Shown piece by piece: positions 1-64,000 of a stretch of DNA of 64,000 nt (position 1 is its first letter; every line of letters begins with the position of its first letter). Source of the stretch: Asaia bogorensis (GTDB lineage: Bacteria > Pseudomonadota > Alphaproteobacteria > Acetobacterales > Acetobacteraceae); contig NZ_UEGO01000036.1 of NCBI RefSeq assembly GCF_900465345.1, positions 1 to 64,000 on the forward strand, given 5' to 3'. Both the position numbers and the translations under genes were made by a program. The notes under the pieces were generated by a model, which made no database searches, had not been told where the DNA came from, and saw only the letters and a list, made by a program, of their open reading frames with translations.

Positions 1-72
1 GCATCTCAAGATGCGGAAAAGTCGGTCGCCGCCAGGTCCCCTGATCCACCCCACAAAACACACCACCACCCC

Positions 73-149
<77 letters not shown>

Positions 150-440
150 AATACCCTACAGACATAATCCAGGGACAGCGCAGATCTCTCACAGAGAATA
201 CGCGTCTATACGCGCGCGTGTGCTCGCGCTGAGTGCAGCCCAGATAACCGCGGCAAATATGCGCGGGTGCCACGTCAGGGAACGTCCTCCGCCCCATAAC
301 AGGCCGGAAGCCCAACCACAGCGCAACCCAGGCACAGGATAATCAAATCCTCGGCAAGGATGACACATGGTCTTGTTTCCGCGAAATATCTCATGACAAA
401 GTATTAAACCCGGGTGGGGCCATAGAGAGGGCTCACGTTC

Positions 441-1232
441 ATGCAGCGTCGAGATGTTCTTGCAGTCATTCCGTTTGTGACAGGGTTGAGTATGGTTTCA
501 GATGCCGCCGCGGCCGAACCCAAAGTGCCGATCGTTCTGGTGCATGGTCTGCATTGTGGTGGCTGGATCTGGCGTTATGTAGCGCCTTTTCTGCAGCGCG
601 CGGGTCATCAGGTCATCACACCTACTCTGACCGGCACAGGCGATCGGGCGCATCTTCTCTCACGCGAGATTACACTTGAGACGCATATCGAGGATGTACT
701 GAGTGTCGTCGATATGCTCGATCTGCCGCGTTTCGCGCTCGTGGGGCACTCTTATGGCGGAATGGTAGTCAGCTGCGTGGCTGACCGGATGAGGGATTGT
801 ATCGCGAAGCTCATCTATCTGGATGCACTGATCGCGCAACCAGGACTCTCGGCCTTTGATATTCTACCGAAGGGAATGGCCACGATACGGCGCGAGCGCG
901 CCCGTGTCGGTGGGGCAGATGTGGCCTTTCCAGTGCCCCCTGAAAATGCTGTGTTTCTGCCTGATGCTGATCGAAAAGCATGGTTCATGCGGCATCTGCG
1001 CCCTCATCCCGTCGGCACTTATGAGACGCCAGCACGCCTTGAGCGGCCAGCCGGAGCGGGGCTGTCTGTTACCTATATTGCCTACGAAAATCCGGCTTTA
1101 GGCTCGATTGAGCCCAGCCGCGCCTTTGCGAGAGCTCAGCCGGGTTGGCACTATCACAGCGAAGCCGTGCCGCATGATGCCGAAATCGTTTTTCCAGAGA
1201 AGGTTGCCTCTCTGATCACGGGCGCACTCTGA
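441..1232 (+). CDS. Exported alpha/beta hydrolase (esterase-like)
   Basis: A 263-residue alpha/beta-hydrolase-fold enzyme. The N-terminus MQRRDVL followed by a hydrophobic run and DAAAA (about residues 20-26) looks like a signal peptide, possibly Tat-type because of the paired arginines. The oxyanion region HGLHCGGW (about 35-42) and the nucleophile elbow GHSYGG (Ser104) are clear, and a late PHDAE histidine is a good candidate for the catalytic His. The spacing resembles salicylate or pyrethroid esterase-like hydrolases, but the substrate cannot be told. It stands alone, facing putA across a hairpin. The start is ATG 441, soon after a GAGAGGG-like ribosome binding site. Identification as a hydrolase is firm; the role is unknown. 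Confidence 0.85.
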   Translation: MQRRDVLAVIPFVTGLSMVSDAAAAEPKVPIVLVHGLHCGGWIWRYVAPFLQRAGHQVITPTLTGTGDRAHLLSREITLETHIEDVLSVVDMLDLPRFALVGHSYGGMVVSCVADRMRDCIAKLIYLDALIAQPGLSAFDILPKGMATIRRERARVGGADVAFPVPPENAVFLPDADRKAWFMRHLRPHPVGTYETPARLERPAGAGLSVTYIAYENPALGSIEPSRAFARAQPGWHYHSEAVPHDAEIVFPEKVASLITGAL

Positions 1233-1233
1233 A

Positions 1234-1265
1234 CCGTCGCAGGGACTGGTTTATCCCTGCGACGG
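1234..1265. terminator. Bidirectional terminator-like hairpin
   Basis: A perfect 12-bp inverted repeat, CCGTCGCAGGGA / TCCCTGCGACGG, with an 8-nt loop. It begins 2 nt after the hydrolase stop and lies 8 nt beyond the putA stop on the other strand. Position between convergent genes suggests a shared terminator, although neither side has a strong T tract. Confidence 0.6.
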
Positions 1266-1273
1266 ACTCATTG

Positions 1274-4200
1274 TCAGACCTGCGCCATGAGCGCAGCGTT
1301 GCCACCTGCGGCGGTGGTGTTGGTGCTGCAGGCATATTCGAGCACGAGCCATTCGAGAGGATAGCTGCCTGATGCGTCAGGCCCATGAAGGGAGACGATC
1401 TGGCCTTCGCGGGAGGCGAGATTCTGGAGCAGGTCCGTTGTGAACGATGAATTGCCATTGCCCAGCGCGACATCGATGAGCGTATTGTCTTGCATGGGGC
1501 ACACTACGGCTTCCAGACCGGGAGGACGTTCTGGCAGCGCGCGCAGTAGCGTCGCAGGAATGGCGCAGCGATTGCCCGCAGCCAGTGCCGCCAGAATCTG
1601 AGTACATAAATCTGCCGTTGTAGGGCCTGCACAAAGCACTGTGCCTCGGGGGGCGAGGGAGTATGTGTTGGTTTCACCCACGGGGCCACTGAGTGAAAGG
1701 GATGTGCCGAGAGGGGTGTTGTCGCAGGCAGGGAGTGTTATCGTGGGAAGCGTCGTGGCGACCCAGTCAGCGAAGAGCCTGGCTTCGGCGGGAAGGTTGT
1801 GCAGGAAGGCCGGCGATTGTGCCGGACGCTCTGCGAGCAGTCGACGCAGATAGAGAGGGCCACCTGCTTTGGGGCCTGTGCCTGAGAGGCCGTGACCACC
1901 GAATGGCTGCACACCCACGACGGCCCCGACCAGATTGCGGTTGATATAGATATTCCCCGCATGGCTCTCGGTTTTCAGGGTTTCTATCGTATCATCGATA
2001 CGCGAATGAACACCGAAGGTCAGAGCGTATCCCGTGCTATTGATGGCGGCCATGACGTCGGGCAGAGCTTCGCGCCGATAGCGCAGGACATGCAGGACGG
2101 GGCCAAAGACCTCCCTCTCCAGATCGGAGACCGCGCCGATCTCGATAAGGGTGGGGGGGACAAAGGTGCCGCTCTGGGCTTCGGGGGTAACGGTCGTCTG
2201 GTAGACGTCATGTCCTTTTGCCCGGAACGCGTCGATATGCGCCGAGATCATGGCGTGAGCCTCTGCGCTGATCACCGGTCCGATATCGGTCTCCGGCTTT
2301 TCTGGCGTACCAGTCCGCAGCTCCCGCATGGCACCCTTGAGCATGGTCAGCAGGCGGTCTGCACTTTCTTCCTGAACGCAGAGCAGACGCAGGGCGCTGC
2401 ATCGCTGGCCAGCGCTGTCAAAAGCCGAGGCCAGTACATCGGTCACGACCTGTTCTGTCAGGGCTGAGCTGTCGACGATAAGCGCGTTCTGTCCGCCAGT
2501 CTCGGCGATGAAGGGAATGGATGCCCCATCCGGGTTGAGTCGATGTGCGAGCTGCTTCTGGATCAGGCGGGCGACATCGGTGGAGCCGGTAAAGAGCACG
2601 GCGCGTATTCCCGGAGCGGCGACGAGTTGTGCGCCTGCGCGACCATCGCCCGGGATGAGCTGGATGACATCCTGCGGTATGCCGGATGCATGCATCAGAC
2701 GGACAGCTTCCTGTGCGATGAGGGGGGTCTCTTCGGCAGGTTTGGCCAGCACGGTATTGCCGACAGCCAGAGCGGCGGCAACCTGCCCGATAAAAATGGC
2801 CAGCGGAAAATTCCATGGGCTGATGCAGGCCACGGGCCCCAAGGGCTGGGCAGCAGAGCCCAGATGGCGTGTCTGGGTAGCGTAATAACGCAGGAAATCG
2901 ACGGCTTCGCGTATCTCGGCTACAGCATTGGCCAAGGTCTTGCCGGCCTCCCGTATGATGAGAGCCATGAGGCGCGGTGTTTCGGCTTCCAGCGCCTCGG
3001 CTGTTTTTTCCAGAAGGGCTGCGCGCTGCGCGGGACCTGTGTCGCGCCAGTTGGGGAGGGCGCTTGCCGCGCGTGTCAGGGCCTCGTCAATGGCTTGCGG
3101 GGAGAGAAAGGCAATATGGCCGACGATCTCCGTGGTGCTGGCAGGGTTGATGATGGCTTCGCCTTCGGAAGCGACCGGAGCCGGTGTGGCCGCGAAGACT
3201 GCGGCAAGGTCGCGCAACGTGTTCTCGTCAGACAGGTCGAGACCGCGGGAATTCTGCCGCTCAGTGCCATACAGGGCGGGAGGTCGGGCGACGGTGAAGC
3301 GGGAGGTTTCCTGTTCTGCCAGGGTAACAGGGCTTGTGATCAGCGCCTCGACAGGAATCGCCGGATCCTGGATGCGGTTGATGAAGGAAGAGTTGGCCCC
3401 GTTTTCGAGGAGGCGCCGGACAAGATAGGCCAGGAGTGTCTCATGCGTGCCAACCGGCGCGTAGATGCGTACCGGGCGATCGAGCTTCTGAGGGCCGACG
3501 ACTTCATTATACAGCCCTTCGCCCATGCCATGCAGGCACTGGAACTCGTATTTCTCGATCGAGAATTCCGGCCCGGCATAGGCGTGTATGCTGGCGAGGG
3601 TCTGAGCGTTGTGCGTGGCAAATTGCGGGAAGATGGCATCGGGTGCATCCAGCAGTTTTCTGGCACAGGCGAGGTAAGCAATATCGGTATGGATCTTGCG
3701 CGTGTAGACCGGGAAATCGCTTTGCCCATCGGTCTGGGCACGCTTGATCTCGCTGTCCCAGTACGCACCCTTGACCAGTCGGACCATGAGCCGGTGGCCG
3801 CTGCGGCGGGCAAGGTCGATCACCCAGTCCAGCACGAAGGGCGCGCGCTTCTGGTAAGCCTGAACGACGAAGCCGATGCCTTTCCAGTCTTTCAGGGCTT
3901 CATCCGCACAGAGGGCTTCGAGCAGATCGAGCGAGAGTTCGAGGCGATCAGCCTCCTCGGCGTCGATATTGAAGCCGATGTCATAAGCGCAGGCGAGATG
4001 GGCCAGTTTTGTGACGCTTGGCAGAAGCTCCGCCATGACGCGATCGCGCTGGAGGCGGGTATAGCGTGGGTGCAGGGCGGACAGTTTGATGGAGATGCCA
4101 GGGCCACGATAGACGCCCAGACCATTGGAAGCGTTGCCGATTGCATGAATGGCGGTTTCATAGTCGCGGTAATATCGCGCGGCATCCTCTGCCGTCATCG

Positions 4201-4840
4201 CGGCTTCGCCGAGCATGTCGTAGGAGTAGCGGTAGCCTTTTTCCTCCAGCTTGCGTCCGTTTCTGAGGGCCTCGGTGATGGTCTGTCCGGTGACGAACTG
4301 CTCACCCATCAGGCGCATGGCCATATCGACACCGCGACGGATGACAGGCTCGCCGCAGCGCTTGAGCAGGTTGTCGAGTGTCTGTGGCAGGCGTCTGGCT
4401 TGTGTGGTTGAAAGAAAACCACCCGAGACGATCAGCCCCCAGGTGGCGGCGTTGACGAAAAGAGGCGTTCCCTTGCGGATATGGCCCTGCCAGTGGCCCT
4501 TGGCGATCTTGTCGCGAATCAAGGCGTCGCGTGTTGCGGTATCGGGGATGCGCAGCAGGGCTTCGGCGAGGCACATCAGGGCGACGCCTTCCTGCGAGGA
4601 CAGGTCATATTCCCTGATGAGACCCTGCACGAGCCCGGGTGTGCCATTGCGGCGAAGCGCCTCGACCAGTTTGCGGGCCGTGGCGCGCGAAGCAGCTTCC
4701 TGTGCAGGTGTAAGTGTTGCCTCAATGGACAATGCAGCCACGCGTTCGGGCTCTGAGGCACGCGTATGGTCGGTGATTGCCTGGCGCAAGGCGGAACGCT
4801 CGGGAGTGATCGTGCGGAAGGCGGCAAAGGGTGCGTTCAT
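1274..4840 (-). CDS. putA: Bifunctional proline dehydrogenase / P5C dehydrogenase PutA
   Basis: 1188 residues if started at ATG 4840 (MNAPFAAF). A longer frame to 4984 would overrun the divergent regulator, so the shorter start is preferred. The N-terminal half is the FAD proline dehydrogenase barrel (YSYDMLGEAA, VRLVKGAYWDSEIK, PQFATHNAQT). The C-terminal half is an NAD aldehyde dehydrogenase with catalytic Glu in IAETGGQNA and catalytic Cys in DSAGQRCSA. It converts proline to glutamate with channelling of pyrroline-5-carboxylate. Compared with enterobacterial PutA (about 1320 residues) the N-terminal ribbon-helix-helix DNA-binding domain is absent, so it should not be its own repressor; the divergent Lrp-type gene is the likely regulator. 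Confidence 0.95.
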   Translation of the reverse strand: MNAPFAAFRTITPERSALRQAITDHTRASEPERVAALSIEATLTPAQEAASRATARKLVEALRRNGTPGLVQGLIREYDLSSQEGVALMCLAEALLRIPDTATRDALIRDKIAKGHWQGHIRKGTPLFVNAATWGLIVSGGFLSTTQARRLPQTLDNLLKRCGEPVIRRGVDMAMRLMGEQFVTGQTITEALRNGRKLEEKGYRYSYDMLGEAAMTAEDAARYYRDYETAIHAIGNASNGLGVYRGPGISIKLSALHPRYTRLQRDRVMAELLPSVTKLAHLACAYDIGFNIDAEEADRLELSLDLLEALCADEALKDWKGIGFVVQAYQKRAPFVLDWVIDLARRSGHRLMVRLVKGAYWDSEIKRAQTDGQSDFPVYTRKIHTDIAYLACARKLLDAPDAIFPQFATHNAQTLASIHAYAGPEFSIEKYEFQCLHGMGEGLYNEVVGPQKLDRPVRIYAPVGTHETLLAYLVRRLLENGANSSFINRIQDPAIPVEALITSPVTLAEQETSRFTVARPPALYGTERQNSRGLDLSDENTLRDLAAVFAATPAPVASEGEAIINPASTTEIVGHIAFLSPQAIDEALTRAASALPNWRDTGPAQRAALLEKTAEALEAETPRLMALIIREAGKTLANAVAEIREAVDFLRYYATQTRHLGSAAQPLGPVACISPWNFPLAIFIGQVAAALAVGNTVLAKPAEETPLIAQEAVRLMHASGIPQDVIQLIPGDGRAGAQLVAAPGIRAVLFTGSTDVARLIQKQLAHRLNPDGASIPFIAETGGQNALIVDSSALTEQVVTDVLASAFDSAGQRCSALRLLCVQEESADRLLTMLKGAMRELRTGTPEKPETDIGPVISAEAHAMISAHIDAFRAKGHDVYQTTVTPEAQSGTFVPPTLIEIGAVSDLEREVFGPVLHVLRYRREALPDVMAAINSTGYALTFGVHSRIDDTIETLKTESHAGNIYINRNLVGAVVGVQPFGGHGLSGTGPKAGGPLYLRRLLAERPAQSPAFLHNLPAEARLFADWVATTLPTITLPACDNTPLGTSLSLSGPVGETNTYSLAPRGTVLCAGPTTADLCTQILAALAAGNRCAIPATLLRALPERPPGLEAVVCPMQDNTLIDVALGNGNSSFTTDLLQNLASREGQIVSLHGPDASGSYPLEWLVLEYACSTNTTAAGGNAALMAQV

Positions 4841-4930
4841 CACAGGCCATATCGTTGCTGGTTGTTTATGATCCCTTATGGTGATTTGCTCCAAATGAGT
4901 TATGGAAGAATGGAGATCGGGCCGTATATT

Positions 4931-4947
4931 ATTCTTCTTTAGAGAAT
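4931..4947. promoter_or_regulatory. Candidate Lrp-type operator in putA/lrp intergenic region
   Basis: The roughly 130-bp divergent gap between putA (4840) and the Lrp-type gene (4972) is locally A+T-rich and holds the inverted repeat ATTCT-N7-AGAAT. An AT-rich palindrome between an AsnC/Lrp regulator and the divergent catabolic gene is a typical binding-site position. The assignment rests on position and symmetry only. Confidence 0.4.
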
Positions 4948-4971
4948 TTAACCGAATATCGTTCGGATGGG

Positions 4972-5436
4972 GTGGTAGTGGCACTGGATGAGATTGATCG
5001 CAGGATTCTGAGAATCCTCCAGAAGGACGGCCGGATGACCAATGTGGAGCTCGCCAGGCTAGTGAATCTCAGCCCTGCTGCGACGCTTGAGCGCGTCCGC
5101 AAGCTCGAACATTCCGGGGTGATCAGGAATTACATGGCGCGTCTGGACCCCGAGACCGTCAATCTTGGATTGCTGGTCTTTGTGCAGGTGACGCTGGATC
5201 GTACGAGTGCCGATATTTTCGATTCATTCGCGAAAGCCGTGCGGGCCATACCGCAAGTGAGTGAATGTTACATGGTGGCGGGTGGATTCGATTATCTGGT
5301 GAAGGCGCGGGTGCGGGACATGAATGCGTATCGTGCCTTTCTAGGCAAAACGCTTACACGTCTGCCGGGAGTGCGACAGACGCATACTTATACCGTGATG
5401 GAAGAAGTGAAAGCGGATCTGGAATTGCCGGTCTGA
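4972..5436 (+). CDS. Lrp/AsnC-family regulator, PutR-like
   Basis: A 154-residue Lrp/AsnC protein. The winged HTH is at about residues 5-60 (LDEIDRRILRILQKDGR, NVELARLVNLSPAATLERV), followed by the RAM ligand-binding domain (VFVQVTL, VSECYMVAGGFDYLVKARV). Divergent transcription from putA matches PutR of other Alphaproteobacteria, which activates putA in response to proline, so this role is inferred. The start is a GTG: 4972, or an in-frame GTG at 4978 that sits better behind GGATGGGG. It ends 11 bp from the convergent gene at 5448. Confidence 0.9.
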   Translation: MVVALDEIDRRILRILQKDGRMTNVELARLVNLSPAATLERVRKLEHSGVIRNYMARLDPETVNLGLLVFVQVTLDRTSADIFDSFAKAVRAIPQVSECYMVAGGFDYLVKARVRDMNAYRAFLGKTLTRLPGVRQTHTYTVMEEVKADLELPV

Positions 5437-5447
5437 TCTCTGGGTTG

Positions 5448-6836
5448 TCAGTCGAGGCAGGCAACGCCTTCATGCAGATCGAATGAGAGTCTGGCGCCTT
5501 CCAGAGCAGACATGGTGAGAACAGGCGGCTGGGTCGTATCCCCCCTGCGGTAGCGTATGCTGGCATTGACGATATGGCCGTCAATATGAAGCCTGGCACG
5601 GTGCAGAACGGCATTCTCACTGATCATGCCTTTCCCTGTCTCGAAATCCTGCTGGATCGGGCTGCCCTTGAGTCCGGGTAGATTGTTTACAGGAATAACG
5701 AGGGGCTCGGGTGTATTGTCACCCGTGGCAATGATCGCTTTCCGGCTCTGGCCGTTATAGGAAACAGGGAGAAGGAGGGCAGCCTGCAAGCCTGAGATAT
5801 CCGATTGCAAGGCCACCGGGCGTTTGCATGAGAAAGGGGCGTCGGGACCAAAACTCATATCATGATCTGTCATGGTGATATGGTTCAGAACGCCCAATGA
5901 CTGCAGGCCGATAACGACATGGCTGCTTTTCGTGACCATCATGAGCTGGTTATTGAAGGTCGTGTGTCCCAGTGTCAGGCTCGGGACAAGCACCAGCAGA
6001 GCTTTTGGCGTGGCGATTGTGTCATCATGCAAGGATGAGACGGTACCGATGACCTGCCAGTGGTGGGTCTGAAAGAGGGGCTCAGGGACGGACCCGAGCA
6101 GGGAAGCCGTGTTGATGACGGCATTTGACGGCGTCCCATCCAGAGTCACCCTGACGCCAGCTGTTGCTGTCGGAACACCGTTCACGAGCGTTTGAAACGG
6201 GTTGAAGGCCAGTGTGTCGTGTCGAGGGCCGTGCACTGTCAGCCGAGGGAGTTCTTCCCCACGGGTGGAGAGCATGACCTGATCAAGATCGTTGAAGACC
6301 AGATCTGGTTTATTGAAATAGGCCTTGAGGGGCGTACGAAAGAAATGATCAAGATAGGCCTTGCCCTGTGCCCAGGCCGTTGAGCGGTCTTCAAGCAGGA
6401 GATTGCCTGCAAACATTGTGAAAAGCATGAAATTGAAAGGGTTGATGCTCTGAGCCGGATTACCCCAGGGTTCGGCATGGCGCAGGGCATCATTGATGAT
6501 CCGATTGGACAAGGACAGATTGCCCTGGGTTCGGGCAATCGCAGCGTCACACAGGGCATTACGCATGACGTTGAAACCGGGCTCTGGCGCCGCGCTTGCA
6601 TCGAGCGCGCTTCGGATCTGCCTGAGACGGTCTGTATCCCCTGCCTCGAGGGCCTCGAGGATACCTCGTGTATCACTTACGGCGAGTGTCGTTCGGCCAA
6701 GCCTGTCCCTGCTCAGACTGTCGGGCTCGAAGAGATGGACAGGGCCTGCGATACCAAGTTCCTGTGCCTTCAAAGGCGTCGTACTGGCGCCGAAGGTTAT
6801 GATACTGCACAGAGCGAACCGCAGAGCAAAACGCAT
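5448..6836 (-). CDS. Exported protein, possible inactive two-lobe aspartic-protease fold
   Basis: 462 residues from ATG 6836, chosen because MRFALRFALCSIITFGASTTPLKAQ is a good signal peptide with an AQ cleavage site and the upstream bases offer a weak AAGAGA ribosome site. Residues 50-190 are helical and repeat-poor. From about 195 on, the protein reads like a pepsin/retropepsin fold: AVINTAS (about 239-245) sits where a catalytic DTG would be, followed by SSHVVIGLQSLGVL and MTDHDMSFG (about 304-330). A second copy follows with AIIATGDNT (about 367-375). Both catalytic aspartates would be replaced (Asn and Ala), implying a binding rather than proteolytic role. That reading is inference; otherwise it is a hypothetical periplasmic protein. 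Confidence 0.7.
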   Translation of the reverse strand: MRFALRFALCSIITFGASTTPLKAQELGIAGPVHLFEPDSLSRDRLGRTTLAVSDTRGILEALEAGDTDRLRQIRSALDASAAPEPGFNVMRNALCDAAIARTQGNLSLSNRIINDALRHAEPWGNPAQSINPFNFMLFTMFAGNLLLEDRSTAWAQGKAYLDHFFRTPLKAYFNKPDLVFNDLDQVMLSTRGEELPRLTVHGPRHDTLAFNPFQTLVNGVPTATAGVRVTLDGTPSNAVINTASLLGSVPEPLFQTHHWQVIGTVSSLHDDTIATPKALLVLVPSLTLGHTTFNNQLMMVTKSSHVVIGLQSLGVLNHITMTDHDMSFGPDAPFSCKRPVALQSDISGLQAALLLPVSYNGQSRKAIIATGDNTPEPLVIPVNNLPGLKGSPIQQDFETGKGMISENAVLHRARLHIDGHIVNASIRYRRGDTTQPPVLTMSALEGARLSFDLHEGVACLD

Positions 6837-7304
6837 GGTCAAAATCTCTTCGCGTGAAAAGTCATTCACAATGGATAAAGAGTATTCAGAATGAATGAAA
6901 GAAAGATACAATCATCAAAGGTGGCAGAATTATATGGTTACGAACAGATATATGGCTCTGGTGATTGGCCGACTCGTTGATGATAGAATTCCATGAATTG
7001 TTAAGCCAGCACAGCGGCGGTCTTATGAAATCTGCGTCTGAAAGATGCCAAGACCTGACCTGTGTTGAAAGATGAGCGGCTGCGCTCATGTCCATAAGCG
7101 ACTGGCTTCTCCTTATGGAATGGTGCGTTTTGCGGCCGGGAGACGGTACTTGGCCACGCCGCCAAGAGCTTTGTTCAGTGCAGGAAGTCGTATGGGAGCC
7201 CGCTATTTCCTGGGAAACAGGACGACGAGACGCGCTCCGACGATACTGATGCAGGCATGACACGACATGCATGACAGCAGGATTTCGGGATCATTTATAG
7301 GGAG
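6837..7304. other. Intergenic stretch without a convincing gene
   Basis: About 470 bp between the exported protein gene and tRNA-Lys. Only two short overlapping frames (6886-7272 minus, 7072-7260 plus) are open, and neither has a recognisable domain or a good ribosome site. The part nearest 6836 is A+T-rich and likely carries the promoter of the leftward gene. Confidence 0.5.
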
Positions 7305-7380
7305 TGGTGAACCGGGTGGGACTCGAACCCACGACCATTCGATTAAAAGTCGAATGCTCTACCGGCTGAGCTACCGGTTC
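7305..7380 (-). tRNA. tRNA-Lys (anticodon TTT)
   Basis: A 76-nt cloverleaf on the minus strand with acceptor GAACCGG / CCGGTTC, encoded CCA (complement of 7305-7307), anticodon stem-loop with CTTTTAA (anticodon TTT), and T-loop GGTTCGAGTCC. Confidence 0.95.
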
Positions 7381-7419
7381 ACATGAGGCGTCTGGCTACA
7401 ATATGAGCCAGAGGCCGTC

Positions 7420-7446
7420 AACCGACTGAATCGGGCTCAGTCGGTT
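7420..7446 (-). terminator. Terminator-like hairpin after ppiB
   Basis: A 10-bp perfect stem AACCGACTGA / TCAGTCGGTT with a 7-nt loop, about 35 bp downstream of the ppiB stop on the minus strand. The T-run lies on the plus-strand side, so it could also work in the other direction. A second smaller hairpin (TCTGGCT / AGCCAGA, 7391-7412) lies just before tRNA-Lys. Confidence 0.55.
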
Positions 7447-7479
7447 TTCATGCGGCTTTTACAGCCGTCACGTCCTCGA

Positions 7480-7953
7480 TCAGGCTTCAGGACGCATGGA
7501 GATGATGGCATCGGGGTCCTTGACCATACCCGAGGCGCCAGCGCCGCGCTTGACCTGATCGATATGCTCCATGCCCGACACGACCTGACCGGCGATGGTG
7601 TACTGGCCATCAAGCGAGGGGGTGGGCTGGAACATGATGAAGAACTGGCTGTTGGCCGAGTTCGGGTTCATGGTGCGGGCCATGCCCAGCGTGCCGCGCT
7701 CGAACTTGGCTTCACGCGTGAATTCGGCCTTGAGGTCAGGCAGGTCGCTGCCGCCCGAACCGGTGCCGGTCGGATCGCCACCCTGAGCCATAAAGCCTTC
7801 GATGACGCGATGGAACTTCACGCCGTCATAAAAGCCCTGCTCGGAGAGGGTGCGCAGGCGCTCGGCAGCCAGGGGAGCGAGGTCGGGGCGGAGTTCGATC
7901 ACGACATCGCCGGTCTTGAGCTTCATGACGAGGCGGTTATTGGTCTCGGACAT
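7480..7953 (-). CDS. ppiB: Cyclophilin-type peptidyl-prolyl isomerase
   Basis: A 157-residue single-domain cyclophilin with no signal peptide, so cytoplasmic. Catalytic-region motifs are present: FHRVIEGFMAQGGDPTGTG (about 48-66), SANSQFFIMF (about 99-108) and the LDGQYTIAGQVVSGM loop. It catalyses cis-trans isomerisation of Xaa-Pro bonds. It lies last in the leftward gyrA-coaD-ppiB run, 45 bp after coaD, and is followed by a hairpin. Bacterial PpiB proteins are usually of this length. Confidence 0.93.
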   Translation of the reverse strand: MSETNNRLVMKLKTGDVVIELRPDLAPLAAERLRTLSEQGFYDGVKFHRVIEGFMAQGGDPTGTGSGGSDLPDLKAEFTREAKFERGTLGMARTMNPNSANSQFFIMFQPTPSLDGQYTIAGQVVSGMEHIDQVKRGAGASGMVKDPDAIISMRPEA

Positions 7954-7998
7954 TGACGTCTATCCTTGTGTTTGCGGAGCCTTGAAAGGCCACGCGGC

Positions 7999-8526
7999 CT
8001 ATGTCGGCTTCTCTGTCGCATTGGGCAAGAGATGCCGGGCAATATTCTCTGGCACATAGGGGTGTATATCGCCCCCATAGGCCAGAAGCTCGCGCACGAG
8101 GCTGGAGGCGATCAGACGATGCTCTTCACGTGCGGTGAGAAAGACGGTTTCAAGTTCAGGGGCCAGATTCCGGTTGATGGCCGCCATGGGCATTTCGCTG
8201 GTCAGATCGGATTCGGAGCGGAGGCCGCGAATGATGAAGCGCGCCTTTTGAGCACGGGCGGCATCGACCATGAGGGTGCTGAAGGCAACCACGCTGACCT
8301 GCGTGATGCCCTCAAGGGCAAAGGTCTCGGTGATGCAGGCGCAGCGTTGGTCAATCGAAAGACGTGGCGCCTTGCCGGGGTTGAGTGCCACGCCGATGAC
8401 GAGGTGATCGACGAGATTCAGGGCACGGTGGGCGATATCGAGATGGCCCAGGGTGAACGGGTCGAACGTGCCGGGATAAAACCCGACACGTTGACCGTTC
8501 GATGGGGCGTCAGTTTGCACTGTCAT
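7999..8526 (-). CDS. coaD: Phosphopantetheine adenylyltransferase
   Basis: 175 residues from ATG 8526. It contains the nucleotidyltransferase T/HxGH motif in [10 protein letters not shown] (about 19-28), the GLRSESDL loop, and the ISSS/VxE-like end [16 protein letters not shown]. It makes dephospho-CoA from 4'-phosphopantetheine and ATP, the penultimate step of CoA synthesis. Its start lies 17 bp inside the 3' end of gyrA, so the two are probably translated from one transcript. A longer open frame to 8784 lies inside gyrA and is not credible. Confidence 0.95.
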
Positions 8527-11377
8527 CCGGTGTTGTCTCGCCAGAGGAAGTGGCCTCGGATGAGGGAGCCTCTGAGGAGGTTGTGTCCGGCGCGCCGGAG
8601 GCGGCGGCATCCGATTCCTCAAGTGAGGTTTCGGCGTCATCGGCATCCGTGCCCTCGGATTCCGCAACCGGGAAGATGCTGGTGACGCGCTCTTCTGCAC
8701 CGACGCGGAACAGGGTAACGCCGCTGGCCTGGCGGGCCATGACACGCACCTGAGAGACCGGCACCCGGATGAGACGTCCGACATCGGTCACCATCATGAC
8801 GTCGGTGCCATCCAGCGTAGGCAGGGTCGCAACAACCTCGCGACCGCGTTTGGGGTTGGTGAGTGTCATATTGGCGATACCCTGACCACCACGGCCGCTG
8901 ACACGATATTCGTAGGCGGAAGAGCGACGACCGAAGCCGGCATCGGTGACAGTGAGCAGGATTTCTTCCTGAGCGGCGAGCTCGTCAAAGCGCTCCTGCG
9001 TCAGATCACCGGCATCGATGGCTTCGTCGGCATCGTCAGAGGCGATTTCCTCGATCTCTTCCTCGTTGCCGGCTGCATTGGCCGCGGCTTCAGCGCGGCG
9101 CTTGGCATTGGCCGCACGCAGATAGGCGGAGCGTTCCTCGACGCTGGCGTCGACATGGTTGAGGATGCAAAGCGAGTTGACCTCGTCGCCGGTGGCGAGG
9201 CGAATGCCGCGTACGCCTGAGCTGTCACGACCAGCAAAAACACGCAGCGTGTCGTCGGTGATCTGGAAGCGGATCGAACGGGCCTTGCGTGTGGCAAGGA
9301 ACACATCCTGACCCTCGCGGCAGGTGGCGACACCCACCAGGCTGTCGCCCTCATCGAGCTTCATGGCAATCAGGCCGGAGGCGCGGATGTTCTTGAAATC
9401 GCTCAGGCGATTGCGTCGGACATTACCGCTGGCTGTTGCAAAGACGAGGTGCAGATCTTCCCACTGCTCCTCTTCCTGCGGCAAAGCGAGGATGGCCGTG
9501 ATCGAATCTGTGCCGAGGTCGGGCAGGAGATTGACCAGGGCGCGACCCTTGGCGGTAGGGGAGGCCTCTGGCAGGCGCCAGACCTTTTCGCGATAGGCCT
9601 TGCCGCCCGATGAGAAGAACATGACCCATTGATGGGTGTGAGCGTTGAAGCTGTTGACGATGACATCGTCACCGCGACGCCCCGCGGCCGTACGGCCACG
9701 GCCGCCACGGTTCTGGGCGCGGAAGATTTCGAGCGGTGTGCGTTTGATGAAGCCGTCACGCGTGATGGTGACGACCATCTGACCGGGTTCGATCAGGCTT
9801 TCATCCGACTGGTCGCCCAGCGCATCCGAAATTTCGGTCATGCGCGGTGTGGCGATTTCGGCGCGGGCCAGAAGCAGCTCGTGACGCATGACTTCCATGC
9901 GACGGACATGGCTGCCGATGATTTCGAGCAGTTCGTTGATCTTGGTGGCGACCTCGCTCAGCTCGCCCTGGATCTTGTCACGCTCCAGACCAGTCAGGCG
10001 TTGCAGACGCAGTTCGAGAATACCGCGGGCCTGCACTTCAGTCAGATGGACCTTGCCATCGACGATGATATTGCCTTCGTCATGGATCAGCTCGATGAGC
10101 GGCTGCACGTCGGCGGCGTTCCAGGCGCGGGCCATCAGGGATTCGCGTGCGGTGGCGGCATCGGGGGCGCTGCGGATGAGAGCGATCACCTCATCGATAT
10201 TGGCAACCGCGATGACGAGGCCGACGAGCAGATGGCCGCGATCACGCACCTTGTTCAGGTCAAAGCGCGACCGGCGCAGGATGACGTCTTCACGGAAGCG
10301 GATGAAGGCTTCCAGAACGTCCTTTAGCCCCATTGTGCGGGGCTTGCCGTCATCGAGGGCAAGGCAGTTGACGCTGAATGAGGTCTGAAGCTGGGTGAAG
10401 CGATAGAGCTGGTTCAGCACGACTTCGGGCGTTGCGTCGCGCTTGAGCTCGATCACGATGCGCATGCCGGAGCGATCGCTCTCGTCGCGGATGTCGGAGA
10501 TACCCTCGATTTCCTTGGCGCGGACGAGATCGGCGATCTTTTCCTGCAGCGTTGCCTTGTTCACCTGATAGGGAATTTCGGTGACGATGATCGCCTGACG
10601 ATCCTTGCGGATATCTTCGATTTCGGCGCGGGCGCGCATGGGAACGGAGCCACGGCCCGTCTCGAAGGCCTGACGGATGCCACGACGGCCCATGATAATG
10701 CCGCCCGTCGGAAAATCCGGGCCGGGGATGATCTTCATCAGATCATCGAGGGTGGCTTCGGGGTTTTCGATCAGGGCAAGCGTCGCGTCGATGACTTCGC
10801 CGGGGTTGTGCGTCGGAATGTTGGTCGCCATACCGACGGCGATGCCGGAGGCACCGTTGACCAGAAGATTGGGGAAGGCGGCAGGCAGAACCTTGGGTTC
10901 GCTTTCGCTTTCATCGTAGTTCGGCTGGAAATCGACCGTGTCGCGGTCGATATCGTCGAGCAGGAAGGACGCCGATTTGGCCAGGCGCGCTTCGGTGTAA
11001 CGCATGGCAGCCGGGCTGTCGCCATCGACCGAGCCGAAATTGCCCTGACCGTCGATGAGACGGACGCGCATCGACCAGGACTGGGCCATGCGCACCATGG
11101 CGTCATAGATCGAGCTGTCGCCATGGGGGTGGTATTTACCCATGACATCACCGACCGCACGGGCCGATTTGCGATAGGGCTTGTCGGAGGTGAAGCCGCT
11201 CTCACGCATGGCGTAAAGGATGCGGCGATGGACCGGCTTGAGGCCGTCACGGACATCCGGCAACGCGCGCGAGACAATGACCGACATGGCATAGGCGAGG
11301 TAGGAGGAGCGCATTTCCTCCTCGATGGTCACCGGGATCTGGTCAAAGGGTGCGGCTGGCGGCGTCAGGTCGGTCAA
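8510..11377 (-). CDS. gyrA: DNA gyrase subunit A
   Basis: A 955-residue type IIA topoisomerase breakage-reunion subunit. The catalytic tyrosine is Tyr127 in AAMRYTE. The quinolone-resistance region reads [10 protein letters not shown], with Ser88 and Asp92 matching the drug-sensitive residues at E. coli positions 83 and 87. A GyrA-box-like QNRGGRG starts the C-terminal DNA-wrapping beta-pinwheel. Compared with E. coli (875 residues) the C-terminal domain carries an acidic, Ala/Glu-rich insertion (around [15 protein letters not shown]), and there is an acidic Ser/Glu tail after the last blade. It overlaps coaD by 17 bp. ssb lies upstream in the same direction. Confidence 0.97.
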
Positions 11378-11433
11378 GGCAGGTCCGTCTTGTTGATGTG
11401 TCGATCAGGGAAGAAGGCGTGAAAAGTGGCCGA

Positions 11434-11979
11434 TCAGAACGGGATCTCGTCGTCCAGATCGCCGCCCGGTGCGTCCCAGCCACCGCCATTATTGCCACTC
11501 TGATTGCGCGAGGGAGACTGGCTCATGCCATTGCCACCGCTGCGAGCCGGGGCATTGCCGCCGCCATAGGAACGTGACGGGCCGCTTTCATAGCCGCCCC
11601 CCATGCCGCCACTGGACTCACCATCGCGGTTATTGTCGAGCAGGGTGAGTTCACCACGGAACCGGTCAAGCACGATTTCGGTCGTATAGCGCTCCTGTCC
11701 GCCCTGGTCGGTCCATTTACGTGTCTGGAGCTGGCCTTCCACATAGACCTTGCGGCCCTTGCGCAGAAAACGCTCGGCGACATCGGCCAGGCGCTCGTTG
11801 AAGATCACGACGCGGTGCCATTCGGTGCGCTCCTTGCGCTCGCCTGAGGCGCGGTCATTCCAGCTTTCAGAGGTGGCAACGGTCAGGTTGACGATCTTGG
11901 CACCGGACTGGGCATTGCGTGTTTCCGGGTCGCGGCCCAGATTTCCCACCAGAATGACTTTGTTTACACTTCCTGCCAT
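11434..11979 (-). CDS. ssb: Single-stranded DNA-binding protein
   Basis: 181 residues. An N-terminal OB fold ([37 protein letters not shown]) is followed by a Gly/Ser/Asn-rich flexible linker and the conserved acidic tip DLDDEIPF, which docks repair and replication proteins. It is divergent from uvrA across about 167 bp. This ssb/uvrA pairing is common in proteobacteria and fits shared damage regulation, though I could not identify an operator by eye. Confidence 0.96.
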
Positions 11980-12146
11980 GGCGACCGACCCTAAATACTG
12001 AAAATCGAGCCATCTTAGCCCAGCCCGACGCTGGCGTCACGCCTCGGGCGGCATTGCTGCCGACTTTAATCCTGTGGGGGGCAATCCTACATAGGTCTCG
12101 AAACGTTCTCGTCTTTCCGTCCCCCAATCTGCCTTGCGTGGTGCTG

Positions 12147-15080
12147 ATGTCTGATCTGCCGTACAACCAGTCCATTCGTGTGCGCGGTGCCCGCGTGCAT
12201 AATCTGAAGAATATCGACGCCGATATTCCCAGGGACCAGCTGACGGTGATCACGGGACTGTCAGGTTCCGGCAAGTCGTCGCTCGCTTTCGATACGATCT
12301 ATGCCGAGGGGCAGCGGCGTTATGTCGAAAGCCTGTCGGCCTATGCGCGCCAGTTTCTGGAACTGATGGGCAAACCGGATGTGGATTCGATCGAAGGGCT
12401 GTCGCCTGCCATCTCAATCGAGCAGAAGACCACATCGAAAAACCCGCGTTCGACGGTCGGGACGATTACCGAGATCCATGACTACATGCGCCTGTTGTGG
12501 GCGCGAGCCGGTGTACCCTATTCGCCAGCTACAGGGCTGCCTATCGAGGCACAGACGGTCAGCCAGATGGTCGATCGTGTGATGGCGATGGAGGAGGGTA
12601 CACGGCTGATGCTGCTGGCCCCTGTAATTCGCGATCGCAAGGGCGAGTATCGCAAGGAGCTGGCCGAGCTTCAGCGCAAGGGCTTTACGCGTGTGAAGGT
12701 CGATGGCGAGACCTATGAGATTGCAGAAGCCCCTCATCTGAACCGCAAGCTGCGTCATACGGTTGAGGTTGTGGTCGACCGCGTGGTTGTGAAGCCGGGT
12801 ATCGAGACGCGTCTGGCTGACAGTTTCGAAACAGCGCTGAGCCTTGCCGATGGTGTTGCCTATGCCGAGCAGGTGCGTCGCGCCGGAGAGGAAGGCGCGA
12901 GCGAGCATATCGTGTTTTCAGCCAAGTTTGCCTGCCCGGTGAGTGGCTTTACGCTTGAGGAGATCGAGCCGCGTCTGTTCTCGTTCAATGCGCCGATGGG
13001 TGCCTGTCCGGTATGCGACGGGATAGGTACAGAGACGCATTTCGATGCGCGGCTGATCGTACCTGACGAGAATCTGTCTCTTGCCGAGGGGGCGATTGCC
13101 CCCTGGCGCGATGCCAAGACGCCCTGGTACGACCAGACGCTGGAAGCGATGGCGCGTCATTTCAGGGAGAGGATGACAACGCCCTGGAAAAAGCTCGGTG
13201 AGGATTTCCGCCAGGCATTGCTTGAGGGAAGCGAAGACTCGGTTGTTTTCACCTACAAGGATGGCAAGCGGGCTTACGAACTCACCAAGCCTTTCGAGGG
13301 GGTAATGCGTAACCTGCAGCGTCGTCTGGCCGAGACAGACAGCATGTGGGTGCGTGAAGAAATGTCACGCTATCAGTCCGATGTTCCCTGTCATGCCTGC
13401 CATGGTGCGCGTCTGAAGCCTGAGGCGCTTTGCGTGCGTGTGAACCACCTGAATATCGCGCAGGCCTCCGATCTGACCATCCGGCGGGCGCTTGACTGGT
13501 TTGGGGGCGTCGAGGCGTCCCTGACGCCGCAGCGTGCCGAAATTGCGCGGCGTATCCTGCGTGAGATCCTCGACCGGTTGCGGTTTCTGGATGATGTGGG
13601 GCTCGATTATCTGACTCTTTCACGCGGTTCGGCCACGCTTTCGGGTGGAGAGAGCCAGCGTATCCGGCTAGCGAGCCAGATTGGATCGGGGCTGACCGGT
13701 GTGCTGTATGTGCTCGACGAACCCTCTATCGGATTGCATCAGCGAGACAATGAGCGCCTGCTCGGGACGCTCGACCGGCTGAAGAAGCTCGGTAATACGG
13801 TCATCGTGGTCGAGCATGACGAGGATGCGATCCGGGCTGCCGACTGGCTGATCGATATGGGGCCGGGGGCGGGTGCGCTGGGTGGCACGGTCGTGGCCTG
13901 TGGTCGCCCCGAGGAAGTGGCGAAGAACGAGAACAGCATCACAGGAGATTACCTATCTGGCCGACGCGTGATCCCGGTACCGGAAAAGCGTCGTGTCTGC
14001 GACGGGGACCGCATGCTGACCCTTGTGGGGGCGTCCGGCAACAACCTGCATGACGTGACAGCGCGTTTCCCGCTGGGTTGCTTTGTAGCCGTTACCGGGG
14101 TGTCGGGTGGTGGTAAATCGACCCTTGTGGTCGACACACTTTACAAGGCGCTATCGCGTGAGCTGATGGGGGCCAACCAGTCGCCGTTGCCGTACAGGGC
14201 GCTTGAGGGGCTGGAGCATCTCGACAAGATCATCGACATCGATCAGTCCCCGATCGGACGGACGCCGCGCTCCAACCCGGCAACCTATACGGATCTGTTT
14301 ACGCCGATACGCGACTGGTTTGCCGAACTGCCGGAGGCTAAGGCGCGCGGGTACAAGCCGGGGCGCTTTTCGTTCAACGTCAAGGGTGGGCGTTGCGAGG
14401 CATGCCAGGGTGATGGTGTGCTCAAGATCGAGATGCATTTTCTGCCCGACGTGTTCGTGACCTGCGATACCTGCAAGGGGCAGCGCTATAATCGTGAGAC
14501 GCTGGATGTGAAGTTCCGCGGTAAATCGATTGCCGATGTGCTGGCCATGACGGTGGATGAGGCTCTGCCCTTCTTCCATGCTGTGCCGCGTATTCGTGAC
14601 AGGCTGGCGATCCTTCAGCAGGTGGGGCTTGGCTATGTCACGCTGGGCCAGCAGGCGACGACGCTCTCGGGTGGCGAGGCCCAGCGCGTCAAGCTGTCGA
14701 AGGAACTGGCGCGACGGGCGACGGGACGGACACTTTATATTCTGGATGAGCCCACGACAGGTTTGCACACCGAAGACGTGCGCAAATTGCTGGATGTGCT
14801 TCATGCGCTGGTGGATCAGGGGAATACCGTTCTCGTGATCGAACATAATCTGGACGTGATCAAAACAGCGGACTGGCTGATTGATATTGGCCCGGAAGGC
14901 GGTGATGGTGGTGGACGGATCGTTGCCGAGGGGCCACCAGAGGTCATTGCAGCGACCGAAGGGAGCCACACCGGGCGTTTCCTCGGGCCGCTCCTGCCGC
15001 CTCGGGCCGTCGAGGTGCAAGCACCCGTCAAGAAGAAGAAAGCTGTGCCAGCGGCTCGGAGAAAGGTGCGTGCGTCATGA
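12147..15080 (+). CDS. uvrA: Excinuclease ABC subunit A
   Basis: 977 residues from ATG 12147 ([20 protein letters not shown]), the usual UvrA start; an upstream extension to 12054 adds 31 unlikely residues. It has two ABC ATPase modules with Walker [10 protein letters not shown] and GVSGGGKST and signatures [12 protein letters not shown] and [12 protein letters not shown]. Zinc-binding CxxC pairs are visible (CPVCDG, CHACHG, CEACQG, CDTCKG). It is the damage-recognition subunit of nucleotide excision repair. The last 4 bp overlap the start of the dehydrogenase at 15077. Confidence 0.97.
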
Positions 15081-16021
15081 CCATTATAGTGTCCTTTTGC
15101 GGGCGGATCACGCCGCGCGAGAGGCAGGAGAGCCTTGAGTCGATCAATGCCTGCCTGAACAATATAAGGGTTATGCCATTTGAGGACCTGACTGACGGAG
15201 AGCGACGTACGGCGCGTATGGCTGTCGTGGCCAACCCGGATCCGGCTGATCTGTCCGACCTACCTATGCTCGAATGGGTGCAAAGCCTGTGGGCAGGGGT
15301 CGAGCGGCTGGTCGAGGAAATGCCGAACCCGGCGATACGCATTGTCAGGATGACTGATCCGCAGCTGGCGCTCACGATGTCAGAGGCGGTGCTGGCCTGG
15401 ACGCTTTATCTGCATCGCGACATGCCGCTTTATCGCGAGCAGCAGACAAAGGCGCGCTGGTGCCAGCATCCGCTCGTTTTGCCGCAGGACCGCCCTGTCG
15501 GTATTATGGGCATGGGGAATCTGGGGCGGGCGGCCGCGCATAAATTGAGGGAAAACGGCTTTCCCGTGACGGGCTGGAGCCGCACGCCGTGGGCGACGGC
15601 CGATATTCCCATGACATATGGTCCATCCGGGCTTGAAGCCCTGTTGAGGCAAAGTGCGATTGTTGTGGTCCTTCTGCCCCTGACGCCGCAAACCCGTGGG
15701 CTGCTTGACGACTGGCGTTTCGGGCAGATGCGCGAGGGGGCGTCACTCATCAATTTTGCACGGGGGCCGATTATCGATCAGGCGGCGCTGGGTAGGGCGC
15801 TTGACCGTGGGCATCTGTCGCATGCTGTGCTGGATGTTTTCGAGCGTGAGCCTCTGCCGGAGGACGACTGGTTGTGGAGTCATCCTAAGGTGACGGTACT
15901 GCCTCATATTTCTGCCCCGACCCAGACGGGCACGGCATCGCAGCTTGTGGCGCGTAACCTGCAGGCGTTTTATGATCAGGGTGTTATTCCTGCCTGTGTC
16001 CAGCGCGATATCGGGTACTGA
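15077..16021 (+). CDS. D-2-hydroxyacid dehydrogenase, GhrA-type
   Basis: 314 residues. The Rossmann NAD(P) motif [16 protein letters not shown] starts at about residue 142. The substrate-domain signature WAGVERL, the catalytic Arg in NFARGPIID, Glu in DVFEREPLP and the active-site His in VLPHISAPT are present. The overall pattern matches glyoxylate/hydroxypyruvate reductase A. It is joined to uvrA by a 4-bp ATGA overlap, so it is probably cotranscribed, although the functions are unrelated. The substrate (glyoxylate, hydroxypyruvate or another 2-oxoacid) is not determined by sequence. Confidence 0.88.
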
Positions 16022-16337
16022 CAGGCGGGCCTGATTATCAGGAAAATTTCATGGCGCCGTCGCTGCTGGTCGGCTCGCTGGCCGATGCCGGGGGGCCGAG
16101 GGTCATTTGATCCTTGTGGATCAGACGGGTGGCACTATCCACGCATATCCGGGACTTTCCCATCCGGGCAGCATGATGTCCGTCTCTCTAACCAAGACCG
16201 GACGGATATAGAGGCGGATTGAACGGCTCGGCGAGACATGGGCCGTGGCTGGTCCGGTGGGTCTTGCGTCTGATTTTGTGAATTGCGCTGGTCGGGCAAG
16301 TCGTCAGAGTGAACTTGCCATTCCAGACGAGGTGCCC
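16022..16337. other. Intergenic stretch between convergent genes
   Basis: About 316 bp between the stop of the dehydrogenase and the hairpin that closes the RND operon. A short palindrome CCTGATTATCAGG lies just after the dehydrogenase stop. I see no gene; the open frame running through here on the plus strand is mostly antisense to the efflux gene. Confidence 0.5.
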
Positions 16338-16365
16338 CGGCGTTGTCGTGAGGCGGACAACGCCG
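16338..16365 (-). terminator. Hairpin at the end of the RND efflux operon
   Basis: A perfect 10-bp stem CGGCGTTGTC / GACAACGCCG with an 8-nt loop, 14 bp beyond the stop of the outer-membrane channel gene. No clear U-tract follows, so termination strength is uncertain. Confidence 0.55.
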
Positions 16366-16379
16366 AAGGTGGTCGGGGG

Positions 16380-17990
16380 TTACTGGTCGTACATCGGGCG
16401 GAGGGTTTTGCCCGTTGCAGCGGCAGGCGCCTGAGGGGCGGCGCTGCTGAGATTTTCGAACTGCTCGGGGTGCTGCGAGATATTGACGCCGCCAACGGGC
16501 TGCGGATGGTGCAGATCGTCATATTGCAGCGGTGTGATGGAGAGCGTCTGATCCATCGTGGGCAGGAGCTTGACGTTCCAGCCGCCGCCAAGGGCGCGGA
16601 CCAGTCCGATATCAGCCTGGTAGAGACGCGTGGCCACCTCGATCTGATGGATGCGGGTCTCCAGCGTCTGGACCTGGGCGAAAATGGCTTCGAGATATGT
16701 GCCCACGCCACCCTGATAGAGCGTCATGGTCATGTTCTGGGTCGCCAGGGTCGCATCGACGGCTTTTTCGAGCGTACGATTTTCCTGATCGAGGCGGCTG
16801 GTGCGTGACAGGCCGTCTTCCACTTCACGGAAGGAGTCCAGCACCTTGCTGCGGTAGTTGTCGCGTGTCTCGCGATAGGCCGACCAGGCATGCTGGAGTT
16901 CGGCGCGTCTCAAGCCGCCCTCAAAAATGGGAAGCTCGAACGAGGCGCCGTAGGACCAGAGCGAATTGGCCAGATTGGCGAGATCAAAGCCGTTCTGGGC
17001 AAAGCCGCCACCTGCCTGGAGCGAGATGTGCGGGTAGAACGCGGCACGGGCAATGCCGATCTCGCGATTGGCCTGAGCCATCTCGCGTTCGGCGCTCGCG
17101 ATATCCGGGCGGCGCTGAAGCAGCTCGGACGGGACGCCGGCGGGAAGGCTGGGTTGATGGAAGCCCATGACCTGCGTCGGCGCGATATGAAACGACGAGG
17201 GTGAGGCATTGGTCAGGATGGCGATGGCGTGCTCGGTGACTTCACGGGCAGCCTGCACATCAAGCTCGGCGGCCTGTGTCGAGTAGAGCTGCGCCTGGGC
17301 ACGGGCCACGTCGAGGCGTGGGGCAGCCTGGTTCAGCAACTGGTTCTGCGTGATCTGCAGAGCCTTCTGATAATAGCCGATCGACTGGTTGTAGATGGCG
17401 ATCTGCGCATCATAGCCGCGTAACTGCACGTAGTCGGAAGCAAGCTCAGCCTGAAGGCTCAGCCGTGACATGGCGAAGTCGGCGGCTTTTTCCTGCGCGT
17501 ACTGCTTCTGGGCGCGCACATGGTTGCGGATGGACGACCAGAAATCGGGCTCCCAGGAGGCCAGGCCGTGATATTCCTCATCCGTCTCGGTGATGTTGCC
17601 CTTGTAGCGGAACAGGCGGTCTTCTGACTGTTTGTTGTCAAAGGCACCGGCACCGAGTGCAAGATGGGGTAACAGCTCAGAACGGGCCTGAACGACGAGG
17701 GCGCGTGCCTGAATGAAGCGTTCGGCTGCGGCCTGGAGGTCGGCATTGGAGGTTGTGAGCGTCGCTTCCATCTGGTTGAGAAGCGGGTCGTTCAGCAATG
17801 TCCACCAATTGGTGGGCAGTGTGGCATCGGCCGGGGTGGCTGTGGCGAAGGGACCCTGGCCGTGCCAGCTGGCTGGCACGACGAAGGTGGGCGGCTTGTA
17901 GGTTGGCGCGAGGTCACAGGCTGACAGACCGAAGGCTGTCAGAACCGTGCCGCAGGCCAGAGCCAGCTTCTTGATCTTTCTTGTGGTCAT
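16380..17990 (-). CDS. RND efflux outer-membrane channel lipoprotein (NodT family)
   Basis: 536 residues. The N-terminus carries a lipoprotein signal with lipobox LSAC (Cys about 25) followed by DLAPTYKPP, typical of TolC-like NodT channels. Two outer-membrane efflux repeats with long coiled-coil helices follow (DLQAAAERFIQARALVVQARSE; REIGIARAAFYPHISLQAGGG; DNYRSKVLDSFREVEDGL). It forms the exit duct of the pump encoded by the two upstream genes. Its start overlaps the adaptor gene by 4 bp. The C-terminus has a Pro/Ala-rich extension of about 60 residues. Confidence 0.93.
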   Translation of the reverse strand: MTTRKIKKLALACGTVLTAFGLSACDLAPTYKPPTFVVPASWHGQGPFATATPADATLPTNWWTLLNDPLLNQMEATLTTSNADLQAAAERFIQARALVVQARSELLPHLALGAGAFDNKQSEDRLFRYKGNITETDEEYHGLASWEPDFWSSIRNHVRAQKQYAQEKAADFAMSRLSLQAELASDYVQLRGYDAQIAIYNQSIGYYQKALQITQNQLLNQAAPRLDVARAQAQLYSTQAAELDVQAAREVTEHAIAILTNASPSSFHIAPTQVMGFHQPSLPAGVPSELLQRRPDIASAEREMAQANREIGIARAAFYPHISLQAGGGFAQNGFDLANLANSLWSYGASFELPIFEGGLRRAELQHAWSAYRETRDNYRSKVLDSFREVEDGLSRTSRLDQENRTLEKAVDATLATQNMTMTLYQGGVGTYLEAIFAQVQTLETRIHQIEVATRLYQADIGLVRALGGGWNVKLLPTMDQTLSITPLQYDDLHHPQPVGGVNISQHPEQFENLSSAAPQAPAAATGKTLRPMYDQ

Positions 17991-19168
17991 TCCGAGGCCC
18001 CGAATCCGGACTGGTTGTAGCCGCGCTGGGGTGTGGTGACGTTGACCTTGTCACCTTCCAGCAGGTCGGCTGGCGGGTTGGCGATAATACGATCCTTGGG
18101 CGAGATGCCTGCCTGGATTTCGGTTGAGGTATCCGCCATGCGGCCTACGACGACGTTCTTGTAGTGAACCGTGTTGTCATCATTCACGACGACGACCTGC
18201 ATGCCCTTTTCCTCGAAGACGAGGGCGGAGGTCGGGACCTCGAAAAGGTGGGCCGTTTCGTTATGGGCCTTGAGCTGGACCGAGGCGAAGGTGCCGGGCC
18301 AGAGAACCTCACCGGGGTTTTCCATGGTGAATTCCGAGGTCACGGTGCGGGTGTTCGGGTCATAGCCGCGTGCTGTGGTCAGGAAGCTCGCGTGGAACTT
18401 CTTGTCCTTGAACTGGGGCACGCTGACATCGGCGGTGATGTCGGGCTGGAGGATATAGGAGAACACTTCCGGCACGGACACGAAGAGGCGCAGCTTGTGC
18501 ACGTCGGCCACGGTAAACAGTTCGGACGCTGCACCCGTGCTGTTGAGATTGCCGCCACCATCATGGACGTAATCGCCCACATTGATGCTGCGCGATGTCA
18601 CGATGCCATCGAAGGGGGCCACGATGGTCTTGAACTTCTCAAGGGCCGCAAAGTGATCGACATTGCGCTGGGCGGCGTCGACCTCGGCCTTGGCCGACTG
18701 CTCGTTCGCGTTCGATACAGAGACCGACTGGCCTGAAACCGATTGCGACTTGCCCATCGCGCGCCAGCGTTCGGCTGTGACGGCGGCAAGGTGGTACTTG
18801 GCGAGTACCGCATTCAGGTCCGCCTGAGCCTGGGCGTACTGCGCATCCAGCGCGGGTGCGTTGATTTCGGCCAGCGCATCGCCGGCCTTCACATGGGCGC
18901 CGTAATCCTTGAACCACATTTTCACATAGCCCGAGACCTGCGGGTAAATCGGGGCCTGATACCAGGCATCGATATTGCCGGGGAGGGTGAGGGCCACCTT
19001 GTCAGGCGACTGGATGGGGTTCAGCACCGCGACATTCGGGATGGCGTTCTGCGCCGTTTCGGTGGCGAGAGCGTGATTGTGGTGGACGCGACCGACAACG
19101 AGGGCGCCGACCCAGAGCGCGAGGACGCATCCTCCCGCAACAGCGATGATCTTGGGGGAGGTGGCCAT
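17987..19168 (-). CDS. RND efflux periplasmic adaptor (membrane fusion protein)
   Basis: 393 residues. A single N-terminal membrane anchor (IIAVAGGCVLALWVGALVV) is followed by a lipoyl/barrel-sandwich domain split by an alpha-hairpin. Recognisable pieces are IYPQVSGYV, VKAGDALAEI, the helical AQAQADLNAVLAKY segment and IVAPFDGIVTSRSINVGDYV. A beta-barrel and membrane-proximal domain follow. It bridges the inner-membrane pump and the NodT channel. It overlaps the permease gene by 1 bp and the channel gene by 4 bp, so the three are tightly coupled. Confidence 0.93.
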   Translation of the reverse strand: MATSPKIIAVAGGCVLALWVGALVVGRVHHNHALATETAQNAIPNVAVLNPIQSPDKVALTLPGNIDAWYQAPIYPQVSGYVKMWFKDYGAHVKAGDALAEINAPALDAQYAQAQADLNAVLAKYHLAAVTAERWRAMGKSQSVSGQSVSVSNANEQSAKAEVDAAQRNVDHFAALEKFKTIVAPFDGIVTSRSINVGDYVHDGGGNLNSTGAASELFTVADVHKLRLFVSVPEVFSYILQPDITADVSVPQFKDKKFHASFLTTARGYDPNTRTVTSEFTMENPGEVLWPGTFASVQLKAHNETAHLFEVPTSALVFEEKGMQVVVVNDDNTVHYKNVVVGRMADTSTEIQAGISPKDRIIANPPADLLEGDKVNVTTPQRGYNQSGFGASE

Positions 19169-22100
19169 TAGACGGTTTCCTTCTGGCGGGCAGAGCGGTT
19201 GTGCAGGATCGCGTAGACGCAGGGCACGAAGAGCAGGGTGGAGATGGTAGCCACGATCAGCCCGCCGATAACGGCGCGACCGAGCGGCGCGTTGGTGGAG
19301 TTCGATGTCGCCATCGGGATCATACCGACGATCATCGCGAGCGCGGTCATGAGAACCGGACGGATACGACCGTATCCGGCCTCGATGGCGGCGCGCAGCG
19401 CATCGCCATGAACCTCGAGGCGCTCACGGGCAAAGGACACGACGAGGATCGAGTTGGCGGTGGCCGTACCCATGCACATGATGGCGCCGGTGAGGGCCGG
19501 AACCGACAGGCGGGTGCCGGTCAGGAACAGGGCCCAGGCAATACCACCCAATGCGCCGGGAAGAGCCGTGATGATGATGAACGGGTCGAGCCAGGACTGG
19601 AAGTTTACGACGATCAGGAGATAGATCAGCACGACGGAGACGCAGAGGCCGAAGACGAGCTGGACATAGGCACCATGCATGGTGGTGGCCTGACCGTGGA
19701 CATCGACCGCTGTGGTGCGCGGCAGATTGGGCGCATCCTTGGCGATGGTGTCGTTCACGGCGTCGAGCACATTGCCCAGATCGGTGCCTTCGACGTTCAC
19801 GTAGATGTCGATTTCTGACATCGAGTTGTAGTGCGAGACCTCGCCCGGTGTGCCGGTGGGTACGACGTCGGCAATGGCGCCCAGAAGCTGCGTCTGGTCG
19901 TTGGGGTTGCCGTCACCCTTGTCGATGGGGACCGTGAGCAGGTCGTTCAGATGGGTGAGCTGGTCCTGCGACGTGTAGACGTTGAGCGGGAAGGTCACGT
20001 TATCGACCGGATCGAGCCAGAACTGGGGATCGACCACGCCGGAACCCGCGAGGGTGAGCAGTTCGTTTGTGGCGAGATCGTTCTCGCTCAGACCGGTGGC
20101 CTGGCTGAAGGTACGGTTGCCATTCACCATGAGGGTGGGGGTGGACATCGTCTGCTGGATCACGACATCGGCCGTGCCCGGGATCTGGCGGATCTTGCCG
20201 ATCAGGTGTTTGGCATAATTGTAGTTATCCGAGACGCTGGGGCCGGAGAGCTGGATGTCGATCGGTGCGGCCGAACCGAAATTCAGGATCTTGTCGGTCA
20301 GGTCGGCAGGCTGGAAGGTGAACACCGTGCCGGGGAAGCGTGCCGAGAGGTCCTTGCGGAGCAGGGCACGGTAGTCCCAGACGGGTGATTCCTCATCCTT
20401 AAGCGCAATGGTCAGATCGCAATCCTGCGTGCCGATGGTCGGCGTGGGGATGAAGGCCTGGTTGTGCGGACCTTCAGGCAGGCCGCAATTGGAGATGATA
20501 TTCCCGACCTTGCCCGGCAGGAGCTGGTTGATGCGGTTATCGACCAGGGCAGCAATGCGGCCTGCAACTTCGATACGGGTGCCGAGCGGGGCACGCATAT
20601 GCATCTGCAGCGAGCCCGATTTGACTTCGGGGAAGAAGTCGCGCCCCGCGACGCCATAGAGACCCAGCGAAGCGATGGAGATCAGCAGGAACACGCCGAC
20701 AAACATGCCGCGACGGGCCACGCAGCGTGTCAGCAGCGTGTTGTAGCCTTCGCGGAAATTGTTGAAGCGGTGCTCGAAGCCACGCTGGAAGCGGCCGAAG
20801 AAGCCCTTGGGCGCCGGGGCGTGGTCGTCATGGCCGTGGGCATGGTGGACCTGACCGGCGAGGAGGAACTTCGCCATGGTGGGCACAAGGGTACGCGAGA
20901 GGATGAAGGACGCGATCATGGCGAACATGATGGCGAGCGCCATGGGCATGAAGAGATAGCCAGCGACCCCGGAAAGCTCAAAGAGCGGCAGCCACACGAT
21001 ACAGATGCAGGTGGTCGAAACGAAGGTGGGGATGACGATCTGGTTGGCGGCGTCGATGATGGCGAGTTCGAGATCCTTGCCCATTTCGAGATGGGTATCG
21101 ATGTTCTCGATCATCACGGTGGCGTCGTCGACGAGGATACCGACGGCGAGGGCAAGACCGCCAAGGGTCATGATGTTGATGGACTGACCCGCCCAGCCGA
21201 GCCCGATGATCGAGCAGAGAATGGCAAGCGGGATGGAGGTGGCGATGATGACGGTGGAACGCCACGAACCGAGGAACAGCAGCACCACGATGCCGGTCAG
21301 GATGGAGGCCGTGATCATTTCACGCACCACGTCCTTGATCTGCTCCTTCACCATGACCGAGGCATCGGCCAAGATAGAGACCTGGACGTCCGGGGGCAGG
21401 ATGGCGCGCAGGCGTGGCAGAAGGGCCTTGGTGGCGGAGACCACGTCGAGCGTCGAGGCCGTACCACCCTTCTGGGTGATCATCTCGACCGCCTGACGAC
21501 CCTTGACGAGCACAAGGTTGGTCTGGGGATGACCGCCGCGATACACATCGGCCACGTCACGGATATAGATGACGGCGTTGCCAACGCGCTTGACCGGGAT
21601 GGCTGCGATATCTTCCATCGATTCCGGTGCTGCGTTCGTCTGGACCATCCAGTCCGTGGCGTCGATCTTCTGGTCACCGGCGGGGAGAACGATGTTCTGT
21701 GCCGTAAGAGCCGCCTGTACATCGGCCGCTGACAGATGATGGGCGCGAAGCTGCTCCTGATTCAGGGACACCATCACGAAGCTGTCCATGCCGCCATAGG
21801 GATGGGCGACGACGGCACCGGGAACGGTCGCAAGGAGCGGACGCACGCGGATGACGCCGAGCTTGAACAGATCGGATGGCGTCTGCTTTTCGGAGGTGAT
21901 CTGAAGCGCGATGACAGGAACCTGTGAGGGATCGAGCGCGACGATCATCGGGGCCGGTACCTTGGGCGGCAGGCCGAGGAGGATCGTTTGTGAAATGGCC
22001 GTCACTTCTGCTTCAGCTGTGCCGACAGGCGTGCCAGGCTGGAAGTAGATGTTGACGATCGAACGCCCGTAATAGGAGTTCGATTCCATATGCTCGATGT

Positions 22101-22332
22101 TCTGCACAGTCGTCGTGACTGCCAGCTCGAAATTATAGGTGATTCGTCCGGCGAATTCGTTCGGCAGCAGGCCGGGATAGGTCCAGATGACCGAAACGAC
22201 AGGCACCTTGATCTCGGGGAACACGTCGGTTGGCGTCTTGAAGATCGACATGATTCCGAACATCAGAATCAGGATCGAGAAGACGACAAAGGTCAGGGGC
22301 CGCCTTAAGGCAGTTACGACGATGGCGTTCAT
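19168..22332 (-). CDS. RND efflux permease
   Basis: 1054 residues with the twelve-TM RND layout: TM1 near the N-terminus, then the first periplasmic loop (FPEIKVPVVSVIWTYPGLLPNEF), TM2-6 around GGLALAVGILVDDATVMIENI, and a second half ending in a matching TM block. The paired aspartates in VDDA correspond to the proton-relay pair of AcrB. The protein is closer to the hydrophobic/amphiphilic-exporter group than to metal pumps, but the substrate is unknown. It is first in the operon. Upstream lie two copies of the palindrome also found at the XRE regulator, suggesting that XRE protein controls this pump. Confidence 0.93.
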   Translation of the reverse strand: MNAIVVTALRRPLTFVVFSILILMFGIMSIFKTPTDVFPEIKVPVVSVIWTYPGLLPNEFAGRITYNFELAVTTTVQNIEHMESNSYYGRSIVNIYFQPGTPVGTAEAEVTAISQTILLGLPPKVPAPMIVALDPSQVPVIALQITSEKQTPSDLFKLGVIRVRPLLATVPGAVVAHPYGGMDSFVMVSLNQEQLRAHHLSAADVQAALTAQNIVLPAGDQKIDATDWMVQTNAAPESMEDIAAIPVKRVGNAVIYIRDVADVYRGGHPQTNLVLVKGRQAVEMITQKGGTASTLDVVSATKALLPRLRAILPPDVQVSILADASVMVKEQIKDVVREMITASILTGIVVLLFLGSWRSTVIIATSIPLAILCSIIGLGWAGQSINIMTLGGLALAVGILVDDATVMIENIDTHLEMGKDLELAIIDAANQIVIPTFVSTTCICIVWLPLFELSGVAGYLFMPMALAIMFAMIASFILSRTLVPTMAKFLLAGQVHHAHGHDDHAPAPKGFFGRFQRGFEHRFNNFREGYNTLLTRCVARRGMFVGVFLLISIASLGLYGVAGRDFFPEVKSGSLQMHMRAPLGTRIEVAGRIAALVDNRINQLLPGKVGNIISNCGLPEGPHNQAFIPTPTIGTQDCDLTIALKDEESPVWDYRALLRKDLSARFPGTVFTFQPADLTDKILNFGSAAPIDIQLSGPSVSDNYNYAKHLIGKIRQIPGTADVVIQQTMSTPTLMVNGNRTFSQATGLSENDLATNELLTLAGSGVVDPQFWLDPVDNVTFPLNVYTSQDQLTHLNDLLTVPIDKGDGNPNDQTQLLGAIADVVPTGTPGEVSHYNSMSEIDIYVNVEGTDLGNVLDAVNDTIAKDAPNLPRTTAVDVHGQATTMHGAYVQLVFGLCVSVVLIYLLIVVNFQSWLDPFIIITALPGALGGIAWALFLTGTRLSVPALTGAIMCMGTATANSILVVSFARERLEVHGDALRAAIEAGYGRIRPVLMTALAMIVGMIPMATSNSTNAPLGRAVIGGLIVATISTLLFVPCVYAILHNRSARQKETV

Positions 22333-22550
22333 GAATTCATGCGCTCTCTTCTCGTACGAAGGGAAGATGCCTTACGGCAGTTTATACTGTTTCATTAATC
22401 TGAATTAATATTAAGAAAATGATAGCATGGCGTTGATGCTGTTCATTACTTATCCAGACTACTCAAATTCGGATCGTATAGGCGCTGACATAAAATGTCG
22501 CATAAATGTTGTTTTAGAGAATGGCAACGCATCGCAACTGCACCAGCTCT

Positions 22551-22565
22551 GTGGCAGATGGCCAT
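22551..22565. promoter_or_regulatory. Operator-like palindrome, imperfect copy
   Basis: GTGGCA-GAT-GGCCAT, 10 of 12 positions matching the ATGGCA-N3-TGCCAT consensus. Its centre is 32 bp (about three helical turns) from that of the perfect copy at 22583. Confidence 0.45.
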
Positions 22566-22582
22566 AATCTATTCTTGACTTT

Positions 22583-22597
22583 ATGGCACAATGCCAT
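22583..22597. promoter_or_regulatory. Operator-like palindrome, perfect copy
   Basis: ATGGCA-CAA-TGCCAT, a perfect 6+6 inverted repeat about 250 bp upstream of the RND permease start. The same arms recur at 23265-23279 on the far side of the XRE gene, so this is a candidate binding site for that regulator. Confidence 0.6.
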
Positions 22598-22801
22598 TAA
22601 TAAGACGTTAATCGTCCAGAAGTCAGTTCGGCTTCAAGGCGCAGCTGGTCGGTTGTTGCTGATCAAAACGCAAGGGCGCGAGGCGCAAGGAATGGTAGAG
22701 AATATGCTTGTTCTCGTTTTGTTCTTGCTGCGTCCCGCTTCAAGCGCTATGTCTGCGTACGAAGAAGGCTGTTTTCTGGATGTGCAATAAAAACAAGGAC
22801 G

Positions 22802-23194
22802 CTACGAATGGTCCTGATCTTGTCTCCTGGGCGGCTCTTGCATGTCGCAAGGCATGCTTTTGTCCGTGTGATACGCCATGTCCTGCTGCTGGAGCACCAA
22901 CTCTGGGTGCAGAGCCGCCAGACGAAGGGCCATCTCTTCATCGGTGCGACCGTTCAGAACCCCTTTCAGAAGAAAATCGGTCGAGACACGAAGGCGATTG
23001 GAGAGAGACATGATGAGGAACACGCTTGGTGCGCGATCGCCTTTCTCGATCTTGTTCAGGGTCGAGGCGTCCACGCCCAGTAGGCGCGCGCATTCGCTCT
23101 GATTGGGAAAGACGAGTTCTCTTGCCCAGGTGATACGACGCCCGATGGCGCGTTGAACGATCGCAAGCGAGTCAGGGCGTTTGTTTTTGGCCAT
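22802..23194 (-). CDS. XRE-family transcriptional regulator
   Basis: 130 residues from ATG 23194 (MAKNKRPDS). The frame stays open to a TTG at 23224, but that start would lie inside an operator-like palindrome, so the shorter start is preferred. The HTH_XRE domain spans about residues 13-75 (RRITWARELVFPNQSECARLLGVDASTLNKIEKGDRAPS, then LSNRLRVSTDFLLKG). The Gln/Asp/Pro-rich C-terminal tail has no recognisable oligomerisation or protease-sensitive LexA-like domain. It is divergent from the short phage-side genes at 23318 and points at the RND operon. It is likely the regulator of the phage-like cassette, of the pump, or of both. Confidence 0.85.
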   Translation of the reverse strand: MAKNKRPDSLAIVQRAIGRRITWARELVFPNQSECARLLGVDASTLNKIEKGDRAPSVFLIMSLSNRLRVSTDFLLKGVLNGRTDEEMALRLAALHPELVLQQQDMAYHTDKSMPCDMQEPPRRQDQDHS

Positions 23195-23209
23195 GAGACA
23201 TTCATAGCA

Positions 23210-23224
23210 ATGGCTCATTGCCAA
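23210..23224. promoter_or_regulatory. Operator-like palindrome next to XRE start
   Basis: ATGGCT-CAT-TGCCAA, matching the ATGGCA-N3-TGCCAT consensus at 10 of 12 positions. It lies 15 bp upstream of the preferred XRE start, where binding would block the regulator's own promoter or translation start region. Confidence 0.5.
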
Positions 23225-23264
23225 ATCCAGAGGGGAATTGAGCGCCGTCTCTACGGCTATACCT

Positions 23265-23279
23265 ATGGCATATTGCCAT
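23265..23279. promoter_or_regulatory. Operator-like palindrome between XRE and phage-side genes
   Basis: ATGGCA-TAT-TGCCAT, a perfect 6+6 inverted repeat with the same arms as the site at 22583. It lies in the divergent region between the XRE gene and the gene at 23318, the classic place for a phage repressor operator. Confidence 0.65.
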
Positions 23280-23317
23280 ATATCGGGGTGAATCGAGTGG
23301 GTATCAGGAAAAATTCC

Positions 23318-23656
23318 ATGGAGAGGCCCCGCCGGGCTGCAACAGGTGCCGAATTGGCCCGGATGCTATTGACCATGGACTGTGATGTGGAGGGGGGATG
23401 CAGGCCGACGCATAATCGGTACCACCCCGGGAACGGCAAGTCGTCAGATTGTTCTGCGGAAAAACAGAGCCTGAAACCGGTCAGGCATATGCCGGAGAAA
23501 ACGCGGAGCAGAACATTGGCTCTGGAGTGCGAGCGCGATGAGTCGGGAGCTCTTCCCGCGGGTCACAGGGTGAGTTGGGGGGCTTTGTGGCCGGAAGATG
23601 AAACGCCGGCCTATCACGAGGTTTGCGGGTATCGGGTGGCGCATCCGGGCAGTTGA
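23318..23656 (+). CDS. Hypothetical early protein of the phage cassette
   Basis: 112 residues from ATG 23318, which has a good AGGAAA ribosome site 6 nt upstream; the open frame continues upstream but across the operator. The sequence begins MERPRRAATGAELARML and ends WPEDETPAYHEVCGYRVAHPGS; no domain is recognised. It is the first rightward gene after the operators, the position of a Cro-like or early regulatory gene. Strongly charged with three Cys; weak codon character makes it less certain than the structural genes. Confidence 0.5.
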   Translation: MERPRRAATGAELARMLLTMDCDVEGGCRPTHNRYHPGNGKSSDCSAEKQSLKPVRHMPEKTRSRTLALECERDESGALPAGHRVSWGALWPEDETPAYHEVCGYRVAHPGS

Positions 23657-23715
23657 AGAAGGTGTGATTGAAGGTCGTTATTTTGGGGCGGCTGTGTGTG
23701 AGGGACGGGGGTGGA

Positions 23716-24225
23716 ATGATGAGACGCGAGCCAGATCAGGTGCGAGATGAGAATGTGCCCACAGCCGAAAGGATGCGCCGTCATCAGTTCAGAAAAGAAG
23801 GTGATGCGCTGCGGCTGTGGTCGACAGTTGCCTGGTTGTACAAGGCCGGTGATATCGGGGACGACGAGGTGGCGGCGGCGCAACGCTGGCGCGCGGAATA
23901 TGACTATGCCGAGAGGGGGGTGGTCGAATTGCAAGGGGCGCGAACAGTCGCGGAGAAAGGCGATATTCACACATGGATGCTCGGGCGTGGCAAATGTGCG
24001 GCGCGGATGAGGCAGATGCACACGCTCATGGGGGATGGTCTTCACAGCCGCATTGAGATGATGCTGGTCAGGGAGATGAGTTTTCCTGATATGGCCAGAC
24101 TGATCTTCCCGGAAGGTACGCGCGCCCAGGCAAGAACCAAGACCGCAGCACAATGTGCCCTCGCATTGGAATGGCTGAGTGAGTTTTATAATAATAAAAA
24201 TATTGCAAATATAAATAAATTATAG
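23716..24225 (+). CDS. Hypothetical early protein, helical, possible regulator
   Basis: 169 residues from ATG 23716 behind a GGGGGTGGA ribosome site (an in-frame ATG at 23719 is equally possible). Mostly helical, with a basic N-terminus (MMRREPDQVRDENVPTAERM), an AAQRWRAEYDYAERG segment and a C-terminal stretch MLVREMSFPDMARLIFPEG that could be a helix-turn-helix. The last residues (EFYNNKNIANINKL) lie in an abruptly A+T-rich tract that also carries the next promoter. No family was recognised. Position between repressor region and terminase suggests a transcriptional activator or small terminase-accessory role; this is inference from place only. Confidence 0.65.
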   Translation: MMRREPDQVRDENVPTAERMRRHQFRKEGDALRLWSTVAWLYKAGDIGDDEVAAAQRWRAEYDYAERGVVELQGARTVAEKGDIHTWMLGRGKCAARMRQMHTLMGDGLHSRIEMMLVREMSFPDMARLIFPEGTRAQARTKTAAQCALALEWLSEFYNNKNIANINKL

Positions 24226-24231
24226 TATAGA
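24203..24231 (+). promoter_or_regulatory. Candidate promoter for the packaging/structural genes
   Basis: TTGCAA, 17-bp spacer, TATAGA, inside an A+T-rich tract (about 24186-24260) that contrasts sharply with its surroundings. It ends 24 bp before the ATG at 24256. It matches sigma-70 spacing with 4 of 6 bases in each box. Confidence 0.5.
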
Positions 24232-24255
24232 TAAAGAACACTGAAATAACTTTAT

Positions 24256-24585
24256 ATGAAAAATCCCGATATAAATGTCGGGGATGTGGTTGTGTGCAGA
24301 AATCTCCTGTTTGTCGTCGTGCATGTCGGTTTGAAGGATGCGGTTCTGAGTCCGCTGGTTGCAGCCTCGGAATTGCGTCATCGCGCGGATCTGGCCCTGG
24401 GGTGGGGTGATATTGCCGATGCGAACCTGCCCTCGGGTGATATGAGGGTCAGGGCAGTACCCTGCCTTCGCAGGAAGGCCAGTCTCGTCCGGCTGGGTTG
24501 TGTAGGTCCCGCCTGCGTTGCTCTGATCAGAGCACGCCTGAGGCTTGAAATGGCAGAAAAAGACCGTGGATGTGTCGCGTTTTGA
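24256..24585 (+). CDS. Small protein with weak MazF/PemK-like pattern
   Basis: 109 residues starting MKNPDINVGDVVVC. The order of a VGDVVV strand near the N-terminus, a DIADANLPSG segment and a C-terminal ARLRLEM helix after ASLVRLGCVG is reminiscent of MazF/PemK-fold proteins. The conserved Arg-Pro near the first strands is not present and no partner antitoxin gene is next to it. It may therefore be a decayed or repurposed toxin fold, or unrelated. It lies directly behind the A+T-rich promoter. The ribosome site is poor. Confidence 0.5.
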   Translation: MKNPDINVGDVVVCRNLLFVVVHVGLKDAVLSPLVAASELRHRADLALGWGDIADANLPSGDMRVRAVPCLRRKASLVRLGCVGPACVALIRARLRLEMAEKDRGCVAF

Positions 24586-24799
24586 CGCCCGATCCATCGT
24601 CGTTATCTGCGGTCAAGTCACCAGAGATCCGGATGGCCTCACAGATGAAATGTCGGAGCGTGAGGCAGATCAGACGTCCGTAGATGGTTCATGGCAGGCC
24701 TGATCGTTTGATCCGGTATCGTCATGAGAAATGTTCGATCCTGGTACGGACAGGTTTTTTTCAATGCACCATTCCCCGAGTTCAGGCAACGGAGTTGAA
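24586..24799. other. Leader region upstream of the small terminase
   Basis: 214 bp without a gene. It holds an inverted repeat GCCTCAC-N17-GTGAGGC (24636-24666) and two ATCCGG repeats. In phages, packaging start sites or late-promoter elements often lie close to the small terminase gene, but nothing here proves either. Confidence 0.4.
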
Positions 24800-25237
24800 A
24801 TGGACAGCAGACGCGTCATCCGGGCGCGCCCCAGGGGCAAGGCCCTTCAGAGCGTCTTTCTCGATCACCTCAAGAAGAGCGCAAATGTTTCGGAGGCGGC
24901 ACGCGCCGCAGGTATTGATCGCAAAACGGCTTATAACTGGCGTCGTGGCGATGGATTGTTTTGTGAGAAATGGAAGCAGGCGCTGGAAGAGGCAACAGAT
25001 CTTCTGGAGGCCGAGGCGCGGCGGAGAGCCATACACGGATACGAGGAGCCGCTGCTTTATGGGGGGCGGCTTGTTTGTGATGCCGAGGGCAATCCGGTAA
25101 CGCGGACACGTTACAGCGACGGGTTGTTGCGTATGTTGCTGCGTGCGCATCGCCCGGCGAGTTTCAGGGATACAGGTAAAAATGACGATGAACCTGAGCC
25201 GGCACTGACCCTGGGCGAGGGTGATGACACACTCTAA
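24800..25237 (+). CDS. Phage terminase small subunit
   Basis: 145 residues from ATG 24800, which has a GGAG ribosome site 6 nt upstream; an upstream frame to 24731 lacks one. The N-terminus holds a clear helix-turn-helix (NVSEAARAAGIDRKTAYNWR, about residues 25-44) for DNA recognition, followed by a helical oligomerisation region (WKQALEEATDLLEAEARRRA). A short acidic tail (DDEPEPALTLGEGDD) may contact the large subunit. It selects DNA for packaging. It overlaps the large terminase gene, the usual arrangement. The retained HTH suggests some sequence preference in packaging. Confidence 0.85.
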   Translation: MDSRRVIRARPRGKALQSVFLDHLKKSANVSEAARAAGIDRKTAYNWRRGDGLFCEKWKQALEEATDLLEAEARRRAIHGYEEPLLYGGRLVCDAEGNPVTRTRYSDGLLRMLLRAHRPASFRDTGKNDDEPEPALTLGEGDDTL

Positions 25238-26549
25238 GCCGCGGTTTGCGCTGACACCTGTACAGGAGGAAGCCAATCGCCTGCTTGGAGGCAGGGCCCG
25301 CCATATATTTCTTCGTGGCGGATCGCGCTCGGGCAAGACATTTGTGTTGATCCGGGCGCTGGTTGTCAGGGCCTTGCGGGAGCCGCACTCGCGGCATGGC
25401 GTCTTCAGGCACCGCCAGAATGCACTGCGAGCCAGCATCATCCAGGATACGTTTCCGAAAGTGATGCAATGCTGCTTTCCGCGACATCGGTACAAATGGG
25501 ACGGGCAGAGCAACAGGATCCTGTTTCCCAACGGATCGTCGATCCTCTTTGGGGGGCTGGATGATTCAGCGCGTACAGAAAAAATTCTCGGGCTGGAATT
25601 TGCGACGATCTATCTGAATGAAGCGAGCCAGATAAGCTATGGCGCGCGGAACATGTTGCTGACGCGTCTGGCACAGCGTTGTGGGTTGATGCCGCGGGAA
25701 TATATCGACGCCAATCCGCCGGCGACCGATCACTGGTTATACGCCGTGTTTGAAAGTGGCATTGAGCCTCGGTCGGGAATACGTCATGCGGACCCCTCGC
25801 TCTATGCGTCGATGGTCATGAACCCTGAGCAGAACCGCGCCAATCTCAGCGAGGCCTATCTGGGCCAGCTGGATGCACTGCCCGAACGCGATCGGAGGCG
25901 TTTTCTGCTGGGAGAGTATCAGACCGTTATCGAGGGTGCGCTTTGGCGGGTCGATATGTTTCAGCGCGCTGAACCGGTTTCTGATCAGCATCGCGACATT
26001 CTGCTTGGGCAGATGAAGCGTGTCGTCGTGGCGATCGATCCCTCAGGGGCCTCCGGGCCTTCGGATCTGGGTGCAGACGAAATCGGGATTGTCGTGGCCG
26101 CCATCGACCACAATGGAATCGGGCATGTGCTGGAAGATTGCTCCACACGTGACACGCCAATGGGGTGGGCCCGTCGGGCCATACAGGCGGCAGCGCTTTG
26201 GCAGGCAGACAGGATTGTGGCGGAACGCAATTTTGGTGGAGCTCTGGTGGAAGCGACGCTCAGAAGCGTCGATCCCAGGGCTGCGCTCAGAATGGTGACG
26301 GCGTCGCGTGGCAAGGCGGCGCGCGCCGAGCCTGTTGCGGCGCTCTATGAGCAGGGACGTGTGATCCATCATGGGCGCTTTGCGGCCCTTGAATCGCAGC
26401 TTTGTCTCTTCTCGAACCGAGGTTTTGGCGGGGCAGCCTCGCCAGATCGCGCGGATGCGCTGATCTGGGCGCTGAGCGATCTGATGATCGAGCCTCAGGC
26501 AGTGCCGGGCCGTTGGCAGGACCGGGGGTGGTTCAGTCTTTCACGATAA
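25224..26549 (+). CDS. Phage terminase large subunit
   Basis: 441 residues from ATG 25224 (a GTG at 25221 is the alternative). The N-terminal packaging ATPase has Walker A GGSRSGKT (about 32-39) and a Walker B-like IYLNEASQI, where the usual Asp is Asn, as in some other phage families. The C-terminal RNase-H-like nuclease has its acidic residues in VVAIDPSG, IVAERNFGG and SPDRADALIWAL. Both active sites therefore look intact and the enzyme should still pump and cut DNA. It overlaps the small subunit gene by 14 bp and sits 10 bp before the portal gene. Confidence 0.93.
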   Translation: MTHSKPRFALTPVQEEANRLLGGRARHIFLRGGSRSGKTFVLIRALVVRALREPHSRHGVFRHRQNALRASIIQDTFPKVMQCCFPRHRYKWDGQSNRILFPNGSSILFGGLDDSARTEKILGLEFATIYLNEASQISYGARNMLLTRLAQRCGLMPREYIDANPPATDHWLYAVFESGIEPRSGIRHADPSLYASMVMNPEQNRANLSEAYLGQLDALPERDRRRFLLGEYQTVIEGALWRVDMFQRAEPVSDQHRDILLGQMKRVVVAIDPSGASGPSDLGADEIGIVVAAIDHNGIGHVLEDCSTRDTPMGWARRAIQAAALWQADRIVAERNFGGALVEATLRSVDPRAALRMVTASRGKAARAEPVAALYEQGRVIHHGRFAALESQLCLFSNRGFGGAASPDRADALIWALSDLMIEPQAVPGRWQDRGWFSLSR

Positions 26550-26559
26550 GGGAGGTTAC

Positions 26560-28002
26560 ATGGATTGGGTGGCGCTTCAGGGACGATATGCCTCTCCTCC
26601 GGGTTTTTCTCCGAGGACACTGCGGCTTTTGGCCCTGCAAAGGGTTCTGGATGGAACGCAGTATGATGTTCTGCCCTATCCTTTTGCGACAGAGCGTAAT
26701 GCGGCGGGGGAATATATCCCCCTCTCCCAGCGGAGACCCTCTGTACGGACCAATCTGTGCAGGACTGTTGTCGATGAAGCGGTCTCGCTTTTATTCGGCC
26801 ATACGCATTGGCCGCTTGTTGTCTCCAGCGAAAAGGAGACGGCGGATGCCCTGAACCGCTTTGCCTGTGAGACTGGTCTGGCGTCACTCATGACGCAGGC
26901 GGCGATACGTGGCTCGGTCGGGTCGGTAGCGCTCTGGATCGAGCTTGTGGGCTCCAGACCGATGCCTCGCGTGCTTGAAACAGCTTATCTGACGCCTGAA
27001 TGGGATCGTGTGGGTGCCTTGCTGCGCGTGACCGAACGCTATGTCGTGACCGGGCAGGCATTGCGGCTGAGTGGTTATGCCATCGCGCCTGAGCGTGCGG
27101 CCATGCGCTTCTGGTGGCACCGATGCTGGGATCGTGATTGCGTGCGGGTTTTTGTGCCCCATCCCGTCGATCAGGAGGGGGATGCACTACTTGATGAAGA
27201 GCGGTCGCATCATCACGGTTTTGGCGTGGTGCCGATTGTATGGATCAGGAATTTTGGTGGGAGCGGTGGCGAGGCTGAGGGGGAATGTAGCTTCGAGAAA
27301 GCGATCGATACGGTCATCGAAGCTGATTATCTGCTTTCACAAGCCGGGCGGGGATTGAAATACGGCTCCGACCCGACGCTCGTGCTCAAGACGCCGGACA
27401 TACCCGAAGGCATGGCGCGACAGGGAGGGGCGGCCTCCGCCCTGACCTTGCCGCCTGAAGGCGATGCCAAGCTGCTGGAAATCAATGGCGCTGCGGCCGG
27501 GGCGGTTCTGGCGCATTACCGTGAATTGCGTCAGCTGGTGCTGGAGCAGTTGCACGGTAACCGTATGCACGGCGATCGTCTGGCGGCTCCACAATCGGGC
27601 CGCGCCATGGAGCTGATGTGTCAGCCCCTGATCTGGATGGCTGATCGTTTGCGTGGCGCTTATGGCGAAGGTGGTGTGCTGCCGCTGTATCGCCTGCTCT
27701 GTCATCTCTCGTCGGTTATGCCCGAAGGGATACAGATCGGGACGAAAACCTATCGGAATCTCGATGCGGGGGGACTCTCCCTGCATTGGCCAGCCTGGTT
27801 CACTGCTGATGAATCGGAACTACTGCCGCTCGCGCAGGGGCTTTGTGCGGCGCAGTCGGGGGGATTGCTGAGCCGTGAAACAGCGGCCCGGCTCTATGCC
27901 AGTGCCGCCGGCATTGCTGACCCGGCTGCCGAGTGGACGGAAATCAGGGCTGCAGAGACGGCCCGAACAAACCCTGTAGGGGGAAATGGACATGGTGGAT
28001 GA
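26560..28002 (+). CDS. Phage portal protein
   Basis: 480 residues, starting behind a GGGAGG ribosome site. The length, the TNLCRTVVDEAVSLLFG segment (about 65-81), the central beta domain (FVPHPVDQEG) and the late helical part (AVLAHYRELRQLVLEQLHGNRMHGD) fit SPP1 gp6-type portals. It forms the dodecameric DNA gate at the capsid vertex and docks the terminase. Its 3' end overlaps the scaffold-like gene by 11 bp. Confidence 0.9.
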   Translation: MDWVALQGRYASPPGFSPRTLRLLALQRVLDGTQYDVLPYPFATERNAAGEYIPLSQRRPSVRTNLCRTVVDEAVSLLFGHTHWPLVVSSEKETADALNRFACETGLASLMTQAAIRGSVGSVALWIELVGSRPMPRVLETAYLTPEWDRVGALLRVTERYVVTGQALRLSGYAIAPERAAMRFWWHRCWDRDCVRVFVPHPVDQEGDALLDEERSHHHGFGVVPIVWIRNFGGSGGEAEGECSFEKAIDTVIEADYLLSQAGRGLKYGSDPTLVLKTPDIPEGMARQGGAASALTLPPEGDAKLLEINGAAAGAVLAHYRELRQLVLEQLHGNRMHGDRLAAPQSGRAMELMCQPLIWMADRLRGAYGEGGVLPLYRLLCHLSSVMPEGIQIGTKTYRNLDAGGLSLHWPAWFTADESELLPLAQGLCAAQSGGLLSRETAARLYASAAGIADPAAEWTEIRAAETARTNPVGGNGHGG

Positions 28003-28429
28003 TGTCGATGCGCTTCGTCTCTCTCTTGCTGAACTTGCTGCTGAACGGGATTCCCTTGTTCAGGCGCATCAGGAGGAACTGGCCAGAGTAAAGGCAGCCG
28101 CACGCGATACTGTACTTGCCGGGGCGCTGCGTGCTGAAGCTGCGCGGCTTGGGGCCTATGACCCTGATCTGGTTGCAGCACATGTCGATCGCTCTGCCAT
28201 AACCTGGTCTGAAGAAGGGGCGCCGCAGGGCGTTGAAAAGGCGCTGCGCGATGCACGCGAGATGCGCCGCTTTCTTTTTCGGGAAACGCGACAGCGTTTA
28301 TCGGGCGAAACGCAGGAAAGCGCTGGGATCGTGCCGAAGCCGGCACCAGCCCAGGGACAGGATGCGCGCCAACTGCCCGCGCATGATTATGCCCTGCGCA
28401 AGCGGCAGTTTCTTGCTGGAATTATCTGA
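27992..28429 (+). CDS. Scaffold-like phage head protein
   Basis: 145 residues from ATG 27992, which is better spaced from the AGGGGG ribosome site than the in-frame ATG at 27986. The N-terminal third is a coiled coil (LRLSLAELAAERDSLVQAHQEELARVKAAA), followed by GAYDPDLVAAHVDRSAI and a basic C-terminus. Small coiled-coil proteins between portal and capsid genes usually act as scaffolds for procapsid assembly. No protease domain is present, so any scaffold removal must occur without a dedicated enzyme in this cassette. Confidence 0.7.
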   Translation: MVDDVDALRLSLAELAAERDSLVQAHQEELARVKAAARDTVLAGALRAEAARLGAYDPDLVAAHVDRSAITWSEEGAPQGVEKALRDAREMRRFLFRETRQRLSGETQESAGIVPKPAPAQGQDARQLPAHDYALRKRQFLAGII

Positions 28430-28453
28430 AATACGGGTCTGGGGTGAGTAGAG

Positions 28454-29809
28454 ATGGGTATCGAGAATTTTCCCGAGCAGCTTCGTGCTGCCATTCAGCA
28501 GGGTTTTCTGGCGCGCGAGTTCGAGACGGGGCTTCATTCCCGCCCAGGATTTCGAGCGATTGCGGATCGTGAGGTTTTTCCCAACGCAATTGGTGAGACG
28601 CTGACGAAAACGCGCAAGAGCCTCAAATCACCGGTAACGACGCCGCTTCTGCCGTCGGGTAACACGAATTTCGACAACGGGCTGTCACCGAGCGGCTGGT
28701 CGGTCGAGCAATACACTCTCAGTATCAATCAGTATGGTGATACGATTGATCTGAACATGGTCACGACCGGTGTTGGCATTGCCTCGCAGTTTCTGGCCAA
28801 TGCGCAGACAAATGGCATGCAGGCCATGCAGTCGCTGGACCGCCTGGCACGCAATGCACTGTTTGGCGGCGTTTCTGGCGGTGTCGGTGGTTATCTGGGC
28901 GGTAATACGCGTGTGGCGGCGACAGCGACAGCGAAAACCACGACGGTTTCGGTCGATGATATTCGTGGCTTCCAGTTTGTCATCGTGTCCGGTCTTGTGC
29001 GGCCTGTCGGAGCAAGTGCAGGCATGACGGTGACCATTGGCAGCGGGGTCTACACGGTTACCGGCGCCGTTCCGGACGCTGTGAATGTCTCGACGGCGCC
29101 CGGTGGTATCTCCGGGCAGTTACAGCTTTCTGCCTCGGCAACTATGGCAGACGCCACAGCGGGTATGGCGGTTGTTGCATCGACTGCCCCGCTGGTGCTG
29201 CGGCCCAACGGCAAGGCGACAACAGCAGATCTTAAAAGGGCCGATGGCGATACGCTCGGGATCCAGAACGTGCTGGCTGGTGTGGCTTCGTTACGACGTA
29301 ACAACGTACCCATGATCGATGGCGCGTATAATTGTTATCTTGACGATCTGCAGCTGCTTTCCCTCTTCAGGGATGCCGATTTCAAGTATCTTTATCGCGG
29401 GGCCTACGGGTCGGAGGAGTACCGGTCCGGGCAGGTGATTGAATTGCTGGGTGTGCGTTTTGTGCCGACGACCGAAGCGCCGCAGCAGGCCTCACTGGGT
29501 GGTGGGCCAATTCATCGTGCGCTGCTCTTGGGGCAGGGGGCTCTGGTAGAGGGGGACTGCGCCTGTGTGGGTCATTCGGATATCCCCGATGCCGAGCGGG
29601 CGCTTGTCGACATTGTGGACGGTGTGGCGATGGTCACCCGTGAGCCGCTGGATCGCCTGAAACAGATTATCGCGCAGTCATGGTACTGGATTGGTGGTTT
29701 TGCCCTGCCGACAGATGTGACGGCCGATGCCTCCATCATCCCGACAGCGACCAATGCCTATCTCAAGCGCGGTGTGGTGATCGAGAGTCTCGGCACGGAC
29801 GCTCTCTGA
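28454..29809 (+). CDS. Phage major capsid protein
   Basis: 451 residues. Position directly after portal and scaffold, plus the core pattern (SPVTTPLLPSG, WSVEQYTLSINQYGDTIDLNMV, AMQSLDRLARNALFGG, and the late NCYLDDLQLLSLFRDADF), fit the HK97-type coat fold, close to the N4-gp56/P22-like groups. Residues about 165-260 form an inserted beta-rich domain (GMTVTIGSGVYTVTGAV) that may stud the capsid surface. The length has no obvious cleavable N-terminal delta domain, consistent with the missing protease gene. Confidence 0.88.
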   Translation: MGIENFPEQLRAAIQQGFLAREFETGLHSRPGFRAIADREVFPNAIGETLTKTRKSLKSPVTTPLLPSGNTNFDNGLSPSGWSVEQYTLSINQYGDTIDLNMVTTGVGIASQFLANAQTNGMQAMQSLDRLARNALFGGVSGGVGGYLGGNTRVAATATAKTTTVSVDDIRGFQFVIVSGLVRPVGASAGMTVTIGSGVYTVTGAVPDAVNVSTAPGGISGQLQLSASATMADATAGMAVVASTAPLVLRPNGKATTADLKRADGDTLGIQNVLAGVASLRRNNVPMIDGAYNCYLDDLQLLSLFRDADFKYLYRGAYGSEEYRSGQVIELLGVRFVPTTEAPQQASLGGGPIHRALLLGQGALVEGDCACVGHSDIPDAERALVDIVDGVAMVTREPLDRLKQIIAQSWYWIGGFALPTDVTADASIIPTATNAYLKRGVVIESLGTDAL

Positions 29810-29829
29810 GGAGCCGGGGAGATCTTGCC

Positions 29830-30294
29830 ATGTCGATCGGTCAGCCTCCGGCCGGACTTTCAGACGGGAGCGGTGTGATGGGGGATGATATGTCGTGTGG
29901 CGACGTACCGCCATCCGGTGAACAACTCACTGATGAAGAAAAAACCGAAATCCGGCGCTTCTGCGGGTATGCAGCCCTCGGTGATGTCGGGTCGGGAGAG
30001 AGTTCCTGGCGGTTTTTTCAAAGCGCAGGAACGCTGGAGTTCCGATTGAACACACTTGCGCCACCCGAGCGCCGGCGCATGCGCTATTTTCTGGCGACAC
30101 TGCTGCAAATGGAGCGGGCGATTTCTCGTGCCTCCGACACACTGGATACGCAGGTGGCCTCGGTATGGACGCGTAATACGCGTGAATTATCCGAGCGGGT
30201 TCGATTGCTTGACTGGTGGCGGCGCAGGGTGTGCGGCTTCCTGGGCGTGGCACCGGGCCCCGACATGCAGGACCATGCTCAGATCGCTCTCTGA
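29830..30294 (+). CDS. Head-tail connector-like protein
   Basis: 154 residues from ATG 29830, behind a GGGGAG ribosome site. After an unstructured N-terminus the sequence is helical (LTDEEKTEIRRFCGYAALG, ERRRMRYFLATLLQMERAISRA, NTRELSERVRLLDWWRRRVCGFLG). Small helical proteins just after the coat gene normally form the adaptor ring under the portal (gp6/gp15-like). The assignment is from position and helix pattern, not a clear family match. Confidence 0.6.
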   Translation: MSIGQPPAGLSDGSGVMGDDMSCGDVPPSGEQLTDEEKTEIRRFCGYAALGDVGSGESSWRFFQSAGTLEFRLNTLAPPERRRMRYFLATLLQMERAISRASDTLDTQVASVWTRNTRELSERVRLLDWWRRRVCGFLGVAPGPDMQDHAQIAL

Positions 30295-30346
30295 CATGGC
30301 GTGCGTCACCGCAGCAGAACACCTCAGAGAATTCGGGAGATGAACC

Positions 30347-30937
30347 ATGCAAATGCTTCAGGAGCGTGTGTCGTCCGGGTTTGCGCAGGTTGCACGCCGC
30401 ATCGGGCGCATGGGACGCCAATATCGGGTTACTGACCCGCTTACGCCGTTGGGTCATGCGGTAGGAGCCCCTTATCTGTGCCTCGATGTCGATGCAGGAT
30501 TTCGTATGCGCAAGCCTAAAGGATGGGGTCAGGTCATGACTCTCGGGCTGAGCGATGCACGGGATCTGGCTATTGGTGATTATATCGCGCTGGGCGAGCG
30601 GTTTTATTTCGTTGCTGAAATGGAACCGTGCAGGCCAGCACTTTTTGTTGCGTGCAACCGCGAAATATCAGTCATGGGGATGCGTGGAGCAGAGGGTCTG
30701 CTGGCCGATCATTGTCCGGCCAGTCTGTGGATGACTGGCAAGGGCGAGGATCGGCATAGCGGTATGCCGGGTGCCTTGCGGTCAGGGAGCTATATGCTGC
30801 ATTTGCCGGTCATGCCGGGTTTCTGTCTGAAGCCCTATATGCAGGTCATGGACGAGAAGGGCGCGCGTTATCTGGTCGATACTGTCGAGCTGTCGCAGAA
30901 CGGAACCCGCGCGCTTTTATCCATGCAGCAGGTCTGA
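30347..30937 (+). CDS. Neck/head-closure-like protein
   Basis: 196 residues, starting behind GGGAG. The segment IGDYIALGERFYFVAEMEPCRPALFVACNR (about 76-105) resembles proteins that follow the adaptor in other alphaproteobacterial phages and probably close the head or join it to the tail. Residues 140-170 (SGMPGALRSGSYMLHLPVMP) form a second beta-rich part. It is 52 bp after the preceding gene and 2 bp before the next. Confidence 0.6.
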   Translation: MQMLQERVSSGFAQVARRIGRMGRQYRVTDPLTPLGHAVGAPYLCLDVDAGFRMRKPKGWGQVMTLGLSDARDLAIGDYIALGERFYFVAEMEPCRPALFVACNREISVMGMRGAEGLLADHCPASLWMTGKGEDRHSGMPGALRSGSYMLHLPVMPGFCLKPYMQVMDEKGARYLVDTVELSQNGTRALLSMQQV

Positions 30938-30939
30938 TC

Positions 30940-31926
30940 ATGGCAGGTGCTTTTCTTGTCGCGCGCGGGCTTGCTCTATGCTGCGCCGCGCGTTTCGCGC
31001 TGGTGGCAGAGCCTTCGGCCGGCCTGACTCAGGGACGGGTGATATTCCGGGCCGGGGCTTTGATGCCTTCGGATCTGTTTGCCTCACCTTCACTCAGGGA
31101 GGCGGTCAGCTACGTCACGATAACTCTGGTTCCGGGGCGCTATGAACGCTTGCCTGTCCCTTTGGGTGATGTCTGGGCTGAAAGTTTCTATCTACCGCCT
31201 GATGTGACCCTGGATGTGCAGGGGCGTGTTGCGACGATTACACGTCTTCTGGGGCGTGCCGCACCGGGGGTGGTATCGCTGCGATGGCTCAGGGATGACG
31301 GCTCTGATATTTCTGCCCGCTATGTCGTTCAGGATCGGGATTCGGCGCAAGATATTGTTCAGGCGCTTGCCGCAGAAATGACTGGATGTGACGTCGAGGC
31401 AGGCACACTGCGTGTCTCTTCGGGGGCTCTTGAAGGTGGGGTGAGCGGGTATGCCCGTTCCACGCGTTTGACGCGACGGCAAAGTCAGCTTTTCCGGATG
31501 TCGATCTGGACGGATAGCGAGTGCACATGTGTGGCCTTGGGCAGGATTCTTACAGAACGACTCCTGCCTGATGACTGGTTGGCTTTGCCTGACGGGACGG
31601 CTGCTCAGCTCGTTTTCGAGGGTGAAGAAGACCGGGATGGAATGCAGACCCAGAACCTGTTCCGTCGGGATGTGCTGCTGAGAGCGATCTGGGATGATCA
31701 TGCTTCTGTCTGGTCACCCCGGATGCTCGCGGGCGGGGGATGGATGCAGGCAGGGGGGACGAGATTCCCTTTCGATGTGCCACCCGGTCTTTTGCGCGGT
31801 GAAACGCCTGTGGGCAGCCTTGAGGCACTGGCAGCTCTGGAAGAGATGCCGATTGCCTATCGCGGCTGGCAGTTGAGGCCGGATGGGACAGTGATCGAGA
31901 CGTCGTCTTTTGATGGATGTGGCTGA
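30940..31926 (+). CDS. Phage neck protein with tail-terminator-like C-terminus
   Basis: 328 residues. The first half (LREAVSYVTITLVPGRYERLPVPLGD) is beta-rich and unplaced. The part at about 180-270 (RRQSQLFRMSIWTDSECTCVALGRIL, then LPDGTAAQLVF and NLFRRDVLLRAIWDD) looks like a tail-terminator domain that caps the tube and sheath. A fused neck/terminator protein would fit its place between head-closure and sheath genes. This is inference; no exact family match can be claimed. Confidence 0.6.
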   Translation: MAGAFLVARGLALCCAARFALVAEPSAGLTQGRVIFRAGALMPSDLFASPSLREAVSYVTITLVPGRYERLPVPLGDVWAESFYLPPDVTLDVQGRVATITRLLGRAAPGVVSLRWLRDDGSDISARYVVQDRDSAQDIVQALAAEMTGCDVEAGTLRVSSGALEGGVSGYARSTRLTRRQSQLFRMSIWTDSECTCVALGRILTERLLPDDWLALPDGTAAQLVFEGEEDRDGMQTQNLFRRDVLLRAIWDDHASVWSPRMLAGGGWMQAGGTRFPFDVPPGLLRGETPVGSLEALAALEEMPIAYRGWQLRPDGTVIETSSFDGCG

Positions 31927-32040
31927 CGCGAGGATAATTTTTCTCGGGCTTTCGGCTTTTCAGTGTCTGCCTTGCGGCCAGGCTGTGTCGGATCGTTTAG
32001 CTCCCGCAAGACAGTTTTCGAAAAAAACAAAGGAATGTTC

Positions 32041-33531
32041 ATGCCACAACTCATACAGAGTGGCACGCTCAACACGGCTGCGCTCTCTGTGCCTGATCTC
32101 TATATCCAGATCGCGCAGCCTGAGACGCTTGTTATCTCGGGGGTTTCATCCGGGTTACTTGGCCTCGTGGGGAGCGCGTCATGGGGGCCGAAGGACGTAC
32201 CGACGATTGTCGGGAGTGTTGCGCAATGTCGTGAGATCTTCGCTGGTAAACGGGGTTGGGCGTCCAACCTCAATGTTGCAGTGGATATTGCCGTGCATCA
32301 GGGGGCGAACCAGTTTTGCCTGGTGCGTGTAACTGATGGAACAGATACGCCGGCGCGCGGCACCCTTGGCAATGCCAATATCACGGCGTGTTATACGGGG
32401 TCGGCTGGCAACGGGATTTCAATTACCCTGACAAAACAGAGCTATCGTGAAGGGGTGTTTGTCCTGACGGTGGCTCACGAGGAACTGGGGGTTTCATCCT
32501 ATACAGGCGGGGACTGGGCAGCCCTGCAGACGGCGCTTGCTGCCGACACCCGTGCGCTCGTGCAGATCGATCTGCCAGCTGAGACGGCGATTGGCGATCC
32601 GGGCGTTGTGCAGCTTGGTGGTGGCAGTGACGGTGCAGAGCCGGGTCCGGGGCGTTTTGTTGGCGCGTCGGATACCCGAACCGGGCTTTATGCCTTGACC
32701 AGCCAGGGGTGTTCGGTTGTTACCTGTGCGGGTGTCGGTGACCCCACGATCATGGTGCCGATGTTGGGCTTTGGTCAGGATCAAGGACTGTACTCGGTTG
32801 TATCGGGTCCGAAAAGCGAGACGTTGGCTCAGGCTGTTCAGACGAGAATGGCATTGGGGCTATCGTCTCACGCTCTGAAATACATGCATGGCGACTGGCT
32901 CTGGTGGAATGACGACACGCTTGGGTTACAGCTTGTCAGCCCTGCGCTCTTCGCAGCGGCCAAGCTGGCTGCGCTTTCGCCGGAGCAGTCGGGACTGAAC
33001 AAGCCCCTGACAGGGATTGTGGGCAGCCAGAAAAACGGTCTTGAGGCAACGCGCTTTGGTTATACGCTGGCCGAGCTTGGGCTGCTGATCGAGAACGGGA
33101 TTGACGTCATCTGCAACCCGTCACCGGGTGGGCAATACTGGTCGATACGGGCAGGTCATAACACTTCGCAGAATGTGGCGATCCAGAGCGATGCCTATAC
33201 CCGCCTGACAAACTACCTGGCGCGCGCGCTTCAGGGGACGATGGGGCAGTATGTTGGCAGTGTGATCAACGATACACTGTTTGGTAATATCCGTGCCTCG
33301 CTTCTTGGCTTTCTCTCGGGCCTGCTGTCGCAGAACATTCTCGGTGTCACAGGGGGCAGATTGCCTTACGCGGTGATCTGCGATGCAACGAATAATCCCA
33401 CTGAGCGCATTGCGACGGGATATGTGCAGGCTGATGTGCAGGTACAGTACCAGGGCATCAATGAGAAATTCATCATCAACCTGCAGGGAGGCGCTTCGGT
33501 GAGCGTCAGCACTGCCAGCGGGAGTGTGTGA
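32041..33531 (+). CDS. Phage tail sheath protein
   Basis: 496 residues from ATG 32041, preceded by AAAGGA 7 nt upstream; the frame extends to 31963 without a ribosome site. The C-terminal part is conserved among contractile sheaths (SIRAGHNTSQNVAIQSDAYT, QYQGINEKFIINLQGG). The N-terminus contains TLVISGVSSGLLGLVGSASWGP, typical of sheath subunits. It forms the contractile outer layer of the tail, marking this as a myovirus-type particle. Confidence 0.9.
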   Translation: MPQLIQSGTLNTAALSVPDLYIQIAQPETLVISGVSSGLLGLVGSASWGPKDVPTIVGSVAQCREIFAGKRGWASNLNVAVDIAVHQGANQFCLVRVTDGTDTPARGTLGNANITACYTGSAGNGISITLTKQSYREGVFVLTVAHEELGVSSYTGGDWAALQTALAADTRALVQIDLPAETAIGDPGVVQLGGGSDGAEPGPGRFVGASDTRTGLYALTSQGCSVVTCAGVGDPTIMVPMLGFGQDQGLYSVVSGPKSETLAQAVQTRMALGLSSHALKYMHGDWLWWNDDTLGLQLVSPALFAAAKLAALSPEQSGLNKPLTGIVGSQKNGLEATRFGYTLAELGLLIENGIDVICNPSPGGQYWSIRAGHNTSQNVAIQSDAYTRLTNYLARALQGTMGQYVGSVINDTLFGNIRASLLGFLSGLLSQNILGVTGGRLPYAVICDATNNPTERIATGYVQADVQVQYQGINEKFIINLQGGASVSVSTASGSV

Positions 33532-33534
33532 TTG

Positions 33535-33960
33535 ATGGCGAACCCCTACAGTATCGGGCGGGATTGCAGGATCACGCTGCTCTGGAACGGGTCACGCATT
33601 GATCTGCGTGATGTGACCGGGTTCCAGTCGGAGCAACATACGATCATTCAGCGGGCCACGCCGCTGAATGGGCTGCCTGTTGAATTCAATACCCCCAGCG
33701 GCTGGCGCGGGATTTTCACGATTGCCAGGGCCAATGCCAATCTCGACAGTCTGGTGGCAGCGATCGAGGCCGCTTTCTGGAATGCTGGCAGTATCGGGAG
33801 CGGAACGCTCTATCAGTATATCCGTGAGCCGGACGGCACGACCAGCACCTGGGAATATAGCGGTGTATCGCTGTCCTTGAAGACAGATCGCTGGCAGGCG
33901 GAGGGAATGATTCACCAGCATGTGCAATTCTATGCCTCGCTGAGGAGCAAGATATCTTGA
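33535..33960 (+). CDS. Phage tail tube protein
   Basis: 141 residues from ATG 33535 (a TTG at 33532 precedes it). A small beta-rich protein (CRITLLWNGSRIDLRDVTGF, WRGIFTIARANANLDSL, TSTWEYSGVSLSLKTDRW) immediately after the sheath gene, as in Mu and P2 where the tube follows the sheath. It lines the tail channel. Its last 4 bp overlap the chaperone gene. Confidence 0.82.
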   Translation: MANPYSIGRDCRITLLWNGSRIDLRDVTGFQSEQHTIIQRATPLNGLPVEFNTPSGWRGIFTIARANANLDSLVAAIEAAFWNAGSIGSGTLYQYIREPDGTTSTWEYSGVSLSLKTDRWQAEGMIHQHVQFYASLRSKIS

Positions 33961-34280
33961 GTATGTTGCCTGAGACACTGGAATTCGGTTCGGGGCGCAA
34001 GCTCAGCCTGTGCGAACTCGATCCGGGCGACATGCTTGATCTGATCGAGGCGGCGGGGAGCGCTGTGTCCGGACCTTCGGCATCACCCTGGCTGGCCTAT
34101 GCACAGATGATCTGCTCGGTTCGCGCCATTGATGGTGTGCCGGTGCAGATGCCCCAGACCAAGGACGAGATCAAGGATCTGGCGCGCAGGATTGGCAATG
34201 ACGGGCTTGCAGCATTGCAGTCTGTTTATGACGGGGCGGTGCAAGAAAATGACGCCGTTATGGTGCCAGCAAAAAACTGA
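33957..34280 (+). CDS. Tail assembly chaperone, short form (gpG/E-like)
   Basis: 107 residues starting at TTG 33957, which is coupled to the tube stop and lies 9 nt after GAGGAG; ATG 33963 is the alternative. The sequence is helical (LCELDPGDMLDLIEAAGSAV, DEIKDLARRIGNDGLAALQ). This is the abundant chaperone that coats the tape measure during assembly. Its last sense codons GCA AAA AAC contain a slippery heptamer directly before the stop, so a longer form is expected. Confidence 0.85.
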   Translation: MSMLPETLEFGSGRKLSLCELDPGDMLDLIEAAGSAVSGPSASPWLAYAQMICSVRAIDGVPVQMPQTKDEIKDLARRIGNDGLAALQSVYDGAVQENDAVMVPAKN

Positions 34281-34453
34281 CGCGGCACCCTGTTTTTCGT
34301 GAGACGCTTTATCTCGTGAAAAACGGGGTGCCGTGGTCGGTCGTCATGGGGTGGACACGGACCAGACGTGTGGCCGCCTGCATTGTCATGGCAGAAATGG
34401 ACGGATTCCAGTTTGACTGGGAGGCGTGCTGTTACCGGCAAGACCAAGTCTGA
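33957..34453 (+). CDS. Tail assembly chaperone, -1 frameshift product (gpGT/E'-like)
   Basis: If ribosomes slip back one base on A AAA AAC, reading continues from 34277 to a TGA at 34451-34453. This gives about 165 residues, the last 58 beginning LTRHPVFRETLYLV and ending EMDGFQFDWEACCYRQDQV. A terminal Phe-Asp-Trp box is typical of the T domain of such fusions in lambda, P2 and Mu relatives. The extension has no start codon of its own, so it can only be made by frameshifting. Confidence 0.85.
34271..34333 (+). promoter_or_regulatory. Programmed -1 ribosomal frameshift signal
   Basis: Slippery heptamer A AAA AAC (34271-34277) in the correct frame, then a 5-nt spacer (34278-34282, holding the zero-frame TGA), then a hairpin. 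The stem pairs 34283-34304 with 34312-34333: 22 bp with only wobble irregularities (34291-34325, 34299-34317, 34300-34316) and a 7-nt loop CGCTTTA (34305-34311). All three parts match textbook -1 frameshift design. Confidence 0.9.
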
Positions 34454-34471
34454 TCACGCTGAGGGAAAATC

Positions 34472-35461
34472 ATGCAGTTTCATATGCCTGGATTCAGGGG
34501 CAAGGTTGGGGATGTATGGCTCTCGGTGCTGAGACGTTCGGGGGGAAGCCACTCGTTTGTGCCGCTGCGGCGCAAGGCCCTCTCGGCTCAGGCGAGCCAA
34601 TTACGCGATAGCCGCGCTCCGGCTTTTTTTCCTGCGGGAACAGTGTCGCGTTCTGTGCTGTCCTTATCCACCAGAGCGAGAAACACGGGGGTATCGCGGG
34701 CATCGGATGCGCGGAGATCGCGAGGGCTAAGCGTTTCAGCCATTGCAGGGGCTCATCTGTTGCGCCCTCTCAAACCCCCTATTGGTCGCCCGGGCATGTC
34801 GGAAGCTGGAAGGGGTGTTGTTCTCTCATCTGTTGTGCCGGTTCGTTCTGATATTTCGTCCTTCAGGTATTCAGATGCGGCAACGAAGTCTGTCGCGTTT
34901 TCTGATACTAAGTTGCGACGCCGATCTGGCTCGATATCGTATGGGCATTTGCAGCGTATGGGTGCGCGGGAAACGCCCTCTGTCTCCACAGACAGGGGCG
35001 GTTTGACAGGTTATGCCGGGGTAGGCCTGCGGGCACATGCCAGGCGATTTGTCGGCGTTATGCCGTTATCTCCGGCATCAGGGACCGGGCCGAAAGGCTC
35101 GAGCTTTGGTGCTGTGGCGCGGCAACTGCCTCCCCCTGTCATTCGCTTGCCCTCAGGGCCGCAGGAGCGCGGTATATCCGCAATGCGAATACCGGTTGCT
35201 AAAGACAGGGATCTGGCAGTCTTGCCACCCTTTTCCTTGCCGGGTGCGAAGGGGAGTTCTGTTGGAAACGGGGCTGGACGAACCGGGAATTTGCAGCATG
35301 AGGAGGGCTGGGTCGCCGCCGAACGATCCTCTCAGCGTGATCGGCAATATCTGCCGATACTGACCAGTATGTCCCGCACGCTATCCATGCGGAGTTACGG
35401 CGCAATGATTGATGAGATCGCCACGCCTCAATATCCGAATATGAGCATCGGGCTGATGTAG
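34472..35461 (+). CDS. Atypical protein in the tape-measure position
   Basis: 329 residues with a good GAGGGA ribosome site. It fills exactly the place where the tail tape measure normally lies, between the chaperone fusion and the gp43-like gene. It is unlike usual tape measures: rich in Ser, Arg, Gly and Pro, with no long coiled coil and no transmembrane segment. Typical contractile tapes exceed 600 residues. Using about 1.5 angstrom per residue, it would specify a tail of roughly 50 nm. It could be a reduced tape or an unrelated replacement. The frame is uninterrupted, so it is probably translated. Confidence 0.6.
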   Translation: MQFHMPGFRGKVGDVWLSVLRRSGGSHSFVPLRRKALSAQASQLRDSRAPAFFPAGTVSRSVLSLSTRARNTGVSRASDARRSRGLSVSAIAGAHLLRPLKPPIGRPGMSEAGRGVVLSSVVPVRSDISSFRYSDAATKSVAFSDTKLRRRSGSISYGHLQRMGARETPSVSTDRGGLTGYAGVGLRAHARRFVGVMPLSPASGTGPKGSSFGAVARQLPPPVIRLPSGPQERGISAMRIPVAKDRDLAVLPPFSLPGAKGSSVGNGAGRTGNLQHEEGWVAAERSSQRDRQYLPILTSMSRTLSMRSYGAMIDEIATPQYPNMSIGLM

Positions 35462-35472
35462 GAGGGTTACGC

Positions 35473-36342
35473 ATGGGTGTGTCGCTTCTCGAAATGGAAA
35501 ATGCCCTTGGGGCGATAGGCCTGATCGACAGGTCGGCACCGGTCGTGCTGGGTGATCTGATCCTCAGTGGGGCGGAAGTTCCGGACGAGCTTGTGATGGG
35601 TGGCCGGCAATTGCTGGTGATTCATCGGCTTCTCGGTGGCGGCCGTGTCATCGATGCTGTCGGGAATGATCCTGCGCGGCTGGTTTTGACCGGTCGCTTC
35701 ATCGGTCCCCTGGCGACGCTGCGGGCGAGACGGGTTGAGGCCATGCGTGAAGCTTCACGAGCGCTTGCCTTCTCGGTTGCTGATTTGTCAGCCAGGGTCT
35801 GGATTGCCGAATTTACCTGGTCGTATCAGGCGCGGGGCACGATTTGCCCCTACAGGCTTGTGTTGGAGCGTGAGGCTTTGCCGCCTGTTATTTCCCTGAG
35901 TATTGGGGAAATGGCGGGGGCTGATCTGGGTAGCGGTTTGAGCACGATAGCGGGCCTGCTGGGGGAGATGTCGGAGGCAGGATGGGTTGGTACGACAATG
36001 CTGACCTCACTGACAGGCCAAATCATGCCGGTTGCGCAGGTTCTGGGCGCAGGTGGTGGGGTGGCCCGCGCGCAGGCTGCTTTGAGCAAGGCAAGCGCGC
36101 TTTGGCAGACGGCCATGTCTGTATCGCGGGTGCCAACGGCGGCAGTTTCGGTGACGGCGCCTCTTTCCGTTGCCGCTCGTGAACTGGGACAAGTCACGCA
36201 GGACGCTGGAGCGGCAATGGAAGCCGGTGCGGTGAATGGCGCAGGCGCTCTGTCCCTGCTTTCACAAAATGCCGGGGCGTCTGTTTTGGGTGTCGAGGCC
36301 GGCAGTTACGCGAACCGGGCACTGCGCACTCTGGCCGGTTGA
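35473..36342 (+). CDS. Mu gp43-like tail/DNA-circularisation protein
   Basis: 289 residues. The N-terminal half (PVVLGDLILSGAEVPDELVMGG, VIHRLLGGGRVIDAVGNDPARLVLTGRFIG, CPYRLVLERE) matches the protein that lies between the tape measure and the LysM-like gene in Mu-type and alphaproteobacterial myophages. The C-terminal half is Ala/Gly-rich and helical and may replace tape-associated segments. It is likely a baseplate-proximal tail component. Confidence 0.72.
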   Translation: MGVSLLEMENALGAIGLIDRSAPVVLGDLILSGAEVPDELVMGGRQLLVIHRLLGGGRVIDAVGNDPARLVLTGRFIGPLATLRARRVEAMREASRALAFSVADLSARVWIAEFTWSYQARGTICPYRLVLEREALPPVISLSIGEMAGADLGSGLSTIAGLLGEMSEAGWVGTTMLTSLTGQIMPVAQVLGAGGGVARAQAALSKASALWQTAMSVSRVPTAAVSVTAPLSVAARELGQVTQDAGAAMEAGAVNGAGALSLLSQNAGASVLGVEAGSYANRALRTLAG

Positions 36343-36394
36343 AATCATGGCGTTGGGTTTCGGCCTGTCATGAATATGAATCGGGAGAATTGCG

Positions 36395-36595
36395 ATGAAG
36401 ATACAGGTGACGTGCGACGATGTGTCGCTTTTCCATCTGGCGGTCCGCTATTTTGGTGATGCCTTGCAATGGTGGCGGATTGCCGCGTGCAACGGGATGA
36501 GCGACCCGGATCTGTCCGGCTTTGAGGTGCCGGTGCAGATCCTGCTGCCGGATGAGGCGTCAGTCGGGCAGACGGAAGGGTTGCCAGAGGTATGA
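36395..36595 (+). CDS. Small tail protein X (LysM-like)
   Basis: 66 residues. The pattern DDVSLFHLAVRYFGDALQWWRIAACNG ... QILLPD follows LysM/P2 gpX proteins that sit at the hub. Overlaps the hub gene by 4 bp (ATGA). Confidence 0.78.
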   Translation: MKIQVTCDDVSLFHLAVRYFGDALQWWRIAACNGMSDPDLSGFEVPVQILLPDEASVGQTEGLPEV

Positions 36596-37659
36596 CGGGC
36601 AGGATCCGAAGTTGGCAGGTTCGGCTTCTTGTCGATGGAACGAGCCTCGACGGCGTGCATGTTTGCGGTTTTCGACTACAATGCACGCGATATGAACGGT
36701 GCGACACGGCGCATATCGTTATCGCCGCGCAGGATGGATCTGCCCTGTTTTCCCGCCTTACCGGACGAAGCGGCTTTGACCGGCCGGATATCGAGTTGCA
36801 GGTGGTTGATCGCCTTGCGGGGGAGGCTGGATGGCGTAGCGTGTTTCACGGGGCGCTGGACGCCATAACGCGAGAGAATGATCCGGTATCGTTTCGTCTG
36901 GAGTGTCGGGACTATCTCTGTTTTTTGCTGGATACGCGTCTCACACGCTCATGGAGCAATCAGACGGCTATCGAGATTGTCCAGCAGGCTGCGCAGGCTG
37001 CCGGACTGGCGTTTCAGAGCGACCTGAACGGGAACGATATCGCTGGGGATTATTATTGCGGGCAGTTCTGGCAGCTGGAGCACAGACGTTTGTCCGCCAG
37101 TGCGCAGCATCGCTATCAAACGGCTTTCGATCTGGCTTTTTCGTTGGCGCGTGATCACGGCTATGAATGTCAGGCCCGTGGACGAGCAATCATCATCAAC
37201 CGTCCACCAGATGCCGATAGTGGTCAGCTTTTTGAACCAGACGGCATGACGATGCAGCATTTTCGTTATGATTTCGGTCTGAGTGGGGCGGTATCGGTCG
37301 GTGTGCGCTCGTGGGATTCGCGCCAGCGCGCGAGAAGCGAAATCTTTTATGATGGGCAGGAATTTTCCACAGAGCCCCCTGCATCGGGTGCAGCGCTTTA
37401 TACGTTTCGGGGGCCTGGCCTGCGCATGGACGATATCAAACGATTGGCGCAGGGGAAGCATCGTCGGATCGTCTCTCATGCCTGTGAAGCCAGGCTCTCC
37501 TTGCCAGCAATTGCGGGGCTGGAGCCGCGTCATTTCATGAAGCTGGGAGGTGAGATGATTGATCGACCAAGGACATTGTCGGTGGATGCGGTCGATCATT
37601 TTTTCGATCTCTCCCGGGGATATCGGCAGAAAGTCACGCTTCGGGACCGTATCTTCTGA
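36592..37659 (+). CDS. Phage tail hub / late control protein D
   Basis: 355 residues. The N-terminal barrel (LDGVHVCGFRLQCTRYERCD), the helical TAIEIVQQAAQAAGLAF part and YQTAFDLAFSLARDHGYECQARG region fit P2 gpD/Mu gp44 hub proteins, the gp27-like adaptor between tube and spike. The C-terminus (FMKLGGEMIDRPRTLSVDAVDHFFD, then YRQKVTLRD) is also typical. Overlaps X by 4 bp and is followed by the spike gene. Confidence 0.85.
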   Translation: MTGRIRSWQVRLLVDGTSLDGVHVCGFRLQCTRYERCDTAHIVIAAQDGSALFSRLTGRSGFDRPDIELQVVDRLAGEAGWRSVFHGALDAITRENDPVSFRLECRDYLCFLLDTRLTRSWSNQTAIEIVQQAAQAAGLAFQSDLNGNDIAGDYYCGQFWQLEHRRLSASAQHRYQTAFDLAFSLARDHGYECQARGRAIIINRPPDADSGQLFEPDGMTMQHFRYDFGLSGAVSVGVRSWDSRQRARSEIFYDGQEFSTEPPASGAALYTFRGPGLRMDDIKRLAQGKHRRIVSHACEARLSLPAIAGLEPRHFMKLGGEMIDRPRTLSVDAVDHFFDLSRGYRQKVTLRDRIF

Positions 37660-37666
37660 AGGGGTT

Positions 37667-38320
37667 ATGATGGATAATCCGGTATGGGCAGCAGCCCACC
37701 AGATGCGTGTAGCCCATGCGGTGCATGGGATCGTTTGCGCGGTGGACCCTGCCAGTCACGCGGTGAAGGTGCGTTTGCAGCCGGACGATGTTGAAACAGG
37801 CTGGCTGCCTGATGCAGCATTGACGCAAGTGGGTGACTTGCGTTTGTCCTGTCCCTGTGCGGTGGGCACCCAGGTTTTGCTCATGCCGATCGAGGGTGAT
37901 GGCGAGAATTTTGTCATTATATCGGTATTGTTCGATGTGGTGGCAGGGCCCGCGATCTCACCTCAGACGGGTAAGGTGGCGCAACCTGGAGAGTTGCTCG
38001 TACGTGCCGGGTGTGGCGCACCTTCAAAGGAGGGGCAGAGCCAATCCGGGGAGGGGGGCTGGTTCCATATCCGGCGCGAAGGGGTCTCCTTTGGGGTCGG
38101 CGACCTGCGCTGTGTCATTGGTCAATCGTCCATCGTACTATGTGCGGGGAAGGTTCAGATGAGTCTGGGGGCTGGCGGCCTGGAAATATCCGGCGCGGGT
38201 GTGAGGGTTTCTGGGGGTAATCTTTCTGTTTCAGGCGGTGATGTACGCACAGATTTGCATAGTCTCGACGCCCATGTGCATCCGTACGCCAATGGTATGA
38301 CAGGAAAGCCTGTCGGATGA
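37667..38320 (+). CDS. Baseplate spike protein V
   Basis: 217 residues from ATG 37667, with a second ATG at 37670 better spaced from AAGGGG. An OB fold (VHGIVCAVDPASHAVKVRL, GWLPDAAL) is followed by a beta-helix-like stretch (GGLEISGAGVRVSGGNLSVSGGDV). The tip ends LDAHVHPYANG: the HxH there matches the metal-binding apex of P2 gpV and Mu gp45 spikes. The spike pierces the outer membrane of a target cell. It overlaps W by 4 bp. Confidence 0.87.
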   Translation: MMDNPVWAAAHQMRVAHAVHGIVCAVDPASHAVKVRLQPDDVETGWLPDAALTQVGDLRLSCPCAVGTQVLLMPIEGDGENFVIISVLFDVVAGPAISPQTGKVAQPGELLVRAGCGAPSKEGQSQSGEGGWFHIRREGVSFGVGDLRCVIGQSSIVLCAGKVQMSLGAGGLEISGAGVRVSGGNLSVSGGDVRTDLHSLDAHVHPYANGMTGKPVG

Positions 38321-38691
38321 GTGATTTTTATCATGTGTTTGGCGAGGATCTGCAGTGCGACTCTGCGGGCGGCCTTTGCGAGGCCTCGGGAGACATGCTG
38401 ACACGACAATCCATATTGCGCCGGCTGTGTACAAACCCCGGTGCCTATCTCTGGCATGTCGATTATGGGGCTGGCCTGCCTGCCCGCATTGGTATGCCTA
38501 TTGCCGAGGTTGAAACCCGGGGGCTGATTACAAGTCAGCTCGGCCTTGAAGCTGGTGTCGATCAGACCCAGCCTGTGACAGTCGAACTGCAGGCCAAGGC
38601 GCCGGGTACTTATCTGTGCACGATCACCTATAGCGGGCTCGATGGATCAGACCGGCAGACATTCACATTCAATCAGGATGGCACGATCTGA
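38317..38691 (+). CDS. Baseplate wedge protein W (gp25-like)
   Basis: 124 residues. The gp25-like lysozyme-related fold is suggested by LTRQSILRRLCTNPGAYLWHVDYGAGL (about 28-54) and the later ITSQLGLEAGVDQTQP stretch. It initiates sheath assembly at the baseplate. Overlaps the spike gene by 4 bp (ATGA). Confidence 0.83.
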   Translation: MSDFYHVFGEDLQCDSAGGLCEASGDMLTRQSILRRLCTNPGAYLWHVDYGAGLPARIGMPIAEVETRGLITSQLGLEAGVDQTQPVTVELQAKAPGTYLCTITYSGLDGSDRQTFTFNQDGTI

Positions 38692-38730
38692 GCCTGGCTC
38701 GGCTCGCGCCGGCACGGAATCAGGAAGCTC

Positions 38731-39873
38731 ATGGCGTTTTCTCTGCGTTCTTTCTCATCCCTTGTTCAGACGGCCATCGTCACGGCGCAGGCGAGTTGCT
38801 CCGGAAAACTGACACTTGATATCGGCACACCAGGGCGTGCGCTTGTCGAGAGCGTTTCGGGACTTGGGCTCTGGCTGCAATACCTGCTGATGCAGGTGCT
38901 GTGTCGGACACGGCTTGCGACATCCAGTGGCGTTGATTGCGACAGCTTCGTCGGGGACTTTGGCATGACACGACTGCCTGGCGTGAAGGCGCTGGGGTCC
39001 GTCACCATGACCTGCTTTTCCTTTCAGGATATCTCGGCTGTGGTGCGGCCGGGCGTCACGGTAAGGACAGCGGCGGCTGTGACGTTTCAGGTTATCGCCG
39101 ATACGACCCACGAACGTTGGTCGAGTGCGACGCGGGGGTATGTCCGCCCGACTGGCGTAGCCTCGCTTACCTTGCCCGTGGAGGCTCTTCTGGAGGGCGT
39201 TCAGGGTAACGTTGCCACAGGTGCCATATCACTTATGGGCACGTCGGTTGCCGGAATTGATATTGTCACCAATGAAGCCGCTTTTGCCAATGGGGCAGAT
39301 CAGGAGAGCGACGCCCAGCTGCGGCAGCGCTTCCCGCTCTGGCTTGCCGCCAAGGCGAGCGCCTCACGCGCTGCGGTGGAAAGCGCCCTAGCCGAAACCC
39401 AGAATAATCTGGACTACGCGATTTTTGATGGTGCGGCGCCGGATGGAACGACGCGTCAGGGGTATTTCACGGTTGTTGTCGACGATGGGAGTGATGCCGT
39501 GCCTGATCAGGTGCTGCGTCGTGTGTATGCTCAGGTTGATGCCTGCAAGGCCCTTGGTGTTGGCTTTGCCGTCCAGCGACCCGTCATGTTTTCTGTCTCG
39601 GTTTCGATGGTTGTGAGCATAACTCTCGGCGCTGATGCCGATACGGTGCAGCGTACTCTGCTCGAGGCCATCAGCGCTGATATCCGGGCGTCACGTATCG
39701 GGGGCGGCTACGCCTATAGTCGGCTTGGCTATGTGGCCTATGCGGCGGCGGGTGATGCGGTGCTGTCGATATCGCAGATACGCCTGAATAACGCGCAGGA
39801 AGATATTGTGGGGGAAGCCAGTCAATCGCTTTTCCCAGGCACGATCTCCGTACAGATCGTTCAGGAGGGGTAA
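38731..39873 (+). CDS. Baseplate protein J
   Basis: 380 residues. The family core VTNEAAFANGADQESDAQLRQRFPLWLA (about 173-200) and the region GYFTVVVDDGSDAVPDQVLRRVYAQVDA are characteristic of P2 gpJ/Mu gp47 wedge proteins. The C-terminal LGYVAYAAAGDAVLSISQI also fits. It builds the baseplate wedge. The stop overlaps the next start by 1 bp (TAATG). Confidence 0.87.
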   Translation: MAFSLRSFSSLVQTAIVTAQASCSGKLTLDIGTPGRALVESVSGLGLWLQYLLMQVLCRTRLATSSGVDCDSFVGDFGMTRLPGVKALGSVTMTCFSFQDISAVVRPGVTVRTAAAVTFQVIADTTHERWSSATRGYVRPTGVASLTLPVEALLEGVQGNVATGAISLMGTSVAGIDIVTNEAAFANGADQESDAQLRQRFPLWLAAKASASRAAVESALAETQNNLDYAIFDGAAPDGTTRQGYFTVVVDDGSDAVPDQVLRRVYAQVDACKALGVGFAVQRPVMFSVSVSMVVSITLGADADTVQRTLLEAISADIRASRIGGGYAYSRLGYVAYAAAGDAVLSISQIRLNNAQEDIVGEASQSLFPGTISVQIVQEG

Positions 39874-41108
39874 TGCCGAAATTCAACAGTTATTTTCCAA
39901 TCCCCTCTATCGGTGGGGCGGAAGTTCTTGTCGTTGCGACATCAGATGGTGTCGAGACGCTCAATGCCACAGCAAGCCAGATTGCCGGCGCACCAGCCGA
40001 CTCACCGGCCAGCGGTGAATTCTTTGCCGAGGAGGGTGCCAAGGTCAGTCGCTATGGCGACCGGTTCTTGATCGGCGCTGCCGCCGATTATCCGGCGCTC
40101 AATACGCGTGACGTAGACCGACAGGACTGGCTTTCAGCGTTGATGGCGACGACGTCCATCGGGCCCTGGGCGCTGGAAAATGCCCAGGCGGCATGCCTTG
40201 CCCGGTTTGGCAACAGTGCCTTTGTTGCAGGATCACGTACGTCCGATGCACTCAAGTCACGCGACAAGCTGGGTCATGTTCCCAGTTCGATCGGGATGGC
40301 AGCCTGGGGGATCGCTGATGATACAACGAGCCCGACCCAGACCACAGCCTATGCTTATTACGGTGAGGCCTGGCGTATGCCGGGCGTCAATTACCAGCCG
40401 AGCTTTGTCATGGAGCTTGAGGCCGTCAATCTGGGCGGACCAGCTTACGGTGTGTCGACACCCTATCATCCGAATTGCGGTGGCGGCACCTACGCCATAC
40501 AGATCGGTGCCGGTGGAGGGCAGACCGAAGGAACGGCTGATTGTGAGGCCGGGATTGTGTTCGTCAATAATCCTGATTCCTGGAAAACCGGTATTCTGTT
40601 CAGCAACACGTCGCTTGCCGGAACGAATGGTAATGACGGTGGCTATGGAAACGCTGTCTCGATGGCGTGTAACCAGGGCATTGAGTGGCGCACACCAGAG
40701 ACGCGGGAACATGTGCAGGGGCTGGATGCCGGGGCCATGCTCTTTTCGACCGTAACGCGCACCGCAAACGGCCAGCGTGTGCAGTTTTCGGATGATGGTG
40801 TGCTTGTGACCAATATGGCGGGGCAACTGCTCTTCTCGGTATCGCCCAATCCGTCGCCTACCAATACGCTCAATATACAGGCCGGCAGCGGTCTCGCTGC
40901 TGCGGGACTATATGTGCAGAAGGGTGATGGTGGATCGCCTAATCTTGGTCTGTATCCTGCTGCGGGTGGGGAAATACAGATGTCATCGCCCGTCGCCAGC
41001 CCGGGAGCTGCGGTACCTGCGAAGGCAGAAGGTGGTTTTCTGCATCTGAACGTGAACGGCACGGATTATCGCGTCCCGCTATTCAGTGTTGAGCAGGTGG
41101 GTGGCTGA
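39873..41108 (+). CDS. Tail spike or fibre-like protein inserted between J and I
   Basis: 411 residues. In P2 and Mu, J is followed directly by I; here a large beta-rich protein sits between them. The N-terminus (FNSYFPIPSIGGAEVLVVATSDG) looks like a particle-attachment part; the central portion (MPGVNYQPSFVMELEAVNLGGP, GIVFVNNPDSWKTGILFSN) and an end with DGVLVTNMAGQLLF resemble phage receptor-binding spikes. Coupled to J by TAATG and to I by TGATG, so made at similar levels. Host-recognition role is inferred. Confidence 0.65.
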   Translation: MPKFNSYFPIPSIGGAEVLVVATSDGVETLNATASQIAGAPADSPASGEFFAEEGAKVSRYGDRFLIGAAADYPALNTRDVDRQDWLSALMATTSIGPWALENAQAACLARFGNSAFVAGSRTSDALKSRDKLGHVPSSIGMAAWGIADDTTSPTQTTAYAYYGEAWRMPGVNYQPSFVMELEAVNLGGPAYGVSTPYHPNCGGGTYAIQIGAGGGQTEGTADCEAGIVFVNNPDSWKTGILFSNTSLAGTNGNDGGYGNAVSMACNQGIEWRTPETREHVQGLDAGAMLFSTVTRTANGQRVQFSDDGVLVTNMAGQLLFSVSPNPSPTNTLNIQAGSGLAAAGLYVQKGDGGSPNLGLYPAAGGEIQMSSPVASPGAAVPAKAEGGFLHLNVNGTDYRVPLFSVEQVGG

Positions 41109-41767
41109 TGGCACTTCTGCGAGACCGGGATATGGATGGGCTTCGGGCAACTGACCGGAAGCTTTTGTATGACACGGGTATAGCACCCGGTACGGCGCGC
41201 GATTTCGCTCGCCGTATGCGCCTTCTGCTCCCGCAGGGATGGTTTCCAGCCTATCGGGGTGATGAGTTGGAAGAAGCGCCAGTGTTGCAGTCGCTCCTGA
41301 CCGGGTTCGGGGCGGTACTGGCCTATATATGGCAGCTGATGGGGGTTGTGCGAGCCCAGACGCGCCTTGGGACGACGAGTGGTGCCTTTCTGGATATGGC
41401 ACTTATTGATTATTTCGGATCCGGAAAAACTGCGCGCCTGCCCCTGGAAAAGGACAGCCATCTGCGCCGACGCATTGCTGCAGATCTGGTAGCGCCACGC
41501 AACACGCGACAGGCTGTGTCAGAGGCCGTGCGTCAAATCGCTGGTGCCGCCCCCCGGATTATCGAGACGGGGACTGTGCGCGATTGCGGTGCATGGTGTC
41601 ATCTGGGTGGTTATGGCGCTGTGCGCAGCCGGTATGGGACGCGACATGGCGGTCAGTTTGTCATCGAGGTTTTTCCGAAACTGCCGGTTCAGCAATTCGA
41701 ACTATACGCCGCCATCAAGGCGGTAAAGGCGTGCGGCGTGATCGCATGGGTAAGGATGGAAGCTTAA
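41108..41767 (+). CDS. Tail protein I
   Basis: 219 residues. The LDMALIDYFGSGKTARLPLEKDSHLRRRIAADLV part (about 95-128) and position behind J match the gpI/Mu gp48 family that links baseplate to fibres. The stop overlaps the fibre start by 1 bp (TAATG). Confidence 0.78.
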   Translation: MALLRDRDMDGLRATDRKLLYDTGIAPGTARDFARRMRLLLPQGWFPAYRGDELEEAPVLQSLLTGFGAVLAYIWQLMGVVRAQTRLGTTSGAFLDMALIDYFGSGKTARLPLEKDSHLRRRIAADLVAPRNTRQAVSEAVRQIAGAAPRIIETGTVRDCGAWCHLGGYGAVRSRYGTRHGGQFVIEVFPKLPVQQFELYAAIKAVKACGVIAWVRMEA

Positions 41768-43023
41768 TGGATCGTCCAATCATCTATTCAGGCGCCGTGC
41801 CCTTTGATACGGATCTCCTGCGTCTTGGCCGCTACGCGAAGGAAGGTGTGGGACGACTTGCAGAGATCCTGCTGGGTAGCCAGACGGTTATGGCGTCGGG
41901 TCTTGCTTGTGTGGTCTCATCATCAGATCTGTCGGTCTCTGTCGGGCCGGGAACGATCATTGCGCCCTATGCGCTGGATGGCTCCCATATCGGAAGTGTT
42001 TCTGCGGGGCTCGCAGCGGCGCCCGCGATTGTTCCGAGCCTGTTTTACAACGACGAAGTCCAGCATATTCCTGTTTCTTTGACTGGTGCTACGTTAACGC
42101 TCTTTGCGATCTGCAGCGAGCAGGATGACAGTCCGGATGTTCTGCCTTTCTATAATGCCGATCAGCCGGACCAGACCATGGCGGGGCCTGATAACCGCGG
42201 TAAGGCGCTGCCTACGCGCAGGACGGGGCGCATCGCGTTTGTCATGGCTTCCGATCCGCCAGCCGTCGCCGGTGCTGTGGTTGTGCCCCTCTATGAGGTG
42301 ACAATTCCTGCGGGCGCACAAACCCTGTCGGGGGTTGTGGCACAGCCGGGGTCAGCGTTCATGCCGCATTTGACCCAGTTTGCGACGAGGGATTTTGCCC
42401 AACAGGTCAGTCAGCCTTACGCTGTTTGCGCGACGAGCGGTCTTTTGACCATTCCGGACTGGGCCAAACATGTCGAACTGCGGCTTATTGGCGCGGGCGG
42501 CGGCGGTGCGTCTTGCAGTGTTATCTCTCCTGATGCCGGGGCTTTTTCGGGAGCGGGTGGTGGTGCCGGGGGCGATGCATGGGGGATCTATGCGCTCGAT
42601 CCGGCGCGCGACAGCACATTGTCGGTCACGATCGGTCTGGGTGGCGGTCCGGATCAGAAAGGTGGGCCGAGCTACGTAACCTATGGCGGCCAGCCCCTTC
42701 TCTCTGCCGATGGGGGAGAAGCTGGATATTTTTCTGCCGCACGGAATTCCTGCGGCGGCAGCGGCGGGGGTGCTGCTGGCGGGATTCTGTGGAACCAGAA
42801 TGGTGGCGCAGGGAGTGACGGGCAGTTCGGCAATCTGGTTTTCGCCGGGAACGGTGCCGATGGACCATGGGGCGGTGGTGGCAAGGCAGGGGCGTTGCTC
42901 GGTCTGACTGCCACCAAATACGGGGCAGGTGGCGGAGGCGCCTATATGGCCCGCCAGGCGGGAGAGGTGACAGCCGGTGGGCGGGGCTTTCAGGGGTGCC
43001 TGATCTATCGGTTTCTCTATTGA
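41767..43023 (+). CDS. Glycine-rich tail fibre/adhesin
   Basis: 418 residues from ATG 41767. The N-terminal 130 residues (DRPIIYSGAVPFDTDLLRLGRYAKEG, ISVGPGTII-like SVGPGTIIAPYAL) are an attachment domain common to fibre proteins. Residues about 235-418 are dense in Gly runs (GAGGGG, SGAGGGAGGD, GGSGGGAAGG, WGGGGKAG, GAGGGGAY) separated by short variable loops. This resembles polyglycine-II sandwich adhesins at fibre tips, where loops between Gly strands set receptor choice. It is the last gene of the cassette and no chaperone gene follows. Confidence 0.8.
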   Translation: MDRPIIYSGAVPFDTDLLRLGRYAKEGVGRLAEILLGSQTVMASGLACVVSSSDLSVSVGPGTIIAPYALDGSHIGSVSAGLAAAPAIVPSLFYNDEVQHIPVSLTGATLTLFAICSEQDDSPDVLPFYNADQPDQTMAGPDNRGKALPTRRTGRIAFVMASDPPAVAGAVVVPLYEVTIPAGAQTLSGVVAQPGSAFMPHLTQFATRDFAQQVSQPYAVCATSGLLTIPDWAKHVELRLIGAGGGGASCSVISPDAGAFSGAGGGAGGDAWGIYALDPARDSTLSVTIGLGGGPDQKGGPSYVTYGGQPLLSADGGEAGYFSAARNSCGGSGGGAAGGILWNQNGGAGSDGQFGNLVFAGNGADGPWGGGGKAGALLGLTATKYGAGGGGAYMARQAGEVTAGGRGFQGCLIYRFLY

Positions 43024-43059
43024 GGCAGCTGAAGATGATTCGCGCATATCTTCAGTGCC
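43024..43059. terminator. Hairpin at the right edge of the phage cassette
   Basis: Stem GGCA(G)CTGAAGAT / ATCTTCAGTGCC, 12 bp with one bulged G and an 11-nt loop. It fills the gap between the convergent fibre and cytochrome genes, so it may stop transcription from both sides. Confidence 0.6.
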
Positions 43060-43065
43060 GGAATA

Positions 43066-44400
43066 TCAGTTCAGTGGATTGGACGCCGTGTTCCTGATCC
43101 ACTCGGCGTTGTGGGCCCGGAAAGAGCGGACATCGTCTGCCGAGACGGCGCTACCCGTGTTGCCCCAGCTATGGCGTATGAATGTCACGACATCAGCAAT
43201 ATCCTGATCGGTCAGAACGTGACCAAATCCCGGCATGGTCAGTGATGATTGCGCCTTGGCGGTGGCGGGTACGCTTGCGCCACGCAGGACGATCAGAATG
43301 AGTGATCCGGGATCCTTGTCCATAAGGGTAGGATTACCTGCCAGGGGCGGGAAGGCTGGTGCGTAGCCATGTCCATCAGTGCGATGACAGGCGGCGCACC
43401 GATCGACATAGACCTGTGCGCCATGATCTGGCAGATGCCCCTCATGCAGCGCATTGGCCACGGTCACGTCGGCCCGCCATGGCGCCTCTTTCTTGCGCGC
43501 TGGGAGTTCGGTCTTGAGATAGCGTGCAATGGCGTGGAGATCGGCATCGCTCAGATGTTGTGTGCCATGCACGATGGCTTCGCTCATGCCACCAAATGCC
43601 GATCCATGCTGGTTTCGACCGGTGGCAAGGAAGGCCACAATGTCATCCTCGCTCCATCGCCCCAGGCCTGTTCTGTCATCCTGTCGGAGATTGACCGGTG
43701 TCCAGCCATCCACGGCGCCGCCACCTGCCAGATAGGTGGCACCCTGATCGCTTGAGAGCGCTTTTTCCTGCATGGTCAGGGCACGGGGTGTGTGGCATGC
43801 CCCGCAATGACCGGGCCCTTCCACCAGATAGGCCCCGCGCGCGATCTCAGCGGAGGCGAAGGAGCGGTTGGCATTGGCCATCGCAGCTTTGGGTGTGGGC
43901 GCAAAGGCCCAGCGCCATAGCGTCATGGGCCAGCGCATTGAAAGAGGCCAGGGTATGGTATTTGCTGGCGGGGCTTTGGCGAGTGGCGCGACACCCTCGC
44001 GGAAATAGATCCACAGTGCATGGATATCGGCATCGGTCATGCGCGCGTAGGACGGGAACGGCATGGCCGGATAAAGGGGTTTGCCGTTTTTACCTATGCC
44101 CTGACGGAGTGCCTTGGTGAAGTCGGCTTCGGTGTAGGTGCCGATCCCATGCTTGGCATCGGGCGTGATATTGGGCGCATAGAGTGTGCCGATAGGCAGG
44201 ACGAACGGATTGCCACCCGCATAGGGGGCTGACGGATCATGGGTGTGACAGGCCGAGCAATCGGCCGCCTCGGCCACGTAACGTCCCTGATCGATCAGGC
44301 CGCGGTGATTGGTAGTCTGGGCATGACCCATCGGCGGGACCGCGAGTGTGCCGATGAGAGTAAAGCCCGTGGCGAGCAGGAGAGACAGGCGCTTCATCAT
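43066..44400 (-). CDS. Triheme cytochrome c subunit of membrane-bound dehydrogenase
   Basis: 444 residues from ATG 44400 (MMKRLSLLLATGFTLIGTLAV, a signal peptide); the frame further upstream is inside the flavoprotein gene. Three CxxCH heme sites: CSACH (Cys48, Cys51, His52), CGACH and CAACH. This is the electron-transfer subunit that passes electrons from the FAD subunit to ubiquinone at the periplasmic face, as in gluconate, 2-ketogluconate, sorbitol and fructose dehydrogenases of acetic acid bacteria. The gene overlaps the flavoprotein gene by 4 bp. Confidence 0.93.
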   Translation of the reverse strand: MMKRLSLLLATGFTLIGTLAVPPMGHAQTTNHRGLIDQGRYVAEAADCSACHTHDPSAPYAGGNPFVLPIGTLYAPNITPDAKHGIGTYTEADFTKALRQGIGKNGKPLYPAMPFPSYARMTDADIHALWIYFREGVAPLAKAPPANTIPWPLSMRWPMTLWRWAFAPTPKAAMANANRSFASAEIARGAYLVEGPGHCGACHTPRALTMQEKALSSDQGATYLAGGGAVDGWTPVNLRQDDRTGLGRWSEDDIVAFLATGRNQHGSAFGGMSEAIVHGTQHLSDADLHAIARYLKTELPARKKEAPWRADVTVANALHEGHLPDHGAQVYVDRCAACHRTDGHGYAPAFPPLAGNPTLMDKDPGSLILIVLRGASVPATAKAQSSLTMPGFGHVLTDQDIADVVTFIRHSWGNTGSAVSADDVRSFRAHNAEWIRNTASNPLN

Positions 44401-46175
44401 AGCGAGACCAGCGGGCCGGGCTGTGAGAGATACTGGGTGCGGATGTGATACGCCGCCCAGTAAGCCAGAGCCGCGACGGTACCCGTCGGGTTGTAACCCA
44501 TGCCCTGGGGAAAGGCATTGGAGCCGATGACAAAAACGTTCGAGACGTCCCAGCTCTGTAGATAGCGGTTCAGGGCGCTGTCCTGTGGGCTTGTACCCAT
44601 AACCGCCCCTCCGCCCAGATGGGTGGTCTGATAGCGTCGTGTATCGAAGGCCTCGCCATGTTCGAGCCTGCCCAGCTCGTAGCGTCTGGCCCCGAGGGCT
44701 TTCATGATCGGTTCGATCTTGCCCACGACATACTGGTTCATGCGGATGTCGTTTTCCTTCCACGTGAAGGTCATGCGCAGAAGTGGCTGGCCGTAACTGT
44801 CTTTCCAGGTCGGATCCAGATCAAGATAGACATCGCGATAGGCCATGTTGCTGCCATGTGCGTCCATGGCCATCGAATGCCTGTAGGTGTCGATAAGCCC
44901 CGCCTTGTAGCCGGCTCCCCAGCGCGGAGCGGACTTGCCGCCGCCTGTCATGGCGGCGGCGATCGGTTTGACACCGGCCTGGTTGACCCAGATGGGTGAC
45001 CCGCCGATGAAGCCCAGCGGGCCGTGATCGAAATTATCGCTGTTGAAATCGTCTATGGCGACACCTGCGCCGCCTGCCCCGACAAACTGGTTGGTGTACT
45101 GGTTTTCAGAAAGCCATGCCCGGGACGTTGTGATGGTCTGATAAACGAAATTACGTCCTACCACGCCGGTATTACTGACCGGGTCATAGGGTTTGCCGAT
45201 ACCGGAAAGAAGCATGAGGTGGACATTGTGGAACTGGAAGGCCGCGAGAATGACCAGTTCCGCCTCGATGGATTTCTCGCGGTTTTCACGTTGGTCGAGA
45301 TAGGTCACGCCGGTCGCCTTGCGGCGATCGCTGTCCAGATTGACCCTCAACACATGAGCATCGGTAATCAGGGTGAATTCGGGATCGTTGCGGAGCGCGG
45401 GCAGGATATTGATGTTGGGTGATGCCTTGGAATACATGTAGCAGTCGTAGCCGCTACAGTAACCGCAGAAATTGCATGGCCCCATCTGGAGGCCGTAAGT
45501 ATTCGTGTATTGTTTCGAGGCATTTGCGGCCGGCAAGGCATAAGGATGATAGCCAGCCTCCGCACTTGCCTTTCTGAACAGACTGGCGGTGTAGACATCC
45601 TGCATCGCAGGCAGTGGGAAGTTGTCGCTGCGTGACGGGGCGAAAACGTTCCCCTTTCCGACAATCTGCCCGTTGATTTTATAGGCTTCACCAGAAGTGC
45701 CGAAAACCTTTTCCGCCTTGTCGAAAAATGGTTCCAGTTCCTCGTAGGTGACGCCGTAATCCTGCAGATTCATCGTTTCAGGAATGAATTTTGCGCCATA
45801 GCGTTCGATGACGTGGCTTTTGAGTCGAAGGTCATCCGGGGCAGCGCGAAAATGCACACCGGACCAGTGCAGACCGGCACCCCCGACGCCTTCACCTGGA
45901 AGGAATGCGGCCAGCTGCCTGTAGGGCAGGGCTGTCTGGTTGATGGTATTGCGAATGGTGACGGTCGTTTTGGCCGGGTTCTGGAACAGGCGGTGGCGAA
46001 TGGCCCCGCGCAACTCGTCGATGGAGCCGGGATATGTTCCTTCATCGGCGGTTTTACGTTCGGGTCCGCGCTCAAGCATGACGACGTTTCGCCCCGCCTC
46101 GCGCATTTCCTTGGCGAGGATGGCGCCTGCCCAGCCAGCTCCAATGATGACAACGTCAGTCCGTTTTGAAGTCAT
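44397..46175 (-). CDS. GMC-family FAD dehydrogenase, large subunit
   Basis: 592 residues. The FAD Rossmann motif GAGWAGAILAKEM (residues 12-24) lies at the N-terminus; GMC features include GEGVGGAGLHWSGVHFR and the C-terminal GMGYNPTGTVAALAYWAA. HLGGGAVMGTSP contains the active-site-type His. A Cys-rich CNFCGYCSGYDC stretch is seen mid-protein, as in gluconate 2-dehydrogenase relatives. It oxidises a sugar or sugar acid in the periplasm; which one is not resolvable. It has no obvious signal peptide of its own, so export probably rides with the Tat-tagged small subunit. Confidence 0.92.
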   Translation of the reverse strand: MTSKRTDVVIIGAGWAGAILAKEMREAGRNVVMLERGPERKTADEGTYPGSIDELRGAIRHRLFQNPAKTTVTIRNTINQTALPYRQLAAFLPGEGVGGAGLHWSGVHFRAAPDDLRLKSHVIERYGAKFIPETMNLQDYGVTYEELEPFFDKAEKVFGTSGEAYKINGQIVGKGNVFAPSRSDNFPLPAMQDVYTASLFRKASAEAGYHPYALPAANASKQYTNTYGLQMGPCNFCGYCSGYDCYMYSKASPNINILPALRNDPEFTLITDAHVLRVNLDSDRRKATGVTYLDQRENREKSIEAELVILAAFQFHNVHLMLLSGIGKPYDPVSNTGVVGRNFVYQTITTSRAWLSENQYTNQFVGAGGAGVAIDDFNSDNFDHGPLGFIGGSPIWVNQAGVKPIAAAMTGGGKSAPRWGAGYKAGLIDTYRHSMAMDAHGSNMAYRDVYLDLDPTWKDSYGQPLLRMTFTWKENDIRMNQYVVGKIEPIMKALGARRYELGRLEHGEAFDTRRYQTTHLGGGAVMGTSPQDSALNRYLQSWDVSNVFVIGSNAFPQGMGYNPTGTVAALAYWAAYHIRTQYLSQPGPLVSL

Positions 46176-46202
46176 GCGTCTGATACTCGGTAATAAACGG
46201 GG

Positions 46203-46898
46203 TCAGGCCTTCTGGCCGTCGATTGATACGGGGCCGAAGGGGTAGGCCGCCCCTTCCTGATTGACCCAGTCCATGAAATCGGCGCGTGAGCCGGGGAAGC
46301 CCAGCAACATCCAGCCTTGCATATGACGATTGCCACCATGGATCGGGTCGGCAAAAGCGCCTTCGAGCGTGTTGCGGCGCAGCTGCTCGAAAAACAGACG
46401 GGCATTGAAGGCGGGGAAATGGACCGCGCCACCTTCGAACGCGCTCAGAAGCTCAATCTGGATATTCTGCGTCAGGTCAGCAAAATCCTTGCCACGCTCT
46501 GCGTTCGCGTAGTGATTGGCCGCTTCGATACCCTGTCGATAGAGATCGCAAGGTGCTAGGGGAAGCTGATAGCCAAGATTGGCGGGGCCATCCTGGAATG
46601 GACCCTGCATGTACCAGAGTTCGCCGCGGCCATAGGGGGTTTGCATCTGTCTGTCGATGAATGTCGGCACGCCCAATGCGGTCGCGCCAGGGCCGAAGGC
46701 ATCATTGGGGTAGATGCAATCGCAGGCGGCATCGAGAAAGCGATGTTCAGCAGGGGAGAAGAAGCGCTTGCCTTCATCTTCGCTGGCGGAGGCCGCAAAG
46801 GCTGGTACCTGAAATTCCTGTCCGGCAAGCAGAAAGAAGGCCGTCGTGCCTGCTGCGTTTTTGACGAAGCGTCGGCGTGAGGATGAATGGGCGCTCAA
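46203..46898 (-). CDS. Membrane-bound dehydrogenase small (gamma) subunit, Tat-exported
   Basis: 231 residues from a TTG at 46898, chosen because AGGAGA lies 5 nt upstream and the protein then begins MSAHSSSRRRFVKNAAG, an ideal twin-arginine signal (SRRRFVK) with a hydrophobic core ending in AFAASA. The only ATG-like alternative at 46982 adds 28 unlikely residues and buries the Tat motif. The mature part (FFSPAEHRFLDAACDCIYPND, GFPGSRADFMDWVNQEG) is the gluconate 2-dehydrogenase subunit 3 family. It is first in the operon and probably carries the FAD subunit through the Tat pore. Confidence 0.9.
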   Translation of the reverse strand: MSAHSSSRRRFVKNAAGTTAFFLLAGQEFQVPAFAASASEDEGKRFFSPAEHRFLDAACDCIYPNDAFGPGATALGVPTFIDRQMQTPYGRGELWYMQGPFQDGPANLGYQLPLAPCDLYRQGIEAANHYANAERGKDFADLTQNIQIELLSAFEGGAVHFPAFNARLFFEQLRRNTLEGAFADPIHGGNRHMQGWMLLGFPGSRADFMDWVNQEGAAYPFGPVSIDGQKA

Positions 46899-46998
46899 TC
46901 TGTTCTCCTGACAGAACAACACTGCGTGATTCCCATATCCTGGGCGCAACTTCCTTCTTCGCGATTGCCGGGGGAAATGCAAGCCGCTTTCTGAAGAA

Positions 46999-47034
46999 CC
47001 AACCGGTGAGACGGGTCAGGCGTACACCGGTTGG
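46999..47034 (-). terminator. Hairpin after the lipoprotein gene
   Basis: A perfect 10-bp stem CCAACCGGTG / CACCGGTTGG with a 16-nt loop, 15 bp past the stop of the gene at 47050 and upstream of the dehydrogenase operon. A likely terminator of the argD-to-lipoprotein transcript; no T tract. Confidence 0.5.
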
Positions 47035-47049
47035 CCAAATAGCGCTGGC

Positions 47050-47907
47050 TCAGGAATGTTTGGAGGGCAGGGAGAGCGTGCCGGGCTTGGGGGATTTGAC
47101 AGCAGGTGTTGCCGCAGGTGCACCTGTCGAAGAAGCGTCATCGCCCAGAGGGAAGATGGCGTCTGGCTCCTGGGGTGCAGCGGATTTGACAGATGCCGCA
47201 GGCGCTGCACTGGTGCTAGCCGGTGCAGCCACCGGCGCATTGGCGCTTGTGACCGAACTGGAGGCAGCCGGAGCAGGCAGTGCGGTGCCCGGCCCAATGT
47301 CCTGTTGCGTGATAGCTCCCGGAAGCGGGGCGCCGCTGGCGTCAACCAGCCAGTCATGCAGGGATTTCTTGATCTGGAATTCAAGTTCCACATTCATGTC
47401 CTGCATCATCTGTGTGGTCAGATCGTACAGGACCGCGCGGGATTCTGGATCCTTGTCGCCAGGATTGAGGCTGCGGGTAATATGGGCCAGGGCGTAGCCA
47501 GCGCGACCGCCTGAGGGAGCGGAAAGATCGACATGGGCTTCAAGCTCACCAAGAAGCGTTCCCCCAGGCGCGTGAAGGATGCTCGCTTTGGTGATCGTGA
47601 ATGTGCCATTGCCTTCCGAACCACTCGCAATGAGGCGATCGCGCGCCATCTGCTCGAGCGCCTGCTGGGGCGGCGTGGGCGCCTTGGCGGAGATGTCGCC
47701 GGGTGTGCTGCCGGGAGGCGCAGAATCCACGACTTCGATATGCGCCACGTTGAGATGCATCTTGCTCAGGTAGCTATAGTCGAGCGGCGCGAAGCTCTGG
47801 GGCTCGCTGTCGCCGCAGGCTGTGAGCAGGGGCGAAACACTGCCCAGCAAGAGACAGACTGAACCAAAACGAAGGAAAGACTGAATGCGGGACGGGTTTC
47901 GCGACAT
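47050..47907 (-). CDS. Hypothetical lipoprotein
   Basis: 285 residues with a lipoprotein signal (lipobox LTAC, Cys about 31). Residues 40-190 form a globular part (MHLNVAHIEVVDSAPPG, ALEQMARDRLIASG, GGRAGYALAHITRSL, LYDLTTQMMQDMNVELEFQIKKSLHDWL). A Ser/Ala/Pro-rich disordered tail follows. The order beta strand, helical AMARDR-type stretch and VDLS...RAGYALA strands suggests a membrane- or envelope-associated lipoprotein conserved in this family of bacteria, but I do not recognise the family. It lies 27 bp after the next upstream gene in the same direction. Confidence 0.75.
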   Translation of the reverse strand: MSRNPSRIQSFLRFGSVCLLLGSVSPLLTACGDSEPQSFAPLDYSYLSKMHLNVAHIEVVDSAPPGSTPGDISAKAPTPPQQALEQMARDRLIASGSEGNGTFTITKASILHAPGGTLLGELEAHVDLSAPSGGRAGYALAHITRSLNPGDKDPESRAVLYDLTTQMMQDMNVELEFQIKKSLHDWLVDASGAPLPGAITQQDIGPGTALPAPAASSSVTSANAPVAAPASTSAAPAASVKSAAPQEPDAIFPLGDDASSTGAPAATPAVKSPKPGTLSLPSKHS

Positions 47908-47934
47908 GATCTGCTCCAGAGAGTAGGGCGGTTG

Positions 47935-48945
47935 TTACTTCTTTTTGATGAGAGAGCGCAGCCGTTTGATCAACTTGCCTGATGGCTGCGGGTCTTTCTT
48001 CTGCTCGGACAGCGAGGTGGCGGTTTGCGGGTTCTGATGCAGAAACGCCCAGGATTCGGAAATCATGTCGGCTGATGCGGCGTCTGGAACCGAAGGTAGC
48101 GCAACGCCGGAAGTTGTTGGGTCGGCCATCAACGATGAAGCCTTGCCCAAGCCGTAATCACGCGCCTCAAATGCCTGCGCTCCAGTGATCAGGTTTACAT
48201 GATCGGGGTTACTCAGATACCAGCCTAGAATGAGTGACGGAAGCATACCCGCCATCGTTTCATCACTGACGATGATACCGGCATGCGGACAATAAAACGA
48301 AGGTGGCGCCTCAATCTGCTTTTCCCACCACGCAAGATAGAAAGCGCAGTCGAGTTCTGGATCATGAAAACGATGGATCAGCCGGTGGTCGGCGACAAAC
48401 GAAATCTGGGAGCGCAGAGGTGCGCCGGAAAAAGGCGACAATACAACCAGGGTTTCCTGGCCAATACGTGTCGCAAGGAGGCGTCTCAGGTCGCGGGCTG
48501 ACAAGGGCTTGCCATGAACGCGCGTGATTTCTCGCTCCTGCTCTGCGAGAGCGGTTTGTATCTGCTGCAGATTGGCCATCATGCGTACTGACCATGCAGC
48601 AGCTAGTTGGGTCGAGAGAAACAGCGGCAGTGAAGGCGCATTGGCAATGACGGAAGGTGTCGAACTCAAGGAAGTGCGGGATAAGGCATCCAACCAAGGT
48701 GAGACAGCGGCAAGAATATCATCCGGCCGTAGTCTTTGAACAACCTCTATATGAGATCCGCAATACTCACGACTTTCATTGAAATACCACACAGCTTGGC
48801 GATTGCTGAAGCTGTCTTTGAAAGTAACGCAGGTAATGTCATCGGCAAGAGGTATGACGTCCTGTGAAATCCATTGGTCATAGAGTGAGCTGATTTTCTC
48901 TCCATCGACTAGCGCGGATTGCAGGAAAACCTCAGCATCACTCAT
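47935..48945 (-). CDS. Hypothetical protein in the argD-argF-hslO cluster
   Basis: 336 residues, no signal peptide or membrane segment. Predicted pieces include an N-terminal acidic helix, a central helical stretch (LQQIQTALAEQEREITRVHG), and a beta/alpha region around LVVLSPFSGAPLRSQISFVADHRLIHRF. The C-terminus is Lys/Arg-rich (KLIKRLRSLIKKK). Not recognised. It overlaps hslO by 4 bp, so is likely cotranslated with the redox chaperone. The SLILGWYLSNPDHVNLITG and LSPFSG parts hint at an enzyme-like or binding domain, without a catalytic motif I can name. Confidence 0.8.
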   Translation of the reverse strand: MSDAEVFLQSALVDGEKISSLYDQWISQDVIPLADDITCVTFKDSFSNRQAVWYFNESREYCGSHIEVVQRLRPDDILAAVSPWLDALSRTSLSSTPSVIANAPSLPLFLSTQLAAAWSVRMMANLQQIQTALAEQEREITRVHGKPLSARDLRRLLATRIGQETLVVLSPFSGAPLRSQISFVADHRLIHRFHDPELDCAFYLAWWEKQIEAPPSFYCPHAGIIVSDETMAGMLPSLILGWYLSNPDHVNLITGAQAFEARDYGLGKASSLMADPTTSGVALPSVPDAASADMISESWAFLHQNPQTATSLSEQKKDPQPSGKLIKRLRSLIKKK

Positions 48946-49859
48946 TGTGCAATCTCTGTCCGGTCGAAGCGAAACCCGACATTACAGAATTCGCAGTTCA
49001 TGGTGATCTGACCCTCTTCAGCCATATGGTCGAGATCATCTTCCGGGAAAGTGGAAAGCACACTTGCCAGACGTGCGCGGTTGCACCGGCAACCGAGGCT
49101 GACCGCTCGCGGACGATCCACGATGACATCCTGTGAACCGAACAGGCGTTCGATAAGGGTGGTGGCACTCAGCCGGGGGTCGAAAAGCTCGATGGAGGTC
49201 AGCGTATTGCCCAGAACGCAAGCCGTCTCCCAGGCATCTTCATCGCTGCCGACGCCTGACGAAATTCCGCCCTCTTCAGCAATCTTTTCCAGAAGCAGGG
49301 CTCCGGCCTGCCAGCCATCCGGGGTCTTTTCGCAATAAAGGCGCATCCAGCACTGATGCTGCTCACTGGTGGCGAAGTAATGCATGGCCATGTCGGCAAG
49401 GGTTTCACCCTCAAGCGCTACAATGCCCTGATGACGCTCGGTGTGAGAACCCTGGTCGATCGTGAATGTGAAATAACCTTCGCCGAGAAGCGAGCGGGCC
49501 GATCCGGTTTCGAGCGTTTCGGGTGCCCGCAGGTAAAACCGCAATTCACCGGCGTCGGTGCAATCGGTCACCAGCATGGAGACCGGACCATCGCCCTTGA
49601 TCTGCAGCGAGAATGATCCCTTGAACTTCAGACCGGCGCTCAGGCCGGCAACAAGCGAGAGCGCTTCACCGGCAAGGATGCGGCCGTCATCCGGAATATC
49701 GTGACGCATCAGCATGATGTCAGCCAGCTTGCCAAGCCGTACCAGCCGCCCACGCACCGGTCGCTTCGCCAGATGAAATGGCGTGATGCCATGCGAAATC
49801 ACGAGATCAGGCACTTCATCCGGGCGTTGCGTATCAAGAAAGGCAGGTGTCTCGATCAT
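48942..49859 (-). CDS. hslO: Redox-regulated chaperone Hsp33
   Basis: 305 residues. The C-terminal zinc switch is complete: CRC (about 270-272) and CEFC (about 294-297), spaced as in Hsp33. The fold core (FSLQIKGDGPVSMLVTDCTDAGELRFYLR) is also typical. On oxidation the cysteines form disulfides and the protein becomes an ATP-independent holdase. It is followed by a 4-bp overlap with the next gene and preceded by argF at 52 bp, the arrangement seen in many Alphaproteobacteria. Confidence 0.95.
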   Translation of the reverse strand: MIETPAFLDTQRPDEVPDLVISHGITPFHLAKRPVRGRLVRLGKLADIMLMRHDIPDDGRILAGEALSLVAGLSAGLKFKGSFSLQIKGDGPVSMLVTDCTDAGELRFYLRAPETLETGSARSLLGEGYFTFTIDQGSHTERHQGIVALEGETLADMAMHYFATSEQHQCWMRLYCEKTPDGWQAGALLLEKIAEEGGISSGVGSDEDAWETACVLGNTLTSIELFDPRLSATTLIERLFGSQDVIVDRPRAVSLGCRCNRARLASVLSTFPEDDLDHMAEEGQITMNCEFCNVGFRFDRTEIAQ

Positions 49860-49911
49860 CTGTGCTTCAACAATTACTTCATACTTAGGGTGAAACCATC
49901 ACCCGGCCGGG

Positions 49912-50895
49912 TCAGGCCGGACTACCGAAGTTGCGCCAGTTTTCGCCCCCAAAAGCCCAGAGCAGAAGACCTTTCTGGGCATGGAGGCGGTTTTCGGCCT
50001 CGTCAAACACAACGGAGGCCGGGCTTTCAAACACGTCTTCGGTCACTTCCTCACCGATATGGGCAGGCAGGCAGTGCATGAACAGGGCCCCTTCGGGCGC
50101 TTTCTGCATCAGGGCCGTATTGACCTGGAAAGGGCGCAGGGTGTTCAGACGCACCGCCGATTCCTCATCGGACATGCTGGTCCATGTATCGGTTACGATG
50201 CAGCCCGCTTCTCTGACAGCCTCGATGGGGTCGTGAACAAGGCGGATTTTCCCCCCTTCAGCGCGCGCCCAGTCCAGAACGTCCTGACGGGGCTTCATGG
50301 ATTCGGGCGTTGCAAGCGTGAGAGAGAACCCGAAGCGGACGGCGCCTTCGATCAGGGAAGCAGCCACGTTGTTGCCATCACCGATCCATGCCCAGTGCGA
50401 GCCTGCGACAGGACCGCGATGCTCTTCATAGGTCATGATATCCGCCAGGATCTGCACGGGATGTGAGTCCGGCGTCAGCCCGTTGACGACAGGGATGGAA
50501 CTCCAGCGGACCAGTTCGCCCAGCATATCCGTCTCACCGGTGCGGACAACGAGAACGTCCAGAAAGCGTGAGAGAACACGCGCCGTATCGGCGAGGCTTT
50601 CGCCTCTGCCGATCTGCATGTCTGACGGCGACAGCACAGAGACATCGCCGCCCAGCTGACGCATGCCCACCTCGAAAGAGAGGCGCGTGCGTGTGGAAGG
50701 CTTGGACAGCATCAGCCCAAGCGTACGACCGGCTAGGGGGTGCGCGGGATGCATCGGAGCGCGGCGGTTATTCTGCATTGCCTTGACCGCACGACCGACA
50801 TCGATGATGTCGCGCAGCGTGGCGCTGTCGAGGTCGCGCAGGTCAAGGAAGTGGCGGATCGGTGTATGAGCGCTGGCGTTCGTCTGAATGGTCAT
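49912..50895 (-). CDS. argF: Ornithine carbamoyltransferase
   Basis: 327 residues from ATG 50895; longer frame to 50988 is inside argD. Carbamoyl-phosphate loop STRTR (67-71), second signature DSHPVQILAD and active-site HCLPA (about 276-280) are present. It makes citrulline from ornithine and carbamoyl phosphate. Overlaps argD by 4 bp (ATGA-type), so the two consecutive arginine steps (transaminase then transcarbamoylase) share a transcript. Confidence 0.96.
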   Translation of the reverse strand: MTIQTNASAHTPIRHFLDLRDLDSATLRDIIDVGRAVKAMQNNRRAPMHPAHPLAGRTLGLMLSKPSTRTRLSFEVGMRQLGGDVSVLSPSDMQIGRGESLADTARVLSRFLDVLVVRTGETDMLGELVRWSSIPVVNGLTPDSHPVQILADIMTYEEHRGPVAGSHWAWIGDGNNVAASLIEGAVRFGFSLTLATPESMKPRQDVLDWARAEGGKIRLVHDPIEAVREAGCIVTDTWTSMSDEESAVRLNTLRPFQVNTALMQKAPEGALFMHCLPAHIGEEVTEDVFESPASVVFDEAENRLHAQKGLLLWAFGGENWRNFGSPA

Positions 50896-52118
50896 GCCTG
50901 GCTCTCCGTCCGGCTGTTCGTCTTGTTGTCTGATGTCGCGTCTTCCTGCGCTTCCAGTGCCCGGGCCGCTTGGGAGAGAATGGCGCACGCTTCGCGGCAG
51001 TCATCCTGGGTCACAACCAGCGGCGGCAGGAGCCGCAGCACATTCTCACCTGCTGTCACGGTGAGGAGGCCTTCAGCCATGACCTGAGCCTGAACCTGGG
51101 CAACAGGCATCCTGCATTTCAGACCCCACATCAGACCGCGGCCACGGGCAAGCTCAAATACGCGCGGATGATCATGCACCAGAGCCGCCAGTTCATTGCC
51201 GAGCATGGTGCCCTTTTGCGCGACCTCATCGAGGAAGCCATCGGCAAGAATGACATCCAGCACGGCGTTGCCCGCAGCACAGGCCAGCGGATTGCCGCCA
51301 AAAGTCGTGCCATGCGACCCTGCACCCATCGATGCGGCAACTTCCTCGCTGGCAAGAATGGCCCCCATGGGGAAACCACCAGCAATGCCCTTGGCCACCG
51401 AGATGACATCGGGTGTGACGCCATACCACTCATGGGCAAAGAGTTTGCCGGTGCGGCCCATGCCGGTCTGAACCTCGTCCAGCGCAAGGATGAGGCCAAA
51501 TTCGTCGCAAACCTGGCGCAGCCCGGTCATGAACTGCGGATCAGCCTGCTTGATGCCTGTCTCGCCCTGGATGGGCTCGATCATGATGCCGGCTGTCTCG
51601 GGTGTGATGGCGGCACGCAGCGCATTCATGTTGTTGAAGGGGACGTGATCGAAGCCATCGACAGGGGCACCGAAACCTTCGAGATAGGCCGGGTTGCCCG
51701 TGGCGGCGATCATGGCAAGCGTGCGCCCGTGAAAGGCTCCGTTGCAGCAGATGATGCGCGTGCGCTCGGGATGACCGCGACCTGCCTGGGTCTTGCGGAT
51801 CATCTTGACCATGCCTTCATTGGCTTCTGCGCCGGAATTGCAGAAGAAGACGCTGTCGGCAAAGGAGTGAGCAACCAGCCTGTCGGCCAGTTTCTCGGCC
51901 TGCGGGATGCGATACAGGTTGGACACGTGCATGACGCGTGCGGCCTGTTCGGCGATCGCCTTGACCAGCCCCTCATGACCATGCCCGAGCGACGAGACGG
52001 CAATACCCGCCCCGAAATCGAGAAATCGTCGCCCGTCAGCCGTGTACAAGCAAGCGCCCTGACCATGCTCGAAAGCAAGGTCGACTCGTTTGAATGTTGG
52101 CATCAGAGCGGAAATCAT
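50892..52118 (-). CDS. argD: Acetylornithine aminotransferase
   Basis: 408 residues from ATG 52118 ([20 protein letters not shown]). Fold-type-I PLP aminotransferase with substrate-binding [28 protein letters not shown] and the PLP lysine in [13 protein letters not shown]. It transaminates N-acetylglutamate semialdehyde in arginine synthesis (and may also serve succinyldiaminopimelate). Together with argF and hslO forms a leftward cluster. A longer frame to 52217 has no matching N-terminal homology. Confidence 0.94.
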
Positions 52119-52247
52119 GGCGATATGAGAGCCCGGTTGGAATGGATTGGAAAGATGCAACAACAAGAGCCCCGCACCTGAGCAATCAGGGCAGGGCACG
52201 GGCTGCTGCCTTACCATGATGGGGTTAATCCCCCCGGTTCGTCAAAT

Positions 52248-53834
52248 TCAGTCTGTCATGGCGTGATAAAACAGGTCGCGCGCCAGCCAGCACCCGACAC
52301 GTATGCCGCGCAAGGCCTGAGCCGCATCCCGCTGGAAGGAGAGGGTCCAGTACCCCGGCGGCGAATGATCGAGCGCCCGCAGGCATGGGATAAGCCAGAC
52401 ATCATCCCCAAGCGGCAGAAGCCGCTCCATGCGCCCTTGCCCCAGCATGCCCGAGAAGGCGCCATAAAGCGCGCCGCCTGTATCGGACAGGGTCAGAATG
52501 CTGTCGAGTTCCTCACACAGATACCTCCCTGCCAGATCCTGATGCGATTGTGTCATGGCCAGACGCGACAGGATACGCTGAGTGTTTTCCTGCGGACGGT
52601 TCATAATCAGGCCGCACTCGGGATGCCTGTCATCCTGAAATGTCAGGGTGGTGCCGTCGCGACCGGCACCGCTCTGGGTCCAGTTATCCAGGCGCTCGGG
52701 CGGATAGGCATAACGAAGCGCCAGATTGTTGCCTGACCCGCCATGCTGATCTGACGATGTGATCGTGGCCGAGAGGCCGGTCTGCGCGTCAAGATAATGC
52801 CCAAGCATGGCCGGATTGCCGGGCGCCCTTGCCGGCAGGGACGGGGGGATACCAAGTGCAGCCCCTGCCAGCTCTGCCGCCGCGGAATGTGCCTCTGACA
52901 TGTGGTTGAGCATGACCACAACCGACAGCCGTTCCTGTGCCAAGTGCAGCCTGTGGCTACGCCAGCCACGCAGGGCGCCTCCGTGTCCGGTCATGGCATG
53001 GCCAAACAGGCGTCCGCGCTGCAACCCGAAGCCGTAGCGGGCAGGAGTGCCATCGCCAAAGGTCACGGGCGCGCTGAGCCGGTTATAAAACCCTTGGGGA
53101 TCATCGCGCTGGGCGTCGATCGCACATTCCCAGGCAATCATATCGTCCAGACTGGCCCCCAGCCCGGCATCGCCCGTCCAGAAGATGTTGTTGACCGCCT
53201 GACGATAGCCGGTGGCTTCACTGCCCTCATAGCCTTGCGTTCCGTCCGGCATGGATTGGGTATTTGCCGCAAGAAAGGCGCTTTTCATGCCATAGCGTTC
53301 GAAAATCCGTGTGCGCAGCAATTCGGCAAAGCTCCGTCCTGTGCAGGCCTCAAGCGCCTCGGAAATGAGATGGAAGTTCTGGTTGACGTAGGAGTAGCTG
53401 GTGCCGGGCCGGAAATGCAGGGATCTGGTGCCGGCAATCACCCGTCGTGCTTCTGCCAGGCCAAAAACCGATTCCGTAGGGGCGCCATGCAGCATGGCCA
53501 CCGCCCAGTAATCACGCAGACCTGACTGGTTGTGAGCGAGGTGAAAAATGTCCGGCGGTGGCTCCTGCAGCAAGGGTAGGCGAGAGGCGATGACGGCATC
53601 CAGCCGGGCCTTGTCCGTTACGGCGTCGAGCAGGGCACAGGTGAACTGCTTCGTGATCGAGCACATGCGAAACAGTGTCTGCGGCGTGAATGGCGTACGG
53701 GTTTCGGCGTTGGCAAAGCCCCAGCTATGTCGCGCAATGATCTCGCCCTTCTGGATCACCGCTGCTGCCCCGCCGGGCCCCGGATAGGCAGAGGGCAGGG
53801 TCGCGAGAACACGATCGAGCAGAGAGTGAGGCAT
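52248..53834 (-). CDS. Serine beta-lactamase-fold hydrolase, D-aminopeptidase-like
   Basis: 528 residues from ATG 53834 with GGAG 7 nt upstream; an ATG at 53861 is an alternative. The penicillin-recognising fold has SITK (Ser59, Lys62) as the nucleophile motif, SYVN as the YxN motif, and GHGG near the third motif. The length and the extra C-terminal beta domains (after about residue 330, e.g. GHYLDAQTGLSATITSSDQ) match the D-aminopeptidase of Ochrobactrum type rather than class C beta-lactamases (about 360 residues). It would release N-terminal D-amino acids. It has no signal peptide, so is likely cytoplasmic. Divergent from recX with a 60-bp gap. Confidence 0.82.
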   Translation of the reverse strand: MPHSLLDRVLATLPSAYPGPGGAAAVIQKGEIIARHSWGFANAETRTPFTPQTLFRMCSITKQFTCALLDAVTDKARLDAVIASRLPLLQEPPPDIFHLAHNQSGLRDYWAVAMLHGAPTESVFGLAEARRVIAGTRSLHFRPGTSYSYVNQNFHLISEALEACTGRSFAELLRTRIFERYGMKSAFLAANTQSMPDGTQGYEGSEATGYRQAVNNIFWTGDAGLGASLDDMIAWECAIDAQRDDPQGFYNRLSAPVTFGDGTPARYGFGLQRGRLFGHAMTGHGGALRGWRSHRLHLAQERLSVVVMLNHMSEAHSAAAELAGAALGIPPSLPARAPGNPAMLGHYLDAQTGLSATITSSDQHGGSGNNLALRYAYPPERLDNWTQSGAGRDGTTLTFQDDRHPECGLIMNRPQENTQRILSRLAMTQSHQDLAGRYLCEELDSILTLSDTGGALYGAFSGMLGQGRMERLLPLGDDVWLIPCLRALDHSPPGYWTLSFQRDAAQALRGIRVGCWLARDLFYHAMTD

Positions 53835-53894
53835 GGGGAATCTCCGGCGGGTTTTTACCATGTTGCTGCCATGAAATTATGGCACACTCCTTCC

Positions 53895-54527
53895 ATGTCA
53901 GCGATTCCGGATCAGACTCCCCCGCCGACAGCGGAAACCCTGCGTGAGGCGGCCCTGCGTCATCTGGCGCGCTTTGCCGCGACCGAACAGGGGCTTGCGC
54001 AGGTGCTCGACCGCGCCGTGATGCGCTGGGCGCGCAAATTCGCCACCCAGGGGGGGGAGGCAGACCAGATCGACTCAGAGCGCGAGAAAAGCCGCGCCGT
54101 TATTGCTGCAATTGTCAGCGATATGCGTCGCATCGGCGCATTGGATGATGCCGCCTTTGCGCGCTCCCGTTCGCTCAGCCTGACCCGGTCCGGGCGGTCC
54201 CGCCGTGCCGTGGCGGCAAGCCTCACGCAGAAAGGGATCGGGGCCGAGACTTTGGGCGAGGCGATGGAAGAGGCTCTCGGCCATCGGCACGACGATGAGG
54301 CGAGAGAACGCGAGCTGGCAGCAGCCCTTGTTCTGGCCCGCAAGCGTCGGCTTGGCCCCTTCGCCCGGGATGAGGGTGAAATGGCCCGCAGTGACGCAGG
54401 AGAGGCTCATCAGCGGGCACTAGCGATTTTTGCCCGCGCCGGATTTGGCCGAGACGTGGCCGAACAGGCGCTGGCTCTGGATCTGACAGAAGCGGAGGAT
54501 CGCGTCATGGCGCTCAAATCGTCATGA
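53895..54527 (+). CDS. recX: RecX-family regulatory protein
   Basis: 210 residues from ATG 53895. Helical RecX repeats are visible: LREAALRHLARFAATEQGLAQVLDRAV, then IVSDMRRIGALDDAAFARSRS (a typical first RecX helix pair), SRRAVAASLTQKGIGAETLGEAM and a last repeat with ALAIFARAGFGRDVAEQALAL. RecX proteins bind and limit RecA filaments. recA is not adjacent here, which is common in Alphaproteobacteria. It overlaps the next gene by 4 bp. Confidence 0.82.
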   Translation: MSAIPDQTPPPTAETLREAALRHLARFAATEQGLAQVLDRAVMRWARKFATQGGEADQIDSEREKSRAVIAAIVSDMRRIGALDDAAFARSRSLSLTRSGRSRRAVAASLTQKGIGAETLGEAMEEALGHRHDDEARERELAAALVLARKRRLGPFARDEGEMARSDAGEAHQRALAIFARAGFGRDVAEQALALDLTEAEDRVMALKSS

Positions 54528-55081
54528 GAGACACTGGGTTGGAAAGAAAGACGTTGCGCAAGTTGGGCCCGTTTTTCGGGCGTGGGCTGGGATTTGGTCT
54601 GTGTCTGGGGCTCGCAGCCTGCGGGGGTGGTCCGCGGGAATATAGCCGCGCCAGTTTCAATGGCCCGCTTCAATGCGCGCCTTATGCACGAGCCAAGACA
54701 GGCGTGGCGCTTTATGGGGCTGCATCATCATGGTGGCGCGGTGCCTCAGGCAAATACCGGCGAACGCAGACGCCTGCGCAGGGCGAGATCCTTGTGTTTC
54801 GTTCGACCGGGCGCCTGCCGTCAGGTCATGTTTCTGTTGTGCGCAGTACGGTCTCGTCGCGCAAGATTCTCGTGGAACACGCCAACTGGGAGCCGGGCCG
54901 GATTGATCGATCCGTGCCGATCATTGATGTCTCTCCGGGGAATGACTGGTCGCTTGTGCGCGTCTACTGGGCCCCCATCAGGAACCTTGGTGCGCGTGCC
55001 TATCCTACTTACGGCTTCATCGTACCGCGTGATCTGGACGATATTGCACGCTTGCAAGTGGCGCGTGATCACGCCATGTGA
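54524..55081 (+). CDS. CHAP-domain lipoprotein (peptidoglycan amidase-like)
   Basis: 185 residues. The N-terminus is a lipoprotein signal with lipobox LAAC. The CHAP core contains QCAPYARAKTGVAL (catalytic Cys), PSGHVSVVRS (catalytic His) and VEHANWEPG, the classic Cys-His order. Such secreted CHAP domains cleave peptidoglycan cross-bridges or amide bonds. Because it lies outside the phage cassette and is coupled to recX by a 4-bp overlap, it is treated as host cell-wall machinery, not a phage lysin. Confidence 0.85.
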   Translation: MRDTGLERKTLRKLGPFFGRGLGFGLCLGLAACGGGPREYSRASFNGPLQCAPYARAKTGVALYGAASSWWRGASGKYRRTQTPAQGEILVFRSTGRLPSGHVSVVRSTVSSRKILVEHANWEPGRIDRSVPIIDVSPGNDWSLVRVYWAPIRNLGARAYPTYGFIVPRDLDDIARLQVARDHAM

Positions 55082-55132
55082 GAAGCGAGAAAAAAGGCGG
55101 CTGGATGGTCCCGTCGCCCAAGGAGAGAGATT

Positions 55133-55435
55133 ATGGGTAGCATGAGTCCCCTGCACTGGCTGATAGTGCTTGCCGTTGTGCTCATCCTGTTCGGTGGTGG
55201 CAGCAAGATCAGCGGGCTGATGGGCGACTTTGCGAAGGGCATCAAATCCTTCAAGAAGAACATGGCCGAAGACGAATCCATGGATACTCATCCGACCCAG
55301 CCCAACGGGCAGATTGCGCCCCCGCCTCATGGCAATGCCCAGGGAGCGCCGCAGGGTGTTCCCCACGGGAATTTTCAGTCACCCCAGTACACGCCTCCCG
55401 CCTCGGGCAGCAGTGTAAACAACACCAATCACTGA
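55133..55435 (+). CDS. tatA: Sec-independent protein translocase TatA
   Basis: 100 residues. One N-terminal membrane helix ([19 protein letters not shown]), the FGG hinge and an amphipathic helix ([18 protein letters not shown]) define TatA; a Pro/Gln/Gly-rich tail follows. It forms the Tat pore for folded proteins, such as the dehydrogenase small subunit encoded at 46203. tatB and tatC are not next to it. Good GGAGAGAGATT ribosome site. Confidence 0.93.
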
Positions 55436-55442
55436 GCCATTC

Positions 55443-56060
55443 ATGACCGAGGTTGCTGACCGGCTCTGGTTGGGTGCTGTGCAGGATGTGATCCAGGCCG
55501 GACGGCGGATGGACCAGCGTGGCTGGGTTCCCGCCACGGCGGGTAATCTGAGCCGACGCCTGTCTGACGGGCGCATCGCGATTACACGCTCGGGGGGGCA
55601 TAAGGGCTTCCTGACCGAGCAGGATGTGATCGAGATCGACCCGCAGGGGCACCCGCTTGATGCGACGCAAAAGGCCAGTGCCGAGACATTGCTGCACACG
55701 CAGCTTTACGCCTTCGATGCTTCGGTCGGGGCTGTGCTGCATGGTCATTCTGTTGCTGCAACCGTGCTTTCCATGGAGATGCCGGGGGCGTCCCTCACTT
55801 TGGCAGGATACGAGCTGCTGAAGGTTTTCGAGGGTCAATCGACCCACGCAACGTCCATTGATGTGCCTGTTTTTGATAACGACCAGGATATCGCAAGGCT
55901 GGCAGGTGTGGTCGCGCCCTCGCTCGGAAAAATGCCTGCGGGCTATATCATCCGCGGACATGGTGTTTATGTCTGGGGACGGGACATGGCGATGGCGCTG
56001 GCCCGTCTCGAAGGGCTGGAGTTCCTGCTGGCCTGCGAACTCGAAAGGCGGAAAGCATGA
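55443..56060 (+). CDS. mtnB: Methylthioribulose-1-phosphate dehydratase
   Basis: 205 residues of the class II aldolase/adducin fold. Metal-binding HGHS (about 101-104), the substrate loop TAGNLSRRL (about 33-41) and later histidine in YIIRGHGVYVWG are present. It dehydrates 5-methylthioribulose-1-phosphate in methionine salvage. It is the first of three coupled mtn genes (4-bp overlap with mtnD). Confidence 0.94.
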   Translation: MTEVADRLWLGAVQDVIQAGRRMDQRGWVPATAGNLSRRLSDGRIAITRSGGHKGFLTEQDVIEIDPQGHPLDATQKASAETLLHTQLYAFDASVGAVLHGHSVAATVLSMEMPGASLTLAGYELLKVFEGQSTHATSIDVPVFDNDQDIARLAGVVAPSLGKMPAGYIIRGHGVYVWGRDMAMALARLEGLEFLLACELERRKA

Positions 56061-56614
56061 GCCGACTGACGATCTATCGCGATGACGCGCCTGAGACCAT
56101 TCTGCTCGATACGCAGGATGGACGTGAAATCGCTGAGACGCTGCGCCCCCTGAATGTGCGTTTCGAGCGCTGGCAGTCACCCGTGACGCCGGCGAAGGAC
56201 GCGCCGCCTGAAGATATTCTGGAGGCCTATCGTCCCTATCTCGACGGGCTGATGGGTGAGACCGGCGCAGGCAGTGCCGACGTGGTGCGGTTTGACCGCC
56301 ACACACCCCAGATTGCCGCCATGCGCGAGAAATATCTGTCTGAGCATACCCATAGCGAAGATGAGGTTCGTTTCTTCGTGCATGGGCAGGGGGCCTTCGT
56401 GCTCCATGTGGGCGACAAGGTCTATTCCGTGCTCTGTGTTCAGGGTGATCTGATTTCCGTCCCGGCGGGAACGCCTCACTGGTTCGATGCAGGACTGTCG
56501 CCCGACGTCGTCGCGCTGCGCGTTTTCACAGATACGACAGGCTGGGTTGCCGATTATACCGGTGACGAGATTGCCCGTCGTTTTCCCGTCACGATTCCGG
56601 ATATTGCTGCATGA
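56057..56614 (+). CDS. mtnD: Acireductone dioxygenase
   Basis: 185-residue cupin with the metal ligands in EHTHSEDEVRFFVHGQG (HxHxxxE) and a later His in VPAGTPHWFDAG. It splits acireductone to the methionine precursor oxoacid and formate (Fe form). Starts by 4-bp overlap with mtnB and overlaps mtnC by 4 bp. Confidence 0.95.
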   Translation: MSRLTIYRDDAPETILLDTQDGREIAETLRPLNVRFERWQSPVTPAKDAPPEDILEAYRPYLDGLMGETGAGSADVVRFDRHTPQIAAMREKYLSEHTHSEDEVRFFVHGQGAFVLHVGDKVYSVLCVQGDLISVPAGTPHWFDAGLSPDVVALRVFTDTTGWVADYTGDEIARRFPVTIPDIAA

Positions 56615-57303
56615 GCGCTATTCGTCTGGTTCTGCTCGATATCGAGGGAACAACCCTGCCGATTTCCTTCGTCAAGGATGTGCTGTTTCCGTATTCGGAC
56701 AAGGTCATGCCCGATCTGCTGCGCGAAAAGGCCAGCGATCCGCTGGTCAAGGTCGCGCTGGCCGATATCGAGGCGGCCAATCCCGGATGCGACCCTGTGG
56801 CGCAGCTCCATGACTGGACGGTACGCGACGAGAAGGTGGCCCCTCTGAAGTCCCTTCAGGGCCTTGCCTGGAAAACGGGTTTCGAAAACGGTGAACTCAA
56901 GGCCCGTCTCTATCCAGACGTAGCTCCCGCCCTGAAGGCATGGCATCAGGCAGGGTTGCGCCTCGCGGTGTACTCTTCGGGCTCTGCCAGCGCGCAGCGC
57001 CTGCTCTATGGCTATTCCGACGCGGGTGATCTGACAGATCTGTTTGAGGCATTTTACGACCTCGATATCGGCGGCAAGAAGATTGCCGAAAGCTATCGCG
57101 AAATTGCGGCCCGTGCAGGCGTTGCCGCCGAAGAGATACTGTTCCTCTCCGATGTGGGGGCCGAACTCGACGCCGCTCTTGAGGCCGGGCTCAAGGTTTG
57201 CCAGCTTATTCGTGCCGAGGATGGCACCCGTCCTCATGCAGGTGTTCGTCAGGCCGATGACTTGTCGGGTGTCAGCCGACAGTTCGAGTTGCCGGTTTCA
57301 TGA
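56611..57303 (+). CDS. mtnC: Enolase-phosphatase E1
   Basis: 230-residue HAD-family protein. Motif I DIEGTTLPISF (nucleophile Asp about 10), motif II YSSGSASAQ and motif IV FLSDVGAELDA. It enolises and dephosphorylates the diketone intermediate of methionine salvage. Order B-D-C with overlaps means one operon. mtnA and mtnK are not in the window. Also overlaps ribF by 4 bp. Confidence 0.95.
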   Translation: MSAIRLVLLDIEGTTLPISFVKDVLFPYSDKVMPDLLREKASDPLVKVALADIEAANPGCDPVAQLHDWTVRDEKVAPLKSLQGLAWKTGFENGELKARLYPDVAPALKAWHQAGLRLAVYSSGSASAQRLLYGYSDAGDLTDLFEAFYDLDIGGKKIAESYREIAARAGVAAEEILFLSDVGAELDAALEAGLKVCQLIRAEDGTRPHAGVRQADDLSGVSRQFELPVS

Positions 57304-58229
57304 CCCTGTACGAGAACTGGACGGCGATACCCGCGAAAGCCCGTGGTGCCGCCGTAGCTCTCGGTAATTTCGATGGTGTGCATCTCGGGCATGTCCATCT
57401 TCTCAGATCCCTCCACGGTGCGCGGCCCGATCTGGCGCTTGGGGCAGTCACATTCGAGCCGCATCCACGCGAGTATTTTCGTCCTCAGGACCCACCCCTG
57501 CGTCTCATGCTGCCCGAGACAAGAGCCTTCTTTCTGCATGAGCAGGGCGTACGCTCCATCTTCCAGCTGCCGTTCGATGCCGATTTCAGTCATCTGAGCC
57601 CGGATCAGTTTGTCGAGGATGTGCTTCACAACGCGCTGGGCGTTCAGCATGTGGCTTGCGGGCCCGATTTCGCTTTTGGCCACCGCAGGGCGGGTAATAT
57701 CGACTACCTCGCGCGCAAGCTCGAAACGCTCGGTATCGGGCTGACTGTGGTTCCGCCTCTGACCGATATCAGCGGCCCTTTTTCGTCCTCTCGAATCCGG
57801 CGTCTGCTTCAGGAAGGCTATCCCGAGCGCGCCGCTGAGGAACTTGGCCGGTCATGGTTCATCCGGGGCGAGGTCGCCCATGGTGACAAACGAGGGCGCC
57901 TTCTCGGTTTTCCTACGGCCAATATTCCCCTCGGACGACATATTGAACCCGCACGTGGTGTTTATGCCGTGACAGTGCGCCATCCTGACGGAAGGATCAG
58001 CCCGGGTGTCGCGAATATTGGCCGCCGTCCGACAATCAATGACGGGCAGGAAAGTCGGCTCGAAGCGCATCTTTTCGACCTGAATGAAGATCTTTATGGT
58101 CAGACGCTTGAGGTCAGCCTGCACAAGCTTCTGCGTGATGAGCGTCGATTCAACGGCCTTGACGAACTGAAGGCGCAGATTGCCGAGGATGCTGCAAGCG
58201 CACGTCTTGTGCTTTCCGCTCTTCCTTGA
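57300..58229 (+). CDS. ribF: Bifunctional riboflavin kinase / FMN adenylyltransferase
   Basis: 309 residues. The N-terminal FAD synthetase carries GNFDGVHLGHVHLL (HxGH) and the SSSRIRRLL motif. The C-terminal riboflavin kinase carries RGRLLGFPTANIPL, RPTINDG and LEAHLFD. It makes FMN and FAD, fitting an organism rich in flavoprotein dehydrogenases. It overlaps mtnC by 4 bp and is probably part of the same transcript. Confidence 0.96.
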   Translation: MTLYENWTAIPAKARGAAVALGNFDGVHLGHVHLLRSLHGARPDLALGAVTFEPHPREYFRPQDPPLRLMLPETRAFFLHEQGVRSIFQLPFDADFSHLSPDQFVEDVLHNALGVQHVACGPDFAFGHRRAGNIDYLARKLETLGIGLTVVPPLTDISGPFSSSRIRRLLQEGYPERAAEELGRSWFIRGEVAHGDKRGRLLGFPTANIPLGRHIEPARGVYAVTVRHPDGRISPGVANIGRRPTINDGQESRLEAHLFDLNEDLYGQTLEVSLHKLLRDERRFNGLDELKAQIAEDAASARLVLSALP

Positions 58230-58251
58230 TTGAACACGCGAGACCCTGATT

Positions 58252-58662
58252 TTGTCTGACAGAAGTCTGATCAGGGGCATCAATCACGTCACGCTCTGTG
58301 TTCGCGATCTCGATCGGTCGATCCCGTTTTATCGCGATCTTCTTGGCTGCGCCCTTCGTGAGAGATGGGAAAAGGGAGCGTATCTCGAGGCTGGTTCCCT
58401 TTGGCTTTGTCTTGAGTTGCTGCCTGACTCGCAAGCCATTTCCCGGCGTGATAACTCCCATCTCGCTTTCACTGTCGAGCCCGCAGGTTCTGCCCCGATG
58501 TGTGAGAGGCTCCTCGGCAGGGTGACGCTGTGGAAGCAGAACAGAAGCGAAGGCGATTCGCTCTATTTTCTCGATCCTGATGGTCACAAGCTCGAAATCC
58601 ACGTGGGATCGCTGTCGACCCGTTTGCGATCGCTACATGCCGCATCAAGCGGGGATCATTGA
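58252..58662 (+). CDS. FosA-like glyoxalase/fosfomycin-resistance family protein
   Basis: 136 residues from a TTG at 58252 (no ATG is available upstream). The vicinal-oxygen-chelate fold with metal ligands His12 (INHVTL), His70 (SHLAF) and Glu115 (GHKLEIHVG) matches FosA; NRSEGDSLYFLDPDGHKLE is nearly the full FosA signature. FosA adds glutathione to fosfomycin; other VOC relatives act on different substrates. Chromosomal location 22 bp after ribF suggests a housekeeping form. Key residues are intact, so activity is plausible. Confidence 0.82.
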   Translation: MSDRSLIRGINHVTLCVRDLDRSIPFYRDLLGCALRERWEKGAYLEAGSLWLCLELLPDSQAISRRDNSHLAFTVEPAGSAPMCERLLGRVTLWKQNRSEGDSLYFLDPDGHKLEIHVGSLSTRLRSLHAASSGDH

Positions 58663-58674
58663 ACGATGACCCTG

Positions 58675-58707
58675 ACAGGAAGGGCCTGAGGAGGACTTGC
58701 CTGTTTT
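58675..58707 (+). terminator. Terminator-like hairpin after the FosA-like gene
   Basis: Stem ACAGGAAG / CTT(G)CCTGT with a one-base bulge, 13-nt loop, and a TTTT run at the end (58704-58707). Lies 12 bp past the stop of the FosA-like gene. Confidence 0.45.
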
Positions 58708-58784
58708 GTGAAGTTTTTAATGTTTTATCTCACATGACATGATGTTATAGATTACCCACGGTTAATGAGGCGTGGGAGGCTGTC

Positions 58785-58997
58785 ATGTTCGGTGCGATGC
58801 AAATGTATCAGATGCAGGCAATGGAACAGCATATTGCCCAAAAAGAGAACCGCCGCCGTGAGAGCGTTTCACGCCTGATGCGCCTACGTGATTTCCTGCG
58901 GCAGGACCTCGCCTCACTCGGTGAGCAGATCGACACGACACTCGATGCCGTCTGTTCCGGGCCCGGCCTTCCGACGACGAGAATTCGCCGCTCGTAA
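58785..58997 (+). CDS. Small hypothetical helical protein
   Basis: 70 residues, ATG 58785 with a strong GGGAGG ribosome site 5 nt upstream and an A+T-rich region (58700-58760) before it. Mostly one long helix (MEQHIAQKENRRRESVSRLMRLRDFLRQDLASLGEQID), Met/Gln-rich at its start. No family recognised. It stands alone between two unrelated genes; translation is likely from the ribosome site. Confidence 0.6.
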   Translation: MFGAMQMYQMQAMEQHIAQKENRRRESVSRLMRLRDFLRQDLASLGEQIDTTLDAVCSGPGLPTTRIRRS

Positions 58998-59041
58998 GGT
59001 CGATAGATAGCCATTGGGGTTGTGATCAGTGATGCGCCTGG

Positions 59042-59467
59042 TCAGTTGACGATCGTGCATGAAAACGGGGTCTGGAGAACGCGATAGAATTCCTTGCCAT
59101 GCAGGAAAAAAATCAGTCTTAGCGACACGTTGCCGTCCATCAGAAACTTCAGATTGGTGTTGCAGTAACGGTTGGCCGTCGCGTCATAGAGAAGCTGTTT
59201 GAGCTTGTCTCTGGAGAACGCCTGGATACAGTTGTCAGCCTCCCGGGTCAGTTCGATTTCCTCAACGAGAATCCGCCCGTCGCGACTGGCGGCCGTGATC
59301 GTTTCCATCTCATTCTCATAATTGGGTGCATTTTTGTTGAGAACGGCAACCACCCTGTCGATCTGTGCAATCGTGATTTCAGTATCGAATTTGAACTCTC
59401 CAGCACGAGACTCTGTACATGCCAGGCATGACACGATCGAAAGAGCGAGCAGGATAAGGTTCTTCAT
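59042..59467 (-). CDS. Small exported protein of unknown function
   Basis: 141 residues from ATG 59467 (MKNLILLALSIVSCLACTES, signal peptide) with GGAAA 6 nt upstream; the longer frame to 59608 lacks one. The mature part (FDTEITIAQIDRVVAVLNKNAPNYENEM, EEIELTREADNCIQAF, NLKFLMDGNVSLRLIFFLHGKEFYRVL) contains three Cys that could form a disulfide pair. Its codon and G+C character is lower than its neighbours. No family recognised. Confidence 0.65.
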   Translation of the reverse strand: MKNLILLALSIVSCLACTESRAGEFKFDTEITIAQIDRVVAVLNKNAPNYENEMETITAASRDGRILVEEIELTREADNCIQAFSRDKLKQLLYDATANRYCNTNLKFLMDGNVSLRLIFFLHGKEFYRVLQTPFSCTIVN

Positions 59468-59679
59468 CGGATTTTTCCGTATTTTCGGTACTGGTAACAT
59501 CGAATACAGAGTGATGACATGCCTCATGACAGTGAAGGCAGGGTATATCGTCGCCAGATCCATTCCTTGGCTGACCGTTATCCAGCCCCGATCATCGCCG
59601 CATTGCACCTCGGCACTTGACCCGCGAGCCTCCCTATTCGCATAACTCCCGGTTCCCTGACTCCGTCGATTGATCGAAA

Positions 59680-62568
59680 ATGCCTGATTCCAAAAGCCAA
59701 GATCCTCAGGACCGTTATCGCGACACGGTCTTTCTGCCCCGTACCAGCTTCCCGATGCGTGGCAATCTGCCGACGCGTGAGCCGGAAATTCTGGCGCGCT
59801 GGGAGTCGATGGGGCTGGATGAGAGCATTATCGAGGCAGGCAAAGGCAAGCCGGTTTTCACCCTGCATGATGGCCCGCCCTATGCAAACGGTCACCTGCA
59901 TATCGGTCACGCCCTGAACAAGATCAACAAGGATGTGATCAACCGCGCCCAGCGCATGAATGGCGCCCGCGTGCGCTACGTGCCTGGCTGGGATTGTCAT
60001 GGTCTGCCGATCGAATGGCGTGTCGAGGAAGAATACCGCAAGGCAGGCAAGAACAAGGACGATGTGCCTGTTCTGCAGTTCCGCGCCGAATGTCGCGAGT
60101 ACGCGCGTCGCTGGCTCGACATCCAGGCCGAGGAATTCAAGCGTCTGGGCGTGCAGGGCGAGTGGAAGAACCGCTACGCCACCATGGATTTTTCATCCGA
60201 ATCTGCCATCGTGGGCGAGATCGGCAAGTTCCTGCTGAATGGCGGACTGTATCGCGGCCTGCGCCCGGTCATGTGGAGCCCGGTCGAGAAGACAGCGCTC
60301 GCTGAAGCCGAGATCGAATATCACGACATCACCTCCACCACGATCCATGTGGCCTTCCCCATCGAGGCAGATCCGACGCCCGGTCAGGCTCTTCAGGGGG
60401 CTTCTGCGGTTATCTGGACCACTACGCCCTGGACGATTCCGGCCAATCGCGCCATCGCCTATGGGCCTGAAATTGCCTATGTCGTGCTGCGTGCCGACAT
60501 CATGGAAGAGAACAGCCTCGTTGCTCCCGGCTCACGTTTCCTGGTCGCCGAAGAGCGCGTAAGCGATTTCTGCAAGCAGGCCGGTATCCAGGACCATCAC
60601 ATTCTCTACACCCTGCCCGGCGAGGCGCTCGAGGGCACGATCTGTGCCCACCCGCTGCGTGGCTGTGGCTATGAGTTTGACGTGCCGATGCTGCCCGGCG
60701 AGTTCGTGACGACCGATGCCGGTACGGGCCTTGTGCACATGGCCCCGGCTCATGGTCAGGACGATTTCCTGCTGACACGCCAGTACGGCATTGAAGTGCC
60801 CGAACTGGTGCAGGATGACGGTACCTATGCGCCGTGGGTTCCACATTTTGCCGGTATCCATGTGTTCAAGGCGGCTGACCCGGTCTGCAATGCCCTGACC
60901 GAGGCGGCGCAGCGCTGGGCTGCCAATGGCGATGCCGCTGCGGGCCTCGTGGCCCGGTCGAGCATCGTGCACTCCTATCCGCATTCATGGCGCTCGCGTA
61001 AGCCGATCATTTTCCGCGCCACCCCACAGTGGTTCATTCGTATGGATGGTGATCAGGCCCTGCGTCGCAAGGCGCTGGATGCGCTGGCAGATGTCACCTT
61101 CGTGCCGGAGGCCGCACGCAACCGCCTCACCTCCATGATCGAGCAGCGTCCTGACTGGTGCATCAGTCGCCAGCGTGCCTGGGGCGTGCCGATTGCCGTT
61201 TTTGTTGAAAAGAGCACGGGCGAGGTGCTGCGCGATCCCGCAGTCATGCAGCGTATCGTGGATGCCATGGCCGAGCACGGTGCCGATATCTGGTACAGCG
61301 CTGACCCCGCCACCTTCCTGGGTGAGGGACGTGACCCCGCGCAATACGAACAGGTGTTCGACATCGTCGATGTCTGGTTTGAAAGCGGCTCGACCCATAG
61401 CTTCGTGCTGGGTCAGGACGGTCTGAACTTCCCAGCCGATCTCTACCTTGAGGGCTCCGATCAGCATCGCGGCTGGTTCCAGTCCTCGCTGCTCGAGAGC
61501 GTCGGCACACGTGGCGTGGCCCCCATGAAGGCCATCGTCACCAACGGCTTCGTGCTCGATGAGCAGGGCCGCAAGATGTCGAAGTCGCTGGGCAATGTGA
61601 TTGCCCCCAAGGAAGTGACCGACAAGCTGGGCGCGGATATCCTTCGTCTTTGGGTTGTCAATTCCGACAGCAACGAAGACCTGCGTATCGGTAACGAGAT
61701 CCTCAAGCAGCAGGGTGAGCTTTATCGTCGGCTGCGTAACACGCTGCGCTGGCTGCTGGGCGCGCTGGACGGGTTTACCCCTGAAGAGGCGGTACCTTTC
61801 GAGCAGCTTCCCGAGCTGGAGCGCTATATCCTGCATCGCCTGAGCGATCTGGGTGGTCTTCTCAAGCAGGCGGTCCAGACCCATCAATGGGTGGGCGTGT
61901 ATCCGATGCTGCACGGGTTCTGCACGACCGATCTTTCGGCTTTCTATTTCGATGTGCGCAAGGATGCGCTCTATTGCGATGCGCCGTCCTCACTGCGTCG
62001 TCGTGCTGCCCGCACCGTGCTCGATATCCTGCATCGCGCCCTTGCCACCTGGCTTGCGCCGGTTCTGGTTTTCACGGCTGAAGAAGCCTGGACATCGCGC
62101 TTTGGCGAAGAGAGTTCGGTGCATCTGCAGGCATTCCTGGAGCCCGATCCCGCATGGCATGATGTGGCACTTGGCGAGCGCTGGAACCAGATTCGTGCGC
62201 TGCGCCGTGTCATCACGACCGAGCTTGAGGGTGCGCGTCGGGGTGGTGTGATCGGCTCGTCTCTCGAAGCCCGTCTCAGCCTGCCCCTGACCGAGCAGGA
62301 ACAGGCCGTGTTCGGCGACGTCGACTGGGCCGAACTCGCCATTGTCTCGCAGGCCGATATCCAGCTCCTGACCAATGTGCCGTCGCTCTATATCGATGAC
62401 AGCGCCACCACCGAGCACGAGGGCGTTGTCAGCGCTCATCCGGGGCCGGGTGTGGGCGAGGCAGAGGGCAGCAAGTGCCTGCGTTGCTGGCGTGTGCTGC
62501 CCGAAGTCGGGAGCCAGACGGCCCATCCGGGTCTTTGCCTGCGTTGTAGCGATGTGGTGACAGCGTGA
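59680..62568 (+). CDS. ileS: Isoleucyl-tRNA synthetase
   Basis: 962 residues. Class I signatures HLHIGHA (HIGH) and KMSKSLG (KMSKS) are intact, the large CP1 editing domain is present, and the C-terminus ends in a zinc finger (CLRCW ... CLRCSD). It charges tRNA-Ile. The stop overlaps the GTG start of lspA by 4 bp, the well-known ileS-lspA pair. Confidence 0.97.
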   Translation: MPDSKSQDPQDRYRDTVFLPRTSFPMRGNLPTREPEILARWESMGLDESIIEAGKGKPVFTLHDGPPYANGHLHIGHALNKINKDVINRAQRMNGARVRYVPGWDCHGLPIEWRVEEEYRKAGKNKDDVPVLQFRAECREYARRWLDIQAEEFKRLGVQGEWKNRYATMDFSSESAIVGEIGKFLLNGGLYRGLRPVMWSPVEKTALAEAEIEYHDITSTTIHVAFPIEADPTPGQALQGASAVIWTTTPWTIPANRAIAYGPEIAYVVLRADIMEENSLVAPGSRFLVAEERVSDFCKQAGIQDHHILYTLPGEALEGTICAHPLRGCGYEFDVPMLPGEFVTTDAGTGLVHMAPAHGQDDFLLTRQYGIEVPELVQDDGTYAPWVPHFAGIHVFKAADPVCNALTEAAQRWAANGDAAAGLVARSSIVHSYPHSWRSRKPIIFRATPQWFIRMDGDQALRRKALDALADVTFVPEAARNRLTSMIEQRPDWCISRQRAWGVPIAVFVEKSTGEVLRDPAVMQRIVDAMAEHGADIWYSADPATFLGEGRDPAQYEQVFDIVDVWFESGSTHSFVLGQDGLNFPADLYLEGSDQHRGWFQSSLLESVGTRGVAPMKAIVTNGFVLDEQGRKMSKSLGNVIAPKEVTDKLGADILRLWVVNSDSNEDLRIGNEILKQQGELYRRLRNTLRWLLGALDGFTPEEAVPFEQLPELERYILHRLSDLGGLLKQAVQTHQWVGVYPMLHGFCTTDLSAFYFDVRKDALYCDAPSSLRRRAARTVLDILHRALATWLAPVLVFTAEEAWTSRFGEESSVHLQAFLEPDPAWHDVALGERWNQIRALRRVITTELEGARRGGVIGSSLEARLSLPLTEQEQAVFGDVDWAELAIVSQADIQLLTNVPSLYIDDSATTEHEGVVSAHPGPGVGEAEGSKCLRCWRVLPEVGSQTAHPGLCLRCSDVVTA

Positions 62569-63146
62569 AATCAGCCAAAGTCACGCTCTCGTTCGGCCGA
62601 CCGGCAACCTTGCTGGCCGGTCTGGCAGCGTTCATCATCGTGCTTTGCGCCGATCAGGGCAGCAAATGGTGGATCCTGAACGTCTTTGACCTTCCCGCAA
62701 AAGGGAGCGTGGTCATTGCGCCGGGGCTGAATTTCACGATGGTGTGGAACCACGCCGTGACGTTTGGGATGCTCGGCGGTGTCGGCCGTTACGGGCCGTT
62801 GCTGTTTTGCACAGTGGCCCTCGTCGCCGTGTTGGCCCTGCTATGGCAGACATTGCGTACGTCGCGCATGGTCGTGGCCATCGCCTCGGCTGCCATTGCC
62901 GGCGGCGCGGTCGGGAATGTCATCGACCGTATGCGCTTTGGCGCTGTGGTCGATTTCATTCATGTCCATGCCTATGGCTGGAGCTGGTATGTTTTCAACG
63001 TTGCCGATTCGGCCATTGATTGTGGTGTGGTTGCCTGGGTGATCGACTCCATTCTGGCAGATCGTCGCCAATCAGCTTCCAGCGGAAAGCCCTCACCTGT
63101 TTCGGGTAGCGCCTCCGATCACGGTTCGGTACATCGCGAGCATTGA
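62565..63146 (+). CDS. lspA: Lipoprotein signal peptidase
   Basis: 193 residues, GTG start at 62565. Four membrane helices with the catalytic aspartates in GGAVGNVIDRMRFGAVVDF and FNVADSAID (aspartyl protease pair). Cleaves lipoprotein precursors; relevant to the many lipobox proteins here. The hydrophilic C-terminal tail is slightly longer than usual. Confidence 0.95.
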   Translation: MKSAKVTLSFGRPATLLAGLAAFIIVLCADQGSKWWILNVFDLPAKGSVVIAPGLNFTMVWNHAVTFGMLGGVGRYGPLLFCTVALVAVLALLWQTLRTSRMVVAIASAAIAGGAVGNVIDRMRFGAVVDFIHVHAYGWSWYVFNVADSAIDCGVVAWVIDSILADRRQSASSGKPSPVSGSASDHGSVHREH

Positions 63147-63189
63147 TCTCTTGTCGATGCCGAAACGCTCATTTAGGATCGGGTCCGAT

Positions 63190-63726
63190 ATGGCTCAGCT
63201 CTCCCTTCCGTCCGTCCTCCGCGTCCTGCCGGTTCTCGGCCTGACAGCGCTCCTTCCGGCCTGCTCCGGCTCTGACGTCTCGCGCGCGTTCGGTCTCGAA
63301 CGCTCGATGCCGGATGAGTATACGGTCACGACCCGTGCGCCCCTCTCGATGCCGCCGTCAGAGCAGCTGAGCCTGCCAGGACAGGGTGACCATACGGCGG
63401 AGGAAAACCCCCGTATCCAGGCGCTTGAAACGCTCTCGCCCAATGCGGCTCTGCACCCCACTTCCGGCAGCAACAGCGCCGGTCAGCAGGCTCTGCTCGG
63501 TCAGGTCGATCAGGCATCGAAGGCCCCCAACAATGCCGAGCTCGGCGCTGCCGGTGCGGGTCTGACCGATGAACTCATGTTCTGGCGTGGTGGCAATGCA
63601 GGCAGCGTTGTCGATAGCGAGGCAGAAAACCGTCGCATCCAGCGTGCTTCTGCCCTGGGTCAGAACCCCTCCACCGGTGCCACGCCTACCAAGAAGTCGA
63701 AGAGCGCATTCCTCGGCGTCTTCTGA
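63190..63726 (+). CDS. DUF3035-like lipoprotein
   Basis: 178 residues from ATG 63190; the frame also has a TTG at 63151 and an ATG at 63157. Lipobox LPAC is followed by the conserved FGLERSMPDEYTVTTRAPLSMPP block (about 35-57), characteristic of alphaproteobacterial DUF3035 proteins often found after lspA. The rest is Gln/Asn/Ala-rich and probably disordered. Function unknown. Confidence 0.85.
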   Translation: MAQLSLPSVLRVLPVLGLTALLPACSGSDVSRAFGLERSMPDEYTVTTRAPLSMPPSEQLSLPGQGDHTAEENPRIQALETLSPNAALHPTSGSNSAGQQALLGQVDQASKAPNNAELGAAGAGLTDELMFWRGGNAGSVVDSEAENRRIQRASALGQNPSTGATPTKKSKSAFLGVF

Positions 63727-63735
63727 TGCCTGGTC

Positions 63736-64000
63736 ATGACGCCGTCTGAGCGCCCCCAGCTTCAGCCCAAATTACGCCGCCTTTCCAGCCATGTGATCGA
63801 TCTGATCGCGGCAGGCGAGGTGGTGGAGCGCCCGGCTGCTGCCCTGAAGGAGCTGGTCGAGAATGCGCTCGATGCCGGCGCAACCCGTATCGAGGTGGCT
63901 CTGGCCAGCGGCGGATGCGACCGCATCGAGGTTCTCGATAACGGTTGTGGCATGTCGCCCGATGACATGCTCATGGCTGTCGAGCGACACTGCACCTCCA
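63736..64000 (+). CDS. mutL: DNA mismatch repair protein MutL (5' part)
   Basis: Runs off the window. From ATG 63736 it reads [20 protein letters not shown], then [12 protein letters not shown] and VLDNGCGM: the GHKL ATPase Bergerat motifs I and II of MutL. Only about 88 residues are visible. It follows the lipoprotein by 9 bp. Confidence 0.93.

Follow-up and report, generated by a model that had tools for sequence, protein, structure and literature searches.

Do the phage genes at positions 22802-43023 of the window belong to a prophage, or to a particle that the host has made its own? The window is the whole 64,000-nucleotide stretch of the Asaia bogorensis contig NZ_UEGO01000036.1 that was analysed. 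An earlier note on this DNA had proposed a domesticated, contractile-tail particle akin to the gene transfer agents (GTAs). We place the probability that the cassette is a host-domesticated particle packaging host DNA, a contractile-type GTA and not an ordinary prophage, at about 0.7. The earlier proposal is partly supported: position, purifying selection, presence in all nine Asaia genomes and lack of exact edge repeats favour domestication, and searches for a common lysis gene found none.

Anatomy and edges of the cassette

Profile searches with PHROG, Pfam and NCBIfam showed that genes for packaging, head, contractile tail and baseplate follow one another without a break in a cassette of about 20 kb. 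The families matched were TerS, TerL, portal, scaffold, major head protein, sheath, baseplate hub, spike, baseplate J and fibre, with the hub and spike among the matches that were weak or under the Pfam cut-off. The packaging, head, neck, contractile-tail and baseplate content read by the earlier note is borne out by these matches, and the named frames are open. The same searches gave no match within the cassette to an integrase, replication, protease or lysis gene, in agreement with that note. The genes downstream of the probable control region are as follows.

24256..24585, +, small conserved protein with no assigned function (orthologs 29-83%; no family match)
24731..25237, +, terminase small subunit (phrog_4044)
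25221..26549, +, terminase large subunit, nearest to PBSX type (phrog_979; TIGR01547 under its cut-off)
26560..28002, +, portal (phrog_145/64)
27986..28429, +, scaffold protein (PF06810 over cut-off)
28454..29809, +, major head protein (phrog_1357; 64% to the coat protein of Komagataeibacter phage phiKX1)
29878..30294, +, probable head-tail connector (phrog_14539, function not annotated; role inferred from position)
30347..30937, +, probable neck/tail-completion protein (phrog_14605, function not annotated; role inferred from position)
30940..31926, +, probable neck/tail protein (phrog_13532, function not annotated; role inferred from position)
32035..33531, +, tail sheath (phrog_23)
33535..33960, +, probable tail tube (phrog_12993, function not annotated; role from position)
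33963..34280, +, probable tape-measure chaperone (phrog_20383, function not annotated; role from position)
34472..35461, +, probable short tape measure, 329 aa, hypervariable sequence (role from position)
35473..36342, +, baseplate/tail protein (phrog_36820, function not annotated; 39% to phiKX1)
36592..37659, +, baseplate hub, gpD-like (phrog_52; PF05954 under cut-off)
37670..38320, +, baseplate spike, gpV-like (phrog_9992; PF04717 weak)
38317..38691, +, baseplate protein (phrog_975)
38731..39873, +, baseplate J (PF04865 over cut-off)
39873..41108, +, 411-aa tail protein, no known fold (no family match)
41108..41767, +, tail protein, gpI-like by position (TIGR02242 weak; phrog_26379)
41767..43023, +, tail fibre (phrog_863/6202; PF21722 over cut-off)

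Several listed ORF starts are probably too early; the ORF start list and ortholog alignments point to candidate starts at 23716, 29878, 32035, 37670 and 41767. In TerL, a GxGKT-like motif and several Asp residues are invariant in an alignment of 12 sequences. The gap between the genes flanking the tape-measure slot stays at 0.95-1.3 kb in relatives. The 411-aa protein had no match in the PHROG, Pfam or NCBIfam profiles, INPHARED, phiKX1 or a PDB sequence search, and its AlphaFold model has a mean pLDDT of 27. Its identity is 86-88% in six Asaia relatives and 98% in G149, and it is fragmented in G307.

At the left edge given in the earlier note (22802), an XRE-type repressor gene that runs divergently from the cassette reaches its 3' end. 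On the right, the fibre gene stops at 43023 and a convergent cytochrome-c gene (43066-44763, Pfam) ends 42 bp on, the distance that had been given for the host respiratory operon. Flanking repeats, not visible by eye, were also not detected in a computed search for exact repeats: the longest exact direct repeat between the left and right edges is 13 bp, at the level of the shuffled control (200 shuffles, mean 12.4, maximum 16). Of the marks of a functional prophage (integrase, att sites, replication genes), the cassette offers neither a gene match nor exact edge repeats.

A common chromosomal site, purifying selection and a host-like tree

The same gene order was found in all nine Asaia genomes and in Swaminathania, Neokomagataea, Gluconobacter, Tanticharoenia, Acidomonas, Brytella and two further genera. 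The cassette lies at one orthologous site, with the RND operon on its left and/or Hsp33/aminotransferase genes on its right, and the conserved position that the earlier note had asked about is seen across genera; the dehydrogenase/respiratory operon that it took as the other neighbour is not universal among relatives. Eight Asaia relatives and Swaminathania share order and site and carry 22 or 23 of the 23 genes, the missing one being the tape measure, while the sheath, found in 9/9 Asaia genomes, is fragmented in two drafts. Ten further regions had both flanks (5), the left only (2), the right only (2) or neither (1, G009). Among named loci, repressor and TerL were present in 35 of 66, with RND directly upstream in 15 of these 35 and the remaining 20 belonging to Gluconobacter. 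Sporadic presence with many pseudogenes had been named as an observation against domestication. Every Asaia genome carries the cassette; most of the family is without it, and of 397 family genomes 30 have the tail gene, counting one whose match is weak (28%). The GTA definition, as excerpted from PMC9662315, calls for particle proteins derived from Caudoviricetes, which the PHROG/Pfam matches indicate, and for full endogenization, to which the shared site across genera and the lack of an integrase match and of exact edge repeats correspond. It further asks that the particle package mostly random host DNA, be unable to take up its own genome whole (about 20 kb for this cassette) and deliver DNA to other cells.

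Decay and loss were seen as well. G046, a cassette-free genome, retains a TerS stub at the cassette site, and portal, sheath and tail genes are broken in G. morbifer (L110). In drafts of A. platycodi, A. astilbis and A. prunellae, which are 85-95% complete, the cassette is broken at several places; only in A. platycodi are flank genes broken as well. The complete-looking genome G025 has one short baseplate gene (199 aa).

Purifying selection, which the earlier note had proposed to look for in terL, portal and coat, is evident in all three, with dN/dS of 0.04-0.09, 0.05-0.16 and 0.03-0.06, respectively; values were 0-0.05 for the tube and 0.06-0.15 for baseplate J. Several smaller genes gave 0.2-0.45 in Asaia, and in one pair the repressor reached 0.38 and the tape measure 0.84. 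When RpoB and cassette trees of 12 taxa were compared, seven of nine splits were common, a number reached by 0 of 2000 permutations, and a Mantel test gave 0 of 999. The seven shared splits agree with the vertical inheritance and co-diversification of the excerpted GTA definition (PMC9662315). Two splits conflict with RpoB, and within Asaia G327/G228 conflict with the flank trees. Twenty of 22 genes tested diverge in step with the remaining cassette (rho 0.70-0.94). Between most Asaia species, however, cassette proteins diverge by 17-25% where RpoB differs by 1% or less, and this fast divergence counts against the GTA reading, known GTAs being described in the same excerpt as slowly evolving. 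Synonymous divergence of the cassette exceeds that of the left flank and is about that of the right flank; recombination may contribute.

The earlier note had proposed to look for lysis genes in the rest of the genome. Searches with Glyco_hydro_108 (3 of 20 genomes) and Phage_lysozyme (11 of 19 cassette genomes) yielded no lysis gene that all genomes with the cassette share. All six Asaia/Swaminathania genomes of the Phage_lysozyme search have at least two lysozyme matches each, so an Asaia lysin may exist; flanks of the lysozyme loci are common within some Asaia pairs but not across all genomes.

Conserved palindromes at a divergent repressor

Upstream of the structural genes lies a probable control region with these features.

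22551..22565, unstranded, operator-like palindrome with 2 mismatches, 32 bp from the next palindrome
22583..22597, unstranded, operator-like palindrome ATGGCA-N3-TGCCAT, exact
22802..23224, -, XRE/HTH_3 repressor, divergent from the cassette (Pfam PF01381; PHROG repressors)
23210..23224, unstranded, operator-like palindrome at the repressor start, 2 mismatches
23265..23279, unstranded, operator-like palindrome, exact, between repressor and cassette
23716..24225, +, conserved protein, C-terminal half maybe sigma region 4-like; candidate activator/antiterminator

The repressor also gave RstR/DicA-like NCBIfam matches under cut-off. In each of the 30 regions scanned it is adjoined by two or more palindromes with no more than 2 mismatches, and the 32-bp spacing of the left pair is seen again in several relatives; of seven cassette-free genomes, none showed such palindromes within 1 kb upstream of RND. 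Over the whole window the palindrome is not enriched (7 found, 4.6 expected). The 23716..24225 protein possibly resembles sigma region 4, a likeness of middling strength; a PDB sequence search returned weak rows (best E 0.019). The divergent repressor, the conserved palindromes and the possibly sigma-4-like protein form a probable switch.

We do not claim a wider repressor regulon. The core motif occurs at seven places in the window's genome, as frequently as a reversed control, two of them at the cassette locus within 700 bp, and the 15-bp form at 11 places versus one for the control. Of three unlinked sites viewed, two are within ORFs and the third separates a DUF2252 gene from a GH32 gene; a supposed link to a Gluconobacter locus did not hold. 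Control of the RND pump by the left palindrome pair is a weakened idea, since the pair persists in Gluconobacter in the absence of RND.

Competing explanations and known systems

The main rival is a PBSX-like particle: here too a domesticated contractile phage would package host DNA, but its tail would serve to kill related strains and not to deliver DNA. PBSX and PBSX-like Bacillus particles share with the cassette a contractile tail and an XRE-type repressor, and the best NCBIfam match of the cassette TerL is the PBSX family TIGR01547, under its cut-off (E 3e-20, 72.9 bits, cut-off 105); as excerpted from PMC8347963, PBSX-like particles package 9-13 kb of host DNA and are bactericidal. We nevertheless regard this rival as unlikely. 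Between species, fibre divergence keeps pace with that of the other cassette genes (rho 0.76), giving no sign of fibre swapping. No match to a lysis or immunity gene was obtained in the cassette, whereas in the PBSX-like region of B. pumilus lysis genes form part of the late cassette (PMC8347963, same excerpt). PBSX systems differ too in host (Bacillus).

Position, trees, selection and the absence of exact repeats at the edges led us to reject the readings as an ordinary, a recent defective or a split prophage. A single prophage lineage, still mobile or split, that inserts again and again at one favoured site and draws on helper functions encoded elsewhere would fit the related head genes carried by other elements in these genomes (G000 contig C9, TerL 63%) and by phiKX1, an integrase-bearing temperate phage in the excerpt of PMC8566455; it would also fit nine IMG/VR contigs of 5-22 kb with the 411-aa gene whole or in part. 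It is made very improbable by the lack of exact edge repeats, the same site and spacing across genera, the host-like cassette tree, the single repressor match in each of the 26 genomes of genus code g55 and the deletion relic at the same site. The absence of mobility genes from the cassette, decay in G. morbifer and loss in G046 would suit a recent defective prophage heading for loss, but good assemblies show mostly open frames, and dN/dS is low for the main structural genes across several genera; we think this extremely unlikely. Sheath, probable tube and baseplate genes could equip a contractile injection device whose head genes were kept for another use without DNA packaging; as the TerL motifs do not vary over 12 sequences, and as TerL, portal and coat rank with the more constrained genes, we lend that idea hardly any credence.

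A domesticated particle that packages host DNA is quite likely, and the chances that it also delivers DNA to recipients, as a true GTA, seem even. A 20-kb working gene set inherited with the chromosome in several genera of acetic-acid bacteria suggests that these hosts build their own phage-like particles, perhaps for DNA passage between cells. An ancient contractile-tailed temperate phage would have been domesticated in the Asaia-Gluconobacter-Acidomonas ancestor, losing integration, replication and lysis genes and retaining terminase, head, short tail and baseplate. The GTA-like operon, inherited with the chromosome, would be held off by the adjoining XRE-type repressor at palindromes on both sides of its gene until relief of repression let the possibly sigma-4-like regulator switch it on in some cells. 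TerS/TerL would package pieces of the host chromosome in place, because the element has no visible means of excision or self-replication; an unlinked lysin would lyse the cell, and the particle would inject its DNA into kin for recombination. Whether this constitutes a new, independently domesticated contractile-tailed GTA lineage, at one site in at least nine genera, with an XRE repressor in cis, flanking operators and a sigma-4-like activator, we consider evenly balanced.

Like the type I alphaproteobacterial RcGTA and CcGTA, the cassette is a vertically inherited, repressed head/tail/terminase cluster, and its HTH repressor recalls RogA, which acts over the activators GafY/GafZ in CcGTA (PMC9632790, PMC11150451, in excerpt). 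It differs in its contractile tail, in the repressor adjoining the cassette and in lacking the RcGTA marker GTA_TIM (PF13547), which matched the Caulobacter control but none of 20 genomes, 19 of which carry the cassette. Bartonella BaGTA and Brachyspira BhGTA are domesticated phage particles that move host DNA, as the proposed particle would; their description as tailless or non-contractile in the excerpt of PMC9662315 sets them apart. No title or abstract among the literature matches listed described a GTA in acetic-acid bacteria. Should host DNA pass to kin in these particles, a phage of another type would have given rise to GTAs once again, in hosts that grow readily, have industrial uses and live with insects; this would give a second testable alphaproteobacterial system with repressor, operators, candidate activator and structural genes side by side. 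The particles might then account for some of the mitomycin-induced myovirus-like particles of three Gluconobacter strains and Acidomonas methanolica, whose DNA was not sequenced, as excerpted from PMC8566455; mitomycin C yielded particles in only 15 of 177 strains there, and these may come from prophages other than the cassette.

The Komagataeibacter phages phiKX1 and phiKX2 (LC644975/6) are, unlike the cassette, 53-kb temperate phages with integrase (PMC8566455, in excerpt). The portal-to-fibre order of phiKX1 is that of the cassette at 30-64% identity, and phiKX2 has coat and sheath as in phiKX1. phiKX1 has no match to the cassette TerL, TerS, tape measure or 411-aa gene, and at the expected tape-measure position it carries a 742-aa hypothetical protein, versus 329 aa in the cassette.

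Gene content and regulation of the cassette

The window comes from an Asaia genome of 3.38 Mb. Open reading frames and family searches placed an XRE-type repressor, transcribed divergently, at the left end of the phage-derived cassette. Next in order come a conserved protein that looks like a regulator, a small protein of unknown function, TerS, TerL, portal, scaffold, coat and three neck or connector proteins whose roles were assigned from position. The sheath, a probable tube, a probable chaperone and a short probable tape measure form the middle. The right part encodes the baseplate hub, spike, J and further baseplate proteins, a 411-aa protein with no relatives in the family libraries searched, another tail protein and a fibre.

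22551 and 23210, degenerate copies of the palindrome ATGGCA-N3-TGCCAT
22583 and 23265, exact copies of this palindrome
22802..23224 (-), XRE-type repressor
23716..24225 (+), first cassette protein, regulator-like
34472-35461, probable tape measure
39873..41108, 411-aa tail gene

Family searches gave no match in the cassette to genes for mobility, replication, protease or lysis, and exact repeats at its edges did not exceed shuffled controls. The earlier note's observation of a packaging and tail cassette devoid of mobility, replication and lysis genes was confirmed. The length of the probable tape-measure gene was kept among relatives and its sequence hardly at all, save for a short conserved C-terminal motif.

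Because the palindrome count across the whole window (up to two mismatches) was no more than chance (7 versus 4.6 expected; 19 of 100 shuffles reached 7), the case for the palindrome rests on clustering and conservation. In all 30 scanned regions that carry the repressor, 22 of them full regions and eight named loci, at least two sites lay next to it, and none of seven regions without the cassette had one within 1 kb upstream of the RND operon. The two site clusters, one on each side of the repressor gene, suggest putative autoregulation with looping. The first cassette protein had a predicted fold of moderate confidence (pLDDT 70), and mostly sigma factors appeared among the top VIA-align rows for its C-terminal half, a resemblance that is only suggestive. 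The repressor and regulator-like protein may form a switch analogous to that of CcGTA, in which the repressor RogA is described as acting over the activators GafY and GafZ (PMC9632790; PMC11150451). Several palindromes of the same type also occurred in two Gluconobacter loci (L218, ~4971-5060; L219, ~5035-5180), where they lie between the gene for a POT-family transporter and one that has no Pfam match; the motif may serve other regulators too.

Chromosomal site, spread and loss

TerL relatives, some of them prophages, were found in 60 of 397 genomes of the family, and the 411-aa gene in 30, including one weak 28% match. The sheath was present in all nine Asaia genomes, fragmented in two drafts. 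In eight Asaia relatives and Swaminathania, the cassette genes have the RND operon on one side and the dehydrogenase genes on the other. Among ten further regions compared, five had both flanks in common (G022, G025, Brytella, Tanticharoenia and Gluconobacter wancherniae), two the left only (Acidomonas and Neokomagataea), two the right only (both from g55, a genus code that includes Gluconobacter and Neokomagataea) and one, in genome G009, neither. The conserved position across Acetobacteraceae that the earlier note had proposed to check was found as a site shared in many genera, with one or both flanks in nine of these ten. Three more g55 regions had the right flank in two cases and the left in one. 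Since Brytella and G. kanchanaburiensis have no dehydrogenase operon next to the cassette, the Hsp33 and aminotransferase genes are the deeper neighbours. The diverged cassette of G009 (L145/L146) lies elsewhere on the chromosome, without a recognisable repressor, and has a single operator-like palindrome immediately ahead of its first gene.

Twenty full regions had 21 to 23 of the 23 cassette genes detected, the tape measure being the usual missing one. Repressor and TerL occurred together in 35 of 66 named loci, 15 of these with RND immediately upstream, and the repressor had a single match in each of 26 g55 genomes.

In genome G046, which has no TerL match, ~1.3 kb separates the RND gene from the first gene of the right flank, and a stub in this interval matches TerS residues 21-88; the simplest reading is that this genome once had the cassette and later deleted it. 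Intactness was scored in 40 regions, with start-codon artefacts set aside. Broken cassette genes were seen in drafts of A. platycodi, A. astilbis and A. prunellae (completeness 85-95%), of which only A. platycodi also had broken flank genes, and one baseplate gene was short in G025. The cassette of G. morbifer G707 (L110) looks truly decayed, with a shortened locus and broken portal, sheath and tail genes.

Selection, inheritance and particle function

Nei-Gojobori dN/dS was calculated for pairs with dS under 1.5, so the most diverged pairs were excluded. Wherever measured in Asaia, Gluconobacter and Neokomagataea, values were low for TerL, portal and coat, the genes in which the earlier note had proposed to test for purifying selection, and also for sheath, tube and baseplate J. 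Smaller cassette genes in Asaia reached 0.2-0.45, and the tape measure gave 0.84 in one pair. A tree of seven cassette proteins had seven of nine splits in common with the RpoB tree of 12 taxa, whereas label permutations reached four at most. Within Asaia, the cassette tree matched the flank trees on several pairs but disagreed on G327/G228. With the tape measure left out, 20 of 22 cassette genes diverged jointly (rho 0.70-0.94; repressor 0.23, tube 0.54), and the corresponding values for flank genes were 0.43-0.95. For most Asaia species whose RpoB differs by 1% or less, the cassette proteins are 17-25% different, which together with the tape-measure dN/dS counts against a slow-evolving GTA.

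The constraint on TerL, portal and coat argues that the cassette packages DNA; as it carries no excision or replication genes, the substrate would most likely be the host chromosome in place. A PBSX-like killer particle, which sequence alone cannot separate from a GTA, is the less likely alternative: the fibre (rho 0.76 with the rest of the cassette) gives no sign that these species swap it, and the cassette had no match to a lysis or immunity module. For these reasons a GTA is favoured. The GTA-like interpretation in the earlier note is partly supported, having gained strength on inheritance, selection and site. PMC8566455 reports that 15 of 177 strains yielded particles after mitomycin C; this group includes three Gluconobacter strains and Acidomonas methanolica (44-nm head, 75-nm tail). 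Particle DNA from these four was not sequenced in that study, and their particles could be the cassette's particle or other prophages.

Related phages and second copies

The Komagataeibacter phage phiKX1 (LC644975) resembles the cassette from portal to fibre in matching order (30-64% identity), but has no match to its TerL, TerS, tape measure or 411-aa gene. The best INPHARED matches of TerL were two Synechococcus phages (47%); the 411-aa gene had none in INPHARED and matched nine IMG/VR contigs, the longest ~22 kb. Extra copies in G008, G085 and G365 mean that this gene is not confined to the cassette site. Those at ~203-214 kb of G008:C2 and ~28-37 kb of G085:C13 have a phage lysozyme gene at a distance of 7-9 kb and perhaps belong to separate prophages. 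A second element related to the cassette, cut by the contig ends, lies on contig C9 of genome G000 (L063/L064). It matches the cassette in TerL (63%), coat (73%) and sheath (49%), but its genes past the tube do not; G149 and Asaia sp. W19 (L125) have similar places.
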